From NCBI GenBank assembly GCA_020160935.1, contig JAIUPL010000036.1, forward strand, positions 1-52,566: 52,566 nucleotides of DNA, given 5' to 3'. Both the position numbers and the translations under genes were made by a program. The notes beneath the pieces were generated by a model, which saw nothing but the letters and a program-made list of their open reading frames with translations, was not told the DNA's origin and searched no databases. Source of the DNA: Bacteroidota bacterium (GTDB lineage: Bacteria; Bacteroidota; Bacteroidia; Chitinophagales; Saprospiraceae). This document shows positions 1 to 52,566 of the stretch, piece after piece. Position 1 is the first letter of the stretch. Each line of letters opens with the position of its first letter.

Positions 1-78
1 AGGCGGGACGAGTTTGGGTGCGAACCCGCTTCCAAGGAGAGCAAAATCGTAGGATTTGAATACAGCCTTGATTTTTTG

Positions 79-104
79 GTACTTTTTCATCAAGGAAAAA
101 GTAC
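79..104. repeat. Short inverted repeat at left edge
   Basis: The arms GTACTTTTTC (79-88) and GGAAAAAGTAC (94-104) can form a stem of nine to ten pairs with a five-base loop. It lies downstream of the small membrane-protein gene on the minus strand and could act as its terminator or be a dispersed repeat. Bases 1-78 contain no start codon with a convincing reading frame and I see nothing else there. Confidence 0.45.
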
Positions 105-156
105 AGTATAGCACGATGATTCCACTATCAGAATCTCCTTTTTAGTTTCATTCCAA

Positions 157-546
157 TCAAATTATAGCCGAACTCACGTTATTCCTGTAATTTCTGATCG
201 TGAGCACAGCAGTTGTCAAAAATGGTATTGTCGACAGCACTACTTTGACATCCCTTGCCAACAATCCGACCAAACAGATAAAACACAGCAAAATACCGAG
301 GCAGCCGATGCTGATGTACGTCAGCATTTTGCCCGGCGTGCGCTGGAAAATTGTGATCAACAAGAGCGCCTGGCCCAACAAGGGCAAGATCGTGAATGGA
401 TGAATTACCTCACTCCAGTTGCTGAACATTTTTTTGAAAACTTCCGCTTCGGCCTCAAACAGGAACGTGCTGTTGCCCCCACCCCAGCGGAGATAGCCGA
501 AAAGAGAGGTGACAAGCAGCAGTGCATTGTAGATTTTTGAACGCAT
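157..546 (-). CDS. Small four-helix membrane protein, unknown function
   Basis: I do not recognise a family. The 129-residue product from the Met at 546 has about four hydrophobic segments: around the start, near residues 48-65, around 75-98 and around 100-115, with short charged loops, so it is an inner-membrane protein. A start at 579 would add eleven polar residues (MSQHSPYTPFL) ahead of the first helix; I prefer 546 because the next residues (MRSKIYNALLL) look like a normal membrane-protein start. The gene is divergent from the TetR gene at 679, so it may share regulation with it, as small membrane proteins next to TetR repressors often do. That link is inference from position only. Confidence 0.55.
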   Translation of the reverse strand: MRSKIYNALLLVTSLFGYLRWGGGNSTFLFEAEAEVFKKMFSNWSEVIHPFTILPLLGQALLLITIFQRTPGKMLTYISIGCLGILLCFICLVGLLARDVKVVLSTIPFLTTAVLTIRNYRNNVSSAII

Positions 547-651
547 GAGAAAAGGTGTGTAAGGTGAATGTTGGGACAATGTATTCCTGCATTCAGGAAC
601 GGGTTTTAAAAATTTCTACCTACCTGCTTGTTTTATTGACCAAAGTCGTCT

Positions 652-674
652 TACTTTTGCCGTACGAACGTTCG
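652..674 (+). promoter_or_regulatory. TetR gene promoter and probable operator
   Basis: TACTTTTG at 652-659 matches the Bacteroidota -7 consensus TAnnTTTG. A perfect 10-bp palindrome CGAACGTTCG lies at 665-674, just before the ATG at 679, where the repressor would cover the transcription start. This is typical autoregulation by a TetR protein; the binding itself is inferred. Confidence 0.6.
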
Positions 675-678
675 GTAT

Positions 679-1248
679 ATGCCAGTTAAAAAAATTGAAA
701 AACGCGAACTCCTGCAGCGCTGCTGGGAAGTGTTTCATCGCCACGGATACCACGGCACTTCGGTGAGCATGCTGGCCGAAGCGACCGGGCTTGGAAAATC
801 GGGCCTGATGCACCACCACCTGTCGAAAGAAAGCCTGATGCGCGCCGTGGTGGAATACGCACAGGACGCCATGCGCGAGATTGTTTTTTCCGTAGCGAAA
901 GAAAACCTGCCGCCCGAACAGCGGCTCGAAAAACTGTTGCGCCGCCAGAATCGACTTGCCAAATACGAACGTCGCGGCTGCTTTTTTGCCAATACTGCCC
1001 TGGAAACCGGCCGCGACGAACTGTTCAACGAACCCATTCAGGCCATTTGGGAAGAATGGAAAGCCACTGTGGCCGACATTCTGACGAGTATCATGCCGCT
1101 TGAAACCGCTCAAAAGACTGCTTATCGCCTCCTTTGCGAATATGAAGGCGCTATTATCATGTATAAAATCAGCAACGACGAACAGCACCTCGAGCAATTT
1201 GTGAAAAGAGCAGTAGAGGTATTTGGCGGAAGGGTTGATAAAGGTTGA
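679..1248 (+). CDS. TetR/AcrR family transcriptional regulator
   Basis: The 189-residue protein has the usual TetR layout. An N-terminal helix-turn-helix at about residues 8-52 carries the family signature (RCWEVFHRHGYHGTSVSML ... TGLGKSGLMHHHLSKESLM), followed by an all-helical ligand-binding domain. It is a one-component repressor acting on DNA in the cytoplasm; the ligand cannot be told from sequence. The ATG lies 20 bases after a TAnnTTTG promoter box and next to a palindrome, so it probably represses itself. The alpha/beta hydrolase downstream is a plausible target. The last residues RVDKG and the stop codon are encoded by the first units of the GTTGAT repeat array at 1232, which suggests the array replaced the original C-terminus. 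Confidence 0.9.
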   Translation: MPVKKIEKRELLQRCWEVFHRHGYHGTSVSMLAEATGLGKSGLMHHHLSKESLMRAVVEYAQDAMREIVFSVAKENLPPEQRLEKLLRRQNRLAKYERRGCFFANTALETGRDELFNEPIQAIWEEWKATVADILTSIMPLETAQKTAYRLLCEYEGAIIMYKISNDEQHLEQFVKRAVEVFGGRVDKG

Positions 1249-1432
1249 TGAGGGTTGATATTCAGCCACTCTATGAAGGAAAATACAACCCTTACCTCGA
1301 GCCGCTTTTTATCAACCCTCATCAACCTTTATCAACCCTCATCAACCCTCATCAACCCCCATCAATCCTATCAACCCCCATCAACCCTATCAACCTCATC
1401 AACTTTATCAACCTCATCAACCCTCATCAACA
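1232..1432. repeat. Tandem-unit inverted array, GTTGAT family (copy 1)
   Basis: The left arm (about 1232-1258) consists of GTTGAT units, and the right arm (about 1312-1432) of the complement ATCAACC with spacers such as CTC, TTT and CTA, giving 7- to 10-base periods. The core between them (about 1259-1311) contains TATTCA, CCACTC and CGAGCCG, which recur in copies at 8614 and 46702. The left arm contributes the TetR stop codon. The region encodes only low-complexity peptide in any frame. Confidence 0.85.
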
Positions 1433-1449
1433 CTTACCCATCTCCCTCC

Positions 1450-2370
1450 ATGCAGCAACTCATCATCAAAGTCATCGGCCTGGGGCTCAACCTGTGGTCG
1501 CTCGTAGCGCCTCAACAAGCCGCCCGAATGGCTGTGCAGGTATTTTCGCGCCCGCCCAAGCCGCAGGTACGCGAAAAGGAACGCGCTTTTCTACAAACAG
1601 CCAGGCAAGTGCGCCGAAAAGTGGCCGGTCAAGACATCGTGGAATACCACTGGGGCCCCGATGAAGCACCGCTGGTGGTGGTCAGTTATGGCTGGGGATA
1701 CAATGCCGGGCGCTGGCGTTATTTTGTACCCGAACTGCTGCAAGCCGGATATCGGGTGCTGGCGTACGACCCGCCCGGGCATGGACTGGCGCCTGCTGGC
1801 ACCCTGAATATTCCTGCCAATGCGGCCATTTTAAAGGAATTGCTGGAAACCTACGGCCCTGCCGAAGCGCTGGTGGGGCACTCTTTTGGCGGCAGCAGTC
1901 TGGTGTATGCCTTGCATGACTTGCCCCGCACCTTGCATCCCAGGCGCATGGTAGTAATGGCTTCATTCAGTTATGCGCCGCGGGTTTTTATGGAATACAA
2001 AAAGACGCTGGGACTGTGGGGGCCGCTGTTCTGGAGCATGGTGCGGATGTTCGAAAAAAGAGTCGGCAAACCGCTGGATTACTATGATTTTGCAGTCATG
2101 ACATCAGCGTTCGAACATATCCACGGCCTGCTCATACATTCTCCCTCCGATACGGTGACGCCGTACGCAGAAGCCGTCCGCTACCACAATTTCTGGCCAG
2201 GCAGTCATCTATTCAGTCCCGACGAAGGCGGGCACCACCTCGGAACGGCAGGCATCACGCAGGCAGTTATGCAGTTTGTTCTGGAAGAAAAGGTTCCTGC
2301 ACCAGCCCAACGTCAGGAACGCCCCCTGATAGCGGAACACGAACTGGTGCAGCATTTTGCGGGACTGTGA
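1450..2370 (+). CDS. Alpha/beta hydrolase fold protein
   Basis: The 306-residue enzyme has the alpha/beta-hydrolase landmarks: an oxyanion region SYGWGYNAGRW near residues 78-88, the nucleophile elbow GHSFGG, and a late EGGHHLG that supplies the catalytic His. The family covers esterases, lipases and related hydrolases; the substrate is unknown. An open frame upstream to 1255 would add about 65 residues, but these are translated from the ATCAACC repeat array (runs of LSTSSTLIN), so the ATG at 1450 is the sensible start. The first 30 residues are fairly hydrophobic and may be a membrane-associated helix. The position after the TetR gene suggests control by that regulator. Confidence 0.85.
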   Translation: MQQLIIKVIGLGLNLWSLVAPQQAARMAVQVFSRPPKPQVREKERAFLQTARQVRRKVAGQDIVEYHWGPDEAPLVVVSYGWGYNAGRWRYFVPELLQAGYRVLAYDPPGHGLAPAGTLNIPANAAILKELLETYGPAEALVGHSFGGSSLVYALHDLPRTLHPRRMVVMASFSYAPRVFMEYKKTLGLWGPLFWSMVRMFEKRVGKPLDYYDFAVMTSAFEHIHGLLIHSPSDTVTPYAEAVRYHNFWPGSHLFSPDEGGHHLGTAGITQAVMQFVLEEKVPAPAQRQERPLIAEHELVQHFAGL

Positions 2371-2375
2371 GATTT

Positions 2376-2499
2376 AGTTATGAGTTTTAAAGTTATGAGT
2401 TATGAGTTATACTCACTTTGCTTTTGGCTTTTTAACAAGAGAGGCCAATAGCAAAGTGAGTATAACTCATAACTCATAACTTTAAAACTCATAACTCAT
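2376..2499. repeat. Heptamer inverted array, TTATGAG family (copy 1)
   Basis: Left-arm units are TTATGAG and right-arm units CTCATAA. The core arms read ACTCACTTTGCTTTTGGC and the near-complement GCAAAGTGAGT around a short loop. It lies between convergent genes and could terminate both. Copies with nearly the same core are at 36999 and 38567. Confidence 0.88.
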
Positions 2500-2503
2500 T
2501 CCC

Positions 2504-4987
2504 CTACAAATCCATCCCCACCATCACCCCGACTTTTTCATATTTCTGACCGAAAAAACCCGTAATTACATCTATCCGGAATAGCCGGGCCGGGCCGAAC
2601 CCGAGGTTTTCGAGACCAAAATTCAATTCCCAGTAAGGCAGGCTTTTAGTGTATGTCGGGTCGGCGGAAGGGCGATCGGTGTAGTAGAAATTGGCGCCAA
2701 TCACCTCTTTCAGGTTGAGTTTTCGGATACCGGGGATTTTATCAAACAGCCAGCCTTGCAGGTGGTGTTGCCAGTGCGCTTCTACAAAAGGTTTGTCGGT
2801 AGCATAGGCGTAATAAGGCAGCATGAAAAAACTACGGGTGTAGTTTTTCGGCTCGCCAAAAATCGTCTGGTTGCCCCTGGGGTGGTACAAATCCATAAAT
2901 CCGAGGGTTTTATTGCGTAAAAATGCACCTGCCGTGACCCGGATATCGGAATACCCGGCCAGGCCCCAGGAAAGTTCATTTTCGCTCAACTGCACCTGAA
3001 TCATGTCAAAATCAGCCATATTGCCGGCCACTGGTATGGCTTTTCGATAGCGCAGGTAGATACTCGGCCATTTGGAAGAGTCATAGGAGCGGAATGTCGG
3101 ATAACTGCTGTAGGTCTGTCCGAATCGGAATCGGAATTCTGCCTGGAGTGCAAACAAGTCAGGGAAGAGTCTGTTGGCCGGTTCCGGCTGCACAGGGTAG
3201 TTGGGCGTGTATTCCCGGTCATCCAAACGTTTGGCCCAATTGTAGTCGGTATTATTGTCGAGCCATTTTCGTTGCGCCCATTCCGCCGAAGCGCGCATGT
3301 AAAGCCAGGGCAGGAGAAACTGCTTCCATTCGGCCGACACGAACGTTTTCTCATACAGTTTCATAAAATTCTGTTTCCGGAACAACGAATAAGAAGAGTT
3401 GATAACCGGGCTGATCGGATTCTGGTCGTTGAACTGCACGGGGTTTACGCCGCCTGCCACCGAAAAGGTGGAGTATCGGATACTTTCGAATTTGCGCTCC
3501 AGTTCGAGGGCGCCGCGCAAGCGTTTTTCGACAAAACCGTAGTTGATATTGCCCCCGACACGCCAGTATTTTTCAGAGCGTTCGGTGTAATGGGTAAATT
3601 TCGGATTGACATCGAACACAAGTCCCTGCACTGTATTGAACTGTACCCACTGCATGGCGCCAGGGAAAGAAAGGGTCGTGCGTTTGTAGGAGTTTTGCCA
3701 GGAATAACCGGTAAGCAAGTCGAATGGTTTGAAGCGATTGTTTTTGCGATCAATGCTATCGAGGTATTCCTTGGATTTCCAAATGCGTTGGAGGCTGTCT
3801 TTTTTTACGTAATCGCTGGCTTCTTCCGTGGTGAGCGGCACGGGCCGCACCGATTTCCAGTAAGTTGAATCCTGCTCATTGGCGCCTTTTTCGATTTTGA
3901 ACACTTCGCGGTCGAAGAAACCTTTTTCAAAGCGCGGATGCAGGTTGTAATTGGAAAATACGCTGTTGAAAAACCCGTCGAATTTAAACCCAAGCACCCC
4001 GAATTTCACGCTGGTGACCTGTGTGAGCAGTACCCAGGTATCGGGTTTTTCCACCGGCACAAATTCTTGCTGGATGCGCATGGTATCGAGCACAGGTTGT
4101 TTGATGGTATTACCGGTAATAAAAAGATCGACGCCGGAGAGGTTCCACCATTCATCCACCACGTACAGAAATCCGCTGAAGGTGGGGTCGGCGCTGCGTT
4201 TGGGGATCACCTTGATTTTTTCAATCGCATAGCCGTTTTGATCCTGAATCGTTCCCATCCACTTGAACTGGTAGTAGTTGAAGGCATTGTCGGCCAGCGG
4301 CGACAGGATTTCGCGGTCTATTTCCAGCCGCTCGTCGTACAGGTTGAACTCCGTCAGCGTGGCGCGATTCAGGCTATAGCCGTTTTCGGAGCCGCTGGTT
4401 TTACTGGAAATCATGATCTCCTTTTTGCGCTCCGGGCTGGCTTGCTGGTACACTTTCGACACGGATTCCGACAAATACACCACGCCGGTGCGGTTGGTAT
4501 CGAGGATACCGCCCATGTTGCCGATGTCCTGTCCGAAGATTTTTTTGGGTGCGTCCACCAATTTATAAAAACCCTTGATATAGGTGTCGTAGGTCGATGC
4601 ATCCACTTTGTTGCGGTAGTATTTGCGTTTGGCAATCACCTCGCGCATGATGCGATAAGCGGGGTCTTCAGTGGTAATGACAACTTCGCCGATTTCAAGA
4701 TTGGCCGGCGACAAGCGCACATTGAGCCGCAGGGGTTTGTCGGTCACAGTCACCTGCTCGATCTGTTGTTTGTAGCCAATGTATTGAAATACAATCTCTT
4801 GTTTGCCGCGTTCCACTTGCAGGCGGTATTCACCGGCGGCGTTGGCCACGGTGCCGTTGGTGCTGTTGCGCACATACACGGATGCAAACGGCAGGGGCTC
4901 GCCGTTTTCATCGAGTACGGTGCCGCTGACTTGGGAAGAAACAAAGAAGGGAAAAAGCAAAAGGGTAAACAGGTAAATTATTCGCAT
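2504..4987 (-). CDS. DUF5686/carboxypeptidase-regulatory-like outer membrane protein
   Basis: The 827-residue protein starts with a signal peptide (MRIIYLFTLLLFPFFVSS). Residues 20-105 are a carboxypeptidase-regulatory-like beta-sandwich (VSGTVLDENGEPLPFASVYV), the domain seen at the front of many Bacteroidota outer-membrane receptors. The rest matches DUF5686 in style: AYRIMREVIAKRKYYRN near residue 110, then a long region with many aromatic-rich alternating strands, consistent with an outer-membrane beta barrel. It lacks an obvious TonB plug and is not a SusC. Function is unknown; a role at the cell surface is inferred. The gene is alone on its strand, convergent with the hydrolase and divergent from the PLP enzyme. 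A box one base off consensus, CACTTTTG, lies upstream near 5028-5035. Confidence 0.8.
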   Translation of the reverse strand: MRIIYLFTLLLFPFFVSSQVSGTVLDENGEPLPFASVYVRNSTNGTVANAAGEYRLQVERGKQEIVFQYIGYKQQIEQVTVTDKPLRLNVRLSPANLEIGEVVITTEDPAYRIMREVIAKRKYYRNKVDASTYDTYIKGFYKLVDAPKKIFGQDIGNMGGILDTNRTGVVYLSESVSKVYQQASPERKKEIMISSKTSGSENGYSLNRATLTEFNLYDERLEIDREILSPLADNAFNYYQFKWMGTIQDQNGYAIEKIKVIPKRSADPTFSGFLYVVDEWWNLSGVDLFITGNTIKQPVLDTMRIQQEFVPVEKPDTWVLLTQVTSVKFGVLGFKFDGFFNSVFSNYNLHPRFEKGFFDREVFKIEKGANEQDSTYWKSVRPVPLTTEEASDYVKKDSLQRIWKSKEYLDSIDRKNNRFKPFDLLTGYSWQNSYKRTTLSFPGAMQWVQFNTVQGLVFDVNPKFTHYTERSEKYWRVGGNINYGFVEKRLRGALELERKFESIRYSTFSVAGGVNPVQFNDQNPISPVINSSYSLFRKQNFMKLYEKTFVSAEWKQFLLPWLYMRASAEWAQRKWLDNNTDYNWAKRLDDREYTPNYPVQPEPANRLFPDLFALQAEFRFRFGQTYSSYPTFRSYDSSKWPSIYLRYRKAIPVAGNMADFDMIQVQLSENELSWGLAGYSDIRVTAGAFLRNKTLGFMDLYHPRGNQTIFGEPKNYTRSFFMLPYYAYATDKPFVEAHWQHHLQGWLFDKIPGIRKLNLKEVIGANFYYTDRPSADPTYTKSLPYWELNFGLENLGFGPARLFRIDVITGFFGQKYEKVGVMVGMDL

Positions 4988-5092
4988 GGAAATTGATTCG
5001 AAATGTTAGGGCTGAAAAATTGTGTGGGTCAAAAGTGTGTCTAATTTTTTATTCAGGAAAAGAGGATATTTGGGCTTTAACCCGACTTTAAC

Positions 5093-5240
5093 TTGGTTAT
5101 TGGTTATTGGTTATTGGTTATTAGGGTGTTAAGGGTGCATCCATGATTTTTCCCGGCACCCCAAATTGAGCAGCCAAAAATTGATACTAATAAACCGTTA
5201 CCAACCCTCAATAACCAATAACTAATAACCAATAACTAAA
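5093..5240. repeat. Heptamer inverted array, TTGGTTA family
   Basis: The left arm at 5093-5130 is TTGGTTA repeated, and the right arm at 5205-5240 is CCAATAACTAATAA-type units. Unlike most copies it lies between divergent genes, so it cannot be a terminator for either. It ends two bases before the ATG of the PLP enzyme. The 60-base core contains no gene. Confidence 0.8.
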
Positions 5241-5241
5241 C

Positions 5242-6498
5242 ATGCACCCTTCCCGTCGCAGTTTCATCCGCCAGACCGCCACTTTGCTGGGCGCAATGGC
5301 TTTGCACCGCAACCCCGCTGCCGCATTTCCGATTGCCGAACTGCCCGAAAATACGCCGGAAGAAGATTTCTGGCGGCAGGTGCGACAGGCATATTCGGCC
5401 AGCCCTACCATCATCAACCTCAACAATGGCGGCGTGTGCCCTACCCCGCGTGCTACCCTCGACGCACTCGATTACTACAACCGCATGTGCGCCGAAGCGC
5501 CTTCGTACTACATGTGGCGCATTCTCGACCAGGACCGCGAGCCGCTGCGCGAAAATCTGGCAGCCCTGGCAGGGGTGCCGTCCGATGAAATCGCCATCAA
5601 TCGAAACACCACCGAAGCCCTGAATACCATCATTTTTGGCCTGCCCCTGACAGCCGGCGACGAAGTGGTGCTTTCGCGCTTCGACTACCCCAATATGATG
5701 AACGCCTGGAAACAACGCGAAGCCCGCGACGGTATCCGGCTGGTGTGGGTCGACCTGGACCTTCCTTCTGGCGACGAAGACTACCTGGTGGATGCCTTTG
5801 TTTCCAAAATAACGGAAAAAACCCGACTGGTACACCTCACCCATGTCATCAACTGGTGTGGGCAAATACTGCCCGTGCGGAAAATTGCCGACCGTGCCCA
5901 CGCCGCCGGCGCCGAAGTGCTCGTAGATGCCGCCCATTCCTTTGCAGTGCTCGACTACAAAATTCCGGACCTCGGCTGCGATTACTGGGGCACCAGCCTG
6001 CACAAGTTTTTGTGCGCACCGTTCGGTACCGGGCTGATGTGGATTCGCAAGGAAAAAATCTCGCGCATCTGGCCACTGCTCTCAAACGACCAGCCCGACA
6101 GCGACAATATCCGGAAATTTGAATCACTCGGCACCCGTAGTTTCCCCACAGAAATGGCGATTGGCTATTCGCTTGATTTACACAACTTTATAGGCCCGCG
6201 CCGCAAACAGGAACGCCTGCATTTCCTGAAAAACTACTGGATGGAACGCGTACAGGATGTGCCCGGTATCCGTTTTTACACCAACCCTGATCCGAAATGG
6301 AGTTGCGCCATCGGCAATTTCGGCCTGGAAGGCTGGAAATGCACGGAAATCGCCGGTCAGTTGTTCGACAAATGGAAAATTCACACCACCACCATCGACT
6401 GGCAAAAAATCAACGGCGTGCGCGTTACCCCCAATGTGTACACCACGACCGATGAACTGGACAAGTTGGTGCGGGCTGTGAAGGGGTTGAAGAAGTAG
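5242..6498 (+). CDS. Tat-exported class V aminotransferase-fold PLP enzyme
   Basis: The 418-residue protein begins with a twin-arginine signal (PSRRSFIRQ followed by a hydrophobic stretch to about residue 28), so it is probably exported folded with its cofactor. The body is the aminotransferase class V fold: D229 in LVDAAHS should pair with the pyridine nitrogen, and K255 in SLHKFL is the expected Schiff-base lysine. Relatives are often annotated as isopenicillin N epimerase-like or cysteine desulfurase-like, but neither activity can be assigned. The ATG follows directly on a repeat array, and the stop is immediately followed by another. A periplasmic PLP enzyme is uncommon but known in this group. 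Confidence 0.85.
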   Translation: MHPSRRSFIRQTATLLGAMALHRNPAAAFPIAELPENTPEEDFWRQVRQAYSASPTIINLNNGGVCPTPRATLDALDYYNRMCAEAPSYYMWRILDQDREPLRENLAALAGVPSDEIAINRNTTEALNTIIFGLPLTAGDEVVLSRFDYPNMMNAWKQREARDGIRLVWVDLDLPSGDEDYLVDAFVSKITEKTRLVHLTHVINWCGQILPVRKIADRAHAAGAEVLVDAAHSFAVLDYKIPDLGCDYWGTSLHKFLCAPFGTGLMWIRKEKISRIWPLLSNDQPDSDNIRKFESLGTRSFPTEMAIGYSLDLHNFIGPRRKQERLHFLKNYWMERVQDVPGIRFYTNPDPKWSCAIGNFGLEGWKCTEIAGQLFDKWKIHTTTIDWQKINGVRVTPNVYTTTDELDKLVRAVKGLKK

Positions 6499-6770
6499 GC
6501 AAGGGGCAAGGGGCAAAAGGCAAGGGGCAAAAAAACAAGAGGCAAGGGGCAAAGGGCAAGGGGCAAGGGGCAAAAGGCAAAGGGCATTTAAAGTGTAAAT
6601 TTATTTAAAGTATTGAAAAACTACCCCTTGCCCTTTGCCTCTTGTTTTTTGCCCTTTGCCCTTTGCCCCTTGCCCCTTGCCCCTTGCCTCTTGTTTTTTT
6701 GCCCCTTGCCCCTTGCCCTTTGCCTCTTGTTTTTTTGCCCCTTGCCCCTTGCCCCTTGCCTCTTGCCCCT
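6499..6770. repeat. Heptamer inverted array, GGCAAGG family
   Basis: The left arm at 6499-6588 contains GGCAAGG and GGCAAAA units; the right arm at 6625-6770 contains the complement CTTGCCC and TTTGCCC, with interspersed TCTTGTTTTTTT. The core is an AT-rich stretch of about 35 bases. The array begins right after the stop codon of the PLP enzyme and runs into the promoter of the next gene, to which it appears to supply the -33 element. Confidence 0.88.
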
Positions 6771-6778
6771 TACCTTTG
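6749..6778 (+). promoter_or_regulatory. PaaG-like gene promoter partly built from repeat array
   Basis: TACCTTTG at 6771-6778 matches TAnnTTTG exactly. A TTG at 6749-6751 lies 19 bases upstream, the usual -33/-7 spacing in Bacteroidota, and is part of a CTTGCCC repeat unit. Transcription should begin near 6785, about 22 bases before the ATG at 6807. Confidence 0.6.
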
Positions 6779-6806
6779 GCCTGCCTTTTTCAACACAACT
6801 GAATTC

Positions 6807-7583
6807 ATGGAACACATCCAATTTTCAATAGAGAACAACGTAGCCAGAATTACCTTCAATCGCCCGCAGGTATTTAATTCGATGCACCAGGCCATGAGGG
6901 CCGAAATTATGGAAGCCCTCGATGTTTGCGCCACCGACGATCAGGTACGGGCAGTACTGATCACCGGCAACGGACGCGCCTTTTGTGCAGGAGAAGACTT
7001 GCAGGAAGTAGTCGATCCGAACGGACCATCGCTGTCGACGATTATTTCTACCGGCTACAACCCGATCGTACAAAAGATACGCGACCTGGAAAAGCCCGTT
7101 GTTATGGCCATCAATGGCGTGGCAGCCGGCGCAGGCGCCAATATTGCCCTGGCGGGTGACGTGGTGGTAGCCACCATGTCGGCCACATTTACCCAGGCAT
7201 TTTCCAAAATCGGATTGATCCCCGACTCGGGCGGCACCTGGACACTCCCGCGCCTGGTGGGTTTCCAGCGCGCATCGGCTTTGATGATGCTGTCGGATAA
7301 AATCAGCGCCGAAGAAGCCCAGGCGATGGGCATGGTGTACAAGGTGTTCCATGACGAAACGTTCCTGACCGAAAGCATCGAACTGGCCGAGACGCTGGCG
7401 CAGATGCCGACCAGAGGCCTGGCACTGACAAAAAAAGCACTGAATGCGTCGTTCAGCCATTCGTTTTCCGAACAATTGGCGCTGGAAGACCAACTCCAGT
7501 CGCAGGCAGGCAGCACCTCCGATTACCGCGAAGGCGTAGCGGCATTTCTGGAAAAACGGAAGCCGGTGTTTACGGGCAAATGA
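6807..7583 (+). CDS. paaG: Enoyl-CoA hydratase/isomerase, PaaG-like
   Basis: The 258-residue crotonase-fold protein has the oxyanion-hole segments FCAGEDLQEV (about residues 60-69) and AAGAGANIALAGD (about 107-119). GLIPDSGGTWTLPRLVG and the C-terminus DYREGVAAFLEKRKPVFTGK closely resemble PaaG, which converts ring-1,2-epoxyphenylacetyl-CoA to the oxepin in phenylacetate degradation. No other paa gene is in the window, so a general enoyl-CoA hydratase/isomerase in fatty acid or aromatic catabolism remains possible. An in-frame ATG at 6642 would add 55 residues translated from CTTGCCC repeats (PLPLAPC-type), so 6807 is the true start; it sits about 22 bases after the predicted transcription start. 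Confidence 0.82.
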   Translation: MEHIQFSIENNVARITFNRPQVFNSMHQAMRAEIMEALDVCATDDQVRAVLITGNGRAFCAGEDLQEVVDPNGPSLSTIISTGYNPIVQKIRDLEKPVVMAINGVAAGAGANIALAGDVVVATMSATFTQAFSKIGLIPDSGGTWTLPRLVGFQRASALMMLSDKISAEEAQAMGMVYKVFHDETFLTESIELAETLAQMPTRGLALTKKALNASFSHSFSEQLALEDQLQSQAGSTSDYREGVAAFLEKRKPVFTGK

Positions 7584-7587
7584 GTTT

Positions 7588-7775
7588 TGTTATCGGTTAT
7601 CTGTTATCAGTTATCAGGGTGGTACAACTTGGTACTGATTCGATTCAATAACGTGATCCCAGGAATAAACGCCCTACAAATAATCCAATTTATTCCACGC
7701 CCTACCTCATAGCACAAAAAAAGTACCCATGCCTCCCTACCACCCTGATAACCAATAACTAATAACCGATAACTA
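7588..7775. repeat. Heptamer inverted array, GTTATCA family
   Basis: The left arm is GTTATCG/GTTATCT/GTTATCA units continuing into AGGGTGGTA; the right arm starts TACCACCCTGATAAC and continues with CCAATAA/CTAATAA/CCGATAA units, so the outer stem is long and nearly perfect. The core of about 115 bases has no gene. The array is followed eight bases later by the GTG start of the lysozyme gene. Confidence 0.82.
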
Positions 7776-7782
7776 ATTCGTT

Positions 7783-8613
7783 GTGTCGCGCTGGATACAG
7801 AAATTCCGCATTTTTCCACCCAATTACGCCGTTCGGAAAGGCGATGCCAGAAAACTCGGCACTTCGTTGCTGTTTCTCTTTCTGACGGCGTTGGTCATCA
7901 GTCCGGAATTGCGGTACGAACTGCGCGCACTCGTCGAGTATCCGCTGCATTACAAGGAATACAAACAATTCGGGATTCGCATCCCCGATGGGTACACCAT
8001 TCATGGCATCGATGTGAGCAAATGGCAGCAGCGGGTCGACTGGACGCGGGTAAAAAAAATGAAAGTCGGGAATGTAAAAATTACCTTCGCCTTTATCAAA
8101 GCCACGGAAGGCACCTGGCTGGAAGACCCCGAATTTGACAAAAACTGGGACAATGCCCGCGAACAGGGCATCATTCGCGGCGCCTATCATTATTTTTTGC
8201 CCAATGTAAGCGCCAAAGACCAGGCTGCCAAGTTCATTCGCGCTGTCAAACTGCGCAGCGGCGACCTGCCGCCGGTGGTAGATGTAGAAGAAACACGCGG
8301 CATGAACAAGGCCCAAATTCAGCGATACACCAAGGATTTCCTCAATATCCTGGAGAAATACTACAAAGTGCGACCGATTCTGTACACCAACCGCGATTTT
8401 TACAAACAGTATTTCTCCGATGTGGAAGATTTTGAGAATTACCGTTTCTGGATCGCTCATTACCACGTGAGCGACTTCGATATGCCCGGCGACCAGGACT
8501 GGCATTTCTGGCAACACAGCGACCGCGGCAACGTGAATGGAATCAATGAACGCGTTGATTTTAATGTTTTTAACGGGGATAGCGCGGCGCTGCGGCGGCT
8601 ATGTGTACCGTAG
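7783..8613 (+). CDS. GH25-family lysozyme, membrane-anchored
   Basis: The 276-residue protein matches glycoside hydrolase family 25 (N-acetylmuramidase). The barrel starts with GIDVSKWQ near residue 85, followed by FAFIKATEG, the catalytic acidic motif VVDVEE near residue 167, and the closing FWQHSDRG and VDFNVFNG. A hydrophobic segment at about residues 26-41 after a basic N-terminus is most simply an uncleaved signal anchor, placing the domain in the periplasm for peptidoglycan remodelling or competition. The GTG start at 7783 is the first in frame after the repeat array. The neighbours give no operon clue; repeat arrays flank the gene on both sides. Confidence 0.9.
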   Translation: MSRWIQKFRIFPPNYAVRKGDARKLGTSLLFLFLTALVISPELRYELRALVEYPLHYKEYKQFGIRIPDGYTIHGIDVSKWQQRVDWTRVKKMKVGNVKITFAFIKATEGTWLEDPEFDKNWDNAREQGIIRGAYHYFLPNVSAKDQAAKFIRAVKLRSGDLPPVVDVEETRGMNKAQIQRYTKDFLNILEKYYKVRPILYTNRDFYKQYFSDVEDFENYRFWIAHYHVSDFDMPGDQDWHFWQHSDRGNVNGINERVDFNVFNGDSAALRRLCVP

Positions 8614-8802
8614 GGGTTGATGGGGGTTGATAAAGGTTGATGAGTGTTGATGAGGGTTGATGAGTGTTGATATTCATCGGCTCGATGAAGTGAAAAATCT
8701 TCCTACCCGAGCCGATGAATATCAACCCTCATCAACCTTTATCAACCTCATCAACCTTTATCAACCCTATCAACCTCATCAACCTCATCAACCCTATCAA
8801 CC
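8614..8802. repeat. Tandem-unit inverted array, GTTGAT family (copy 2)
   Basis: The left arm begins at the base after the lysozyme stop codon (GGGTTGATGGGGGTTGAT) and the right arm is ATCAACC units. The core contains an exact inner stem, ATTCATCGGCTCG with complement CGAGCCGATGAAT, the cleanest version of the core shared with copies at 1232 and 46702. Confidence 0.88.
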
Positions 8803-8851
8803 AAAATCGTTAAAGGCTGGTTAAGCGACGCAACCCCATGCCGCTTTCCAG

Positions 8852-8859
8852 TACTTTTG
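8852..8859 (+). promoter_or_regulatory. -7 promoter box of thioredoxin-like gene
   Basis: TACTTTTG matches TAnnTTTG exactly and lies 33 bases before the chosen ATG at 8892. I see no good TTG at the -33 spacing. The box lies inside the longer open frame that starts at 8838, which supports the later start. Confidence 0.5.
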
Positions 8860-8891
8860 AACCAAATAAATTTTTGATGCACACCACTATC

Positions 8892-9380
8892 ATGAAAAAA
8901 ACATTTCTCTTCGTGTTTGTTTGCCTGCTGGCAACTTCCGTATTCGCCCAAAAGAAAAGCCTGCCTTCTGCCAATGTAAAAACCTTGCAAGGCCAATCCC
9001 TGAACGTTCAGGAACTCGGCAAAAGCGGTAAAATCACCGTGATCAGTTTCTGGGCTACCTGGTGCTCCCCCTGCAAAAAAGAACTCGATGCCATCAAGGA
9101 CTACTATGCCGACTGGCAAAAAGACTACGGCGTGGAACTCGTGGCCATCAGCGTAGACGATGCCCGCACCGCCGCCAAAATTCCGGCTATGATTGAAGAA
9201 AAAGGCTGGGAATACCGTGTCCTGCTCGACGCCAACAAGGAGTTTCAGCAAACAGCCAATGTCACCTCCGTACCGCATACCATCCTGCTCGACGCTTCGG
9301 GCAATGTGGTGTTCGAACACGTGGGCTACAGTCCGGGAGATGAACTGGAACTGGAAGAACAGATTAAAGCAATAAAATAA
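8892..9380 (+). CDS. TlpA-family periplasmic thioredoxin-like protein
   Basis: The 162-residue protein has a cleavable signal peptide (MKKTFLFVFVCLLATSVFAQ) and a TlpA/ResA-type thioredoxin fold. The redox centre is W57-C58-S-P-C61, and the cis-proline region is SVPHTILLD. Such proteins reduce disulfides outside the cytoplasm, often in cytochrome c maturation or cell-envelope repair, fed by a membrane electron donor. The upstream ATG at 8838 would put 18 polar residues before the signal peptide and precede the promoter box at 8852, so 8892 is preferred. Repeat arrays lie on both sides; no operon partner is adjacent. Confidence 0.9.
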   Translation: MKKTFLFVFVCLLATSVFAQKKSLPSANVKTLQGQSLNVQELGKSGKITVISFWATWCSPCKKELDAIKDYYADWQKDYGVELVAISVDDARTAAKIPAMIEEKGWEYRVLLDANKEFQQTANVTSVPHTILLDASGNVVFEHVGYSPGDELELEEQIKAIK

Positions 9381-9514
9381 GTCCTGAGTCGTAAGTCCTG
9401 AGTCCTGAGTCTGTAGAGTACACCTGCTTATGTTTGGCATTTATTTTAATTGACGCCAAACATAAGCAGGTGTACTCTACAGACTCAGGACTCAGGACTT
9501 ACGATTCAGGACTT
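9381..9514. repeat. Heptamer inverted array, AGTCCTG family (copy 1)
   Basis: The left arm is AGTCCTG/AGTCGTA units starting immediately after the stop codon, and the right arm is CAGGACT units. The inner stem is exceptionally long: GTCTGTAGAGTACACCTGC continuing to TTATGTTTGGC, with an exact complement after a short AT loop. Copies are at 41768 and, degenerate, at 44820. Confidence 0.9.
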
Positions 9515-9528
9515 TAAAACCTAATCCT

Positions 9529-11169
9529 TTGAATTTACACACCTCCCGCATCCTCGCAGCGCCCGCCATTGCTGCCATTCTTTTTTTATTGTGGCTTGGA
9601 TGTCGCAATCAACCCGATCCGGTTTGGATCGAATCGGGCAGGCTGATGCGTATGCCCTCTGTGCTGATTGCCGACGTGCCAGACTCTCTGCAAAACCTGT
9701 ATTGCCAACTGCACCGTCGGCAGTTTCAGTCGGGCGATACCACCGCACTTCATTTGGTATCGCAACCCAGCCTGTCGAATATCGAGTGGACGGCTTTTCA
9801 AAAAATGACCCGTGCCATCGCAGGCGCCGACAAACGCCGCATCGTAGTGTCGGGCGTTACCGGTACCGGGGCTACCAAACAGGCCAAACGAGCGTCGCTT
9901 CTGGTGGCCGGCGACGCGGCGCGGGTGTTGCAGATCGACTGCGCACCGGCATTCGACCTGGAATACCATAAAAAGTACATCGGGCAAGACAATGACAACG
10001 GACAGTTCGTACCCGGCGAACTGCTGCAACTGTGGAAAAAATGCGCAGCCCAACCCGACCTTCCTTTTGTCGCCGTCATCGACAATTTTGATAAAATCAA
10101 TCCCGAAACCTTCTGGGGCCCTGCGCTGTGGGAAGCACTGAGCAGCAAAAACCCGGAAGCCGAAATCGGAGGACAGACCTATCGTTTTCCCAAAAATTTC
10201 TACCTCGTTTCCATCACCCACCTCGGGCCAGGCTCACAGGTGGAGTTCAATGAAGAACATTTTAAACGCCTCGGGAAACAATACACGCTCGACCCCAATC
10301 CGCTCGAATTGCTGGCCGTGATGCGGCTCATGCAACAAAAAACTGACCTCAGTCCCGAACAGGCCAAAGCGGTACGCGATGTGGCCGAGACGCGCCGATT
10401 TTTATATTATTTCCTGAAAATCAATCAGTTATTGCGGACGCGGTATGGCGATGGCTACCAAATGGGGCAGGGAACCGGGCTTCGCGAGTTATTTTGCGAC
10501 AGCGACCGTACGGAACTCAAACAAACTGTGCTGAACCACCTCAACGCGCTCAAGCCGGATAATCCGCTCGAACTCGATGATTTTGACGACATCGACCAGA
10601 CGATACAAGACGAAGGACTGCAACCCGGCACCAATTTTATGGCCCGCCAAATTCAGTACCTGCACGATACCGGCTATTTTGTGGAAATTACCATGGTGGC
10701 CACTACCGCCCTGCTCACCGCACTGGTAGGCTGGTGGGTATTCCGCCGCCGCGAACAATTGATCCGGCATTATGGCGAACAGGCCCGCGATGTGTACGAT
10801 CGTTTTGAAAAACAACTCGAAAGCGCGGAAGGCGCCGCCCGCCGACTGGAAGAAATCAAAAATGAGGTAGACGGACTGGTGCTGAAACGCAAACTCGGCT
10901 ATACGGAAGGATTGTACTTCCTCGCCTTTATTGAAGACAAGGTAAAACGCATCGAATTTGCCAGAAATGTGAGCGAAAACTTCCTCGAATTGTTCAATGC
11001 CTTCATGGAAGACAATGTGCTGACCGAAAGCGAATACCTGAAACTCAAGCAGTTCCTGCAGTCCATCCGGCACAAAATACCCGTCGAATCGTACGAGGCA
11101 TTCCACCGAAAAGTGGAAGACACTTATGCAGCGCCGGATACGCTCAAGTCGTTTACCTCGACGGAATAA
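9529..11169 (+). CDS. Probably exported McrB-like AAA+ protein with degenerate ATPase motifs
   Basis: I do not know a named family for this 546-residue protein. Residues 7-25 form a signal sequence ending in LGC, a plausible lipobox with Cys25. Residues about 100-265 follow the order of McrB-type AAA+ domains: a P-loop-like SGVTGTGATKQA at 108-119 in which the Walker A lysine position is Ala115, a Walker B-like FVAVIDNFDKIN at 180-191 with Asn for the catalytic Glu, then FPKNFYLVSITHLG, matching the McrB strand before sensor 1. A transmembrane helix (about 385-406) is followed by RRR and a coiled coil, so by the positive-inside rule the tail is cytoplasmic and the AAA-like domain periplasmic. 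The TTG start is uncertain; no better in-frame start precedes the signal sequence. Confidence 0.6.
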   Translation: MNLHTSRILAAPAIAAILFLLWLGCRNQPDPVWIESGRLMRMPSVLIADVPDSLQNLYCQLHRRQFQSGDTTALHLVSQPSLSNIEWTAFQKMTRAIAGADKRRIVVSGVTGTGATKQAKRASLLVAGDAARVLQIDCAPAFDLEYHKKYIGQDNDNGQFVPGELLQLWKKCAAQPDLPFVAVIDNFDKINPETFWGPALWEALSSKNPEAEIGGQTYRFPKNFYLVSITHLGPGSQVEFNEEHFKRLGKQYTLDPNPLELLAVMRLMQQKTDLSPEQAKAVRDVAETRRFLYYFLKINQLLRTRYGDGYQMGQGTGLRELFCDSDRTELKQTVLNHLNALKPDNPLELDDFDDIDQTIQDEGLQPGTNFMARQIQYLHDTGYFVEITMVATTALLTALVGWWVFRRREQLIRHYGEQARDVYDRFEKQLESAEGAARRLEEIKNEVDGLVLKRKLGYTEGLYFLAFIEDKVKRIEFARNVSENFLELFNAFMEDNVLTESEYLKLKQFLQSIRHKIPVESYEAFHRKVEDTYAAPDTLKSFTSTE

Positions 11170-11231
11170 ACACAGTTATCCCGAATTTTCGCCCCTTAAT
11201 GATGCCTGTTGACCGGCATCATCACTATGGG

Positions 11232-11274
11232 TGACACGCGTCAATTGGGCCGTTTTGACACCCCCATATTTTTG
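11232..11274 (+). promoter_or_regulatory. FNR-like box and promoter of acyl-CoA hydrolase gene
   Basis: The perfect half-sites TGAC and GTCA in TGACACGCGTCA (11232-11243) are followed by the -7 box TATTTTTG (11267-11274), a full TAnnTTTG match with a TTG at 11245-11247 nineteen bases upstream. The distance from the palindrome's first base to the TTG of the -7 box is 40, the same as at ccoS, ccoG, the 23018 gene and the response regulator gene. Transcription should start near 11281. Confidence 0.65.
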
Positions 11275-11294
11275 TGGTCAAATTCTATCCAACC

Positions 11295-12578
11295 ATGATA
11301 CCCTATGTTTCTTCTGAAGAGGCGCTCCAAACCATTCGTTCCGGTCAGCGTGTGTTTGTACACGGGAGCGCCTGCACCCCTGTTTATCTGTTAAAAAAAC
11401 TGGGCGAACAAGCCCATCGGCTCCAGGATGTGGAACTGGTTTCCATCAGCATGTATGGAGAAGTGGAAGTAGCCAAGCCTCAATACCATCCGAATTTCCA
11501 TATCAATTCCCTGTTTGTGTCGGGTAGCATTCGTGAGGCCGTACGCGACGGCAGGGCCGACTATATTCCTGTTTTTTTGAGTGAAATTCCGGATTTGTTC
11601 CGGCGCAAAATCCTCCCGATCGATGTTGCACTGGTACAGGTATCAGAACCCGATCGCCATGGGTATTGCTCGCTCGGCCCATCGGTGGATATCGCCCGCT
11701 CGGCGGTTAACAACGCCCGCCACGTGATCGCGCAGGTGAATAAGTTCATGCCGCGCACCCACGGCGACGGCCTCATGCACACCGATCGTTTTCATGCCAT
11801 CATCCGTCACGACGAGCCGCTGCAGGAAGTGCATTACGGCGATGGCGGCCGCCCCGAAGAACTGGAAATAGGCCGATACATTGCCGAACTCATCGACGAT
11901 CGCAGTACACTCCAGTTGGGTATCGGTACCATTCCGGACGCTGTGTTGCGCTGCCTGCACAACCACAAAGACCTGGGCGTACACACAGAGATGTTTTCCG
12001 ATGGCATGATCGACCTGGTGGAAAAAGACGTGGTCACCAACCGCTACAAAACCATTCACCCGCATAAAAGTGTGACTGCTTTTGCCCTGGGAAGCCGCCG
12101 CTTGTACGACTACGTGGACGACAATCCGGCTTTTGCATTCCTCGATATCGATTATGTCAATGAAGCAGGCATTATTCGCCGCAACGACAACGTGGTAGCC
12201 GTCAACAGCGCCATTGAAGTGGACCTGACCGGCCAGGTATGCGCCGACTCTATCGGTACGTACCAATACTCCGGCGTGGGCGGCCAGATGGATTTCATGC
12301 GCGGTGCAGCGCTCTCTCGCGGCGGCAAACCCATCATTGCCCTCACTTCCCGTACCGCCAAAGGTGTGCCGCGCATCGTGCCGGTACTCAAACCCGGCGC
12401 AGGCGTGGTGAGCACCCGGGCGCACGTGCATTATGTGGTGACCGAATTCGGCGTTGCCTACCTCTTTGGCAAAAACCTGCGCCAGCGCGCTCAGGCCCTG
12501 ATCGCAATCGCGCACCCCGATGACCGGGAAATGCTTGAACGGGCGTATCTGGAGCGTTTTCGGGAATGGGTGAGTTGA
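11295..12578 (+). CDS. Acetyl-CoA hydrolase/transferase family protein
   Basis: The 427-residue enzyme belongs to the acetyl-CoA hydrolase/4-hydroxybutyrate CoA-transferase family. Visible landmarks are VHGSACTPVYL near the start, LQLGIGTIPDAVL, HTEMFSDG with the presumed catalytic Glu that forms the glutamyl-CoA intermediate, and YSGVGGQMDFMRGA near the C-terminal CoA site. It moves CoA between acyl groups, or hydrolyses acyl-CoA, in the cytoplasm; acetate or butyrate metabolism is likely, but the exact acids are not readable. The GTG at 11274 overlaps the -7 box, so the ATG at 11295, about 14 bases after the predicted transcription start, is the true start. The FNR-like box suggests induction at low oxygen. 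Confidence 0.85.
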   Translation: MIPYVSSEEALQTIRSGQRVFVHGSACTPVYLLKKLGEQAHRLQDVELVSISMYGEVEVAKPQYHPNFHINSLFVSGSIREAVRDGRADYIPVFLSEIPDLFRRKILPIDVALVQVSEPDRHGYCSLGPSVDIARSAVNNARHVIAQVNKFMPRTHGDGLMHTDRFHAIIRHDEPLQEVHYGDGGRPEELEIGRYIAELIDDRSTLQLGIGTIPDAVLRCLHNHKDLGVHTEMFSDGMIDLVEKDVVTNRYKTIHPHKSVTAFALGSRRLYDYVDDNPAFAFLDIDYVNEAGIIRRNDNVVAVNSAIEVDLTGQVCADSIGTYQYSGVGGQMDFMRGAALSRGGKPIIALTSRTAKGVPRIVPVLKPGAGVVSTRAHVHYVVTEFGVAYLFGKNLRQRAQALIAIAHPDDREMLERAYLERFREWVS

Positions 12579-12728
12579 GATTTATGATTGCCGATTACAT
12601 GATTTAAGATTTAAGATTGGATTTTTGATGGGAGATTTTTTGATCGAGTACATTTTTTTAAATCAAAAATCTTCCATCAAAAATCCAATCTTAAATCTTA
12701 AATCATGTAATCTTAAATCTTAAATCAA
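12579..12728. repeat. Heptamer inverted array, ATTTAAG family
   Basis: The left arm ATTTATG/ATTTAAG units start at the stop codon of the acyl-CoA hydrolase gene and the right arm is CTTAAAT units. An inner stem pairs GATTGGATTTTTGATGG with CCATCAAAAATCCAATC. It lies between convergent genes. Confidence 0.85.
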
Positions 12729-12752
12729 AAGGCCGCCCCACTTGGAGCGGCC
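12727..12752 (-). terminator. Rho-independent terminator of Hsp20 gene
   Basis: On the minus strand a stem GGCCGC/GCGGCC with inner pairs (12731-12752) is followed by TTTT. It lies about 30 bases beyond the Hsp20 stop and abuts the repeat array. Confidence 0.7.
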
Positions 12753-12783
12753 CACCAAAAAAAATGAAACTATTAAACTCCTT

Positions 12784-13221
12784 TTACTTTACGCTTATCT
12801 GTTTTGCAGGTTTTACTTCATTGACTTTTTTGGGAAGCGTGATTTTCAGAATGCCGTCGGCATATTCAGCGGCTATCTGATCGCTGTGTACATTTTCAGG
12901 CAATGTAAACGTGCGGGTAAACGAACTGAAGCGGTATTCCTGCCGCGTGATTTTTTCGTCTTTGTCTTCCTTTTCTACCTTCGTTTCGCCTGAAATGGTG
13001 AGATATCCCTGGTTGATTTCCAGGTTAAAATCTTCTTTTTTGAACCCTGGCACGGCCAATTCAAGTTTGAAAGCATCTTTCAATTCCTTGACATTCACCG
13101 CAGGAAGGTTGGCGCCTTTCATGGGCATAAACCAGTTGTCGCGAGGGTCAAAAAAATCGTCCATCCATCTTGAAAAGGACGGGAAAACATCGCTATCCGA
13201 ATTCCATTTAACGAGTGACAT
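12784..13221 (-). CDS. Small heat-shock protein, Hsp20/alpha-crystallin family
   Basis: The 145-residue protein is a standard small heat-shock chaperone. A variable N-terminus (FPSFSRWMDDFFDPRDNW) precedes the alpha-crystallin beta-sandwich at about residues 40-130 (FKLELAVPGFKKEDFNLEI, ADGILKITLPK), ending in the IxV-type tail KQISVK. It holds unfolding proteins in the cytoplasm without ATP. A longer frame begins at 13287, but the ATG at 13221 is preceded by AGGAGG at complement 13227-13232 with a five-base gap, a rare strong Shine-Dalgarno in this phylum that fixes the start. Confidence 0.93.
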   Translation of the reverse strand: MSLVKWNSDSDVFPSFSRWMDDFFDPRDNWFMPMKGANLPAVNVKELKDAFKLELAVPGFKKEDFNLEINQGYLTISGETKVEKEDKDEKITRQEYRFSSFTRTFTLPENVHSDQIAAEYADGILKITLPKKVNEVKPAKQISVK

Positions 13222-13226
13222 AATTA

Positions 13227-13232
13227 CCTCCT
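13227..13232 (-). promoter_or_regulatory. Strong Shine-Dalgarno of Hsp20 gene
   Basis: AGGAGG on the minus strand lies five bases before the ATG at 13221. Most genes in the window show no comparable site, so this one decides the start and suggests high translation. Confidence 0.75.
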
Positions 13233-13470
13233 TTTTTATGTAATTGGAAGAATGCTGTGTTGTTTCAACACTGCAAAAATCAACCAAAAAGAAGGCAGAT
13301 TGCTATGACGGGCGTCAGTAAAAGATATGATCTGAGGCTAACTTCATTCGACTGCCCTTGGTCGGTGGCCGCAGTTGGCGTCCTCGCTAACTACCAGGTA
13401 GCGATGGAAATTTTAGTTCACGTGAGTAGTTGTTAAGGAGACCGAATACGACCACACCTTCGACCATAAA

Positions 13471-13549
13471 CCTTAAAACCGACCATCAAAGTCCTGCTAC
13501 GCCTCCGTAAACTTCGGCTCGCTTGGACATTTGATGGTCGGTTTTAAGG
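13471..13549. repeat. Perfect 20-bp inverted repeat in a gene-free stretch
   Basis: The gap 13222-13697 between the Hsp20 and VOC genes holds no gene. CCTTAAAACCGACCATCAAA at 13471-13490 is exactly complementary to 13530-13549, and GTCC/GGAC extends the stem inward after a one-base bulge. The loop of about 30 bases contains CTACGCCTCCG and CTTCGGCTCG. A smaller palindrome CTACCAGGTAG is near 13391. No promoter for either neighbour could be assigned. Confidence 0.8.
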
Positions 13550-13590
13550 TCAAAAAAATAGACCTGACACAGAAATCTGAACACTACCTG

Positions 13591-13697
13591 GTAGAGCGGT
13601 ACACTCTACGGACTCTCACTCTCTCACCTTTCACTCTCTCACCTCTCACTCTCTCACTCTCTCACTCTCTCACCTCTCACTCTCTCACTTCTCACTT
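13591..13697. repeat. One-armed chimeric array, GTGAGAG family with AGTCCTG-family core
   Basis: Only a right arm is present: TCTCACT/TCTCACC heptamer-like units from about 13614 to 13697. In front is GTAGAGCGGTACACTCTACGGACT, resembling the core of the AGTCCTG family (copies at 9381 and 41768). The array ends at the stop codon of the VOC gene. Confidence 0.75.
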
Positions 13698-14111
13698 CTA
13701 AGAAGCAGGTTTGTCAAAATTAAACATCCAGTTGACCCCAAACTGATCGGTGAGCATTCCGAATCGGGCGCCCCAGAACGTATCCTGAAATTCCATTGTA
13801 ACGGCGCCACCTTCAAGTAATTTATTAAAAGTATCCGTTTGGTCTGCTTCGTTGTCGAAACTCAGCGACAATGAGATTTGATTGCCACTTACCACAGGTG
13901 CTCCCGGCATCTGGTCGCTGGCCATGAGCACAATATCTCCGGCCCGCAAGGTGGCATGCATGACCTTGTCCTTCTGCGATGCTTCCGACTCCATGGGGGC
14001 ATCTTTAAAGTATTGAATAAACTCGATGACGCCTCCCAAACAAGCGGCGTAAAAATTCATGGCTTTTTCTGCATTGCCATCAAAGGTGAAATACACATTC
14101 AGTTGTTTCAT
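13698..14111 (-). CDS. VOC-superfamily protein, PhnB-like
   Basis: The 137-residue protein has the PhnB-type glyoxalase/bleomycin-resistance (VOC) fold: MKQLNVYFTFDGNAEKAMNFY at the N-terminus, the ATLRAGDIVLMASD strand, and a second half ending WGARFGMLTDQFGVNWMF. Family members bind small molecules or a metal in paired beta-alpha-beta-beta-beta modules. The usual glyoxalase metal ligands are not obvious, so no reaction is assigned. It stands alone; the region upstream (14112-14430) is AT-rich and gene-free. The stop codon touches a one-armed repeat array. Confidence 0.85.
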   Translation of the reverse strand: MKQLNVYFTFDGNAEKAMNFYAACLGGVIEFIQYFKDAPMESEASQKDKVMHATLRAGDIVLMASDQMPGAPVVSGNQISLSLSFDNEADQTDTFNKLLEGGAVTMEFQDTFWGARFGMLTDQFGVNWMFNFDKPAS

Positions 14112-14430
14112 AGATTAAGTATTTAGGTGAAAAATGATGCTATTGGTGTGCTAACAGGTTTAAAAGGGGCACAAAAATATCTTTTTGTTTTAAAAAAGCA
14201 AAAAAATATAAAACATTTTATTTTATTTTTATAACCACATTGTACCAATTCATTTTTTGCTTGTGGTGCAGACGCTAGCAGCAGCATTTCGGTGTAATTC
14301 AAGCACAAATGCCATTGTGGACGTCTTCGCCATCAATAATGGCTGACCAGATTTAAGATGTTTCCTGACTCCGGATAGTCATATATTTTTTATCCTCACT
14401 TACTACATCGACGAAAGTCATCCTTCCTCC

Positions 14431-14473
14431 TGACGTGGATCATCCGAACAGGAACGATCATCACACCATCTTG
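14431..14473 (+). promoter_or_regulatory. FNR-like box and weak promoter of ccoS operon
   Basis: TGACGTGGATCA (14431-14442) is an FNR-type palindrome (TGAC-N4-ATCA). The TTG of a poor -7 box, CCATCTTG (14466-14473), begins 40 bases after its first base. CTTGCACCC at 14470 recurs at the same offset before ccoG. The weak -7 box fits activator-dependent transcription. The stretch 14112-14430 holds nothing else I can support. Confidence 0.65.
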
Positions 14474-14504
14474 CACCCGGTTTTTAACAACAACACCCGG
14501 TAAG

Positions 14505-14705
14505 ATGAAAATCATGTTATTGCTTATCCTGTTTAGTCTGGCCCTCGCCGCAGGTTTTCTGCTGATATATCTGTGGGCAGCGCGAAACGGGCAATTCGAC
14601 GATGAATACACACCTGCCGTCCGGATTCTGTTTGACGAGCCATTGTCTGGAACTTCAGAAAACAAGGAAGCCACTGCATCGGAAGAAACATCACAAGTAA
14701 AATAA
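14505..14705 (+). CDS. ccoS: cbb3 oxidase assembly protein CcoS
   Basis: The 66-residue protein has a single N-terminal membrane helix (MLLLILFSLALAAGFLLIYL) followed by WAARNGQFDD, the hallmark of CcoS, then an acidic tail. CcoS is needed to insert haem and copper cofactors into the cbb3-type cytochrome c oxidase. It is the first gene of the oxidase operon, about 25 bases after the predicted transcription start, with ccoNO starting 24 bases after its stop. In most clusters ccoS follows ccoI, the copper ATPase; here ccoI is missing and ccoS leads. Confidence 0.92.
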   Translation: MKIMLLLILFSLALAAGFLLIYLWAARNGQFDDEYTPAVRILFDEPLSGTSENKEATASEETSQVK

Positions 14706-14729
14706 AGCGACGAACCTAATTCACTCTTT

Positions 14730-16859
14730 ATGAGCAACATACAACAATTTCAGTACGACAATCGGATTACGAGGGCTTTCGGAACTGCCTCGTTTATCTG
14801 GGGTGTGGTGGGGATGCTGGTAGGGATTATTATTGCCCTGCAACTTATCTTTCCATCGCTCAACTTTGGCCCATGGCTTACCTTCGGACGCTTGCGTCCG
14901 CTGCACACCAATGCAGTCATCTTTGCCTTTGTAGGCAATGGTATTTTTATGGGCGTTTATTACTCCCTTCAGCGTTTGCTTAAAGCGCGGATGTGGAGCG
15001 ACAAACTTTCCTGGATACACTTCTGGAGTTGGCAAGTGATCATTTTATGCGCTGCCTACACCCTCCCGATGGGTATTACCACCAGCAGTGAGTATGCAGA
15101 ATTGATCTGGCCGATCGACCTGCTGATTACGCTGGTATGGGTTGTATTCGGGATTAACCTGTTCGGCACCATCCTGACCCGTCGGGAAAGCCACCTGTAT
15201 GTAGCCATATGGTTTTACATCGCTACCTGGGTGACGGTTGCTGTGCTGCACATTGTTCGTAGTTTTGAACTGCCTGTCACGCTCACGCAAAGTTATCCCT
15301 TGTTCTCCGGAGTACAGGATGCGCTGGTGCAGTGGTGGTATGGTCACAATGCGGTGGCATTCTTCCTTACCACGCCTTATCTGGGTATGATGTATTACTT
15401 CATGCCAAAAGCAGCCAATCGCCCGGTGTACTCTTACAAACTTTCTATCGTACACTTCTGGGCGCTGATATTCATCTATATTTGGGCTGGCCCGCACCAC
15501 TTGTTGTATTCATCTATGCCCGACTGGGTACAATCACTGGGTACGGTGTTCTCCATCATGCTGATCGCTCCATCGTGGGGTGGTATGCTGAACGGTCTGC
15601 TCACCCTGCGCGGCGCATGGGACCGCGTTCGTCAGGATCCTGTTCTGAAATTTATGGTAGTAGCGGTTACCGCTTATGGTATGGCCACGTTTGAAGGCCC
15701 GATGCTTTCTATCAAATCGGTAAACGCCATCAGCCACTTTACTGACTGGACGATCGCCCACGTACACGTTGGCGCGCTGGGATGGAACGGTTTCCTCACA
15801 TTTGGCGCGCTGTACTGGCTCTGGCCACGTATGTACCGCACCCAACTGTATTCCGTTAAATTAGCCAATATGCACTTCTGGCTGGGTACACTGGGTATCC
15901 TTGTTTACGCTATTCCGCTGTACTGGGCTGGCTGGACACAAGCCCTGATGTGGAAAGAATTTACGCCGGAAGGCACACTGGCCTGGGGTAACTTCCTGGA
16001 TACAGTAACGCAGATCATCCCGATGTATGCCATGCGCGCTATCGGTGGCACCTTATTCTTTGTTGGTGTAATTCTGGGTGTGTACAACCTGTTCAAAACA
16101 GCAGCACAGGGTTCCTTCCTGGCCAATGAAGATGCAGAAGCACCCGCTCGTGAACGCCAGCCGTCTGCAGCAGGTCAATACTGGCACCGCTGGATTGAAA
16201 GCCGCCCGATTCAAATGTTGCTGTTCAGCACCATCCTGATCGCAATCGGTGGTATTGTTCAGATCATTCCGATGGTTTTCATCGAAAATCAGGTACCAAA
16301 AATATCAACGGTGAAACCATATACACCGCTGGAACTTGCAGGTCGCGATATTTATATCAGCGAAGGTTGCGTGGGCTGTCACTCACAAATGATTCGTCCG
16401 TTCAGAAGTGAAACCGAGCGCTACGGCGAATACTCCAAATCGGGCGAGTACATCTATGACCGCCCATTCCTCTGGGGTAGCAAACGCACCGGTCCGGATC
16501 TGATGCGCGAAGGCGGAAAATATCCGGATAGTTGGCACTATAACCACATGATGGACCCGACTACTATGTCGCCCGGATCAATTATGCCTGCTTATCCACA
16601 CCTGCTGGAAGAACCGCTGGATCTGTCGACCCTGCCAGCCAAGATTACGGCCCTGCGCACACTCGGCACGCCTTATCCGCGCGATTTTGAGAAATATGCT
16701 GTGTCCAATGCAGAAGAACAAGCCAAAAAAGTGGCAGCCAACCTGGCTTCCCAAGGTATCAAGGATCAGGGCATCGAAAGCAAAAAAATTGCTGCCGTGA
16801 TTGCATACCTGCAACGGCTCGGCACAGATATCAAGGTGCAACCAGCAGAAGAGAAGTGA
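14730..16859 (+). CDS. ccoNO: Fused cbb3-type cytochrome c oxidase subunits I and II
   Basis: This 709-residue fusion joins CcoN to CcoO, as is common in Bacteroidota. Residues 1 to about 470 are the twelve-helix catalytic subunit with haem and copper ligands in HTNAVIFAFVGNG, WWYGHNAVAFFLT, GPHHLLYSSMPDW and HVHVGALGWNGF. After a linker rich in Ala, Glu and Arg (EDAEAPARERQPSA), one more helix leads into the monohaem c domain with C547-V-G-C550-H551 and a late SIMPAYPHL Met region. The enzyme reduces oxygen at high affinity and pumps protons in the cytoplasmic membrane. It follows ccoS closely; a large repeat hairpin separates it from ccoQ. Confidence 0.96.
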   Translation: MSNIQQFQYDNRITRAFGTASFIWGVVGMLVGIIIALQLIFPSLNFGPWLTFGRLRPLHTNAVIFAFVGNGIFMGVYYSLQRLLKARMWSDKLSWIHFWSWQVIILCAAYTLPMGITTSSEYAELIWPIDLLITLVWVVFGINLFGTILTRRESHLYVAIWFYIATWVTVAVLHIVRSFELPVTLTQSYPLFSGVQDALVQWWYGHNAVAFFLTTPYLGMMYYFMPKAANRPVYSYKLSIVHFWALIFIYIWAGPHHLLYSSMPDWVQSLGTVFSIMLIAPSWGGMLNGLLTLRGAWDRVRQDPVLKFMVVAVTAYGMATFEGPMLSIKSVNAISHFTDWTIAHVHVGALGWNGFLTFGALYWLWPRMYRTQLYSVKLANMHFWLGTLGILVYAIPLYWAGWTQALMWKEFTPEGTLAWGNFLDTVTQIIPMYAMRAIGGTLFFVGVILGVYNLFKTAAQGSFLANEDAEAPARERQPSAAGQYWHRWIESRPIQMLLFSTILIAIGGIVQIIPMVFIENQVPKISTVKPYTPLELAGRDIYISEGCVGCHSQMIRPFRSETERYGEYSKSGEYIYDRPFLWGSKRTGPDLMREGGKYPDSWHYNHMMDPTTMSPGSIMPAYPHLLEEPLDLSTLPAKITALRTLGTPYPRDFEKYAVSNAEEQAKKVAANLASQGIKDQGIESKKIAAVIAYLQRLGTDIKVQPAEEK

Positions 16860-16862
16860 TTA

Positions 16863-17047
16863 GGTTGTTGAGTTGGTTGAGAGGTGGAGTTGGTTGAGAG
16901 GTTGAGTGGGTTGAGGAGTTGAGAGGCAAAATCCTCATTACTCCCTTTACTCTCTCCTTCAACCCACTCAACTCCTCAACTCCTCAACCACTCAACCCCT
17001 CAACCCTCTCAACTCCTCAACCAACTCCACCCCTCAACCAACTCAAC
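16863..17047. repeat. Tandem-unit inverted array, GTTGAG family, inside the ccoNOQP operon
   Basis: The left arm is GTTGAG-based units (GGTTGTTGAGTTGGTTGAGAGG) and the right arm CAACTCCT/CAACCCCT units, with GTGGGTTGA pairing with TCAACCCAC near the core. It begins four bases after the ccoNO stop and ends 17 bases before ccoQ. As an RNA hairpin it could set subunit ratios by protecting or ending transcripts; that is inference. Confidence 0.8.
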
Positions 17048-17064
17048 ATTCAATTTCAATCAAC

Positions 17065-17241
17065 ATGTACAAATATCTTCTACAGTCCGTCGATGGCATT
17101 CAGTGGTTCGGTATCAGCACTTTGGTGTTGTTTTTCGGCACTTTCTGTATCGCATCCATCCGGGCGTTCATATCTCGCAAAGAAGAGATGGATCACATGG
17201 CGCACCTGCCGCTGGAAGACACATTTCATGACAATCAATAA
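17065..17241 (+). CDS. ccoQ: cbb3 oxidase small subunit CcoQ
   Basis: The 58-residue protein has one membrane helix (WFGISTLVLFFGTFCIASIR), a basic turn FISRKEE and an acidic, His-containing tail (MDHMAHLPLEDTFHD). Size, topology and position between ccoNO and ccoP identify CcoQ, which stabilises the oxidase complex. A longer open frame overlapping it from 16919 is in another frame and is translated from repeats. CcoP follows eight bases after the stop. Confidence 0.88.
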   Translation: MYKYLLQSVDGIQWFGISTLVLFFGTFCIASIRAFISRKEEMDHMAHLPLEDTFHDNQ

Positions 17242-17249
17242 TTTGAAAA

Positions 17250-18197
17250 ATGAAATCTAAAAAATACCTGACCCTGCTTCTGGCGCTCCTTACAGCGGTA
17301 GAAGGTTTCAGCCAGGCGGCACCTGCTGCAACACCTGAAACGTCGACCCAACAATTACCCAATATCATGACCTGGGTGTTGGGCATCGCTTGTGGCGTAT
17401 TGTTTATCGTCGCCATGATTTACATCATCAAGGTCAATCAGTTCCTTTACAGGCGCGTTGTAAATCTGGAGGCTGAAAAAAGTGGTGCCTTTGTACCCGG
17501 TACCAGCGCCAGCGCAGTTCCTGCCGGCGACGACTTCTGGACGCGTCTGCGCAAAAAATACTGGAAAGATGCTGTTCCGATCGAACGGGAAGGCGATATC
17601 CTGCTGACGCACCCGCACGACGGCATTTTCGAACTCGACAACCGTCTTCCACCCTGGTGGCTGAACATGTTCTACCTCACCATTATCTGGGCAGTGGGTT
17701 ATATGTATTACTACCACTTCGGAGGTAATGGCCCTTCGCAGAAAGAAGAATACCAGCAGGAAGTTGAAGTAGCCAAAAAACAAGTCGCTATGGCGCTGGC
17801 AGGCAAGGCCAATGCGGTAGACGAATCCAATGTAACGGCCATAACAGATGCTGCTGCTTTGAGCGAGGGCGAACTGATTTTCAAAAACACCTGCGCAGCA
17901 TGTCACGGACAGGCTGGCGAAGGCGGTGTAGGCCCAAACATGACCGACGACTACTGGTTGCACGGTGGCGGCATCAAAAATATATTCAAAACGATCAAAT
18001 ACGGTGTTCCGGAAAAAGGTATGATTTCGTGGCAGTCACAACTCAAACCGTCCGATATGCAGAAAGTTTCCAGTTATATTCTGACCCTGCATGGCACCAA
18101 CCCGGCCAATCCGAAAGAGCCTCAAGGGGAAATTTGGAAAGAAGAAGGTGCAGCAACAGACACAACTGCTGTTAGCGCCACACCTGCCGGCAAATAA
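17250..18197 (+). CDS. ccoP: cbb3 oxidase subunit III, cytochrome c CcoP
   Basis: The 315-residue protein starts with a helix and Ala/Pro/Thr-rich stretch, then a second helix (about residues 36-60), then the CcoP N-terminal motif HDGIFELDNRLPPWW, a third helix (about 131-151) and a cytochrome c domain. The only haem site is C215-A-A-C218-H219 with a distal Met in GMISWQSQL. Proteobacterial CcoP usually has two haems; one is common in Bacteroidota. It passes electrons to CcoO and CcoN. The C-terminus is a short Ala/Thr tail. A terminator about 75 bases downstream ends this transcription unit. Confidence 0.95.
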   Translation: MKSKKYLTLLLALLTAVEGFSQAAPAATPETSTQQLPNIMTWVLGIACGVLFIVAMIYIIKVNQFLYRRVVNLEAEKSGAFVPGTSASAVPAGDDFWTRLRKKYWKDAVPIEREGDILLTHPHDGIFELDNRLPPWWLNMFYLTIIWAVGYMYYYHFGGNGPSQKEEYQQEVEVAKKQVAMALAGKANAVDESNVTAITDAAALSEGELIFKNTCAACHGQAGEGGVGPNMTDDYWLHGGGIKNIFKTIKYGVPEKGMISWQSQLKPSDMQKVSSYILTLHGTNPANPKEPQGEIWKEEGAATDTTAVSATPAGK

Positions 18198-18269
18198 AAA
18201 CACTGTGTGTGTGCATTATGTGATTTGTGTTCAGGCTGCCTCCATCGCCTGATGCAATTAAATGGTTTC

Positions 18270-18303
18270 AATGGCCGGGCGTATTCTCGCTCGGCCATTT
18301 TTT
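18270..18303 (+). terminator. Rho-independent terminator after ccoP
   Basis: AATGGCCG at 18270-18277 pairs with CGGCCATT at 18292-18299, followed by a T run to 18303. It ends the ccoS-ccoNO-ccoQ-ccoP unit just before the ccoG promoter. Confidence 0.8.
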
Positions 18304-18324
18304 GTATAAAGTCACTGAGCAGTA

Positions 18325-18367
18325 TGACACAGGTCATTCTGTCGTCCCTCCATTTCGCCGGAACTTG
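18325..18367 (+). promoter_or_regulatory. FNR-like box and weak promoter of ccoG operon
   Basis: TGACACAGGTCA (18325-18336) is a TGAC-N4-GTCA palindrome. The TTG of the -7-like GGAACTTG (18360-18367) begins 40 bases after its first base, and CTTGCACCC occurs at the same offset as before ccoS. It implies a leader of about 107 bases before ccoG; ACTCCTGC occurs twice in that leader. Confidence 0.62.
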
Positions 18368-18480
18368 CACCCTAAATCCAGCCGGCAACCGTGTAGTATC
18401 CTGTATTACAACCAATAACTCCTGCTGCTTAAGCCGGCGGACAGACAAAATAACTCCTGCATCATTCAATTTGATTCATT

Positions 18481-20001
18481 ATGTCATCCGAATTCACACA
18501 GCCCCAATGGGAAGATACTGAAGAATATCGCGACCACATCGCGACTGTAGACCAGACGGGCAAGCGCATTTGGCTGTACCCGAAGAAGCCCTCAGGCAAG
18601 TTTTATAATGCTCGGACGTGGGTGAGTTTTATATTTCTGGTCATTTTTCTGACGGTACCTTTCATTCGGGTGGGCGGAGAGCAATTCCTTTTGTTCAATG
18701 TACTGGAAAGGAAATTTGTCCTGTTCGGGCTGGTGTTTACCCCGCAGGATTTCCACCTGTTTGTGTTGGCGATGCTCACATTTCTGGTGTTTATTATCCT
18801 GTTTACAGTAGTGTATGGCAGGCTTTTTTGTGGCTGGGTTTGCCCTCAAACGGTTTTTATGGAAATGTTTTTCCGAAAAATCGAATACTGGATCGAAGGC
18901 ACTGTCAGCGAACAGCGCAAACTTGATAAAAGCCCCTGGACTGCTGAAAAGATCAGAAAAAAAGGATTGAAGCACTTGGTGTTCTTCACCATTTCTGTAG
19001 TCGTTTCCAACTACTTTCTTGCCTATATCATTGGAACGGAAAAAGTATTGGCTATCATACGCGAGCCCGTAGGCCAACACATTGGCGGCTTTATTGCAAT
19101 GCTTGTATTTTCCGGTTTGTTCTACGGCGTATTTGCCCGCCTGCGTGAACAGGTTTGCACCACGATTTGTCCATATGGTCGCCTTCAAAGTGTACTGCTC
19201 GTCAAGGAATCGATCGTTGTCGCCTACGATTTTGTACGAGGTGAACCACGGGGCAAATTGAAAAAAGCAGCCGCTCCCCGCCCCGTTGAGGCATCCTACG
19301 TACCGGTTGCTGCCGCAGACCCTGCCGAATCTATCCGCACCGCTGTGGCAGGTGCCTCCACCGATCTAAAAAACCCGCAACCTGCACTGGGCGATTGCAT
19401 TGATTGTGGTTTGTGCATCGCTGTGTGCCCAACAGGCATCGACATCCGCAACGGTACCCAACTGGAATGTACCAACTGCACGGCTTGTATCGACGCCTGC
19501 GATGAGGTAATGGTAAAGGTACACAAGCCCAAAGGCCTGATTCGATATGATTCTATGACTGGTATTGAATCAGGACGCCGCAAAATTTTCACCACGCGTG
19601 TCTACGCCTACACGGCTGTGCTGGTCGCGCTGCTGGCCCTCGACGTGTTCCTGCTGGCCCGCCGGGGTGATATTGAATCGATCATTTTGCGCTCGCCAGG
19701 GCAGCTGTACCAGCAAAAAGATGAAACGCATCTGACTAATTTGTACACCTACATTTTAATCAATAAAACCAACAAAGATTTGCCGGTTGAAATGATTCTT
19801 GAAAACAAGAGCGGCAAAATCACTTTGGTAGGCAAAGCCCCTGGAAATATCCCGAAAGGAGGTAAAGCAGAAGGCGCATTCTTTATTGAAATGCCTATGG
19901 ATCAATTGGTTGGGCGCAAAACTCCATTGCATATCGACATTGTTTCGAATGGCAAAAAAATCGACGATGTGGAAACGAATTTTATGGGACCGGCTAAGTA
20001 G
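18481..20001 (+). CDS. ccoG: cbb3 oxidase accessory ferredoxin-like protein CcoG
   Basis: The 506-residue protein matches CcoG (RdxA/FixG). It has four to five membrane helices, Cys motifs CGWVCPQ and CTTICPYG in the membrane part, a two-cluster ferredoxin domain (CIDCGLCIAVCPTG and CTNCTACIDACDE), another helix, and a C-terminal immunoglobulin-like domain. CcoG reduces Cu(II) for delivery to the oxidase active site. It starts a second transcription unit behind its own FNR-like promoter. The stop codon is followed at once by a one-armed GTGAGAG repeat array and by GC-rich hairpins before ccoH. Confidence 0.95.
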   Translation: MSSEFTQPQWEDTEEYRDHIATVDQTGKRIWLYPKKPSGKFYNARTWVSFIFLVIFLTVPFIRVGGEQFLLFNVLERKFVLFGLVFTPQDFHLFVLAMLTFLVFIILFTVVYGRLFCGWVCPQTVFMEMFFRKIEYWIEGTVSEQRKLDKSPWTAEKIRKKGLKHLVFFTISVVVSNYFLAYIIGTEKVLAIIREPVGQHIGGFIAMLVFSGLFYGVFARLREQVCTTICPYGRLQSVLLVKESIVVAYDFVRGEPRGKLKKAAAPRPVEASYVPVAAADPAESIRTAVAGASTDLKNPQPALGDCIDCGLCIAVCPTGIDIRNGTQLECTNCTACIDACDEVMVKVHKPKGLIRYDSMTGIESGRRKIFTTRVYAYTAVLVALLALDVFLLARRGDIESIILRSPGQLYQQKDETHLTNLYTYILINKTNKDLPVEMILENKSGKITLVGKAPGNIPKGGKAEGAFFIEMPMDQLVGRKTPLHIDIVSNGKKIDDVETNFMGPAK

Positions 20002-20050
20002 AGAGAGGTGAGAGGTGAGAGAGTGAGAGGTGAGAGGTGAGAGGGTGAGA
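20002..20050. repeat. One-armed array, GTGAGAG family
   Basis: Units GAGAGGT/GAGAGTG run from the base after the ccoG stop. There is no complementary arm nearby; instead a GC-rich repeat with the motif TAGCCCTGAAAGGGCG follows at 20071. Confidence 0.8.
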
Positions 20051-20070
20051 CCACTCATTTTCACCTAATA

Positions 20071-20155
20071 TAGCCCTGAAAGGGCGTATACAATAGCCCA
20101 GGGCAACGCCCTGGGTATCCGATCACCCATTTATTTGTTCGGGCAACGCCCCGGA
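20071..20155. repeat. GC-rich palindromic repeat, GCCCTG family (copy 1)
   Basis: Three hairpins follow each other: GCCCTGAAAGGGC, CCCAGGGCAACGCCCTGGG, and CGGGCAACGCCCCGG. The first two recur at 29665 beside another GTGAGAG array. They resemble dispersed REP-like elements of this phylum. They lie in the ccoG-ccoH gap (20002-20228), which has no gene. Confidence 0.8.
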
Positions 20156-20228
20156 TATTCTATCGTACATTTTCCGGCCGACCTCCCGGATATTCGTTCA
20201 GATAACATAACAAAATAACTCATTGCAT

Positions 20229-20672
20229 ATGAAATTCAATTGGGGAACCGGTATCATACTGGTGTATGCCATTTTCGCGACCGTCATGGTGAGCGCAGTC
20301 ATTCGTTCCCGGAAATATGATCCGGGACTGATGCAAAAAGACTATTACAACCTCGACCTGAACTATCAGGAACGCCTGGTAAAAAAACAGAACACCGCAA
20401 GCCTCGACAGCCTTCCTGTGATTCATTTTGATGTGGCAACGCGGACCGTACAGGTGCTATTTCCGGCATCCATGCCAGCGCCCAGCGGTACGGCCAAATG
20501 CTACCGTTCGGCAACAATCCAGGAAGATTTTACGACCGACATTCAAAACACCCGAGCCCTAAGCATCCCTGCCACAACGCTGACGCCCGGTCGCTGGCAC
20601 ATCGAACTCGACTGGGAGTCGAATGGCAAAGGCTATTTCTACGAAAACACGTTCATAGTACCCAATGCCTGA
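20229..20672 (+). CDS. ccoH: FixH/CcoH-like oxidase assembly protein
   Basis: The 147-residue protein has one N-terminal membrane helix after MKFNWGTG (GIILVYAIFATVMVSAVI), then SRKYDPGLMQKDYYNLDLNY, a strongly conserved FixH pattern, and a periplasmic beta-sandwich ending with HIELDWESNGKGYFYE. FixH/CcoH helps assemble the cbb3 oxidase. A TTG two codons earlier (20223) is possible, but the ATG at 20229 matches the family start. It lies after ccoG in the usual order, separated by repeat hairpins. Confidence 0.9.
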   Translation: MKFNWGTGIILVYAIFATVMVSAVIRSRKYDPGLMQKDYYNLDLNYQERLVKKQNTASLDSLPVIHFDVATRTVQVLFPASMPAPSGTAKCYRSATIQEDFTTDIQNTRALSIPATTLTPGRWHIELDWESNGKGYFYENTFIVPNA

Positions 20673-20687
20673 ACAGGCCTGTCCACT

Positions 20688-21374
20688 ATGTTTACGCCTC
20701 TTTTACTCGGACTAGCGGGTAGTTTGCATTGCGTTGGCATGTGCGGCCCGTTGATGCTGGCATTGCCTTTGCCCGATTCGGCAAGGCGCGCGGTAGTGGT
20801 ACAAATACTGCTGTACCAGTCCGGCAGGATATTGAGTTACAGTGCATTGGGCGTATTATTCGGGTTGCTTGGAAAAGGAATCGCCATCGCCGGATTCCAA
20901 CAAATACTTTCTTTGTTCTCGGGTGTATTTATCATTGCCATGGCTATCATGGCCTGGCGTTTTGAACGACTGGTAACGGCATTGCCCGGTTTCGGTGCTT
21001 TCACCCGCGCCATCCAGCAACAATTGGGTAAAATGATGCGAAAGCACAGTACCAGTGGCAGTATTGCCGTTGGAATGCTCAATGGCCTGCTGCCTTGCGG
21101 CATGGTGTATGCGGCACTGGCTGGCGCTATTTCTACTACGAACAGTGTTGATGGCGGCATTTTTATGGCACTGTTTGGTATAGGTACTTTACCCCTTTTG
21201 CTGACCGTAAATCTGGCTGGCAGGTCAATGGGTTTCAAGTGGCGTGCAAAAATGAAAATGGTACAGCCCATTCTGCTTACCTTGGCTGGCATACTACTCC
21301 TGCAACGGGGCCTGCACCTCGATTTGTCGTTGTTCGAATCGGCAGTGCCCAAGGCAGGATATGAGTGCCATTAA
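20688..21374 (+). CDS. TauE/SafE-family membrane protein linked to cbb3 assembly
   Basis: The 228-residue protein has about six membrane helices and opens with LLLGLAGSLHCVGMCGP, a His/Cys motif typical of the UreH-like branch of the TauE/SafE family that accompanies ccoGH. NGLLPCGMVYAALAGAI holds a second Cys. In this setting the family is suspected to move copper or nickel rather than sulfite, and the Cys/Met-rich first helix fits metal handling; that is inference. It starts 16 bases after ccoH and its end overlaps the next gene by 14 bases. With ccoI absent, it is the only candidate metal transporter in the cluster. Confidence 0.85.
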   Translation: MFTPLLLGLAGSLHCVGMCGPLMLALPLPDSARRAVVVQILLYQSGRILSYSALGVLFGLLGKGIAIAGFQQILSLFSGVFIIAMAIMAWRFERLVTALPGFGAFTRAIQQQLGKMMRKHSTSGSIAVGMLNGLLPCGMVYAALAGAISTTNSVDGGIFMALFGIGTLPLLLTVNLAGRSMGFKWRAKMKMVQPILLTLAGILLLQRGLHLDLSLFESAVPKAGYECH

Positions 21375-22308
21375 TATGCCCTCTCCTCTTACACTAATCA
21401 CTGATCATCCTGGGCATTCCCGGGGCATTTCGCTTTACATGAAGCGCGATGATCTGCTGCATCCTGTGGTGCAAGGCAACAAATGGCGCAAAATGGAGCC
21501 TGCTATTAAAGCCATTGCTAACAAGCAGTTTGAAGGCATCATTACTTTCGGTGGCCCGTTTTCCAACCACCTGCATGCAGTAGCATCGGCAGGTCGACAT
21601 TTTGGTTTTCCAACAGCAGCCATCATTCGCGGCACAGCGGTTGATACCACCAACCCCACCCTATCTTTTGCACAGCAATGCGGAATGGAATTGATTCCGG
21701 TTCTAAAAAAAGACTACGATGCCGCACTCAGCAGCCCGGCAGTACAACATATCTTGAACGCATACCAACACTACCTGCACCTGCCAGAAGGTGGAGCGGG
21801 TACATCAGCCGTGCGCAATTGTGTGGGTATTGCAAAGGAAATACTGGAACAAACGACCGGCGTTGCAGCAGAAAACCGGTTCGTCGCCATACCCGCAGGT
21901 ACCGGCTCAACGGCCGCCGGGCTAATAGAAGGGATGGGCACACTTGGCAAAACGCTGGTATTCCCGGCAGCGCCCTACGGAGTCGACGAGCACCGCATCC
22001 AACAATACATACTGGATGCCTTTGGGCATTCGGGGCCTCCATTTGAAGTCGTTTCTGACTATACATTTGGGAAATTTGCAGTTTTTGATCCCGAACTGAT
22101 GCGTTTTGTGCAGGAATTTCGCCATACAACCGAAATCCTGCTCGATCCTATTTACACTTCTAAAATGATGTGGGGCTTGTACGATTTACTGAAACAGGGA
22201 TTTTTCCCCGATATGGCTGTCATCGTAGCCGTACACACCGGCGGACTACAAGGCTGGGAGGGTTTCAAAGAACGATTCGGTGTACAAATTGATCCATACA
22301 GTACATGA
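21361..22308 (+). CDS. PLP-dependent ACC deaminase/D-cysteine desulfhydrase family protein
   Basis: The 315-residue protein is a fold-type II PLP enzyme of the 1-aminocyclopropane-1-carboxylate deaminase/D-cysteine desulfhydrase group. GNKWRK near residue 40 holds the Schiff-base lysine, TFGGPFSNHLHAVASAG follows, and AIPAGTGSTAAGL is the phosphate loop. The likely reaction is alpha,beta-elimination from a D-amino acid such as D-cysteine, releasing ammonia and pyruvate; the substrate is not certain. The ATG at 21361 lies inside the end of the TauE-like gene; an internal ATG at 21376 is an alternative. The stop overlaps the Crp/Fnr start (ATGA), so the two are translationally coupled. Confidence 0.85.
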   Translation: MSAINMPSPLTLITDHPGHSRGISLYMKRDDLLHPVVQGNKWRKMEPAIKAIANKQFEGIITFGGPFSNHLHAVASAGRHFGFPTAAIIRGTAVDTTNPTLSFAQQCGMELIPVLKKDYDAALSSPAVQHILNAYQHYLHLPEGGAGTSAVRNCVGIAKEILEQTTGVAAENRFVAIPAGTGSTAAGLIEGMGTLGKTLVFPAAPYGVDEHRIQQYILDAFGHSGPPFEVVSDYTFGKFAVFDPELMRFVQEFRHTTEILLDPIYTSKMMWGLYDLLKQGFFPDMAVIVAVHTGGLQGWEGFKERFGVQIDPYST

Positions 22309-22955
22309 ACACTGAAGATATCGGTATGCTCCTGCGCCGCCATTTTCCGGCATTTAACCATCCGGAACTGCATGAGCAGATCGTCGAACGCGCCGTTTAT
22401 TTAAAAATTCCGGTCGGGAAAACCCTGCTGCAGGCAGGCGATACCATTCATGTCATTCCATTGGTGGTACGCGGCTCTATCAAGGTGTTGCGGGTCGACG
22501 AATCGGGCCATGAAGTGCTGCTGTACTATATTCAACCGGGTGAAAGTTGTGCGCTTACCCTTTCTTCCGCCCTGAAACAGGAAAAAAGCCGCATCAAAGC
22601 CATTACCCAGCAGGAAACGGAAGTGATTGGGGTGCCCAGCGAACTGGCCTATTTGCTGGGAAGGCGATTTCCGGGCTGGTATGACTTTGTGCTGGATTCT
22701 TATTCTGCTCGTTTCCAGGAATTGCTGAACATGGTCGACGAGATCAGTTTTTCCAGCCTCGACCAGCGCCTGGTAAAATACCTCAGGGAAAAATCGGAAT
22801 TGCTCAACACTCTGGTGCTGCACCTCTCGCACCAGGAAATTGCCGACGACCTCGGCACAGCGCGTGCAGTGGCCTCGCGGTTGCTGAAACAGATGGAGCG
22901 GCGCGGCATGATTCAATTATTGCGTGGCCGATTACGCATTTTATCACTTGTGTGA
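22305..22955 (+). CDS. Crp/Fnr-family transcriptional regulator
   Basis: The 216-residue protein has an N-terminal cyclic-nucleotide-binding-like barrel (residues about 20-130) and a C-terminal winged helix with LSHQEIADDLGTARAVASRLL as helix-turn-helix. There is no N-terminal Cys set as in E. coli FNR, and the barrel lacks an obvious cAMP Arg-Ser pocket, so the signal is unknown. In the recognition helix the Glu that contacts the half-site G in FNR and CRP is Ala (ARAVASR), which is unusual. Its place at the end of the cbb3 locus suggests control of respiration. Its own TGA stop forms the first three bases of the next FNR-like box. Confidence 0.88.
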   Translation: MNTEDIGMLLRRHFPAFNHPELHEQIVERAVYLKIPVGKTLLQAGDTIHVIPLVVRGSIKVLRVDESGHEVLLYYIQPGESCALTLSSALKQEKSRIKAITQQETEVIGVPSELAYLLGRRFPGWYDFVLDSYSARFQELLNMVDEISFSSLDQRLVKYLREKSELLNTLVLHLSHQEIADDLGTARAVASRLLKQMERRGMIQLLRGRLRILSLV

Positions 22956-22995
22956 CCCAGGTAACAAAACTCCTGCGGCGATCAGGGGAAATTTG
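22953..22995 (+). promoter_or_regulatory. FNR-like box and promoter for 23018 and DUF2892 genes
   Basis: TGACCCAGGTAA (22953-22964) is a near-palindrome. The TTG of GAAATTTG (22988-22995) begins 40 bases after its first base, the spacing seen at the other boxes. Transcription should start near 23002, 16 bases before the 32-residue ORF. Confidence 0.6.
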
Positions 22996-23017
22996 TAGCA
23001 TCAAACGACTTCAAAAG

Positions 23018-23116
23018 ATGCACCAATCAAAATGGATCAAACTGGCTGTTGTCTGTCTCTTGTGCCTCGGCATAGTGGCGCTGGCAGCCTTGCTGATTCG
23101 ACTGTTTCACACCTAA
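23018..23116 (+). CDS. 32-residue single-helix membrane peptide
   Basis: This tiny frame encodes MHQSKWIKLAVVCLLCLGIV and 12 more residues ending LIRLFHT: a basic start, one helix of about 20 hydrophobic residues with two Cys, and a short basic end. I know no family. Support is positional: it starts 16 bases after a predicted start site driven by an FNR-like box, lies between the Crp/Fnr and DUF2892 genes with a 12-base gap to the latter, and has normal amino-acid composition for a small membrane protein. It could be an oxidase-associated subunit or regulator, but nothing proves that. Confidence 0.6.
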   Translation: MHQSKWIKLAVVCLLCLGIVALAALLIRLFHT

Positions 23117-23128
23117 ATTTCAATCGCC

Positions 23129-23338
23129 ATGAAAAAGAACATGGGTTCCACCGACAGAATCGTACGCATCGTGCTTGCCATCGTTTTTGCTGCACTGTAT
23201 TTCACCGGCACCGTAACCGGACTGGCCGGTACCATCCTGTTGGTATTGGGCGCCGTATTTGTACTCACCAGCCTGGTCAGTTTCTGCCCGCTGTATGCCA
23301 TTGTAGGCCTGTCGACCTGCCCGACTACGGAAAAGTAG
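23129..23338 (+). CDS. DUF2892 (YgaP-type) small membrane protein
   Basis: The 69-residue protein matches DUF2892, the membrane part of YgaP. MGSTDRIVRIVLAIVFAALYF forms the start of the first helix, a Gly-rich turn TGLAGTILLVLGAVFVLTSL makes the second, and the ending FCPLYAIVGLSTC carries the conserved Cys-Pro-Leu-Tyr. Family members often sit with rhodanese or sulfur-transfer genes and are frequent targets of Crp/Fnr regulators in this phylum. It is probably co-transcribed with the 32-residue peptide. The stop codon is followed at once by a short GACAGTC repeat array. Confidence 0.9.
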   Translation: MKKNMGSTDRIVRIVLAIVFAALYFTGTVTGLAGTILLVLGAVFVLTSLVSFCPLYAIVGLSTCPTTEK

Positions 23339-23373
23339 ACAGTTGACAGTCGACAGTCATCAGTCGACAGTCG
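23339..23373. repeat. Short heptamer array, GACAGTC family
   Basis: Units ACAGTTG, ACAGTCG, ACAGTCATCAGTCG and ACAGTCG fill the whole 36-base gap between two convergent genes. There is no second arm, although CGACTG/CAGTCG is partly self-complementary. Confidence 0.7.
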
Positions 23374-23374
23374 G

Positions 23375-23833
23375 TTATTGCATGAATTTTCGCAGGCCAT
23401 CCATTGCGGTGGCCTGTACTTTTTTCCGGAAAAAACCCGTCCAGCCCAGCAGCAATCCCGGAAGTCCCAGCGCTTGCCGTGCCCAGCGATGAAACGGAAA
23501 AGTATCGTGGTGGGTGAGGATTTTGCCGTCTTTGAATGTAAATTCGGCATGAATCACATTGTGCACTTTCCGGCCCGATTTCGAAAACGTGTACCAGGCC
23601 TCCCAATTGGCCGAACCCCTATGTTCGTCGGCCGCTACCTCGGAAAAAACAATGCGCAGGTCTTTGCCACGTTCGCACAGCATGTGCCACATGGCGGGTA
23701 CTTCCGGGCCACGGAGGTCGAATGCTTCATCGCGGAAGGTGGCATCAGGGTGGTAGCAGGCGCCCATGGTGACGTAGTCCTTTTTGGAAAATGCCTCGTA
23801 AAAAGTTTGTATCAGTTGTTGATTTGGGTGCAT
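23375..23833 (-). CDS. NTF2/SnoaL-like protein
   Basis: The 152-residue protein begins MHPNQQLIQTFYEAFSKKDY, a typical NTF2-like (SnoaL) start, followed by MGACYHPDATFRDEAFDLRG and a cone-shaped beta-sheet region ending near HHDTFPFHRWARQALG. The fold binds small hydrophobic molecules and is used by isomerases, cyclases and non-enzymatic partners, so no reaction is assigned. The longer frame from 23926 adds 31 residues of poor composition, so the ATG at 23833 is preferred. Residues after about 130 (GWTGFFRKKVQ) are an unusual basic tail. Confidence 0.8.
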   Translation of the reverse strand: MHPNQQLIQTFYEAFSKKDYVTMGACYHPDATFRDEAFDLRGPEVPAMWHMLCERGKDLRIVFSEVAADEHRGSANWEAWYTFSKSGRKVHNVIHAEFTFKDGKILTHHDTFPFHRWARQALGLPGLLLGWTGFFRKKVQATAMDGLRKFMQ

Positions 23834-24069
23834 AGGAGCAAAATTTAAGCGGCAAGATCGGTAAGCATGGGAGAAATTGGTGTGGAAGAGGTAGATTTTT
23901 ATTGCCCTCCTGAAAGGATTGAACAAGAAGCCTGCAACAGGATAGTCTTGCCCCTTTTTGCTTTATGTCTCAGGTCTTCAATATCAGGAAAGAACAATAT
24001 GCCTCCTTGCTGCGTTCCAGATTAGAGCGTGTTCAAGACTGATTAATAAAACAAACGAAAACAGCAAAT

Positions 24070-24765
24070 ATGATCGAAGCCATCGTCCCTCTCCTTTCAC
24101 TTATCCTTTTGGAAGTAATTCTGGGTATCGACAATATCATTTTCATTTCCATACTTGCAGACAAATTACCTGAAAACCAGAGAAATAAACTCCGTTACTG
24201 GGGCATAGGCCTGGCTATGGTCATGCGGCTGGCATTGCTGGCGTTTATTGCATGGATATTGAAACTAGACCAGACCCTTTTCCAGTTGTTCGGAATAGAT
24301 TTTACCGGTAAAGGGTTGATTCTGATTGCAGGCGGCCTCTTTTTGATTTACAAAAGCACCAAGGAAATTTACCTCAAAACGGAAACCCATGCGAGTGATA
24401 AGCCACATATGCCTCGTAAAAGCAGTTTTCAGAAACTGCTTTCGGAAGTAATTATTCTAGACCTGGTGTTTTCCATTGACTCCATCATTACCGCAGTAGG
24501 TATGGTCAGTGAAATATGGGTCATGTACACGGCCGTCATTACTACTGTTATCATCATGTTGTTTGCATCTAAACCGATCAGCGAATTTATCAGAAAACAC
24601 CCGTCTTTCAAAATTCTGGCACTGTGCTTCCTGATGATGATCGGGGTGTCGCTCATAGCAGAAGGATTCCATGTTGTAATACCTAAGGGATATATCTACT
24701 TCTCAATGGCGTTCGCATTTTTAGTGGATGTGATTCAGATGAAAACCTTGAAGAATCATTCGTGA
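24070..24765 (+). CDS. TerC-family integral membrane protein
   Basis: The 231-residue protein has the TerC pattern: LLSLILLEVILGIDNIIFIS near residues 6-25 with the conserved acidic residues Glu and Asp in the helix, a repeat of this pattern in ILDLVFSIDSIITAVGM, and seven to eight helices in all. TerC proteins are linked to tellurite resistance and to manganese or calcium export; the paired acidic motifs are believed to bind the metal. It stands alone. The 140-base upstream gap and the region after it to 25507 hold no intact gene. Confidence 0.9.
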   Translation: MIEAIVPLLSLILLEVILGIDNIIFISILADKLPENQRNKLRYWGIGLAMVMRLALLAFIAWILKLDQTLFQLFGIDFTGKGLILIAGGLFLIYKSTKEIYLKTETHASDKPHMPRKSSFQKLLSEVIILDLVFSIDSIITAVGMVSEIWVMYTAVITTVIIMLFASKPISEFIRKHPSFKILALCFLMMIGVSLIAEGFHVVIPKGYIYFSMAFAFLVDVIQMKTLKNHS

Positions 24766-24851
24766 AATTTCGGGGTATCAAAATTGGTCACCTTTACCCG
24801 CTTGCAATAAGAGCACATGTAAATTACCAAAAATAAAAGTGTACATATGCG

Positions 24852-25016
24852 CGGATTGAAAAAGACGGCGCAGTGCTCGATGCAAAAGTGATACAGGGCA
24901 TCGATACCTTGCTCGACAAAAAAGCGCTGGTTATTGTCAATACCATGGGTTTCTGGAAGCCCGCGTATAAAAACGGGCATCCGGTTCGCTCGTGGAATAG
25001 GGTGCGTATATGGTGA
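24852..25016 (+). pseudogene. Remnant of TonB C-terminal domain
   Basis: The frame reads RIEKDGAVLDAKVIQGID, then LDKKALVIVNTMGFWKPAY and KNGHPVRSWNRVRIW before a stop. This is the C-terminal domain of an energy-transducing TonB protein, with the family's mP.WkPg..nG.pV pattern altered. No start codon, membrane helix or proline-rich linker precedes it, so only about 54 codons of a once longer gene remain. It belongs to a stretch of decayed genes from 24766 to 26830. Confidence 0.7.
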
Positions 25017-25082
25017 AGTCTTGGTTGATACAAAAATTATCCTATATTTGTAAGGTTACTCGAATATTAAACTCATAACCAA

Positions 25083-25392
25083 GTGGAAACGACCCAATCA
25101 AAATTACCTTTTTACCGGTCGGGCTACTATTTCATCGGCCTGATTTTCCTCGTTCTGGCAGGTTTTTGGCGCACTTATTTTTCGAAATTACTGAACGGTA
25201 CGGCTGATTTTACAGCCTACTTTCATTTTAATGCTACAATGGTGGGTATTTAGGTAGTTATGCTGATTGTGCAACCGATATTGATACAAAAAAGTGAATT
25301 TGCGATGCGGGCGATGGTTTTTTCCTCTCATACTGGGATTGTATATGCTCGTTCATGCTGTGATAATTTTTGGATGGCATTTTAATTGGTGA
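25083..25392 (+). pseudogene. Frameshifted remnant of a small membrane protein
   Basis: From the GTG at 25083 one frame reads SKLPFYRSGYYFIGLIFLVL to a stop at TMVGI. A second frame then continues VVMLIVQPILIQKSEFAMRA, and a third finishes FPLILGLYMLVHAVIIFGWH followed by a stop. Joined, the pieces give a typical Bacteroidota membrane protein with aromatic start, FHFNA-type loop and Arg/His segment after the third helix. At least two frameshifts and an internal loss show it is dead. I cannot name the family with certainty. Confidence 0.6.
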
Positions 25393-25507
25393 CAAGGATT
25401 TGGGAAATGGTTTTATAGTTTGCCTTTGACCTAGTAACTTTTTTGAAACAGAATACAATGCTGCAAATGCAGCCGTAATTTTTTTTATTTCACTAAATAA
25501 ACTCACC

Positions 25508-25969
25508 ATGGCAACCATTAGTAAAATTGAAGCTCCACAGGATTCTCCTATCAGAAACGCATGGCTCGCTTTTGTAGAAAGCATTAAACAACTGCTCGTT
25601 CCGCAGAAAGATAACAGACCTCTTGATCAATACCTCGAATTAAGAGATAAAGTTTATAGCATTATCCAAAGTGAGGCATTCCTGGCCGCTCTACAAACAG
25701 CATATGATAATGGTACAGGTTCCAATTACCCCATTGCTGAGGATATAAAACAAGCCTTGTTGCTGGAATTGCAGGCATTCCCACGTGCACTTGAAGTGGT
25801 TCACTTTACGCAAAAACGAAAGGAAAAGAAAAATTGGTGGAACCGGCTTTTTGGTCAGGCTTCCACCGTTACTGTGAGCGTGAAGGATATATTGGCTGAA
25901 AACACCCCTTTTTTGAAAGGCGGACTTACATTATTGGACGAAGTGCTAAACTTGTTCAAGAAAGATTGA
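25508..25969 (+). CDS. Hypothetical protein
   Basis: I do not recognise this 153-residue protein. It is mostly helical and soluble, with no signal peptide. A central part (DQYLELRDKVYSIIQSEAFL) is followed by a basic patch KRKEKKNWWNRLFG near residues 101-114 and an amphipathic end (LTLLDEVLNLFKKD). The base composition is more AT-rich than the main genes, and it sits in the decayed 24.8-26.8 kb stretch, so it may be a recent arrival. The next gene starts 15 bases after its stop, suggesting they are transcribed together. Confidence 0.6.
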   Translation: MATISKIEAPQDSPIRNAWLAFVESIKQLLVPQKDNRPLDQYLELRDKVYSIIQSEAFLAALQTAYDNGTGSNYPIAEDIKQALLLELQAFPRALEVVHFTQKRKEKKNWWNRLFGQASTVTVSVKDILAENTPFLKGGLTLLDEVLNLFKKD

Positions 25970-25983
25970 CTTGAACAATCGAT

Positions 25984-26541
25984 ATGCTGCCAGACATAAG
26001 CATAAATGAAAAGCACCGCATTATTTACATCTGCCTGGCACTGATATTCACACAAATATCAAGTGCTACAACAGTTTTATCCTGTGACTCGGTACCGTAT
26101 GGCAAAAAACACACTTATGACGCCTGGCTCCATAGCAGCATCCCCAAAGCAACACTTTTGGGCAATTTACGTGGAGTAAGCGATTCGATTGTGTTTTTGG
26201 AAACTGAAAGAAAGTATGATGCATGGAATAAATACCAAGGATGGCTGGTAGTACCTGTTTCCAACATTGAAAGCATCTCGTTTCGGCGTAAAAATTCATA
26301 CGGGATAGGTATCGGTATTGTTCTAGGGCTTGCGGGGCTCGGTGCAATGGCCGGTATCAAGACGGCAAAACATCCGGAAACGGAATCCGCGCCCGTACTT
26401 TTGGTTAGAATCTTGGGAGGCTTTACAGTAGGAACATTACTTGGCGCCGCAATCGGTTTTAAAAAAAAGAAGATTATACTTAAGGGTGAACAGAAGAGGT
26501 TGGTAAAAAATCGGGCGAAATTGCAGCAATACGTCAAATAG
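25984..26541 (+). CDS. Hypothetical exported or membrane protein
   Basis: The 185-residue protein has a hydrophobic start (about residues 12-32, IIYICLALIFTQISSATTVL) that could be a signal peptide. A beta-rich middle (ATLLGNLRGVSDSIVFLE and WLVVPVSNIESISFRRKN) resembles membrane-anchored surface proteins that start with a small SH3-like domain. Two Gly-rich hydrophobic stretches follow (GIGIGIVLGLAGLGAMAGI and ILGGFTVGTLLGAAIGF), and a very basic tail. Bacteroidota have many such uncharacterised proteins. It probably forms an operon with the gene just before it. No function can be assigned. Confidence 0.6.
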   Translation: MLPDISINEKHRIIYICLALIFTQISSATTVLSCDSVPYGKKHTYDAWLHSSIPKATLLGNLRGVSDSIVFLETERKYDAWNKYQGWLVVPVSNIESISFRRKNSYGIGIGIVLGLAGLGAMAGIKTAKHPETESAPVLLVRILGGFTVGTLLGAAIGFKKKKIILKGEQKRLVKNRAKLQQYVK

Positions 26542-26604
26542 CATCCACAAAAAAGCGTAGAATACGCTTAAAGCGTGTTTGAGATTCAAAAAAACATACT
26601 TTAG

Positions 26605-26827
26605 CACCGCTATTGTGTGCATTACATCGTAAAAAGCCTGGGCGTAGATATGGTTTGGTTGAATCCCGTATATACTTCTCCCAACAAGGACAATGGCTAC
26701 GACATCAGCGACTACCAGAATATCATGAAAGGATTTGGCGACATGGCCGACTTCGACAACTCCTGAAAGGTTTTCATGAGCGAAACATCAAGGTCTTCGT
26801 GGATTTGGTTGTCACTCACTGGTGCAG
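26605..26827 (+). pseudogene. Remnant of a GH13 alpha-amylase-family enzyme
   Basis: The frame from 26605 reads YIVKSLGVDMVWLNPVYTSP then NKDNGYDISDYQNIMKGFGD and stops at 26764; a frame one base off continues LLKGFHERNIKVFVDLVVTH. This is the first conserved region of GH13 enzymes (alpha-glucosidase type), where the Asp-Leu-Val-Val-x-His motif forms part of the active site. One frameshift and loss of everything else show a broken fragment. It abuts the terminator of the FAS1 gene. Confidence 0.75.
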
Positions 26828-26864
26828 AAAGAAAAGAGGCTTGCGGACGTTTCCGGAAGCCTCT
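26825..26864 (-). terminator. Terminator of FAS1-domain gene
   Basis: On the minus strand AGAGGCTT pairs with AAGCCTCT (26835-26864), with extra pairs inside, followed by TTTTCTTTC. It is 39 bases past the FAS1 stop codon. Confidence 0.8.
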
Positions 26865-26902
26865 TATTCATAATAGCCAGATTCAAATTAGAAGTACCTA
26901 CA

Positions 26903-27847
26903 TTACAGGGTAGGCAGAATAACCTTGTCGATGGCGTGTACCACACCATTGGTACCCTGTACGTCGGTGATAATGATATTGGAGGTACGGTTGTTTGCAT
27001 CTTTAATTTTAGCGCCGCCAGCCAGGTTGATGGTGAATTTTCCGCCCTGGAAAGTAGTAACCTGCTGGCCTTCTGTCAGCGATGCTGCCAGTACATTGGC
27101 GCCGCTTACCACGTGGTATTGCAGCACTTTGTTGAGCGTAGCAGCGTCGATGGCAGCGAGGTTTGGAGCACCCAGTTCTGTCAGCAGCGCAGCGAATGCA
27201 TCATTCGTGGGAGCAAATACAGTGAATGGGCCGGCGCCGGACAGCAGCGTTACGTAGTCAACGCCTAGATCGGAGCGAGTGAGAGCGGCTACCAACGTGC
27301 TGAAATTCGGGTTGTTCAGCGCATGGTTAACGATAGTAGGCAGCGCAATTACCTTGTCTACCACATGCACAACACCATTGCTGGCATCAAGATCGGCGGT
27401 AGTCACATTCACGTCTTTGTTGACAGTAACACCCGCGCCGCTTTTGGTGAGGTACAGGCTCAGGGTGCTGGTAGTGGTACCAAATGGCGACGCAGATTTT
27501 ACATATCCAGTGGTGATTGCGCCAGATTTAACTTCACCTGCCACAACGTGGTTGAGCAGAATCGCTTTCACCGTTGCTTTGTCCACATCTGTAATTTTTG
27601 ATACGCCCAGCGATTGCAGCAACGATGTAAACGCAGCGTTGGTTGGCGCAAAAACCGTGTATTCCGTGTCTCCGCTCAAAGTAGCAGCCAGGTCGGCGTA
27701 CACAACAGCTTCTACCAGGATACTGAGATTGGAGTTGCTTTGTGCGAGTTCTACGATGTTTTTGGGTTGCTCTTCATCGTCTTTGCAAGCGGTTACAGTA
27801 AATACTGCACTCATAGCCAGCAGGGCGCCAAAAAGTAGTTTTTTCAT
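26903..27847 (-). CDS. FAS1 (fasciclin) two-domain lipoprotein
   Basis: The 314-residue protein has a lipoprotein signal (LLFGALLAMSAVFTVTAC, Cys21) and two FAS1 domains at about residues 30-170 and 175-314. Each shows the YTVFAPTN or FTVFAPTN motif and ends with the GVVHVVDKV or GVVHAIDKV motif. FAS1 proteins mediate adhesion on the cell surface or in the extracellular matrix. The mature N-terminus KDDEEQP resembles a Bacteroidota lipoprotein export signal that sends proteins to the surface. The upstream gap to 28017 shows no further gene. Confidence 0.93.
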   Translation of the reverse strand: MKKLLFGALLAMSAVFTVTACKDDEEQPKNIVELAQSNSNLSILVEAVVYADLAATLSGDTEYTVFAPTNAAFTSLLQSLGVSKITDVDKATVKAILLNHVVAGEVKSGAITTGYVKSASPFGTTTSTLSLYLTKSGAGVTVNKDVNVTTADLDASNGVVHVVDKVIALPTIVNHALNNPNFSTLVAALTRSDLGVDYVTLLSGAGPFTVFAPTNDAFAALLTELGAPNLAAIDAATLNKVLQYHVVSGANVLAASLTEGQQVTTFQGGKFTINLAGGAKIKDANNRTSNIIITDVQGTNGVVHAIDKVILPTL

Positions 27848-28017
27848 GATTGGAATGGTTTTGAAAGTAGTGAATTTGTGTTAATGAAAGTAATACTCAT
27901 TTTATCAAAGTATTACTACAACGCCTTAAGTGCATTTTTTGTTTAACATTCGGCGGAAATTTATTTGTAAAAATTAAACAAAACCAAGATAACTCCTTAA
28001 TCGCCATTCAGTTGTGT

Positions 28018-28053
28018 GCAAAAAAAAAGTCACCCTGTACGAACAGGATGACT
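28018..28053 (-). terminator. Terminator of acyl-CoA ligase gene
   Basis: On the minus strand AGTCATCCTGT pairs with ACAGGGTGACT (28028-28053, one G-T or mismatch) and is followed by a run of about ten T. It lies about 38 bases past the ligase stop codon. Confidence 0.85.
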
Positions 28054-28090
28054 CTTTTGTTCCAAAATGTGCACAGATTACATACCACTT

Positions 28091-29587
28091 CTACCCCATT
28101 GCTTTTAGCGCTTGCCGATTGATTTTTCCCGTATCATTTTTGGGTAACCCGGAAATGAATGCCACACTTTTGGGGATTTTGAAGCGGGCAAGCCGGGTAC
28201 TGCAATACTCCAGCAAAGCCTGTTCTGAAAGGGATTGCCCGGGACGCAGCACGACAAATGCCTTACCCACTTCTCCCCATTTTTCATCGGGCGCGGGAAT
28301 CACAGATGCTTCAGCCACAGCAGGGTGTGTTATCATAACACGTTCTATTTCAGCAGGATATACGTTTTCGCCGCCCGAGATAAACATGTTTTTAATCCGA
28401 TCGACTACGTATATGTATTGCTCCTCATCCTGCCGAACCAGGTCGCCCGTATGAAACCAGCCGCCATCCAGGGCCTTGCGAGTTGCTTCGCGATTGCGCC
28501 AGTAACCAGGCGTCACCATAGGCCCGCGCAACAGCAGTTCGCCAGGCTCGTTGGGAGGGCAATCCTGACCGTTTTCATCGACAATTCGGATATCTACATA
28601 ATAATTCGGGCGTCCGATAGATCCCCGTTTCCGCACTGCATCGCTTTGGTGGAGTGAAGTGAGGTTGGGGCCCACTTCGGTCATGCCATACCCCTGTCGG
28701 ATCAGTACACCTTTTTCATGCCATTTCTCGATCAGTGGCACCGGCATGGGCTCTCCGCCAACGATGATATACAGCAATGACGAAAAATCCGCCTGCTCGA
28801 AACCGGGTTCGTCAGCCAGCATTTTGAGCATGGTTGGCACGCCCATAAACAGGGTACATTGTTCGCTTTGCAGCAGCTGCAACACCGCAGCAGGTTCAAA
28901 TTTTTTCATCAGGCAGGTGTATCCGCCATGGTGAAAAAACGGCGTTGTCAGCACATTCCAGCCTCCCGTATGAAAAGGCGGCATCACATTCACTGTCCTG
29001 CTTTCTGTGTTGACAATCAGTGACATTGCAGTGTTGATGCTGTTCCAAAACATCATTTTATGCGTGTACAGAGCGCCTTTGGGGAAGCCCGTCGTACCGG
29101 AGGTGTACAGGATAAAAACGGGGTCATTTTCCCGGATGATCGCTTCCGGAAAGAAGCCATCGAAATCGGTTGAGATGGCCTTGTCGCAAAAAGCAGCCAG
29201 GTCTTCCAGCGACCAGCGTCGACGCAATTTGGAATAATACGGCGCCGCATCGAGCAAGTGTTGGAATTTGGACTCTCCGATGACCAGTCTAGGTTGCGCA
29301 TCCAGCAACAAATAGTCAATTTCCGCACCGGAGAGCCGGTAGTTGAGCGGCACCAGGATGCAGCCTGTTTTTTGCGCTGCTGCAAATAGAATCAGGTACT
29401 CCAGACAATTTTCACCCAATACTGCCACCCGGTCTCCCCTTTTCACCTTGAACACCGAAACCAGGTGGTGCGCCAGGCGATTACCCAGGCGATTGAGTTC
29501 ACCGAAGGTCAGGGTGCGCCCGGTTTCGTATTCCTTAAAAGCGATTTTGTCGGGGCTATACAGCGCCCATTTGGAAGACCAGTCCAT
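28091..29587 (-). CDS. AMP-forming acyl-CoA synthetase/ligase
   Basis: The 498-residue enzyme is an ANL-superfamily acyl-CoA ligase. Landmarks in order: the AMP-binding loop YTSGTTGFPKG (about residues 172-182), PPFHTGGWNVL, GYGMTEVGP, the hinge GWFHTGDL, and the catalytic-lysine motif PKNDTGKINRQAL near the C-terminus. It activates a carboxylic acid with ATP and CoA in the cytoplasm; medium- or long-chain fatty or aromatic acids are likely. The next gene upstream on the strand is the KAS III-like protein, and the receptor, hydrolase and symporter follow, which suggests it activates an imported acid. A GTGAGAG repeat array abuts its start codon. Confidence 0.9.
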   Translation of the reverse strand: MDWSSKWALYSPDKIAFKEYETGRTLTFGELNRLGNRLAHHLVSVFKVKRGDRVAVLGENCLEYLILFAAAQKTGCILVPLNYRLSGAEIDYLLLDAQPRLVIGESKFQHLLDAAPYYSKLRRRWSLEDLAAFCDKAISTDFDGFFPEAIIRENDPVFILYTSGTTGFPKGALYTHKMMFWNSINTAMSLIVNTESRTVNVMPPFHTGGWNVLTTPFFHHGGYTCLMKKFEPAAVLQLLQSEQCTLFMGVPTMLKMLADEPGFEQADFSSLLYIIVGGEPMPVPLIEKWHEKGVLIRQGYGMTEVGPNLTSLHQSDAVRKRGSIGRPNYYVDIRIVDENGQDCPPNEPGELLLRGPMVTPGYWRNREATRKALDGGWFHTGDLVRQDEEQYIYVVDRIKNMFISGGENVYPAEIERVMITHPAVAEASVIPAPDEKWGEVGKAFVVLRPGQSLSEQALLEYCSTRLARFKIPKSVAFISGLPKNDTGKINRQALKAMG

Positions 29588-29590
29588 GGT

Positions 29591-29658
29591 AGAGAGTGAG
29601 AGCGTGAGAGAGGTGAGAGAGTGAGAGAGTGAGAGCGTGAGAGAGGTGAGAGAGGTGT
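29591..29658. repeat. One-armed array, GTGAGAG family, upstream of ligase
   Basis: GAGAGTG, AGAGCGT and GAGAGGT units start four bases upstream of the ligase ATG. No complementary arm is nearby; the GCCCTG palindromic repeat follows at 29665. Confidence 0.8.
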
Positions 29659-29664
29659 AAAAAA

Positions 29665-29710
29665 TAGCCCTGAAGGGGCGTCTTCAATAGCACAGGGCAA
29701 CGCCCTGTGA
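29665..29710. repeat. GC-rich palindromic repeat, GCCCTG family (copy 2)
   Basis: TAGCCCTGAAGGGGCG, a TCTTCAA spacer, then TAGCACAGGGCAACGCCCTGTGA, closely related to the copy at 20071. Both sit directly beyond a one-armed GTGAGAG array. Confidence 0.8.
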
Positions 29711-29741
29711 ACTATGCACACATTATGTCCCCATTCCGTGT

Positions 29742-30734
29742 TCACAATCGAAATGCCGCCGCCGCAAAAGCAAGTCCCCCACCCGAACCAATAAAAAACA
29801 CCACATCCCCGGGTTTCACCATTCCTTTTTCCCATGCATCATTAAACGCCATGGGAATGCAGGCCGATCCCGTATATCCATATTCCTGCATAATGGTATG
29901 GCCTTTTTCATGCGGCAAATTAAGCCGATCGAGCGTTTCCCAAATCGCGTTGATATTGATTTGAGTGATAAAAAATTGTGTCACCTCGGAAAGGTCGATC
30001 CCGCTGCGTGCGCTGAGTTCTAGTGCCATTGCCGACCAGATTTCAGGATTCAGTTCTTTGGGAAATTTGCGAACAAACTGCAACTGATGTTCCTTGTTTT
30101 GCAGCACTTGTGCATTGATCGGATAGCGCGTACCACCTGCATAAATACCCATCCATTCGTTGAATTCTCCACGTGTGAGCAGGCGGCTGGCCAAAAAACC
30201 TTTTCCATCCTCTTTGGGCGCAGCGCCCAGCACCACAGCGCCGGCGCCATCTGCAAACAGTGTAACGGTTTTTTTGTCGGTTTTATTCAGGTATTTGCTC
30301 ATGGCGTAGGCGCCTACCACGAGCACACGCTGGTATTGCGCGTCGGCCTGAATAAACTTGGAAGCCGTATCGAGGGCAGTTACAAACCCCGCACAAGCCG
30401 TATTGAGGTCGAAAGTGCCGGCACGGGAAGCGCCGAGGCGATGTTGTAATACGGCAGCAGTAGAAGGAGAAACAAACTCCGGCGTGTCGGTGGCCACAAT
30501 AATCAAATCGAGATCGGAAGCCTGTAAACCTGCACGTTCGAGCGCTTTCAAGGCGGCTTTTTCAGCCAGATCGGCTGTACTCTCCTCTTCCGAACACCAG
30601 TGCCGCCTGTGAATGTGAACATTTTCACTCAACCAGGTGCCTACATCTTCACCCAGCAGGTCGTTGAAATATTGATTGTCTAGTACGAGGTCTGGCGCAT
30701 AAGCCCCGACAGACAAGATTTGGGCGTTTTGCAT
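29742..30734 (-). CDS. KAS III (FabH)-like protein lacking two catalytic residues
   Basis: The 330-residue protein has the thiolase fold of 3-oxoacyl-ACP synthase III. The nucleophile Cys114 is in place (FDLNTACAGF). Where FabH has His in IPHQAN, this protein has ITQINI with Gln258, and the Asn of YGNTSA is Tyr287 (YGYTGSA). His and Asn promote decarboxylation of malonyl units, so a normal condensation looks unlikely; an acyl transfer through Cys114 or a changed reaction is more probable (inference). The ATG at 30734 is chosen because the frame above it (from 30785) reads through an inverted repeat. Next to an acyl-CoA ligase, it could process the activated acid. Confidence 0.8.
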   Translation of the reverse strand: MQNAQILSVGAYAPDLVLDNQYFNDLLGEDVGTWLSENVHIHRRHWCSEEESTADLAEKAALKALERAGLQASDLDLIIVATDTPEFVSPSTAAVLQHRLGASRAGTFDLNTACAGFVTALDTASKFIQADAQYQRVLVVGAYAMSKYLNKTDKKTVTLFADGAGAVVLGAAPKEDGKGFLASRLLTRGEFNEWMGIYAGGTRYPINAQVLQNKEHQLQFVRKFPKELNPEIWSAMALELSARSGIDLSEVTQFFITQININAIWETLDRLNLPHEKGHTIMQEYGYTGSACIPMAFNDAWEKGMVKPGDVVFFIGSGGGLAFAAAAFRL

Positions 30735-30752
30735 AAAAGAAAAATGGAACGG

Positions 30753-30814
30753 CAGGAACCGGGCTGTGATTTTTAGCGGCCACATCAGCCATCAAAAACC
30801 ACAGCCGGCTCCTG
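30753..30814 (-). terminator. Large inverted repeat after TonB receptor gene, possible terminator
   Basis: The arm CAGGAACCGGGCTGTGATTT (30753-30772) pairs with ACCACAGCCGGCTCCTG (about 30798-30814), with A/T runs at the inner end. It lies between the TonB receptor stop and the KAS III-like start. The minus-strand T run comes about ten bases after the stem, so it may attenuate rather than fully stop transcription. Confidence 0.5.
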
Positions 30815-30836
30815 TTTGCAACAATTGTATGAAGTG

Positions 30837-33434
30837 TTATTTTTTACCGCCCAGTGCAGGCAGGTCAACTTTCAGTTCTACTGAGTACAGGCGGGAAATG
30901 GCTGGCGATGCCACAAATTCGCGCACTTCCGATCCAAACAGGTTGACTACCTGGCCTGCCAGGGTGAAATGTTTGCCAAATTTATAACCCAGCGACAGGT
31001 CAACATTGAAGAACCCGCCCAGCGGACCGTAGTTGAACGATGTTCCCACCCGTTTTCCTTCCACTACCGGGTTGCCACCGTAAATAAGGTCGGTATTGGT
31101 AGCAGCAGCCACATTGATGCCCGAGAAGAAATCATAAGTTTGCACATAACGGCCAAACACTGAACCAAACAGACGTTTACTCGAATAATTCAGGCCGACG
31201 CCAAGTTTGTTGGCAGGCGTATTGATCGGAAGGTCGTTTTCATTCACTTTGCCATCCTTGTTACCATCGTTGGCGAGGTCGGTGTCGTCTATGTCGTACC
31301 CAAACCAGGAGTAATTCACAGTAGCGCTCATTTTTTTGCTGAAAGCATAACTGAGCGAAGCATCGAAGCCGTAGGTATTTACCTGACCGAAGTTGACGTA
31401 TGTAAGAACGATATCAGCACCTTTGTCGCCATTGGGTAGCGTGGTGGTGGCTGTCAGTTCGGAAATGGCTTGGTCGCCACGTTTGGTGGCGTACCCGCGG
31501 ATTTGTGGAATATTCGGCGTTGCCGGATTATTGTCGTGGTCGAAAGAACCACGCTCCGGTGCAATATTGACGGAAGGGCTGAGGAAATCCTGGGAAGCGT
31601 TGTAGTACACATTGGCGTCGAGGAAGAACTTGCTGCCAAAAAGGCCTTTGTAGCCGAGTTCCACCGTCTGGATTTTTTCAACTTTCAACGGCGCTACTTC
31701 ATAAGTACCAACTACGGATTGGGTGGCCTGATCTACTTCTGTAACGGTGAAACCTTCGCCATTGCCCAGTAACAGGCCGCCGAAGATATTGGCCGACAGA
31801 TTGAGAATGGTTGGCGCAGCAATACCTTTTCCATAAGTGATACGGGCCGAACCTTTGTCCGTGGTGTACACAAGGGCCGCTTTCGGAATAAAGTTGAAGC
31901 CATACAGGTCGTGGTTGTCGGCACGGGCGGCTACCACAGCGCGCATTTTTCCGAATTTACGTTCCAGTTGAGCATATCCGCCAAACTGGCCTATGGTGAT
32001 GTCGCCGCCTTTATCCAGCAGATACGTGTTGTTGCTGCGCGCCACATCCTGCTGATACTGAGCGCCTACGATCAGATCGAAAAGTTTGCCGACCGAATTG
32101 TTGTACTGCAATTCGCCGTTCAGGCGGCGCGAATCATCCTGAAACAAGGCGCCACGTGGCAGGTCGATGAACGACTGTGTGCCAGCGTTGTAAAAATTGA
32201 ACGTGGAAATGGATTTGGCGCGCGCAGTCGCCTCGTCTACACCGGCATTTTTATACGACCAGTAATTAAGCGTGCGGCGATTCATGGCATACGTAGAGTC
32301 GGTATGGCTCCAGGTGTGGTACAGGTTGGCATATACGTGCGGCGACACATAGCGCACCTGTCCCCAACTCACGCGCCAGTCGCGAATCTGGTTGCGGCCC
32401 GCGTTGGTATTGCCGATGTTGTTGCTGTTGCTGGCGCCATAGCCTACGATGATGTCGGATTTGGGGGCCACTTTGAAATAGAGTCCGGCTTCGCCGCGGG
32501 CCGAATTGAACTCACGGTTGAGCAGGTATTCCGGGTATTTGGCAAATTCCACGCCGCCGGCTACGCTGTACACGGTATCTGTGTAATCAAATTCCTCTCC
32601 TTTGGTGTATTCACCGCTGAGTTTGAACGCAAACCAGTCGTTCACCTTGGTTGCATGGCGAAGGCGTGCGGTAAATACCTTCTGATTGCCGGCGCCCAGT
32701 GCCACCGTGGTGCCCTGGTACGTACGCGGATCTTTTGTGATGGTATTCAGCAGTCCGTTGTGCGCGTTCGGGCCATACAAGGCCGAAGACGGGCCCAGAA
32801 TCACCTCGATGCGCTCGATGTCTTCTTTTACAGTGGTGCTCAGGGCGCCGAGTGGCAGGCCTGTTGCCACCAGCGATGACAGGCGGCCGTCGTTGATTTG
32901 CAGGTTTTTGGGGTTGAAAGCGCTGTTGAAACCACGCGCATTGATGCCAATACCCAAAACGCCGGAGCGTACATAGTCGACGCCGCGCTGGCGGCCCAGC
33001 AGTTCGGCAACATTGAACGAAGGAAGTTCGCTGATGGCTTGTGCATTTACCACCGAAATAGTGGCCGGTGCATTCGTCAGTTTTTCAGCCCGACGGGAAG
33101 CAGTTACGACCACTTCTTCTCCCTGGAAAGCCGTGGTTTCCAGGGCAACATCGAGGGAAACTGCCTGGCCAGCCACCACCGTTACTTTGCTGGTAGCAGT
33201 TTTGTAGCCCAGATAGGAAACGATGATCGTGCGTTCGCCGGCAGGAATTTCAAAGGAATACATGCCGGAAGCGTCTGTGAATGCGCCAGTAGCAGCGCCT
33301 TCCAGCACCACGCTGGCGCGGAGCAGCGGATCGCCGGTATCGGCATCCGTAATTTTACCGGTTACAGTACCGCGCTGGGCAAACGCAGTGGCCGAAACCA
33401 GGAGCAGCAATAAGAAAGTAACAAGTTGCTTCAT
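30837..33434 (-). CDS. TonB-dependent outer-membrane receptor
   Basis: The 865-residue protein starts with a signal peptide (MKQLVTFLLLLLVSATAFAQ), then a carboxypeptidase-regulatory-like domain (about 22-105), a TonB-box-like EEVVVTASRR, and the plug domain (about 125-245, with INDGRLSSLVATGLPLGAL and ERIEVILGPSSALYGPNA). The rest is a 22-strand barrel rich in aromatic-ended strands. It imports a ligand using TonB energy. There is no SusD partner, so it is not a standard polysaccharide system; siderophores, cofactors or lipophilic substrates are candidates. Its neighbours (exported hydrolase, symporter, acyl-CoA ligase) suggest an organic acid or ester. Confidence 0.93.
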   Translation of the reverse strand: MKQLVTFLLLLLVSATAFAQRGTVTGKITDADTGDPLLRASVVLEGAATGAFTDASGMYSFEIPAGERTIIVSYLGYKTATSKVTVVAGQAVSLDVALETTAFQGEEVVVTASRRAEKLTNAPATISVVNAQAISELPSFNVAELLGRQRGVDYVRSGVLGIGINARGFNSAFNPKNLQINDGRLSSLVATGLPLGALSTTVKEDIERIEVILGPSSALYGPNAHNGLLNTITKDPRTYQGTTVALGAGNQKVFTARLRHATKVNDWFAFKLSGEYTKGEEFDYTDTVYSVAGGVEFAKYPEYLLNREFNSARGEAGLYFKVAPKSDIIVGYGASNSNNIGNTNAGRNQIRDWRVSWGQVRYVSPHVYANLYHTWSHTDSTYAMNRRTLNYWSYKNAGVDEATARAKSISTFNFYNAGTQSFIDLPRGALFQDDSRRLNGELQYNNSVGKLFDLIVGAQYQQDVARSNNTYLLDKGGDITIGQFGGYAQLERKFGKMRAVVAARADNHDLYGFNFIPKAALVYTTDKGSARITYGKGIAAPTILNLSANIFGGLLLGNGEGFTVTEVDQATQSVVGTYEVAPLKVEKIQTVELGYKGLFGSKFFLDANVYYNASQDFLSPSVNIAPERGSFDHDNNPATPNIPQIRGYATKRGDQAISELTATTTLPNGDKGADIVLTYVNFGQVNTYGFDASLSYAFSKKMSATVNYSWFGYDIDDTDLANDGNKDGKVNENDLPINTPANKLGVGLNYSSKRLFGSVFGRYVQTYDFFSGINVAAATNTDLIYGGNPVVEGKRVGTSFNYGPLGGFFNVDLSLGYKFGKHFTLAGQVVNLFGSEVREFVASPAISRLYSVELKVDLPALGGKK

Positions 33435-33494
33435 GGTGATGAGTCAGTTTTGTTGTAAAGGAAATGAGTTCAAAACGGGAGTAATGAGGGTGGT

Positions 33495-34442
33495 TTATTG
33501 TAGAAAATTCAGTATTTCCGTGTTGGCTGCTTCAGCGGCTTCCCATTGCACAAAATGGCCTGCCCGGGGCAGCATTTTCAGCGTACAATCGGACATTTGC
33601 GCTTTGCCAGATTCAGCCACCTGTTTGGTAGTCAACGATTTATGCAAAATTTGATTCGGGATGAGGTAATCGTTTTCACCATACATGACCAGCGTCGGGC
33701 AGCGGATCTCCCGGAGCCGTTCAAATACCGGCTCTCGTAACATGCCCTGTACGCATTTGGGAATCATGTGGCAATAAGCATCATAACTTTCAGAAGACCG
33801 AAGCGCCATACGATCGGCAATCATGAATTCCGCATCTTCCGGGAAGTGGAAAAAATTGATTTCAAAATTCTTGCGAATCTGCTCCGGCGGCGTGGCTTTC
33901 AGCACGTCCGGTGTGTAGACAAACTGAAACCAGGCGCGCTCCTGATCCGTAAATGTTTCAAAGCCGGCAGGGGCCAGCAGCACCAGTTTTTGCCAGCGTT
34001 GCGGGGCCTGCAACACACAGTGCAGGGCAATCTGACTGCCCATGGAGTGGCCTGCCAGCACAACATTTTTCAGGTGTAGGGCATCTGCCAGTTCACGTAC
34101 CGTATTGGCAAAAAAAGTCATGTCATATGCGTAATCACCCTGTTGGGAAGCGCCATACCCGGGTAAATCGGGCGCAATGCACCGATATTTTGAAGCCAGC
34201 GCGGAGATGTTTTTCTGCCACGCTTTGTGGTTGCTACCCAGTCCGTGCAGAAAAATCAAGGTGGTCGTACCGGCGCCTTCATCGCTGTAAGCCAGCCTGA
34301 TTCCGGAGGGTAGTTGGATGTAATGAAGGCTATCGGTCGACGTCATAACGGGTTGATTTTTAATCTCATTTCCCTTGCAGGGAATCAGAAAAAGCAAGTG
34401 AGCAGCCAGTATGGCCACTGAATGGGAAAGCATTTTTTTCAT
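33495..34442 (-). CDS. Exported alpha/beta hydrolase
   Basis: The 315-residue enzyme has a hydrophobic signal (MKKMLSHSVAILAAHLLFLI) and an alpha/beta-hydrolase core: oxyanion loop FLHGLGSNHKAWQ, nucleophile GHSMGSQ, a late Asp in MYGENDYL and catalytic His in RAGHFVQWE. The cap around residues 160-230 is rich in Phe, suggesting a hydrophobic substrate. Its ATG overlaps the symporter's stop codon (ATGA), so the two are translationally coupled. A plausible scheme is ester cleavage in the periplasm and import of the acid by the symporter; that is inference. Alternatives include an esterase or a hydrolase of C-C bonds. Confidence 0.88.
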   Translation of the reverse strand: MKKMLSHSVAILAAHLLFLIPCKGNEIKNQPVMTSTDSLHYIQLPSGIRLAYSDEGAGTTTLIFLHGLGSNHKAWQKNISALASKYRCIAPDLPGYGASQQGDYAYDMTFFANTVRELADALHLKNVVLAGHSMGSQIALHCVLQAPQRWQKLVLLAPAGFETFTDQERAWFQFVYTPDVLKATPPEQIRKNFEINFFHFPEDAEFMIADRMALRSSESYDAYCHMIPKCVQGMLREPVFERLREIRCPTLVMYGENDYLIPNQILHKSLTTKQVAESGKAQMSDCTLKMLPRAGHFVQWEAAEAANTEILNFLQ

Positions 34443-35932
34443 GAAGCAGCCGTTTTTTTCAATGAAAAATGCAGCAACAAGCCCGCACATGCCGATGCCA
34501 GGATGGCGTACGTGGCCGCTACGGCCGGGTTGCGCACGGGCCCTTGCAGGTATTCGGTGATGCCGCCGTAATAAGCGCCGAAGTGTACCAGTATGGCTAT
34601 TACCGAAGCGCCAATGACCGCGACAGGTGGCGTGCTTTTCATGTAAATCCCGAACAAAACCGGGATAAACGCAGCCGAGAAATAGGCATACACTCCGTTT
34701 TGGGCAAAAATGCCGACGCTGAGATTAGGATGCAGAAGTTGATAGCGTGAAAGGAAAAAAGATATCACAGCCAGCGCCACTATCACCAGCCGGTTGATGG
34801 TAACATACTGTTCATCGCTGCCAATAAATCGGCCAAACAAGGGACGAATCAAATCGGATGTAAGGGTTGTCGATACCGATTGAACCAGCCCTTCGAGGGT
34901 GGAAAGCCCGGCCGAAAGCAGCCCGAGCACCACAACGAGCCCCATCCACACGGGGAATTCGCGCACTACATACGCTGAAACGATTCCATCCAGCCGCAAA
35001 ACATGTCCATCGACCTGTAAGTCAGGGAACATCAGGCGTGCATAAAATCCGGTGATAACCACTGCAAAAAATACAGCCTCGGTGCTCAGGCCAACCAACA
35101 AATACCGATTCACATCGCTGTCATTGCGCAGCATCAACGAACGTGTAATAATGTGAGGCTGGCAAACTACCGCTATTCCCACCACAAAATTGCAGATGAA
35201 TATCTCGAAAAAATCGCGGGAGAGCGGACTCGATGGATTGGTAATCGTGGTCAGTTGCGGATCAATGGCAGCCAGTTTTTCCCAAAAACCATGTACCCCG
35301 GCGCTAAAATGTTCATAACCCGAACCCAGCATTAAAAATGCTACAACCAGCATAATAAGCGCCTGAATGGTATTGGTGTAAACCATCGAATTGGCGCCGC
35401 CAAACATCATATAGCCGAACACAAACACTACAAGGCCACTCAATACGATCCACTCTTCTACACCCAGTGCCTGTGCCAGTACTTTGGTCATTCCTACACA
35501 AATGAGTACGATAAACGTGATGAGCAAGAGAGAAAGAACAGCAAAAAACAGTGCAAATCCCTTGCTTTGGTATCGCTGCCCAATCCATTGCGACAGGGTA
35601 AGGGCTTTTACACTGGCGCCGTATCGCCTGAAACTTTTGGTCAGGATAACCAGCGAAATGCCCAGCCCCAGTGGCAACACTACGGCAAATGCCAACAAAG
35701 CACTCAATCCATATACGGCAATAAATCCGGGGTTAATAATAAACGTGGCGGCACTCGTGATGGAGGCAGCCAGCGATAAACCCACTACCGTAGGAGAAAA
35801 TCCCGAAGTGCCAACCGCATAATCGCTCAGCGAACGCGTACGTCGAGCGCCCCGGATCACCAAGGCCAGAATAATTCCGGCGTATGCTGCAATCAGGCCC
35901 ATCGTCGGCCAAAACCAATGTCCATTTTCCAT
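34439..35932 (-). CDS. Sodium:solute symporter family transporter
   Basis: The 497-residue protein has about 13 membrane helices and belongs to the SSS family. Recognisable parts are ARRTRSLSDYAVGTSGFSP after the first helix, GLSLAASITSAATFIINPGF in the second, the GYMMFGGANSMVYTNTIQAL turn, and the ESGLST-like SAGLSTLEGLVQSVSTTL. It resembles the pantothenate/acetate/proline branches, which import organic acids with sodium. The first gene of a coupled pair with the exported hydrolase, it is divergent from the SDR gene at 36255. The 320-base divergent gap holds a promoter for the SDR gene. Confidence 0.9.
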   Translation of the reverse strand: MENGHWFWPTMGLIAAYAGIILALVIRGARRTRSLSDYAVGTSGFSPTVVGLSLAASITSAATFIINPGFIAVYGLSALLAFAVVLPLGLGISLVILTKSFRRYGASVKALTLSQWIGQRYQSKGFALFFAVLSLLLITFIVLICVGMTKVLAQALGVEEWIVLSGLVVFVFGYMMFGGANSMVYTNTIQALIMLVVAFLMLGSGYEHFSAGVHGFWEKLAAIDPQLTTITNPSSPLSRDFFEIFICNFVVGIAVVCQPHIITRSLMLRNDSDVNRYLLVGLSTEAVFFAVVITGFYARLMFPDLQVDGHVLRLDGIVSAYVVREFPVWMGLVVVLGLLSAGLSTLEGLVQSVSTTLTSDLIRPLFGRFIGSDEQYVTINRLVIVALAVISFFLSRYQLLHPNLSVGIFAQNGVYAYFSAAFIPVLFGIYMKSTPPVAVIGASVIAILVHFGAYYGGITEYLQGPVRNPAVAATYAILASACAGLLLHFSLKKTAAS

Positions 35933-36165
35933 AACAGGTTCATTTTTGGATAAGTCTTGTGTTCACCTAATTTTATTAGGCCATTCAGGACATTTTCCAA
36001 AGACAAAGGAATAATAGCAGCCGTCAGATGAAAACAGGGCAAACTTCTTTCCCGCTATGGACTATTTCAGCAAAAACAGTTGTTGCTACCTCTAAACATT
36101 TGTTTATCAATTATTTGCAAAAAATCAGGAAGGGTTGACTGTCTTTTCAAAAAAAAACGCCGGGC

Positions 36166-36197
36166 TTTGTACAGCGTTTGAGTGGCCTCTACTTTTG
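36166..36197 (+). promoter_or_regulatory. Promoter of SDR gene
   Basis: TTTG at 36166-36169 (-33) and TACTTTTG at 36190-36197 (-7, full TAnnTTTG match) are separated by 20 bases. The leader to the ATG at 36255 is about 50 bases. The rest of the gap 35933-36254 shows no other clear signal. Confidence 0.65.
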
Positions 36198-36254
36198 TCA
36201 CATGAATATTCTTCTCTTTCACCGAGTCAAACTCTAGCACCCAATACATTGATT

Positions 36255-36998
36255 ATGAAACGTTTAGAAAACAAAATAGCCATCGTAACCGGCGGCGCCA
36301 GCGGCATTGGAAAAGCCACTGTATTAAAATTTATGGAGGAAGGCGCGCAAGTTGCCATTTGGGATATCGATACGCGTCGCGGAGCGTCCTTACAGTCGGA
36401 ATGGCCACAATACGAGGGTAGATTCCGCTTCTATCAGGTGGACACTACCAGCCTGAAAGCAGTGGAAGAAGCCGCGGCCCGGGTGCAAACCGACTTTGGC
36501 GCCATCCATATCCTTGTCAACAACGCCGGCATCACACGCGATGCATCGCTCAAAAAAATGACGCCCGAGCAATGGGATCAAGTCATTGCTGTCAACCTGA
36601 CGGGTGTGTTCAACTGCACCAAGGCAGTGTATCCTTATCTCGAATCTGGTGGCTGGGGACGCATCATTTCTGCTGCTTCTGTCGTAGGTTTGTACGGCAA
36701 TTTCGGGCAGACTAATTACGTGGCCACCAAGGCTGCTGTGATTGGAATGACCAAAGTGTGGGCCCGCGAATTCGGCCGCCGTGGTATCACTGCCAATGCT
36801 GTCGCACCCGGTTTTATCCACACAGAAATGATGGATACCATTCCGGAAACGGTATTGGCCGGTATCCGCGAAAAAACACCCCTGCAACGCCTCGGCCGTC
36901 CCGAAGAAATCGCCAGCGCTTATGCTTTTCTTGCCTCCGAAGAAGCAGCATTTATCAATGGCGCTACGATTAGCGTGGATGGGGGCGCTACTATTTAA
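36255..36998 (+). CDS. Short-chain dehydrogenase, FabG/acetoacetyl-CoA reductase-like
   Basis: The 247-residue enzyme is a classical SDR: the cofactor loop TGGASGIGKA near residues 11-20, NNAGITRDASLKKM, the catalytic Ser in SAASVVGLYGN and the YVATK motif with Tyr and Lys, and the C-terminal SVDGG. This pattern matches FabG-type 3-oxoacyl-ACP reductases and PhaB-type acetoacetyl-CoA reductases, which use NADPH to reduce 3-oxo groups; sequence alone does not choose. The longer frame from 36135 lies before the promoter's start site, so the ATG at 36255 is right. It is divergent from the symporter and could join the acyl-CoA pathway nearby. The stop is followed at once by a repeat array. Confidence 0.9.
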   Translation: MKRLENKIAIVTGGASGIGKATVLKFMEEGAQVAIWDIDTRRGASLQSEWPQYEGRFRFYQVDTTSLKAVEEAAARVQTDFGAIHILVNNAGITRDASLKKMTPEQWDQVIAVNLTGVFNCTKAVYPYLESGGWGRIISAASVVGLYGNFGQTNYVATKAAVIGMTKVWAREFGRRGITANAVAPGFIHTEMMDTIPETVLAGIREKTPLQRLGRPEEIASAYAFLASEEAAFINGATISVDGGATI

Positions 36999-37125
36999 AG
37001 TTATGAGTTATGAGTTATGAGTTATGAGTTTTACTCACTTTGCTTTTGGCTTTGCTAATAAAGTAGCCACAAGCAAAGTGAGTAAAACTCATAACTCATA
37101 ACTCATAACTCACAACTCATAACTC
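36999..37125. repeat. Heptamer inverted array, TTATGAG family (copy 2)
   Basis: AGTTATGAG units start at the base after the stop codon, and CTCATAA units end seven bases before the next ATG. The core reads ACTCACTTTGCTTTTGGC with complement GCAAAGTGAGT. This copy and the one at 38567 flank a single gene. Confidence 0.9.
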
Positions 37126-37131
37126 CACTTC

Positions 37132-38562
37132 ATGCGTTTACGTGCTTTCACCGACTTCGCTGCCACGCTCCTCCCGCAGGAGACAGCCTATCTATTGTCG
37201 GTGCAAAAGTTTGCAGACCCGATAAAGTGTTCCATTCTGGAGCGTTTGCATGAAAACTGCAAAAGCATCGACACTTTTATTGCATATGACGAAGCGATAG
37301 ACAAGCGGAAATATTCCAGTCTGAAGAACTGGATCAAGGAACGCCTGGAAGAGAATGACGTCGATATTCAGTTTGAGTGGATGAATGACATGGAACGCAA
37401 GATACTTACGGATTCCATCGTGCCGGAGGAAGAGCGATTGTTGTTCCGTACGATCCGGCATTTTCAGTCTACGCATTTTTTCTTCATCAAGTTTTATGAA
37501 CTGGTACAAGCCTTCCGGCATTTCCTGCTGATTCGGCTTCGCCGCGATGACCACCGATTGGCCAATGACTTTGTAACAAAGCACAAGGAACAATACGCAC
37601 GATCCAAACAGACCTATGAGCAACTGCATGAAGCCACCCTCGATATCGTAGAGCAATATGCTACCGGATCGGGCGAATCCATTCAATGGCAGCAATGGCT
37701 GGCGGAGGTTTTTTATGACGAATCGCTCGATGGGCTCAATCGCTATTATGCGCTGATCAGGCTGATTTTTGTACACCTGAACTATGGACAATACGCTCCG
37801 CTGTTGGAGAAATTTGAATACTGGGATACTGTGCTGGGCCGTGGGCAATACTATTCGCGCAGGGTCTTGCTCAATTATTACAGCCAGCGCTTGCTGCTGC
37901 ACTCCAAATTCAAGGATTATGAAAAAGCAGCCTATTACGGCTACCTGTCAGTACGCGGCAAAAATTCCGATTATATCTTTTATGTGAACAACCTGGCCGC
38001 CGTTTTGCTGCGTGGCAAACGCTACGCTGCAGCACTGGAAGTGATGAAAGCGGCCTATCCAGATGTCAAAAATATCCGCAATTTCCACAACAAGATCGGA
38101 TATGTGGCATTTTACATCAAATGCCTGTATGCCAACCGACAATACAAAAATGCGGAAAGTTATGCTGCCACTTTTTTGAAAGCCTATGCGCGCGAAGTGT
38201 TTGAATACCGGTGGCACCTCTTTTTTTCTGCTTATTTCGAAGTGCTGTTCCGGCAGGGGAAATTTGGCAAACTCATCAGTATTGCACAGCAATACCGGCT
38301 GCTGGAACGCGATGTGGAGTATCGCAAGAAGACGACGTATCTGCCAGTCATTCCGTGGTACTATGATCTGGCCAACTACAAGGAATCCGGCAAAGGTTTG
38401 CAGGCGATCGCCAACAATATGCTCCAGTACATCCTGATGCTGTCGCCCGATTCCGAAAAAATACCCTTACTCGGAGAGTTTCTGGAGGAGACCAAAGAGA
38501 CGGTGCCTGATATTTACAGATATGTGAATAGCAGGCTGCATGAGAAAGGAAGAGGAATGTAA
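37132..38562 (+). CDS. Hypothetical helical-repeat protein
   Basis: I do not recognise a family name. The 476-residue protein is almost all helical and rich in Tyr, Phe, Leu and Arg. From about residue 190 on, helix pairs of 35-40 residues follow each other (for example YYGYLSVRGKNSDYIFYVNN and YAAALEVMKAAYPDVKNIRN), which looks like diverged TPR-type repeats. There is no signal peptide or membrane helix, so it is cytoplasmic and probably a protein-binding scaffold. Such long Tyr-rich repeat proteins occur in several Saprospiria-like genomes as far as I recall, without known function. It is flanked on both sides by arrays of the same family. Confidence 0.7.
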   Translation: MRLRAFTDFAATLLPQETAYLLSVQKFADPIKCSILERLHENCKSIDTFIAYDEAIDKRKYSSLKNWIKERLEENDVDIQFEWMNDMERKILTDSIVPEEERLLFRTIRHFQSTHFFFIKFYELVQAFRHFLLIRLRRDDHRLANDFVTKHKEQYARSKQTYEQLHEATLDIVEQYATGSGESIQWQQWLAEVFYDESLDGLNRYYALIRLIFVHLNYGQYAPLLEKFEYWDTVLGRGQYYSRRVLLNYYSQRLLLHSKFKDYEKAAYYGYLSVRGKNSDYIFYVNNLAAVLLRGKRYAAALEVMKAAYPDVKNIRNFHNKIGYVAFYIKCLYANRQYKNAESYAATFLKAYAREVFEYRWHLFFSAYFEVLFRQGKFGKLISIAQQYRLLERDVEYRKKTTYLPVIPWYYDLANYKESGKGLQAIANNMLQYILMLSPDSEKIPLLGEFLEETKETVPDIYRYVNSRLHEKGRGM

Positions 38563-38566
38563 AAAG

Positions 38567-38688
38567 AGTTATGAGTTTTGGAGTTATGAGTTATGAGTTT
38601 TACTCACGTTGCTTTTGGCATCTTTGGTAGTGTGGCCAAAAGCAACGTGAGTAAAACTCATAACTCATAACTCCAAAACTCATAACTA
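38567..38688. repeat. Heptamer inverted array, TTATGAG family (copy 3)
   Basis: AGTTATGAG units on the left and CTCATAA units on the right, with core ACTCACGTTGCTTTTGGC and complement GCCAAAAGCAACGTGAGT. Both core arms carry the same compensating change (T to G, A to C) relative to copy 2, so base pairing is kept. The right end supplies the stop codon of the convergent response regulator gene. Confidence 0.9.
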
Positions 38689-39729
38689 ATTCAGCAGGTG
38701 CTTCAGTTTATCCACCTTTAGCACATGCACCACGCCTTCCCGGATATCGATCAGGCCTTCATTTTTGAAATCGGTGAGTGTACGGATAAGTGTTTCCTTG
38801 GCGGTACCGGCCAGGGCAGCCAGGTCTTCACGCAGCAGGTGCAATTCAGTGGTGCCAGTTTGTTCGCACAGGCTTGAAAGGGCGGTAGCCACGCGTTTGC
38901 GTACGGAATTGTAGGCAAGTTCGATGAGTTGTTGTTCGCGTTCGGCAATATGTCCTGCAAGCATTTTGATAAAACGGGCATTGACATCGCGATTGCCGAA
39001 TACCAGCGCGACAAAATCCTGTCGGGGTACCAGCCGGATCACACAATCTTCCAGTGCCGCAGCGCTTTCGGGGTAAGTGTTTTCGCTAAAGAGCGCCAGG
39101 AACCCGAGAAAGTCGCCGGCTTGTGCCATTTTCACGATTAGTTCGCGGCCGTCGTCGCTGGTTTTGTACACCTTCACCTTGCCACTTTCCACGAAGTACA
39201 GCCAGCGTGGGTTTTCACCTTCGCGGAAAATCAGGTCTTTTTTGCGGAAATGCCGCACCTCACGGTTTTCAGACAGGTGTTTGATGGCTTCCAGGGCACG
39301 GGCTTCATCGATAAAACGGTCGAGCGAGCCGGTTTGCTGGGCTGAAGCAGCGCGCAGACGCTCGCTTTTTTGCAGGCGCGACTCGATGGTTTGCAACAGC
39401 GCCATATCATCGAAAGGCTTGATGATATAATCATCGGCGCCCAGCGACATACCTTTTCGGAAGTCTTCTTTTTCCGCTTTGGCAGTCAGGAAAATAAAAG
39501 GAATATCAGCCGTTTTAGCATTTCTGCTTAGGATATGTAACACCCCGTACCCGTCTAGTTCGGGCATCATAATGTCGCATAAAATTAGATCGGGAAGAAA
39601 AGACTGGGCCTTCTCGACTCCGACTTTGCCGTTTTCAGCCACGACCGCTTCATATCCGCTCAAGCCCAAAATTTCCTGCAGGTTTTCCCTAACGTCTGTG
39701 TTGTCTTCAATGATGAGGATTTTCTTCAT
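38686..39729 (-). CDS. Response regulator fused to a Crp/Fnr transcription factor
   Basis: The 347-residue protein joins a receiver domain (residues 1-120; acidic pair E8-D9, phospho-acceptor D52 in LCDIMMP, Lys near 103 in LTAKAEK) to a cyclic-nucleotide-binding-like domain (about 150-265) and a Crp-type winged helix (LREDLAALAGTAKETLIRTL). It retains the Glu and Arg (KETLIR) that contact TGA-type half-sites in FNR and CRP. It is thus a two-component activator probably phosphorylated by a histidine kinase; the one at 41894 is a candidate. The ATG at 39729 gives a normal receiver start; the longer frame crosses the promoter. The stop codon lies in a repeat array. Confidence 0.9.
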   Translation of the reverse strand: MKKILIIEDNTDVRENLQEILGLSGYEAVVAENGKVGVEKAQSFLPDLILCDIMMPELDGYGVLHILSRNAKTADIPFIFLTAKAEKEDFRKGMSLGADDYIIKPFDDMALLQTIESRLQKSERLRAASAQQTGSLDRFIDEARALEAIKHLSENREVRHFRKKDLIFREGENPRWLYFVESGKVKVYKTSDDGRELIVKMAQAGDFLGFLALFSENTYPESAAALEDCVIRLVPRQDFVALVFGNRDVNARFIKMLAGHIAEREQQLIELAYNSVRKRVATALSSLCEQTGTTELHLLREDLAALAGTAKETLIRTLTDFKNEGLIDIREGVVHVLKVDKLKHLLN

Positions 39730-39735
39730 AAGGCG

Positions 39736-39778
39736 CAAATGTATATCTGATGTTAGGATAGCAAAGTGATTTTTATCA
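39736..39778 (-). promoter_or_regulatory. FNR-like box and promoter of response regulator gene
   Basis: On the minus strand TGATAAAAATCA (39778-39767) is a perfect TGAT-N4-ATCA palindrome, and TACATTTG (39743-39736) is a full TAnnTTTG match. The TTG begins 40 bases after the palindrome's first base, the same spacing as at four other promoters. The regulator may act on its own gene. Confidence 0.68.
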
Positions 39779-39788
39779 TTTATTTCAA

Positions 39789-39832
39789 TAACGATGGTCA
39801 TTGAAAACCGGGGCGGCATCGGGTCACCTTTG
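39789..39832 (+). promoter_or_regulatory. Possible FNR-like box and promoter of CBS gene
   Basis: TAACGATGGTCA (39789-39800) fits TGAC-N4-GTCA with one change, and CACCTTTG (39825-39832) is a weak -7 box whose TTG lies 41 bases on, one more than at the other sites. An overlapping inverted repeat TTTCAAT/ATTGAAA spans 39783-39806. Confidence 0.4.
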
Positions 39833-39867
39833 TACCATACCTGATGATTGAACAAACCTCTTACATT

Positions 39868-40338
39868 ATGAATCTTTTTGCACCGATTTCCAGCCTCATG
39901 ACCGACTATAAACATTTAGTCACGGTCAGTCCCGAAGAATCCCTTGCTAAAGTCAAGGAAATATTTGACACACACAAATTTCATCATATTCCGGTTGTTC
40001 GATTCCGGGAAATTGTAGGGATGGTAAGCCGTACCGATTTCGATCATTTCGTAGGCGGGGCTTCCAAGTTTGATGAGGAGAAGTTTGTAAATGAACTGCG
40101 TTTGCAGCGCACAAAAGTAGAAGAAATCATGACGACTCGTCTGGGAAAAATTGCACCCGACGACAGAATTAATGTTGCTCTGGAGATTTTTATCATCAAT
40201 CGATTCCACGCATTGCCTGTAGTAGAGGATGGGGATTTGGTTGGCATTATTACTCCTTTCGACATTATGAGAGCGCTTGCAGAGGAAAAACCGGCTGACC
40301 CTACGAGTGTATATGATTTTTCAAATACACCCAAGTGA
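39868..40338 (+). CDS. Two-CBS-domain protein
   Basis: The 156-residue protein consists of two CBS domains: residues about 1-60 (MTDYKHLVTVSPEESLAKVK, HHIPVVRFREIVGMVSRTDF) and about 85-145 (MTTRLGKIAPDDRINVALEI, FHALPVVEDGDLVGIITPFD). CBS pairs bind adenosine nucleotides and act as cytoplasmic energy sensors; free-standing ones probably regulate partner enzymes. An ATG at 39844 would add eight residues and lie only a few bases after the predicted transcription start, so 39868 is preferred. It lies between the response regulator and the USP fusion, which suggests a shared stress or low-oxygen programme. Confidence 0.88.
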   Translation: MNLFAPISSLMTDYKHLVTVSPEESLAKVKEIFDTHKFHHIPVVRFREIVGMVSRTDFDHFVGGASKFDEEKFVNELRLQRTKVEEIMTTRLGKIAPDDRINVALEIFIINRFHALPVVEDGDLVGIITPFDIMRALAEEKPADPTSVYDFSNTPK

Positions 40339-40449
40339 GTTGCAGGGGCTTGTATAAGTAGTAACAGGTGGCATGGATGTCGTTCTTGAAGGGTAATGAC
40401 ACCTGATTTGAGGGCCTTAAAAGCCCGAAAAACTCAAAAAATAGCAACA

Positions 40450-41661
40450 ATGAAAGAAGCCGACTTAGTACTTACCAAAACGACATGTTCCGGTGTATGC
40501 CGGGGGTGTGGCAAGGCTCATATCAAAGTATACAGTTACCACGATCAACAAGGGCAACAGTTGCTGGATGTGATACAGGAGGCATTGGCTATTTTTCCAA
40601 TGCCCAACAAAGTGATTGAGGTATTTGAACCCGGCACAATCGCAGCAGATGGTATTTCTGTTTTGCCGGCACTTTCTCTGGATGGGCTGGTGGTGAATCA
40701 GGGGGTGATACCTACCGCTGATGAACTGGTGGAGGCTTTTAGAAACCGGTATTTGTACAAGAGTAAACTACATCGGTTGCAGCACATTGTTGTGCCGGTA
40801 GATATAAGCGAAGTGTCGGCGAATGCACTGCGTTTTGCCTGGCAAATTGCCGAAAAAACACAGGCGCATCTGGAAGTAATTTATGCCATGGACAGCATCT
40901 TCGAAGGTACTAAGCCTTCGGCTACGGGGTTTCTGTCGGGCTATAACAAAACCATGCAAACGGAACTGGATACTTTCATTCAGCAGACGCTTGCAGCAGA
41001 ATCGTATCAATACGAGCCGATCGGCTCACAACCCGGCGCACCGGGCATGAGCACCGCCACTCGCCCGTACATTTCTTCAAAAGTGGTGTATGGCTTCCCG
41101 GATATGGCTATCCAGACTTATTCGGAAAAGTGTGATCTGATCGTGATGGGAACAACAGGAGGAGGAACGCTGACACACAAATTGTTCGGTTCGGTCAGCA
41201 TGGAAGTATCCAAAAATGCCATGGCGCCGGTCATGTTTGTTCCACCTGGCATGACTTATAAAGGCTTCTCCAACATGCTGTATGCCAGCAATTTCGAGTC
41301 GCTCGATCCTTTGCGCATACAACAAGCGGTGTCCTTTGCACGGCGATTTGACAGTCAGATCCATTTCGTGCACATCGGCCCCGCCGGAGAAAAAGGTGTT
41401 GCCCTGGAACGCAAGTTATTTGAAATCAACTACCAGGAATCGCACCCCGACAAACCGTTCATTTTTACCAAAATGGTCAGCGATGACGTCGTTGATCCGA
41501 TTTATGAATATGCATTTTATCACCGCATCGAATTGCTGGTGTTTGTGACGCACCATCGGAGTCTGTGGGAAAGTTTTTTGCACAAAAGTATCACCCGGGA
41601 AGTGTTGTCCAGCAGTGGTTTACCCGTCCTGGTGATTCATTCTGACAGTGATTTAATCTAA
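40450..41661 (+). CDS. Thioredoxin-like domain fused to tandem universal stress domains
   Basis: This 403-residue protein has three parts. Residues 1-105 resemble small thioredoxin-like domains, with Cys13-x3-Cys17-x2-Cys20 (TCSGVCRGCG) and the end pattern SVLPALSLDGLVVNQGVIPT. Residues about 112-270 form a universal stress protein domain (HIVVPVDISEVSANALRFA ... LIVMGTTGGG) whose GTTGGGTLTHKLFGSVS part fits an ATP-binding loop. Residues about 275-403 form a second, more diverged USP domain. The combination suggests redox-linked stress sensing in the cytoplasm, with Cys chemistry controlling the USP part; this is inference. The ATG at 40396 is less likely because its added residues overlap the presumed promoter region. 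A terminator follows. Confidence 0.85.
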   Translation: MKEADLVLTKTTCSGVCRGCGKAHIKVYSYHDQQGQQLLDVIQEALAIFPMPNKVIEVFEPGTIAADGISVLPALSLDGLVVNQGVIPTADELVEAFRNRYLYKSKLHRLQHIVVPVDISEVSANALRFAWQIAEKTQAHLEVIYAMDSIFEGTKPSATGFLSGYNKTMQTELDTFIQQTLAAESYQYEPIGSQPGAPGMSTATRPYISSKVVYGFPDMAIQTYSEKCDLIVMGTTGGGTLTHKLFGSVSMEVSKNAMAPVMFVPPGMTYKGFSNMLYASNFESLDPLRIQQAVSFARRFDSQIHFVHIGPAGEKGVALERKLFEINYQESHPDKPFIFTKMVSDDVVDPIYEYAFYHRIELLVFVTHHRSLWESFLHKSITREVLSSSGLPVLVIHSDSDLI

Positions 41662-41727
41662 AGATATAAAGGTGTAGACAACTGCCTCCGTTTGCACCTG
41701 TAAGTACTATGCAAGAGGGTTTTGTTC

Positions 41728-41768
41728 ACCCCGCTGAGAGTTATCTTTCTGGCGGGGTATTTTTTTTA
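41728..41768 (+). terminator. Rho-independent terminator of the USP fusion gene
   Basis: ACCCCGC (41728-41734) pairs with GCGGGGT (41752-41758), followed by A and eight T. The next array starts at 41768. Confidence 0.88.
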
Positions 41769-41902
41769 GTCCTGAGTCGACAGTCCTGAGTCCTGAGTCC
41801 GTAGAGTTGACCTATATGCTTTCGGCATTCTTTTTTGAAAAAGTCAAAAGCAAATAGGTCAACTCTACGGACTCAGGACTCAGGACTGTCGACTCAGGAC
41901 TT
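41768..41902. repeat. Heptamer inverted array, AGTCCTG family (copy 2)
   Basis: AGTCCTG units on the left, CAGGACT units on the right, and an inner stem GTCCGTAGAGTTGACCTAT with its exact complement. Its right end encodes the last serine and stop codon of the histidine kinase. Confidence 0.9.
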
Positions 41903-43426
41903 TTTAAATTTCACCCAAAACTCACTCCCTTCCTCTACAGCGCTGCTAAACCCGACTTCACCGTTCATCATCTCCGCATATCGCTGCACGATGTAAAGGC
42001 CGAGGCCCGTTCCCTGAATATTGGTGGCATTGCTGGCCCTGAAAAAGCGGCCGAACAGGTGTTTCTGATCCGGCTCCGGGATACCAACGCCATGGTCGCG
42101 GACGCTGATTTGTATGCTGGCGGGGCCGATATGACTATTGACCTGTATGATGGATTGTTCCGGCGAATATTTAATGGCATTGGATACCAGATTGATCAGG
42201 ATATTTTTGAGCAAACGACCATCAAGTTGGGCATTTCGATCGCCTTCATGGGTATACTCCAGTTGCTGACCGGGTTTGAACAGGTTTTTCATTTCCTGAT
42301 GCAGGTCTTCAATCAGTGCCGGCAGGTCGATTTCCTCCATACTGGCTTGCACATGACCTTCTTCCAGGCGGCCGAGGGACAAAAATTCGGTCAGAATGGT
42401 GTTCAGTCCGTTGACGGCATTTTTGATCCGATCTGCATGTTTTTTTACATTCGCCAAATCCTGCCGATCGGCATATTGTTGCACCAGCCCGGCAGACGAG
42501 AGAACGGAAGTAAGAGGTGTCCTGAATTCGTGGGAGGCCATGCTAACAAACCGGCTTTTGAGTTCGCCCAGTTCGCGTTCCCTGTCGAGCGCTATGCCCA
42601 GTTCATTTTTGGCTAATTCCAGTTCTCGGGTACGGTCGGCCACTTTGTTTTCGAGGCCTTCGTTCGCATCTTTCAAGGCTTCCGACAAGGCCGCCAATTC
42701 TCTTTTTTGCTCGAGAATGGAATCCTCATAATTTTTCCGGTAGGTGTTGTCCACAATAAATGCCACTACAAATTCTCCTTCGTTGCTTTTAAACGGGCTC
42801 AGGCTTACCTCTACCGGAAATTCGGTACCATCTTTTCGCAAGCCGCTGAGATTCTGCCCGGTACCCATATTTCGCGGATGTGGATTCTGGTGAAAAGAGG
42901 CCCGGTGTTCTGCATGTCGGGTGGCAAACCTTTGCGGGATAAGTTTTTCAATGGGCACGTTACTCAATTCGCCGTTATCATACCCGAACAGTTTTTCCAG
43001 TGCCGGATTAGCCATCACGATCTGGCCTTTGCGGGTTGTCATCAAAATGCCGTTGGTGGCATATTCGAACAAGGCCTTGAATCGGCCTTCCTGCTGCTGC
43101 TCCGTTTCCCGCAGGGAAATATACCGCACAACAAAGAAAGCAGCGGCCCAAAAACTGATGACCGGAGGAACCCTTTCCAACAAAATTTCCTGCAAGGGCG
43201 CTTCTTGCGGTTTAAAAAAAACAGCCAGTACAGTAAGCGCAGTCGTTACAACTGCCAGCAAAAAAACATCCCCTTTTTCTTTGAAAAAAATGGCCATAAA
43301 ATGGGCCAGCAGGTAGGCAAAAACGATGTTGAACTCCTTCGGCAGCAGCATGTCGCCAATAAACACGACGACTACCAGCAGCCAGACGAGTTTTGCCCAG
43401 CGATTGTCATATTGAATGGTAAACAT
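41894..43426 (-). CDS. Membrane PAS-domain sensor histidine kinase
   Basis: The 510-residue protein has three to four N-terminal membrane helices (about residues 12-105), a PAS domain (about 115-235, FEYATNGILMTTRKGQIVMA), a coiled coil (about 240-290), the His-containing dimerisation domain (SHEFRTPLTSVLSS) and the ATPase domain (NLVSNAIKYSP, DHGVGIP, GTGLGLYIV). It autophosphorylates in response to a membrane or internal signal and passes phosphate to a response regulator; the one at 38686 is the nearest candidate. The ATG at 43426 is preferred over 43450, which adds only MIYYDLHA. The final KS-stop is encoded by a repeat array. Confidence 0.92.
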   Translation of the reverse strand: MFTIQYDNRWAKLVWLLVVVVFIGDMLLPKEFNIVFAYLLAHFMAIFFKEKGDVFLLAVVTTALTVLAVFFKPQEAPLQEILLERVPPVISFWAAAFFVVRYISLRETEQQQEGRFKALFEYATNGILMTTRKGQIVMANPALEKLFGYDNGELSNVPIEKLIPQRFATRHAEHRASFHQNPHPRNMGTGQNLSGLRKDGTEFPVEVSLSPFKSNEGEFVVAFIVDNTYRKNYEDSILEQKRELAALSEALKDANEGLENKVADRTRELELAKNELGIALDRERELGELKSRFVSMASHEFRTPLTSVLSSAGLVQQYADRQDLANVKKHADRIKNAVNGLNTILTEFLSLGRLEEGHVQASMEEIDLPALIEDLHQEMKNLFKPGQQLEYTHEGDRNAQLDGRLLKNILINLVSNAIKYSPEQSIIQVNSHIGPASIQISVRDHGVGIPEPDQKHLFGRFFRASNATNIQGTGLGLYIVQRYAEMMNGEVGFSSAVEEGSEFWVKFKKS

Positions 43427-43493
43427 GGCGTGAAGATCATAATAAATCACAAATGAAGAAAACTTTCACAAAATGCGCTTGTTTGGTGCTGTC

Positions 43494-44840
43494 ATGAACA
43501 TACCTGTTTCTATTTTCTGGTTTCGGCGCGACCTTCGCCTGCACGACAACGCTGGCCTGTACCGCGCATTAAAAAGCACTTTTCCGGTGTTGCCGCTGTT
43601 TATTTTTGACCACAACATCCTGGACGACCTGAGTGACCGGTCAGATGCACGTGTTTCTTTTATCTACCAAAGTCTGGAAAGCCTGAAAACGGAACTGGAA
43701 CAACTCGGGAGCAGCCTGCTTGTGCTGAATGGACAACCTGAGCAGATTTGGCCGGAATTGTTGCAGCAATACAACGTTGGCGCCGTATACACCAACCACG
43801 ATTTTGAGCCCTATGCCATTCAACGGGATGCACAGGTAAAAGAATTGCTTGCCGAGCAAAACATCCCGCTCCATACCTTCAAAGATCATGTGATTTTTGA
43901 AAAAAACGAGGTGCTGAAATCGGATGGAACCCCGTACACGGTGTTTACCCCATACAGCCGGCGCTGGCTGGAAAAACTCGACACCAGGATTGTAAAAACC
44001 GTTGAAGGCCAGGAAACCAGTTTTTACCTCCACTCCTACCCTGTTGAAAAGTATTTTCACAATTTGCTCAAAACCAACCCTTTGTCCATGCCTTCCCTGG
44101 CCGACATCGGTTTTGAACCCACATCCATCAGTATTCCGCCAGCTTCTGTGGCACGCGGGTTGATCCGCAACTACGACAAAACCCGCGACTTTCCGGCCAT
44201 CGATGGCACCTCCCGGCTCGGTATTCATTTCCGCTTCGGCACCATCAGTATCCGGGAAAAAGCGCGTGCTGCCCGCGAACTGAACGGCACCTTTCTCAAC
44301 GAACTCATCTGGCGCGATTTTTACAGCCAGATTCTGGCCCATTTCCCGCACGTGGCAGGGCATGCTTTTCGGGCCCAATACGATCAAATCGCCTGGCGAA
44401 ACGAACCAGAAGATTTTGAAAAATGGTGCGCTGGTCGAACAGGCTACCCCATCGTCGACGCGGGTATGCGCCAACTGAATACCACCGGCTATATGCACAA
44501 CCGCGTGCGAATGATTGTGGCGAGTTTTCTGACCAAACACCTGCTGCTCGACTGGCGTCTCGGAGAGGCTTATTTTGCAGAAAAACTGCTCGACTTCGAC
44601 CTCGCCAGCAACTCCGGTGGCTGGCAATGGGCAGCCGGTTGCGGCACGGACGCTGCACCCTATTTCCGGATTTTCAACCCCACAGAACAAGCCAAAAAAT
44701 TTGACCCGGAATTCAAATACATCCGCCGTTGGGTGCCGGAGTTTGGCACCCCCAAATATCCGAAGCCTATGGTGGAGCATGTATTTGCGAGGGAACGATG
44801 TTTGGAAACGTATAAAAGTGTCCTAAGTCCTAAGTCCTGA
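43494..44840 (+). CDS. Deoxyribodipyrimidine photolyase/cryptochrome family protein
   Basis: The 448-residue protein has the photolyase N-terminal alpha/beta domain (SIFWFRRDLRLHDNAGLYRA) and the FAD-binding helical domain with TSRLGIHFRFGTISIRE, ELIWRDFYSQI, GRTGYPIVDAGMRQLNTTGY and NRVRMIVASFLTKHLLLDWR. These match CPD photolyases, which repair UV-induced pyrimidine dimers using blue light; Trp residues of the electron chain lie in SGGWQWAAG. A cryptochrome role is less likely but not excluded. The ATG at 43494 is preferred to 43473. The end VLSPKS is translated from AGTCCTA repeat units, so the natural C-terminus near CLETYK has been overwritten. The gene is divergent from the histidine kinase. 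Confidence 0.93.
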   Translation: MNIPVSIFWFRRDLRLHDNAGLYRALKSTFPVLPLFIFDHNILDDLSDRSDARVSFIYQSLESLKTELEQLGSSLLVLNGQPEQIWPELLQQYNVGAVYTNHDFEPYAIQRDAQVKELLAEQNIPLHTFKDHVIFEKNEVLKSDGTPYTVFTPYSRRWLEKLDTRIVKTVEGQETSFYLHSYPVEKYFHNLLKTNPLSMPSLADIGFEPTSISIPPASVARGLIRNYDKTRDFPAIDGTSRLGIHFRFGTISIREKARAARELNGTFLNELIWRDFYSQILAHFPHVAGHAFRAQYDQIAWRNEPEDFEKWCAGRTGYPIVDAGMRQLNTTGYMHNRVRMIVASFLTKHLLLDWRLGEAYFAEKLLDFDLASNSGGWQWAAGCGTDAAPYFRIFNPTEQAKKFDPEFKYIRRWVPEFGTPKYPKPMVEHVFARERCLETYKSVLSPKS

Positions 44841-44959
44841 GTCCTGAGTCAGTGGAGGAAAAGCATAATTTGTTTTTTCTTCCTTCATTTTTTCCATCCT
44901 GCCCTTCAAATGCCCTACTTTGCAACGACTCAGGACTTAAGACTCAGGACTCAGGACTT
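44820..44959. repeat. Heptamer inverted array, AGTCCTG family (degenerate copy)
   Basis: AGTCCTA/AGTCCTG units start inside the photolyase gene, and CAGGACT units run up to three bases before the nucleoside phosphorylase ATG. The core of about 85 bases has lost the inner stem of the family's other copies. A TACTTTG near 44916, one base short of the -7 consensus, could be the promoter of the next gene. Confidence 0.82.
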
Positions 44960-44961
44960 CT

Positions 44962-45828
44962 ATGAATTCTTCCGAACTAATTCTCAATGCCGACGGCAGC
45001 ATTTACCACCTGCACCTGCATCCCGAACAGGTATCGCCGCTCATTATCACTGTAGGCGACCAGGATCGGGTAGCCAAAGTAAGCCGCTACTTCGACCGGA
45101 TAGAGCACCGTGTGCGCAAACGGGAGTTTGTAACCCATACAGGCTGGCTGGGAAAACAACGTATTACCGTCATTTCTACCGGCATCGGGCCCGATAATGT
45201 GGACATCGTGCTCAACGAACTGGATGCGCTGTTCAACATAGACCTGACAACGCGACAGGTAAAACCACGGCTACGACAACTGACCTTCATTCGACTTGGC
45301 ACAGCGGGCTGCTTGCAAGCGGAAGTGCCCGTAGATGCTTTGGTGGCCAGCAATGGCGCCATTGGTATGGACGGGCTGCTGCAATTTTATCGGGCGCCGG
45401 AGCAACAGCAGCATCCGCTGCTCGATGCATTGCGCCGTCATACAGCCGAAAAGTGGACCTTCCCCGTAGCACCTTATTTTGTGGAAACAGCCCCGGAACT
45501 GTTGTCGAAGTTTGCCGATTTCCATCAGGGCATCACCGCCACCAATCCGGGTTTTTATGGCCCGCAAGGTCGGCAGTTGCGCGCAACGGTTGCGCAGCCC
45601 CAATACCTGGATTTATTGCAATCCTTTGATTACCAAGGCAGAAAAATTGTGAATCTGGAAATGGAAACGGCGGCTATGTACGGACTTTCGCAAATGCTGG
45701 GGCACCGGGCCATTTCCATCAGCGCCATTCTTGCCAACCGGGCGCTCGGGCAATTCAGCCAGAATCCGGCGCGCAGCGTCAAACACTTGATCAAAACAGT
45801 CATGGAGAAAATTTCACATGGAATTTAA
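44962..45828 (+). CDS. Nucleoside phosphorylase
   Basis: The 288-residue enzyme is of the PNP/UDP phosphorylase family. HLHPEQVSPLIITVGDQDRV leads to the phosphate-binding region, STGIGPDNVDIVLNEL is the conserved glycine-rich segment, LGTAGCLQ follows, and the ribose-binding NLEMETAAMYGLSQMLGH closes the site. It splits purine or uridine nucleosides with phosphate in salvage, in the cytoplasm; the base specificity is not certain. The start follows a repeat array directly. The next gene begins 60 bases after its stop. Confidence 0.9.
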   Translation: MNSSELILNADGSIYHLHLHPEQVSPLIITVGDQDRVAKVSRYFDRIEHRVRKREFVTHTGWLGKQRITVISTGIGPDNVDIVLNELDALFNIDLTTRQVKPRLRQLTFIRLGTAGCLQAEVPVDALVASNGAIGMDGLLQFYRAPEQQQHPLLDALRRHTAEKWTFPVAPYFVETAPELLSKFADFHQGITATNPGFYGPQGRQLRATVAQPQYLDLLQSFDYQGRKIVNLEMETAAMYGLSQMLGHRAISISAILANRALGQFSQNPARSVKHLIKTVMEKISHGI

Positions 45829-45888
45829 GTATAATCCACTACTTTCACCTGCGTTATCAAAAACCGTTTTTCAACAAACTCTACCATT

Positions 45889-46323
45889 ATGAAATCACTC
45901 TTTTTATCCCTGAAAATCAACACCTTCAGCCTGTTGGTGGGCCTGTCCATCGCAGCATCTGCGGCCCTGCTTCCCGCCTGTATGGCGCCGTACGACGCGA
46001 TGGGCACGGAATACGTCAACAGTATTTCCACCAAACTGCCTGCCCTGATGAACAAAGCCACCGAAGCTTACAGCAAACATGAAACAGAAGTTAGCAGCCT
46101 GAACAGCGAACTCGACAAAGTGGTGGCCCATGCCGCATCGATGAAAAAAAACAAGGAAGTAGCCGAATCCTGGAGACTCTTGCAAACAGACCTCGTAGCG
46201 CCGTTTATCGCCCGCTGGAAAGACAAGGGAAAACTCGACAAGGATTTTATCAAGGAAGCCACCATGCAGGTCACGAAAAGCCTGGATGCTATCAAACGTG
46301 CTGAAGCAGCCAAAAAGAAATAA
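45889..46323 (+). CDS. Hypothetical lipoprotein
   Basis: The 144-residue protein has a lipoprotein-type signal (FSLLVGLSIAASAALLPAC, Cys31), then a helical region rich in Lys, Glu and Ala (NKATEAYSKHETEVSSLNSE) resembling a coiled coil. It should be anchored to a membrane facing the periplasm. I recognise no family. The gene 46 bases downstream encodes another small helical protein, and the two may act together. Confidence 0.65.
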   Translation: MKSLFLSLKINTFSLLVGLSIAASAALLPACMAPYDAMGTEYVNSISTKLPALMNKATEAYSKHETEVSSLNSELDKVVAHAASMKKNKEVAESWRLLQTDLVAPFIARWKDKGKLDKDFIKEATMQVTKSLDAIKRAEAAKKK

Positions 46324-46369
46324 ATAATTGAAAATCAATCTTTTAAACACACTATAAAACCAACGAAAC

Positions 46370-46705
46370 ATGCCAGGAAAAGGTCAGGAAATACAGGATG
46401 CGCTGGACGGGCTGGACAACCAGATCACCGCCATGGTATCCGACTTTGTACGCCGCCGCCGTAAACACTACGAAGAGGCCGCCCAGCGCTTGCACAACAG
46501 CCTGAAAAAAGATGTGCGTCGCTATGGCGAAATGCTTGCTGATAAAAAGATCAACCAGGAAGATTTCGAAATGCTGGTTCAAGGCCGTATGACACAGGTA
46601 AAAATTGAACTGCTGTCGGAATTATCGGTTTCCAAGGCCAAGTTTGAAGACATCGCCATGGAGATATTGAAACTGACGTTTAAGACGTTGTTGGTGGTGA
46701 TTTGA
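46370..46705 (+). CDS. Small helical hypothetical protein
   Basis: The 111-residue protein is highly charged and helical (FVRRRRKHYEEAAQRLHNSL, KKINQEDFEMLVQGRMTQVK) and probably cytoplasmic. The last codons (LVVI and stop) run into the first bases of the GTTGAT repeat array, so its original end may be altered. No family is recognised. It lies directly after the lipoprotein gene and probably shares its transcript. Confidence 0.6.
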   Translation: MPGKGQEIQDALDGLDNQITAMVSDFVRRRRKHYEEAAQRLHNSLKKDVRRYGEMLADKKINQEDFEMLVQGRMTQVKIELLSELSVSKAKFEDIAMEILKLTFKTLLVVI

Positions 46706-46887
46706 TGAGGTTGATGAAGGTTGATGAGGGTTGATGAAGGTTGATGAGGGTTGATGAAGGTTGATGAGGGTTGATATTCAACCACTCGACTAGTGAAGAA
46801 ATCTCACCTTACCCCGAGCCGCAACTTATCAACCCTCATCAACTCTCATCAACCCTCATCAACCTTTATCAACCCTCATCAACCCCC
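46702..46887. repeat. Tandem-unit inverted array, GTTGAT family (copy 3)
   Basis: The left arm is alternating GTTGATGAAG and GTTGATGAGG units, and the right arm ATCAACCCTC/ATCAACTCTC units. The core has TATTCAACCACTCGA and CCGAGCCG, as in copies at 1232 and 8614. Frames through it give only [15 protein letters not shown] peptide. Confidence 0.88.
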
Positions 46888-46925
46888 AATATGCCATTTT
46901 GTCACCTTCTTTCCAAACTATCCAC

Positions 46926-46933
46926 TATCTTTG
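46926..46933 (+). promoter_or_regulatory. -7 promoter box of miaB
   Basis: TATCTTTG matches TAnnTTTG exactly, 16 bases before the chosen ATG at 46949. The nearest TTG (46899-46901) lies 24 bases upstream, further than usual. Confidence 0.55.
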
Positions 46934-46948
46934 CGGCGCTTAAAGTCA

Positions 46949-48403
46949 ATGCCACAAGATATGTACGATAACAACCCGACCATTGAGGGGATCAAAACGA
47001 TAGATGAAGCCCGCCAGGGCGCCGTGTTATTCAAGGAACACTGGCAGGAGAGCGATACGCCGGGCATCAAAAAATTCTATATCGAGAGTTACGGCTGCCA
47101 GATGAATTTCAGCGATTCTGAAATCGTGGCCAGCATCCTCGGGGATGCCGGTTATGCGCCTACCCGCAATATAGAAGAAAGCGACCTCATCCTGATCAAT
47201 ACCTGCTCCATTCGGGAAAAAGCCGAAGAAACGGTGCGCAAACGCCTCCGTATCTTCGAAATGCTGAAAAAACAACGCCCCGACATGAAAGTTGGCGTAC
47301 TTGGCTGCATGGCCGAACGCCTGAAAAAACAGTGGCTGGAAGAAGAAAAACTTGTCGACCTCGTCGTCGGCCCTGATGCCTACCGCGACCTGCCCAACCT
47401 CATCGGAGGCGCCGAAGAAGGCAACCGCATGGTGAATGTGCTGCTCAGCCGCGAAGAAACCTATGCCGACATCAGCCCCGTGCGCCTCGAAAGCAACGGC
47501 ATCACGGCCTTTATTTCCATCATGCGTGGCTGCGACAATATGTGTTCCTTCTGCGTAGTGCCGTTCACGCGTGGCCGCGAGCGCTCGCGCGACCCGTTCA
47601 GCATCCTGGCCGAAGCCACCGACCTGTTTCAGCGCGGCTACCGCGAGGTGACGCTGCTGGGCCAGAATGTGGATTCATACAAATGGGAAAACCCGGACAA
47701 CGGCCAACTGGTCAATTTTGCCAATCTGCTGGAAATGACCGCCGGCGTGCATCCCGACCTGCGCGTGCGCTTCAGCACCAGCCACCCGAAAGACATGACC
47801 GACGATGTGCTGCACGTGATGGCCGCCCATGAAAATATCTGCAAGTACATCCACCTGCCGGTACAATCGGGCAACAGCCGCATCCTCGAACTGATGAACC
47901 GCACCTACGACCGCGCCTGGTACGAAAACCGCATCGAAGCCATTCGGCGCATTATGCCCGACTGCGCTGTATCGAGCGACATTATTACCGGCTTTTGCAC
48001 CGAAACGGAAGAAGAACACCAGGACACGCTCAGCATCGTCGAGTGGGCGAACTACTCCATGTCTTACATGTTTTATTACTCCGAACGCCCCGGTACGCTG
48101 GCTGCCCGCAAATACGCCGACGACATTCCGGAAGACATCAAAAAACGCCGCCTCAATGAGGTCATTCGCCTGCAAAACGCTGTCAGCCACCGCCACAACC
48201 AGGCCGACATTGGTAAAATGTTCAAGGTGCTGATCGAAGGCAACTCCCGCAAATCGGAACAGGATTTCAGCGGCCGCAATACACAGAACAAGATGGTGGT
48301 TTTCCCGAAAGTGGAAGGATACAAGCCGGGCGATTATGCGATGGTGCGGGTGAAAGAAGCGACGAGTGCAACGTTGCTGGGGGAAATCGTACCCGTATCC
48401 TAA
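46949..48403 (+). CDS. miaB: tRNA-2-methylthio-N6-dimethylallyladenosine synthase MiaB
   Basis: The 484-residue enzyme shows the MiaB layout: an N-terminal UPF0004 domain with [13 protein letters not shown] and further Cys in [11 protein letters not shown] and [10 protein letters not shown], a radical SAM centre [18 protein letters not shown], and a TRAM domain at the C-terminus ([13 protein letters not shown]). It adds a methylthio group to isopentenyladenosine at position 37 of certain tRNAs. An upstream frame to 46793 adds 52 residues translated from repeats; the ATG at 46949 (or 46961) follows a -7 box at 46926. It is a housekeeping gene with no operon partner here. Confidence 0.95.
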
Positions 48404-48482
48404 ACAATCCACCAATTCTTATATCTGGCATTGCACGGCTGTCTTTTATTGTCATCGATTTATTTAACTGCACGAAGCCTAA

Positions 48483-48701
48483 ATGAACAACACAACCCCT
48501 CGGATCAAACTTGTTATTGCCATCATTTGCACTTTGGCGTATGTTTTAATTAGAGTACCAAGCCTGATTGTCAACGAGACATATATCGGTGAAGAGACAA
48601 TTGGATACAAGAAAGGGTTAAGTCTGTCTGCTGATTTGCTCATTGCGATAGGGCTGCTACTTTCACTTTTGATTTTGTACAGATTTCAAAAAACTTCCTA
48701 A
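48483..48701 (+). CDS. Small two-helix membrane protein
   Basis: The 72-residue protein has two membrane helices (LVIAIICTLAYVLIRVPSLI and LLIAIGLLLSLLILY) joined by a loop with acidic and Gly-Tyr residues. No family is recognised. The sequence is more AT-rich than the surrounding core genes, as is the next gene, 22 bases away; both may have been acquired together. Confidence 0.6.
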   Translation: MNNTTPRIKLVIAIICTLAYVLIRVPSLIVNETYIGEETIGYKKGLSLSADLLIAIGLLLSLLILYRFQKTS

Positions 48702-48723
48702 ACTTCTCAACCTCATAATCTAC

Positions 48724-49470
48724 ATGAAAAGCCTCGTTCTACCATGTTTATTACTTGTTTCTATTTACGGTAAATCTCAATCTTTTGCTCCAATTCTCTA
48801 TGGAGGAATACGTTCAGAGGATGAGTTCTGGTTCAGAGAAAAAGAATTTCGTTTCTATGTACCTGATGAACCAAATGGACGGAATATTTATATTGATCGA
48901 ATACGGAGAGAATCGGCTTTTGGAATGGCAGGCATTGCCCATACCGATGTAAAAGGAAACATTTTTGAATTAAGTGGATCGTTTCAATTCAATCATGGTG
49001 TGTTAGAACTTTTCACCCAATTCGATTCTACCCAGGTTCCTTATGAAATTATTAGCAGGGCTTATGGCACCACTGAGACAAAAGGTTTTGACATACAGTT
49101 CGGATATCATATAAAACTGCTGAAAAATGTGCCTGATTTGAAATGGAGAAGATACATAGGAGTTTTTCTTAATTATTCTTTCGCTTCTATGAAATTTAAT
49201 CCTGTTTATGAAAACGTGTACCCATTGGAGCGGTCTAAAAATGAATTATCTGTGGGCTTTACACCTCATTTGCAACGAAATATTACTAAAAAACTGTTTT
49301 TGGATCTGAGTGCCAGTTTTTTTGTTATTAATCGTCAGTTGGATTTTACAGCGATCCGAAATCCTGCGCTTTCGAAAAGACAACAGGAAAATACGGTTTT
49401 GGATGGTGGTATTTTGAATCGTTGCTGGTTTAGAGCGGGTATTGGCTGGACTCTTTTTTCCAAAGAATAA
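48724..49470 (+). CDS. Hypothetical exported beta-barrel-like protein
   Basis: The 248-residue protein has a signal peptide (MKSLVLPCLLLVSIYGKSQS). Its body is rich in alternating aromatic and polar residues (GFDIQFGYHIKLLKNVPDLK, RRYIGVFLNYSFASMKFNPV, LFLDLSASFFVINRQLDF) and ends in an aromatic strand (RAGIGWTLFSKE), which suggests a small outer-membrane barrel. I do not recognise a family. Codons are AT-rich compared with miaB and the sigma-54 activator on either side, a hint of transfer. It is probably co-transcribed with the small membrane protein before it. Confidence 0.65.
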   Translation: MKSLVLPCLLLVSIYGKSQSFAPILYGGIRSEDEFWFREKEFRFYVPDEPNGRNIYIDRIRRESAFGMAGIAHTDVKGNIFELSGSFQFNHGVLELFTQFDSTQVPYEIISRAYGTTETKGFDIQFGYHIKLLKNVPDLKWRRYIGVFLNYSFASMKFNPVYENVYPLERSKNELSVGFTPHLQRNITKKLFLDLSASFFVINRQLDFTAIRNPALSKRQQENTVLDGGILNRCWFRAGIGWTLFSKE

Positions 49471-49528
49471 AAACAATAAATCCTGTTTTAAGCCTACGTT
49501 TTTCAATCAGTGTTTATAATTTAAATCA

Positions 49529-50827
49529 GTGGCTAACAACCAATTACAATCCATAAAAGCCCGTTTCGGGATCATCGGCAACTCTGCCATGCTGGATGCC
49601 GCGCTCGACACGGCCGTGCGCGTGGCTGCCACCGACCTCACTGTGCTCATCACAGGAGAGAGCGGTGTGGGCAAGGAAGCCTTTTCCAAGGTCATACACG
49701 CCCTGAGCAGCCGAAAGCACAACGATTTTATTGCCATCAACTGCGGCGCCATCCCCGAAGGCACCATCAATTCGGAGTTGTTCGGACACGAAAAGGGTTC
49801 GTTTACCGGCGCCGTAGGCGACCGCAAAGGCTATTTCGAAACCGTCAACGGGGGCACCATTTTCCTCGATGAAATCGGCGAAATGCCGCTCGACACACAG
49901 GCTTATCTCCTGCGCGTGCTGGAATCGGGTGAGTTCATCCGAGTCGGCGCCAGCAAAACCCTGAAAACCGATGTGCGCGTCATTGCCGCCACCAATGTCA
50001 ACCTGGAAGAAGCCGTCCGCAAGGGCAAATTCCGCGAAGACCTGTTTTACCGACTCAGTACCGTGCCTATTCGCGTGCCCTCCCTTAAGGAGCGCAGGGA
50101 AGATATTCCGGTGTTGTTCCGCAAATTTGCCTATGACTTTGCCGAGAAATACCGCATGCAGCCCATCCGCCTCGACGACCGCGCTGAACTGGTGCTGGAA
50201 AACTACAACTGGCCCGGCAACATCCGCGAACTCAAAAACGTAGCCGAGCAACTCAGCGTGCTGTCAGAAGACCGCCATCTCACGGCCGAACAACTGCAAC
50301 ATTCCATGCCGCAGTTGTTCAACCGTAATTTGCCGGTGCTTTCGGGTAGAAACGGTGGAAGCAGCGCCGATAATTTTCAGGAACGCGACATCTTGTACAA
50401 GGTCTTGTTCGATATGAAGAACGACCTCAACGACCTCAAGGCGCTCATTTACGAACTCGTGCGCAGCAACGACCTGCACATGCCCGATATTAATTCGGTG
50501 CGGCAACTGGCGCCCTCCTACCCTGCCAGCGCGTATCCTTCGCATACGCCGACCTTCGAAAACAAGGATTTTCAGCATGAGCGGGAACCGTACTACACAC
50601 CCGTCGAGCCGGAGCGTATCAAACCCATCATCATCGAACCAGGAAAAACGGGCGTCGGATTTGACAAAAGCGAAGAAGCCGATTCTCCCCTGGCCATGGA
50701 TGAAATTGAAAAAGAAGCCATTCGTCGTGCCTTGAAAAAATACAACGGCCGCCGTAAAGAGGCTGCGGAGGAATTGAAAATCAGCGAACGGACCTTGTAT
50801 CGAAAAATCAAACAGTACGACCTGTAG
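49529..50827 (+). CDS. Sigma-54-dependent activator without a sensory domain
   Basis: The 432-residue protein begins almost directly with the AAA+ domain of sigma-54 activators (about residues 14-245): Walker A GESGVGKE, the GAFTGA-type loop GSFTGA, Walker B GGTIFLDEIG, and the arginine finger region FREDLFYRL. A linker of about 130 residues follows, polar and Pro-rich (YPASAYPSHTPTF, EREPYYTPVEPERIKPIII), and a Fis-type helix-turn-helix (KEAAEELKISERTLYRKIKQ) ends it. There is no receiver, GAF or PAS domain, so control must come from partners, the linker or expression level. It uses a GTG start. Related proteins are found in many Bacteroidota. Confidence 0.9.
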   Translation: MANNQLQSIKARFGIIGNSAMLDAALDTAVRVAATDLTVLITGESGVGKEAFSKVIHALSSRKHNDFIAINCGAIPEGTINSELFGHEKGSFTGAVGDRKGYFETVNGGTIFLDEIGEMPLDTQAYLLRVLESGEFIRVGASKTLKTDVRVIAATNVNLEEAVRKGKFREDLFYRLSTVPIRVPSLKERREDIPVLFRKFAYDFAEKYRMQPIRLDDRAELVLENYNWPGNIRELKNVAEQLSVLSEDRHLTAEQLQHSMPQLFNRNLPVLSGRNGGSSADNFQERDILYKVLFDMKNDLNDLKALIYELVRSNDLHMPDINSVRQLAPSYPASAYPSHTPTFENKDFQHEREPYYTPVEPERIKPIIIEPGKTGVGFDKSEEADSPLAMDEIEKEAIRRALKKYNGRRKEAAEELKISERTLYRKIKQYDL

Positions 50828-50960
50828 CAGCAGGCTGTTAACGAATACAAAAACCCGGCAGCCCCATACCGCGATCATGGATATTTGCACGTCCTAATGG
50901 CGCCCGTCTTCAAACGGCTCCATTTTTTATGCACCAAAACGATTCAAAAAGTCATTTCGG

Positions 50961-52409
50961 ATGAAACGCATTCCACTCTTTCTCCTTGCTGTATTGATTT
51001 CCATTTCCGCTGCACTTGCCAACAATGGCGACCCAGGTTACAATATCCGTGTAAAAATGGACAACTACGCGGAAACACAGTTGGTTCTGGGTTTTTACTA
51101 TGGTGAAAAAACATACGTGAAAGATACGGCCGACCTCGGCCCCGATGGCTATTTTACTTTCACTGCCGATACCCTGCTGCCTTGCGGAGTGTACCTGCTG
51201 GTGACCAAACCCGACAACAATTTCATCCAGTTCCTTCTGTCGTCCACCGAACAACGCTTTACTATCCACACCGATGTGAAGGATTCGGTGAATAAAATGA
51301 AGTTTAAAGGCTCTGACGACAACCAGCGTTTTTACGACTACCTCCAGTTTTTGGGAAAAATGCGCCCGGAAGCCGATTCTCTGCGCGCCCAACTCAACCG
51401 CGTGAAAAGCAACCCCGCCGACTCACTGCGTATCACCAATAAACTGGCCGACCTGGACAAGCAGGTGAAAAAACTGCAAACCGACCTTACCACCAAATAC
51501 CCGGGCAGCATGACGGCCAAAATCGTCAAATCATCCATTGAACCCGAACCGCCTACATTTACCGGCGACGAAAAGGATGTCAATTTCAAGCGCTACTACT
51601 GGTACAAAGCGCATTATTTCGACAATATCGACGTCGACGATCCCTGCATGTTGCACGGTCCCGTGTTGCACAATAAAATTGACCAGTTTGTCAATAAAGT
51701 AACCCCTCAACACCCCGACAGCCTGAATATCGCTATCGATCAGGTGCTGGGCCGTATGAAACCCAACAGCGAGAACTTCAAGTACTACCTGATCCATTTC
51801 CTGAATTTCTACGCCAAATCGAACATCGTGGGCATGGATGGCTGCTATGTGCATATCGTAAAAAAATATTATGCCAACAACCTGGCGCCCTGGACTAAAC
51901 AGGAAGACCTGGAAAAAATCATTGACAATGCCAATCGACTCGAACCTATTCTGATTGGCAAAATAGCGCCCAACATCACCGTATTCGACCGCAACAACCA
52001 GCCCCATGCACTCTGGGACGTGGATTCCGATTACACTGTACTGTTCTTCTGGGCCCCCGACTGCGGACACTGCAAAAAAGCGGCGCCGTTTATGGTCGAT
52101 TTTGCCAAGGCATACCAGAACCGCGGGGTGAAAGTATTCGCAGTTTGTACCGCTACAGGCGACAAAGTAGGCGAATGCTGGAAAGGAGTGGAAGAAAAAG
52201 GGTTTACCGACGACCTCTTTATGAATATGCAGGATCAGTACCTGCGCAGCCGTTACAAAACCCTGTACGACGTGCAAACCACACCGCAAATTTTCATCCT
52301 CGACCGCAAACACGAAATCCTGATGAAACGCATCAGCGCCGAAGAACTGAACAAGGTGATGGATCAGGTAATCAAGTTTCAGGAAGACAAAAAGAAGACA
52401 AAAGGGTAA
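50961..52409 (+). CDS. Periplasmic thioredoxin-like protein with DUF4369-type N-terminus
   Basis: The 482-residue protein has a signal peptide (MKRIPLFLLAVLISISAALA). Residues about 25-115 form a DUF4369-like beta-sandwich (YNIRVKMDNYAETQLVLGFY). A helical, charged middle part (about 120-330) resembles DUF5106. The C-terminal domain (about 335-475) is a TlpA-type thioredoxin with W364-A-P-D-C368-G-H-C371 and TTPQIFILD as cis-proline loop. It handles disulfides outside the cytoplasm; the extra domains probably bind a partner or envelope component. It ends 12 bases before a gene that appears cut by an insertion element. Confidence 0.88.
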   Translation: MKRIPLFLLAVLISISAALANNGDPGYNIRVKMDNYAETQLVLGFYYGEKTYVKDTADLGPDGYFTFTADTLLPCGVYLLVTKPDNNFIQFLLSSTEQRFTIHTDVKDSVNKMKFKGSDDNQRFYDYLQFLGKMRPEADSLRAQLNRVKSNPADSLRITNKLADLDKQVKKLQTDLTTKYPGSMTAKIVKSSIEPEPPTFTGDEKDVNFKRYYWYKAHYFDNIDVDDPCMLHGPVLHNKIDQFVNKVTPQHPDSLNIAIDQVLGRMKPNSENFKYYLIHFLNFYAKSNIVGMDGCYVHIVKKYYANNLAPWTKQEDLEKIIDNANRLEPILIGKIAPNITVFDRNNQPHALWDVDSDYTVLFFWAPDCGHCKKAAPFMVDFAKAYQNRGVKVFAVCTATGDKVGECWKGVEEKGFTDDLFMNMQDQYLRSRYKTLYDVQTTPQIFILDRKHEILMKRISAEELNKVMDQVIKFQEDKKKTKG

Positions 52410-52421
52410 TCTTTACCTGTC

Positions 52422-52466
52422 ATGAAAAAATACCTCGCAGAAAAATTCGGTAGTGTAAATATGTGA
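52422..52466 (+). pseudogene. 5' end of a gene cut by an IS1-like element
   Basis: ATG at 52422 begins MKKYLAEKF, then the frame enters GGTAGTGTAAAT, the likely left end of an IS, and stops at 52466. The spacing from the previous gene (12 bases) and the normal start suggest a once-functional co-transcribed gene. Its nature cannot be told from nine residues. Confidence 0.5.
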
Positions 52467-52566
52467 GTGATTTGTATTTTTGTGATAAAAAGGATTTTCT
52501 TATGGTTACGGAGCAAAAATGTTGTCACAAATGCGGGTCAAATCAGATCGTCAAAAACGGTACAAA
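52449..52566 (+). mobile_element. Left end of an IS1-like element (runs off the window)
   Basis: GGTAGTGTAAATATGTGAG at about 52449 looks like the terminal inverted repeat, followed by a 30-base leader and the InsA-like frame at 52502. The right end lies outside the window, so target duplication and full size cannot be checked. Confidence 0.6.
52502..52566 (+). CDS. IS1-type InsA-like protein, N-terminal part only
   Basis: The 21 visible residues read MVTEQKCCHKCGSNQIVKNG plus Thr, a zinc-ribbon start (Cys-x2-Cys, here CCHKCG) and the KNG motif typical of InsA, the DNA-binding repressor/transposase part of IS1-family elements. In IS1, InsA and InsB are joined by a frameshift to make the transposase. 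The frame is open to the window edge. Confidence 0.75.
   Translation, partial: MVTEQKCCHKCGSNQIVKNGT

Follow-up and report, generated by a model that had tools for sequence, protein, structure and literature searches.

Two-armed heptamer-repeat palindromes in the gene gaps of a Saprospiraceae genome and their frequency in relatives with and without SbcD

The STRR heptamer repeats of cyanobacteria, reportedly described by Mazel et al. in 1990, are the obvious reference for intergenic arrays of short tandem units. Heptamer arrays (GGGAATC, GGGGA(C/T)T) are also found in Xanthomonas and Nostoc; two Xanthomonas genomes have 186 and 183 patterns, mostly intergenic, at a mean distance of 28 nt to the gene upstream and 160 nt to the one downstream, and most of them lie between the same genes in both species while varying in length and sequence (PMC4692102). 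Direct repeats of TAACTGA occur in Beggiatoaceae, cyanobacteria and five Bacteroidetes; the sense orientation lies mostly 5' of start codons, one reverse set lies directly 3' of a stop codon, and the main genome studied contains 169 sets of direct repeats and a single indirect (inverted) repeat (PMC4679880). Moreover, the limits on long palindromes in bacterial chromosomes have been explored in E. coli by means of an engineered palindrome; there, SbcCD targets an interrupted palindrome of 246 bp but not one of 85 bp during replication (PMC3315005).

The Saprospiraceae elements described here depart from each of these systems in some respect. STRR, Xanthomonas and Nostoc arrays are described as direct, whereas the Saprospiraceae elements are mostly two-armed with a core and, in addition, swap their unit family between species. 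The array at 7588 of the window matches the TAACTGA repeats and agrees with their orientation, yet the elements as a group differ from the repeats of that study in having paired inverted arms and many other words (PMC4679880). With REP, BIME and REPIN elements they share palindromic structure, abundance, a location mostly in convergent and co-directional gaps and the occasional provision of stop codons, but REP units measure 20-40 bp and carry a GTAG or CGTC tag, while the present elements are much longer, have arms of tandem words and lack a general tag (PMC3733652). BrickBuilt, a MITE of Porphyromonas gingivalis with a 23-bp direct array between transposon-like terminal repeats, likewise combines a Bacteroidota host, tandem units and inverted repeats, but here the array itself forms both arms and no target duplication was seen (PMC4596501). 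In the full-text literature, which leaves most subscription papers outside, no account of two-armed heptamer palindromes in Saprospiraceae, or of a link with SbcCD loss, was recognised.

All 18 arrays that an earlier note had listed in the window (the whole stretch analysed, 52,566 nt) are present: for every start, Tandem Repeats Finder reported an array no more than about 22 bp away, beginning those of 12579 and 13591 at 12601 and 13613, and the extents in Table 1 sum to 2,557 bp, in keeping with the roughly 2.5 kb claimed. The arrays comprise several unit families rather than one. Most units are heptamers (AGTTATG, AGTCCTG, TTGGTTA, GGCAAGG, GTTATCA and others), which bears out the proposed STRR-like unit size; GTTGATGAGG, GTGAGAG and GGTTGAG are types with 8-10 bp units. 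The statement that most elements are two-armed stands for 14 of the 18 (starts 1232, 2376, 5093, 6499, 7588, 8614, 9381, 12579, 16863, 36999, 38567, 41768, 44820 and 46702), which reach a gap self-complementarity score of at least 20, while four have one arm only. Three of the latter (20002, 23339 and 29591) score 11.5-14, and 13591 was judged one-armed by reading, the hairpin at 13470-13550 in its gap being a separate one. A single conserved core for all elements was not found, the core being kept only within a unit family; this family-specific core and the two-armed layout are a real difference from STRR-type arrays.

Table 1. Repeat elements of the window, in window coordinates; scores are gap self-complementarity scores
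Element	Position	Strand	Remark
GTTGATGAGG-type two-armed array	1233..1431	.	left arm gives stop codon (1246-1248) of upstream TetR gene
AGTTATG-type two-armed palindrome	2376..2499	.	convergent gap
TTGGTTA-type two-armed array	5093..5239	.	divergent gap; adjoins start codon of 5242-6498
GGCAAGG-type two-armed array	6498..6771	.	
GTTATCA-type two-armed array (score 26.5)	7588..7777	.	read on the other strand, tandem GTTATCA is tandem TAACTGA
GTTGATGAGG-type two-armed array	8614..8802	.	begins immediately 3' of stop codon
AGTCCTG-type two-armed palindrome	9378..9514	.	opens with the stop codon of the gene that ends at 9380
GATTTAAG-type two-armed array	12579..12726	.	convergent gap
GTGAGAG-type one-armed array (core and right arm)	13591..13696	.	
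GGTTGAG-type two-armed array	16866..17048	.	
GTGAGAG-type one-armed array	20001..20050	.	3' of stop codon; Acido-Lenti-1 hairpin in same gap
GACAGTC-type short one-armed array	23334..23373	.	convergent gap
GTGAGAG-type one-armed array	29591..29654	.	upstream of start codon of minus-strand gene 28091-29587
AGTTATG-type two-armed palindrome	36999..37125	.	fills stop-to-next-start gap
AGTTATG-type two-armed palindrome	38566..38687	.	fills convergent gap
AGTCCTG-type two-armed palindrome	41768..41901	.	immediately 3' of conserved terminator-like hairpin and T-run
AGTCCTG-type array, marginally two-armed (score exactly 20)	44820..44958	.	gives stop codon of photolyase gene 43473-44840
GTTGATGAGG-type two-armed array	46702..46885	.	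stop codon on one side, conserved downstream leader on the other

Further copies are abundant in the source genome, where an 18-mer AGTTATG pattern (at most one mismatch, overlapping matches counted) has 229 forward and 198 reverse matches and the reversed control none; the lack of further copies that the note named as a refutation is thus not what the genome shows. In 400 kb taken without regard to repeats, a long hairpin lies in 53 of the 199 gene gaps, as against none after shuffling; 41 of the 53 hairpins belong to repeat-word families, and extrapolation from these 400 kb gives about 770 hairpin elements per genome. Across 439 kb, made up of the window and 20 stretches picked at AGTTATG matches, 136 arrays score at least 50 and 303 at least 30, compared with 0 and 74 in a second-order Markov shuffle. 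Of these 303 arrays 218 are mostly non-coding, with a period of 7 in 133 of the 218; the arrays thus resemble STRR repeats in having 7-bp tandem units, high copy number and an intergenic location. Fourteen word families, made by hand and some perhaps related, were distinguished, and 153 elements span 33-391 bp, by eye mostly more than 80 bp.

The elements favour the slot directly 3' of stop codons. In the unbiased 400 kb, hairpins occupy 21 of 32 convergent, 28 of 123 co-directional and 4 of 44 divergent gaps (odds ratio for convergent versus divergent, 19), and the 28 co-directional elements lie a median of 8.5 nt from the stop codon as opposed to 70 nt from the next start. The earlier claim that all gene orientations are used is therefore right in that every gap type holds elements, but it overlooked a strong 3'-end bias of the kind known from REP and BIME elements. 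A function at 3' ends, or tolerance there, is very much alive, a pure terminator role being unproven.

The slot also tends to stay occupied across species while the repeat family is replaced. In four sister species, a hairpin is present in 38 of 48 gaps orthologous to an element gap and in 8 of 56 orthologous to an element-free gap (odds ratio 23), or in 35 of 45 and 8 of 46 when divergent gaps are left out; N was masked in these counts, and four G006 gaps, three G035 gaps and two orthologous comparisons were skipped. Fewer than 15% of 7-mers are common to both members in 22 of 31 orthologous element pairs, and arm identity is 0.82 within an element compared with 0.51 between orthologues (0.83 and 0.61 in the five same-family pairs). 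To replace the repeat family within a retained slot is an unusual way to evolve, local symmetry outliving sequence; conservation of the slot may reflect tolerance alone.

Both arms of an element remain complementary despite sequence change. Among 24 AGTTATG cores, columns 5/59, 13/51 and 19/45 form Watson-Crick pairs in 23, 20 and 17 cases, where 16.4, 8.2 and 9.9 are expected. AGTTATG clusters are two-armed in 26 of 28 cases in source-genome stretches and in 0 of 9 in the SbcD-positive G035, which belongs to another family. The genome G006 has 118+136 matches to the AGTTATG pattern, none of them within the 15 G006 stretches scanned, and may share the core. Arm mismatches show no excess of G.T over A.C, either in 81 source-genome elements (162 versus 166) or in 34 G006 elements (57 versus 48, with 150 N-N cells counted in neither class). 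G.T pairing, which the REP literature uses as a sign of transcription, is thus not raised here (PMC3733652). These flat counts favour templating at the DNA level, and RNA-level selection as the keeper of pairing was dropped on this result; an RNA function stays compatible with equal counts.

Many genomes that lack a full-length bacterial SbcD are rich in long inverted repeats, which are rare in the SbcD-positive genomes sampled. Among the source genome and 79 relatives, 18 of 80 have a TIGR00619 (SbcD) match above cut-off. The tally of inverted repeats scoring at least 30 was 132 in 1.20 Mb from 14 SbcD-negative genomes, versus 2 in 629 kb from 11 SbcD-positive ones. Likewise, 192 of 332 arrays in the 14 SbcD-negative genomes have an inverted partner no more than 300 bp away, unlike the one-directional arrays of the STRR type; in SbcD-positive genomes the count is 2 of 51, with 6 G035 arrays close to N runs excluded. 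The SbcD_C domain (PF12320) was found in 0 of 15 SbcD-negative and 7 of 11 SbcD-positive genomes, although the control was positive in only 6 of 14. The source genome has no TIGR00619 match, which is weak evidence on its own because rpoB is also missing from its assembly, and the argument for SbcD loss therefore rests on the sister genomes.

G004 supplies only 23 kb to these tallies; synteny guided the choice of stretches from G043, G016 and G047, and of the three G022 stretches two were picked at repeat matches. G036 was dropped for having no usable bases, and G023, from which no stretches were taken, is outside the density tally, while G068, G031 and G067, which lack a full SbcD, stand outside the SbcD tallies with 1, 0 and 0 repeats in 20, 20 and 4 kb. 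Furthermore, the SbcD-positive G008 and G004 fall, in the rpoB tree, inside an unresolved 12-genome group with palindrome-rich species; the genomes are not independent, so the SbcD contrasts are few. SbcD absence is also insufficient, since four small-genome SbcD-negative congeners have no such repeats in 186 kb, and in the SbcD-negative G007, G009 and G022 only 0 of 11, 2 of 13 and 2 of 13 arrays are two-armed.

The reading that we prefer, to which we give an even chance of being correct, is that STRR-like heptamer arrays turned into long palindromes that were tolerated after SbcCD loss, with arms templated at the DNA level. Short-unit arrays of the STRR kind would have given rise to interrupted palindromes in which a core hairpin specific to the family separates two complementary arms, and loss of the SbcCD hairpin nuclease would have removed the barrier to palindromes longer than about 100 bp. 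Hairpin or strand-switch copying, together with exchange between copies, might have made the arms and kept them complementary. The 3' slot would be the site where palindromes do least harm, and there they would serve as bulky hairpins at the 3' end, perhaps in place of ordinary terminators. As for the insertion step, no pair of filled and empty sites with a clean target duplication was found among the gaps compared. A stronger version is offered only tentatively and is rather doubtful: in part of the genus, SbcCD loss would have opened a genome-wide niche, in which heptamer arrays, one-armed elsewhere, gained a second arm by fold-back copying, filled most convergent gaps, replaced terminators as the 3'-end structure and are constantly respelled because each slot inherits symmetry alone and no fixed sequence. 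The lineage offers a natural case, with palindromes estimated at several hundred per genome, mostly longer than 80 bp, and with relatives that encode a known hairpin nuclease and have almost none; the contrast makes limits on chromosomal palindromes testable by comparison and simple genetics.

It seems unlikely that the elements are instead bidirectional terminators or mRNA 3' stabilisers, in which selection on RNA structure would preserve both slot and pairing but let the sequence drift. The convergent bias, the adjacency to stop codons and the occupation of one slot by different families in different species would suit such a role, and the folds are very stable, RNA folds of six window elements having z of -15 to -26 with none of 200 shuffles as good in any case. 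Canonical terminators are scarcer on convergent sides with an element (5 of 114) than on those without (8 of 48, p 0.02), but the latter group includes weak-hairpin gaps (4 of 18) and so favours terminators by definition, and co-directional gaps show no difference (4 of 81 sides versus 8 of 200 in hairpin-free gaps). The elements do not look like intrinsic terminators themselves, since across element gaps of the convergent and co-directional types only 9 of 195 sides carry a GC-rich hairpin with a T-run, and mismatches in transcript orientation do not favour G.T over A.C. In addition, next to the element of gap 41662-41893 a terminator-like hairpin with a T-tail is conserved in the source genome, G043, G016 and G047, and SbcD-positive congeners (G008, G012 and G055), which likewise need 3' ends, have elements in only 5 of 118 gaps.

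Movement as REP/BIME- or MITE-type elements by a hairpin-acting transposase, such as a RAYT-like HUH enzyme, is improbable. High copy number, palindromic structure, 3' bias and the occasional provision of a stop codon are as described for REPs (PMC3733652), and the source genome has two Y1 transposase-domain genes (one each on L058 and L059), although fourteen word families face these two; a dedicated transposase per family was dropped for this reason. Short tandem arrays lie near the Y1 gene of L058 (L058 1207-1276 and 1371-1401), and an AGAAGTG array about 690 bp downstream (L058 2629-2660) has a word resembling the GTGAGAG type, but the words of the other arrays there fall outside the main families, finding one array within 700 bp means little given how common they are, the hairpin pair adjoining the gene is Acido-Lenti-1-like, and no array lies near the Y1 gene of L059. 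A GTTGATGAGG element sits within the loop of a terminator-like stem in G006 and G047. However, an inspection by eye of gaps 20002, 30735, 46324 and 50828 in up to four sisters, the closest being only about 84-92% identical in matched DNA stretches, revealed no clear target duplication. A motif of the GTAGAGT/GTAGCGT type recurs regularly in the AGTCCTG (14 of 16), GCAGAACTC (8 of 8) and GTGAGAG (7 of 7) families but in no others, and the elements, at 33-391 bp and by eye mostly above 80 bp, are generally longer than the REP unit. They are REP-like in behaviour, and no assignment to REPs is made.

Inverted chimeras are a known type of assembly artefact and the named relatives are metagenome-assembled drafts, but an origin from binning or chimeric inverted joins is hardly credible, since two-armed arrays occur in nine separately assembled genomes, including G009 with its 7 contigs (though there in only 2 of 13 arrays), and orthologous slots, family-specific cores and covarying arms cannot stem from random chimeras.

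Three SbcD-negative genomes examined (G043, G007 and G054) encode a protein whose best scores are with archaeal Mre11 models, though far under the cut-offs of these; a Rad50-like neighbour was seen in G043 only. Such Mre11-like proteins might cut hairpins too, a point against the SbcCD-loss reading.

The short-unit intergenic arrays of this genome are read as an STRR-like heptamer array system, which in this lineage is mostly two-armed, located 3' of genes and repeatedly respelled. Tandem Repeats Finder recovered all 18 arrays listed in an earlier note, each at its named start or close to it; they are real, and their extent exceeds what was first described. The two-armed layout (arm, core and complementary arm) ascribed to most of them was found in 14 of the 18 (one marginal), and the other four (13591, 20002, 23339 and 29591) are one-armed. 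The assembly comprises 5.84 Mb in 51 contigs, the window being contig 10, and its nearest named relatives, from one protein compared, are metagenome-assembled Saprospiraceae. Arrays scoring at least 50 numbered 136 in 439 kb of this genome versus none in a Markov shuffle. Because the 20 stretches added to that set had been picked at AGTTATG matches, rates were taken from a second set of 20 (400 kb, six large contigs), placed regardless of repeats and steering clear of the first, so that AGTTATG is under-sampled if anything. There, a hairpin scoring at least 30 was present in 53 of 199 gaps of 40–1500 bp, and in none after shuffling, which extrapolates to about 770 gap hairpins per genome; since a repeat-word family could be given for 41 of the 53 and 12 fit none, word-family elements are put at about 600. 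These elements behave similarly to REP/BIME in some ways, but fail, as tested, their size and tag feature.

Using hand-made word lists, 127 of 153 elements of this genome were assigned to 14 families, while 26 stayed outside, some being ordinary hairpins. The set comprised the 53 unbiased elements, another 87 taken from the selected stretches and 13 of the window. By reading, every main family couples its own unit to its own core. Covariation was seen at variable columns when 24 equally long AGTTATG cores were compared: column pair 13/51 was Watson-Crick in 20 cores (8.2 expected from column make-up), pair 5/59 in 23 (16.4 expected) and pair 19/45 in 17 (9.9 expected). The majority of stem columns are nearly invariant and uninformative on covariation, and no Watson-Crick excess was seen at loop columns 24/40 to 31/33 of these cores.

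Features of the arrays and their surroundings (window positions unless a stretch, L, is named; G043, G016, G006 and G047 are sister species)
Position	Feature	Details
	AGTTATG arms	core ACTCAC-TTGCT-GGC stem, by reading
	AGTCCTG arms	core GTAGAGTACACC, by reading
	GTTGATGAGG arms	core ATTCAGCC/ATTCATCGG and CTCG, by reading
1246-1248; 44838-44840	stop codons furnished by element arm	
20072-20115	Acido-Lenti-1 hairpin	37.8 bits; same gap as one-armed array 20002
30735-30836	orthologous gap in G006 and G047	GTTGATGAGG palindrome within loop of terminator-like stem, T-run retained
41662-41767	terminator-like CCCCGC...GCGGGG hairpin, T-run and leader	well conserved in own genome, G043, G016 and G047; directly followed by palindrome in each
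46705 (gene end)	3' slot with palindrome	GTTGATGAGG (window), GTGTTTTTG (G043), GTGTTTGGTG (G016), GGTTTGATG (G047); conserved leader downstream; G006 masked there
L058 1273-1373, 1486-1938	inverted pair of Acido-Lenti-1-like hairpins; Y1 (IS200/RAYT-like) transposase gene	pair directly upstream of gene; hairpins 28-29 bits with Rfam RF01687, under gathering score 37; short tandem arrays on both sides
L184 2858-6432 (G043)	Mre11-like gene adjoining Rad50-like gene	top scores archaeal models; genome without full-length SbcD

Elements occupied 21/32 convergent, 28/123 co-directional and 4/44 divergent gaps in the unbiased set, and 21/25, 31/76 and 3/25, respectively, in the congener G006. The 28 unbiased co-directional elements lie at a median of 8.5 nt from the stop codon versus 70 nt from the next start (17 within 20 nt of the stop, 6 within 20 nt of the start), and an arm sometimes furnishes the stop codon itself. 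In SbcD-negative genomes, one-armed arrays are G/T-rich on the coding strand near stops (39/56) and A/C-rich near starts (47/54), with a Fisher p of 9e-10 that is too small because arrays were treated as independent; the small SbcD-positive numbers were 8 G/T and 2 A/C at stops and 2 A/C at starts. Both preferences are met simultaneously by two-armed elements. A similar orientation is reported for TAACTGA repeats (PMC4679880).

Orthologous gaps were located via flanking-gene matches in the four sister species. A hairpin scoring at least 20 was present in 38 of 48 orthologues of element-bearing window gaps versus 8 of 56 for element-free gaps (35/45 versus 8/46 without divergent gaps; two comparisons skipped because of N runs). 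Sharing of 7-mers was under 15% in 22 of 31 pairs with a good hairpin on both sides, and in 3 of 8 pairs with the closest sister, G043. Mean arm likeness was 82% within one element versus 51% between orthologous arms (83% versus 61% in five same-family pairs). The kept slots could reflect selection for any hairpin, or could simply be the sole places tolerating insertions. The nested palindrome of G006 and G047 gives the impression of having entered through a hairpin loop.

SbcCD is a cutter of hairpins, and its loss is the likely permissive cause of the two-armed state in this lineage. In E. coli, SbcCD targets an interrupted palindrome of 246 bp but not, during replication, one of 85 bp (PMC3315005). 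The SbcD model TIGR00619, positive in 13 of 14 well-known control genomes, scored above cut-off in 18 of 80 genomes (17 full-length, one marginal, G014) and gave no match in our own, which was searched together with 79 relatives. For many further congeners, the match was partial only and usually lay in a frame of about 380 aa; where it was examined (G043, G007 and G054), this protein scored highest with archaeal Mre11 models, well under cut-offs, and only G043 had a Rad50-like neighbour (801 aa). SbcD_C (PF12320) was found in 0/15 SbcD-negative versus 7/11 SbcD-positive genomes examined, its control being positive in only 6/14. Inverted repeats scoring at least 30 numbered 132 in 1.20 Mb of 14 SbcD-negative genomes versus 2 in 629 kb of 11 SbcD-positive ones, the compared genomes being related to each other, with a key rpoB-tree fork lacking resolution, and some SbcD-positive samples being small (G004 23 kb, G058 21 kb, G059 24 kb). 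Stretches of G043, G016 and G047 were chosen by synteny, and two of three from G022 by repeat matches. Our own genome, nominally 97.9% complete, gave no rpoB match. Two-armed arrays made up 192/332 without SbcD versus 2/51 with it. G035, an SbcD-positive genome of another family, has 118+146 exact AGTTATG pattern matches, and its AGTTATG clusters were two-armed in 0 of the 9 examined (a set that includes one site twice and three clusters close to N runs) versus 26 of 28 in own stretches. SbcD loss looks permissive, not sufficient, because four small-genome SbcD-negative congeners carried no inverted repeats scoring at least 30 in 186 kb, and arrays in SbcD-negative G007, G009 and G022 are mostly one-armed.

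Selected RNA pairing would be expected to raise G.U above A.C mismatches on the transcribed strand. Counts were 162 versus 166 in 81 own co-directional elements and 57 versus 48 in 34 G006 elements; these flat counts favour DNA-level generation, and are no proof against RNA function. In convergent gaps, canonical terminators were found on 5/114 sides with an element versus 8/48 without (4/30 hairpin-free, 4/18 with a weak hairpin), the p of 0.02 being too small since gaps were treated as independent. In co-directional gaps, they were no rarer with an element (4/81) than on hairpin-free sides (8/200), and occurred on 7/16 sides with a weak hairpin. These counts hint, weakly and only in part, that elements can substitute for terminators.

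In addition, the L058 hairpin pair and its Y1 gene form a REPIN-like layout; Acido-Lenti-1 "RNA" is possibly a mobile palindrome. The G043 orthologue (23 bp) of the gap at 20002 has neither Acido-Lenti-1 hairpin nor array.
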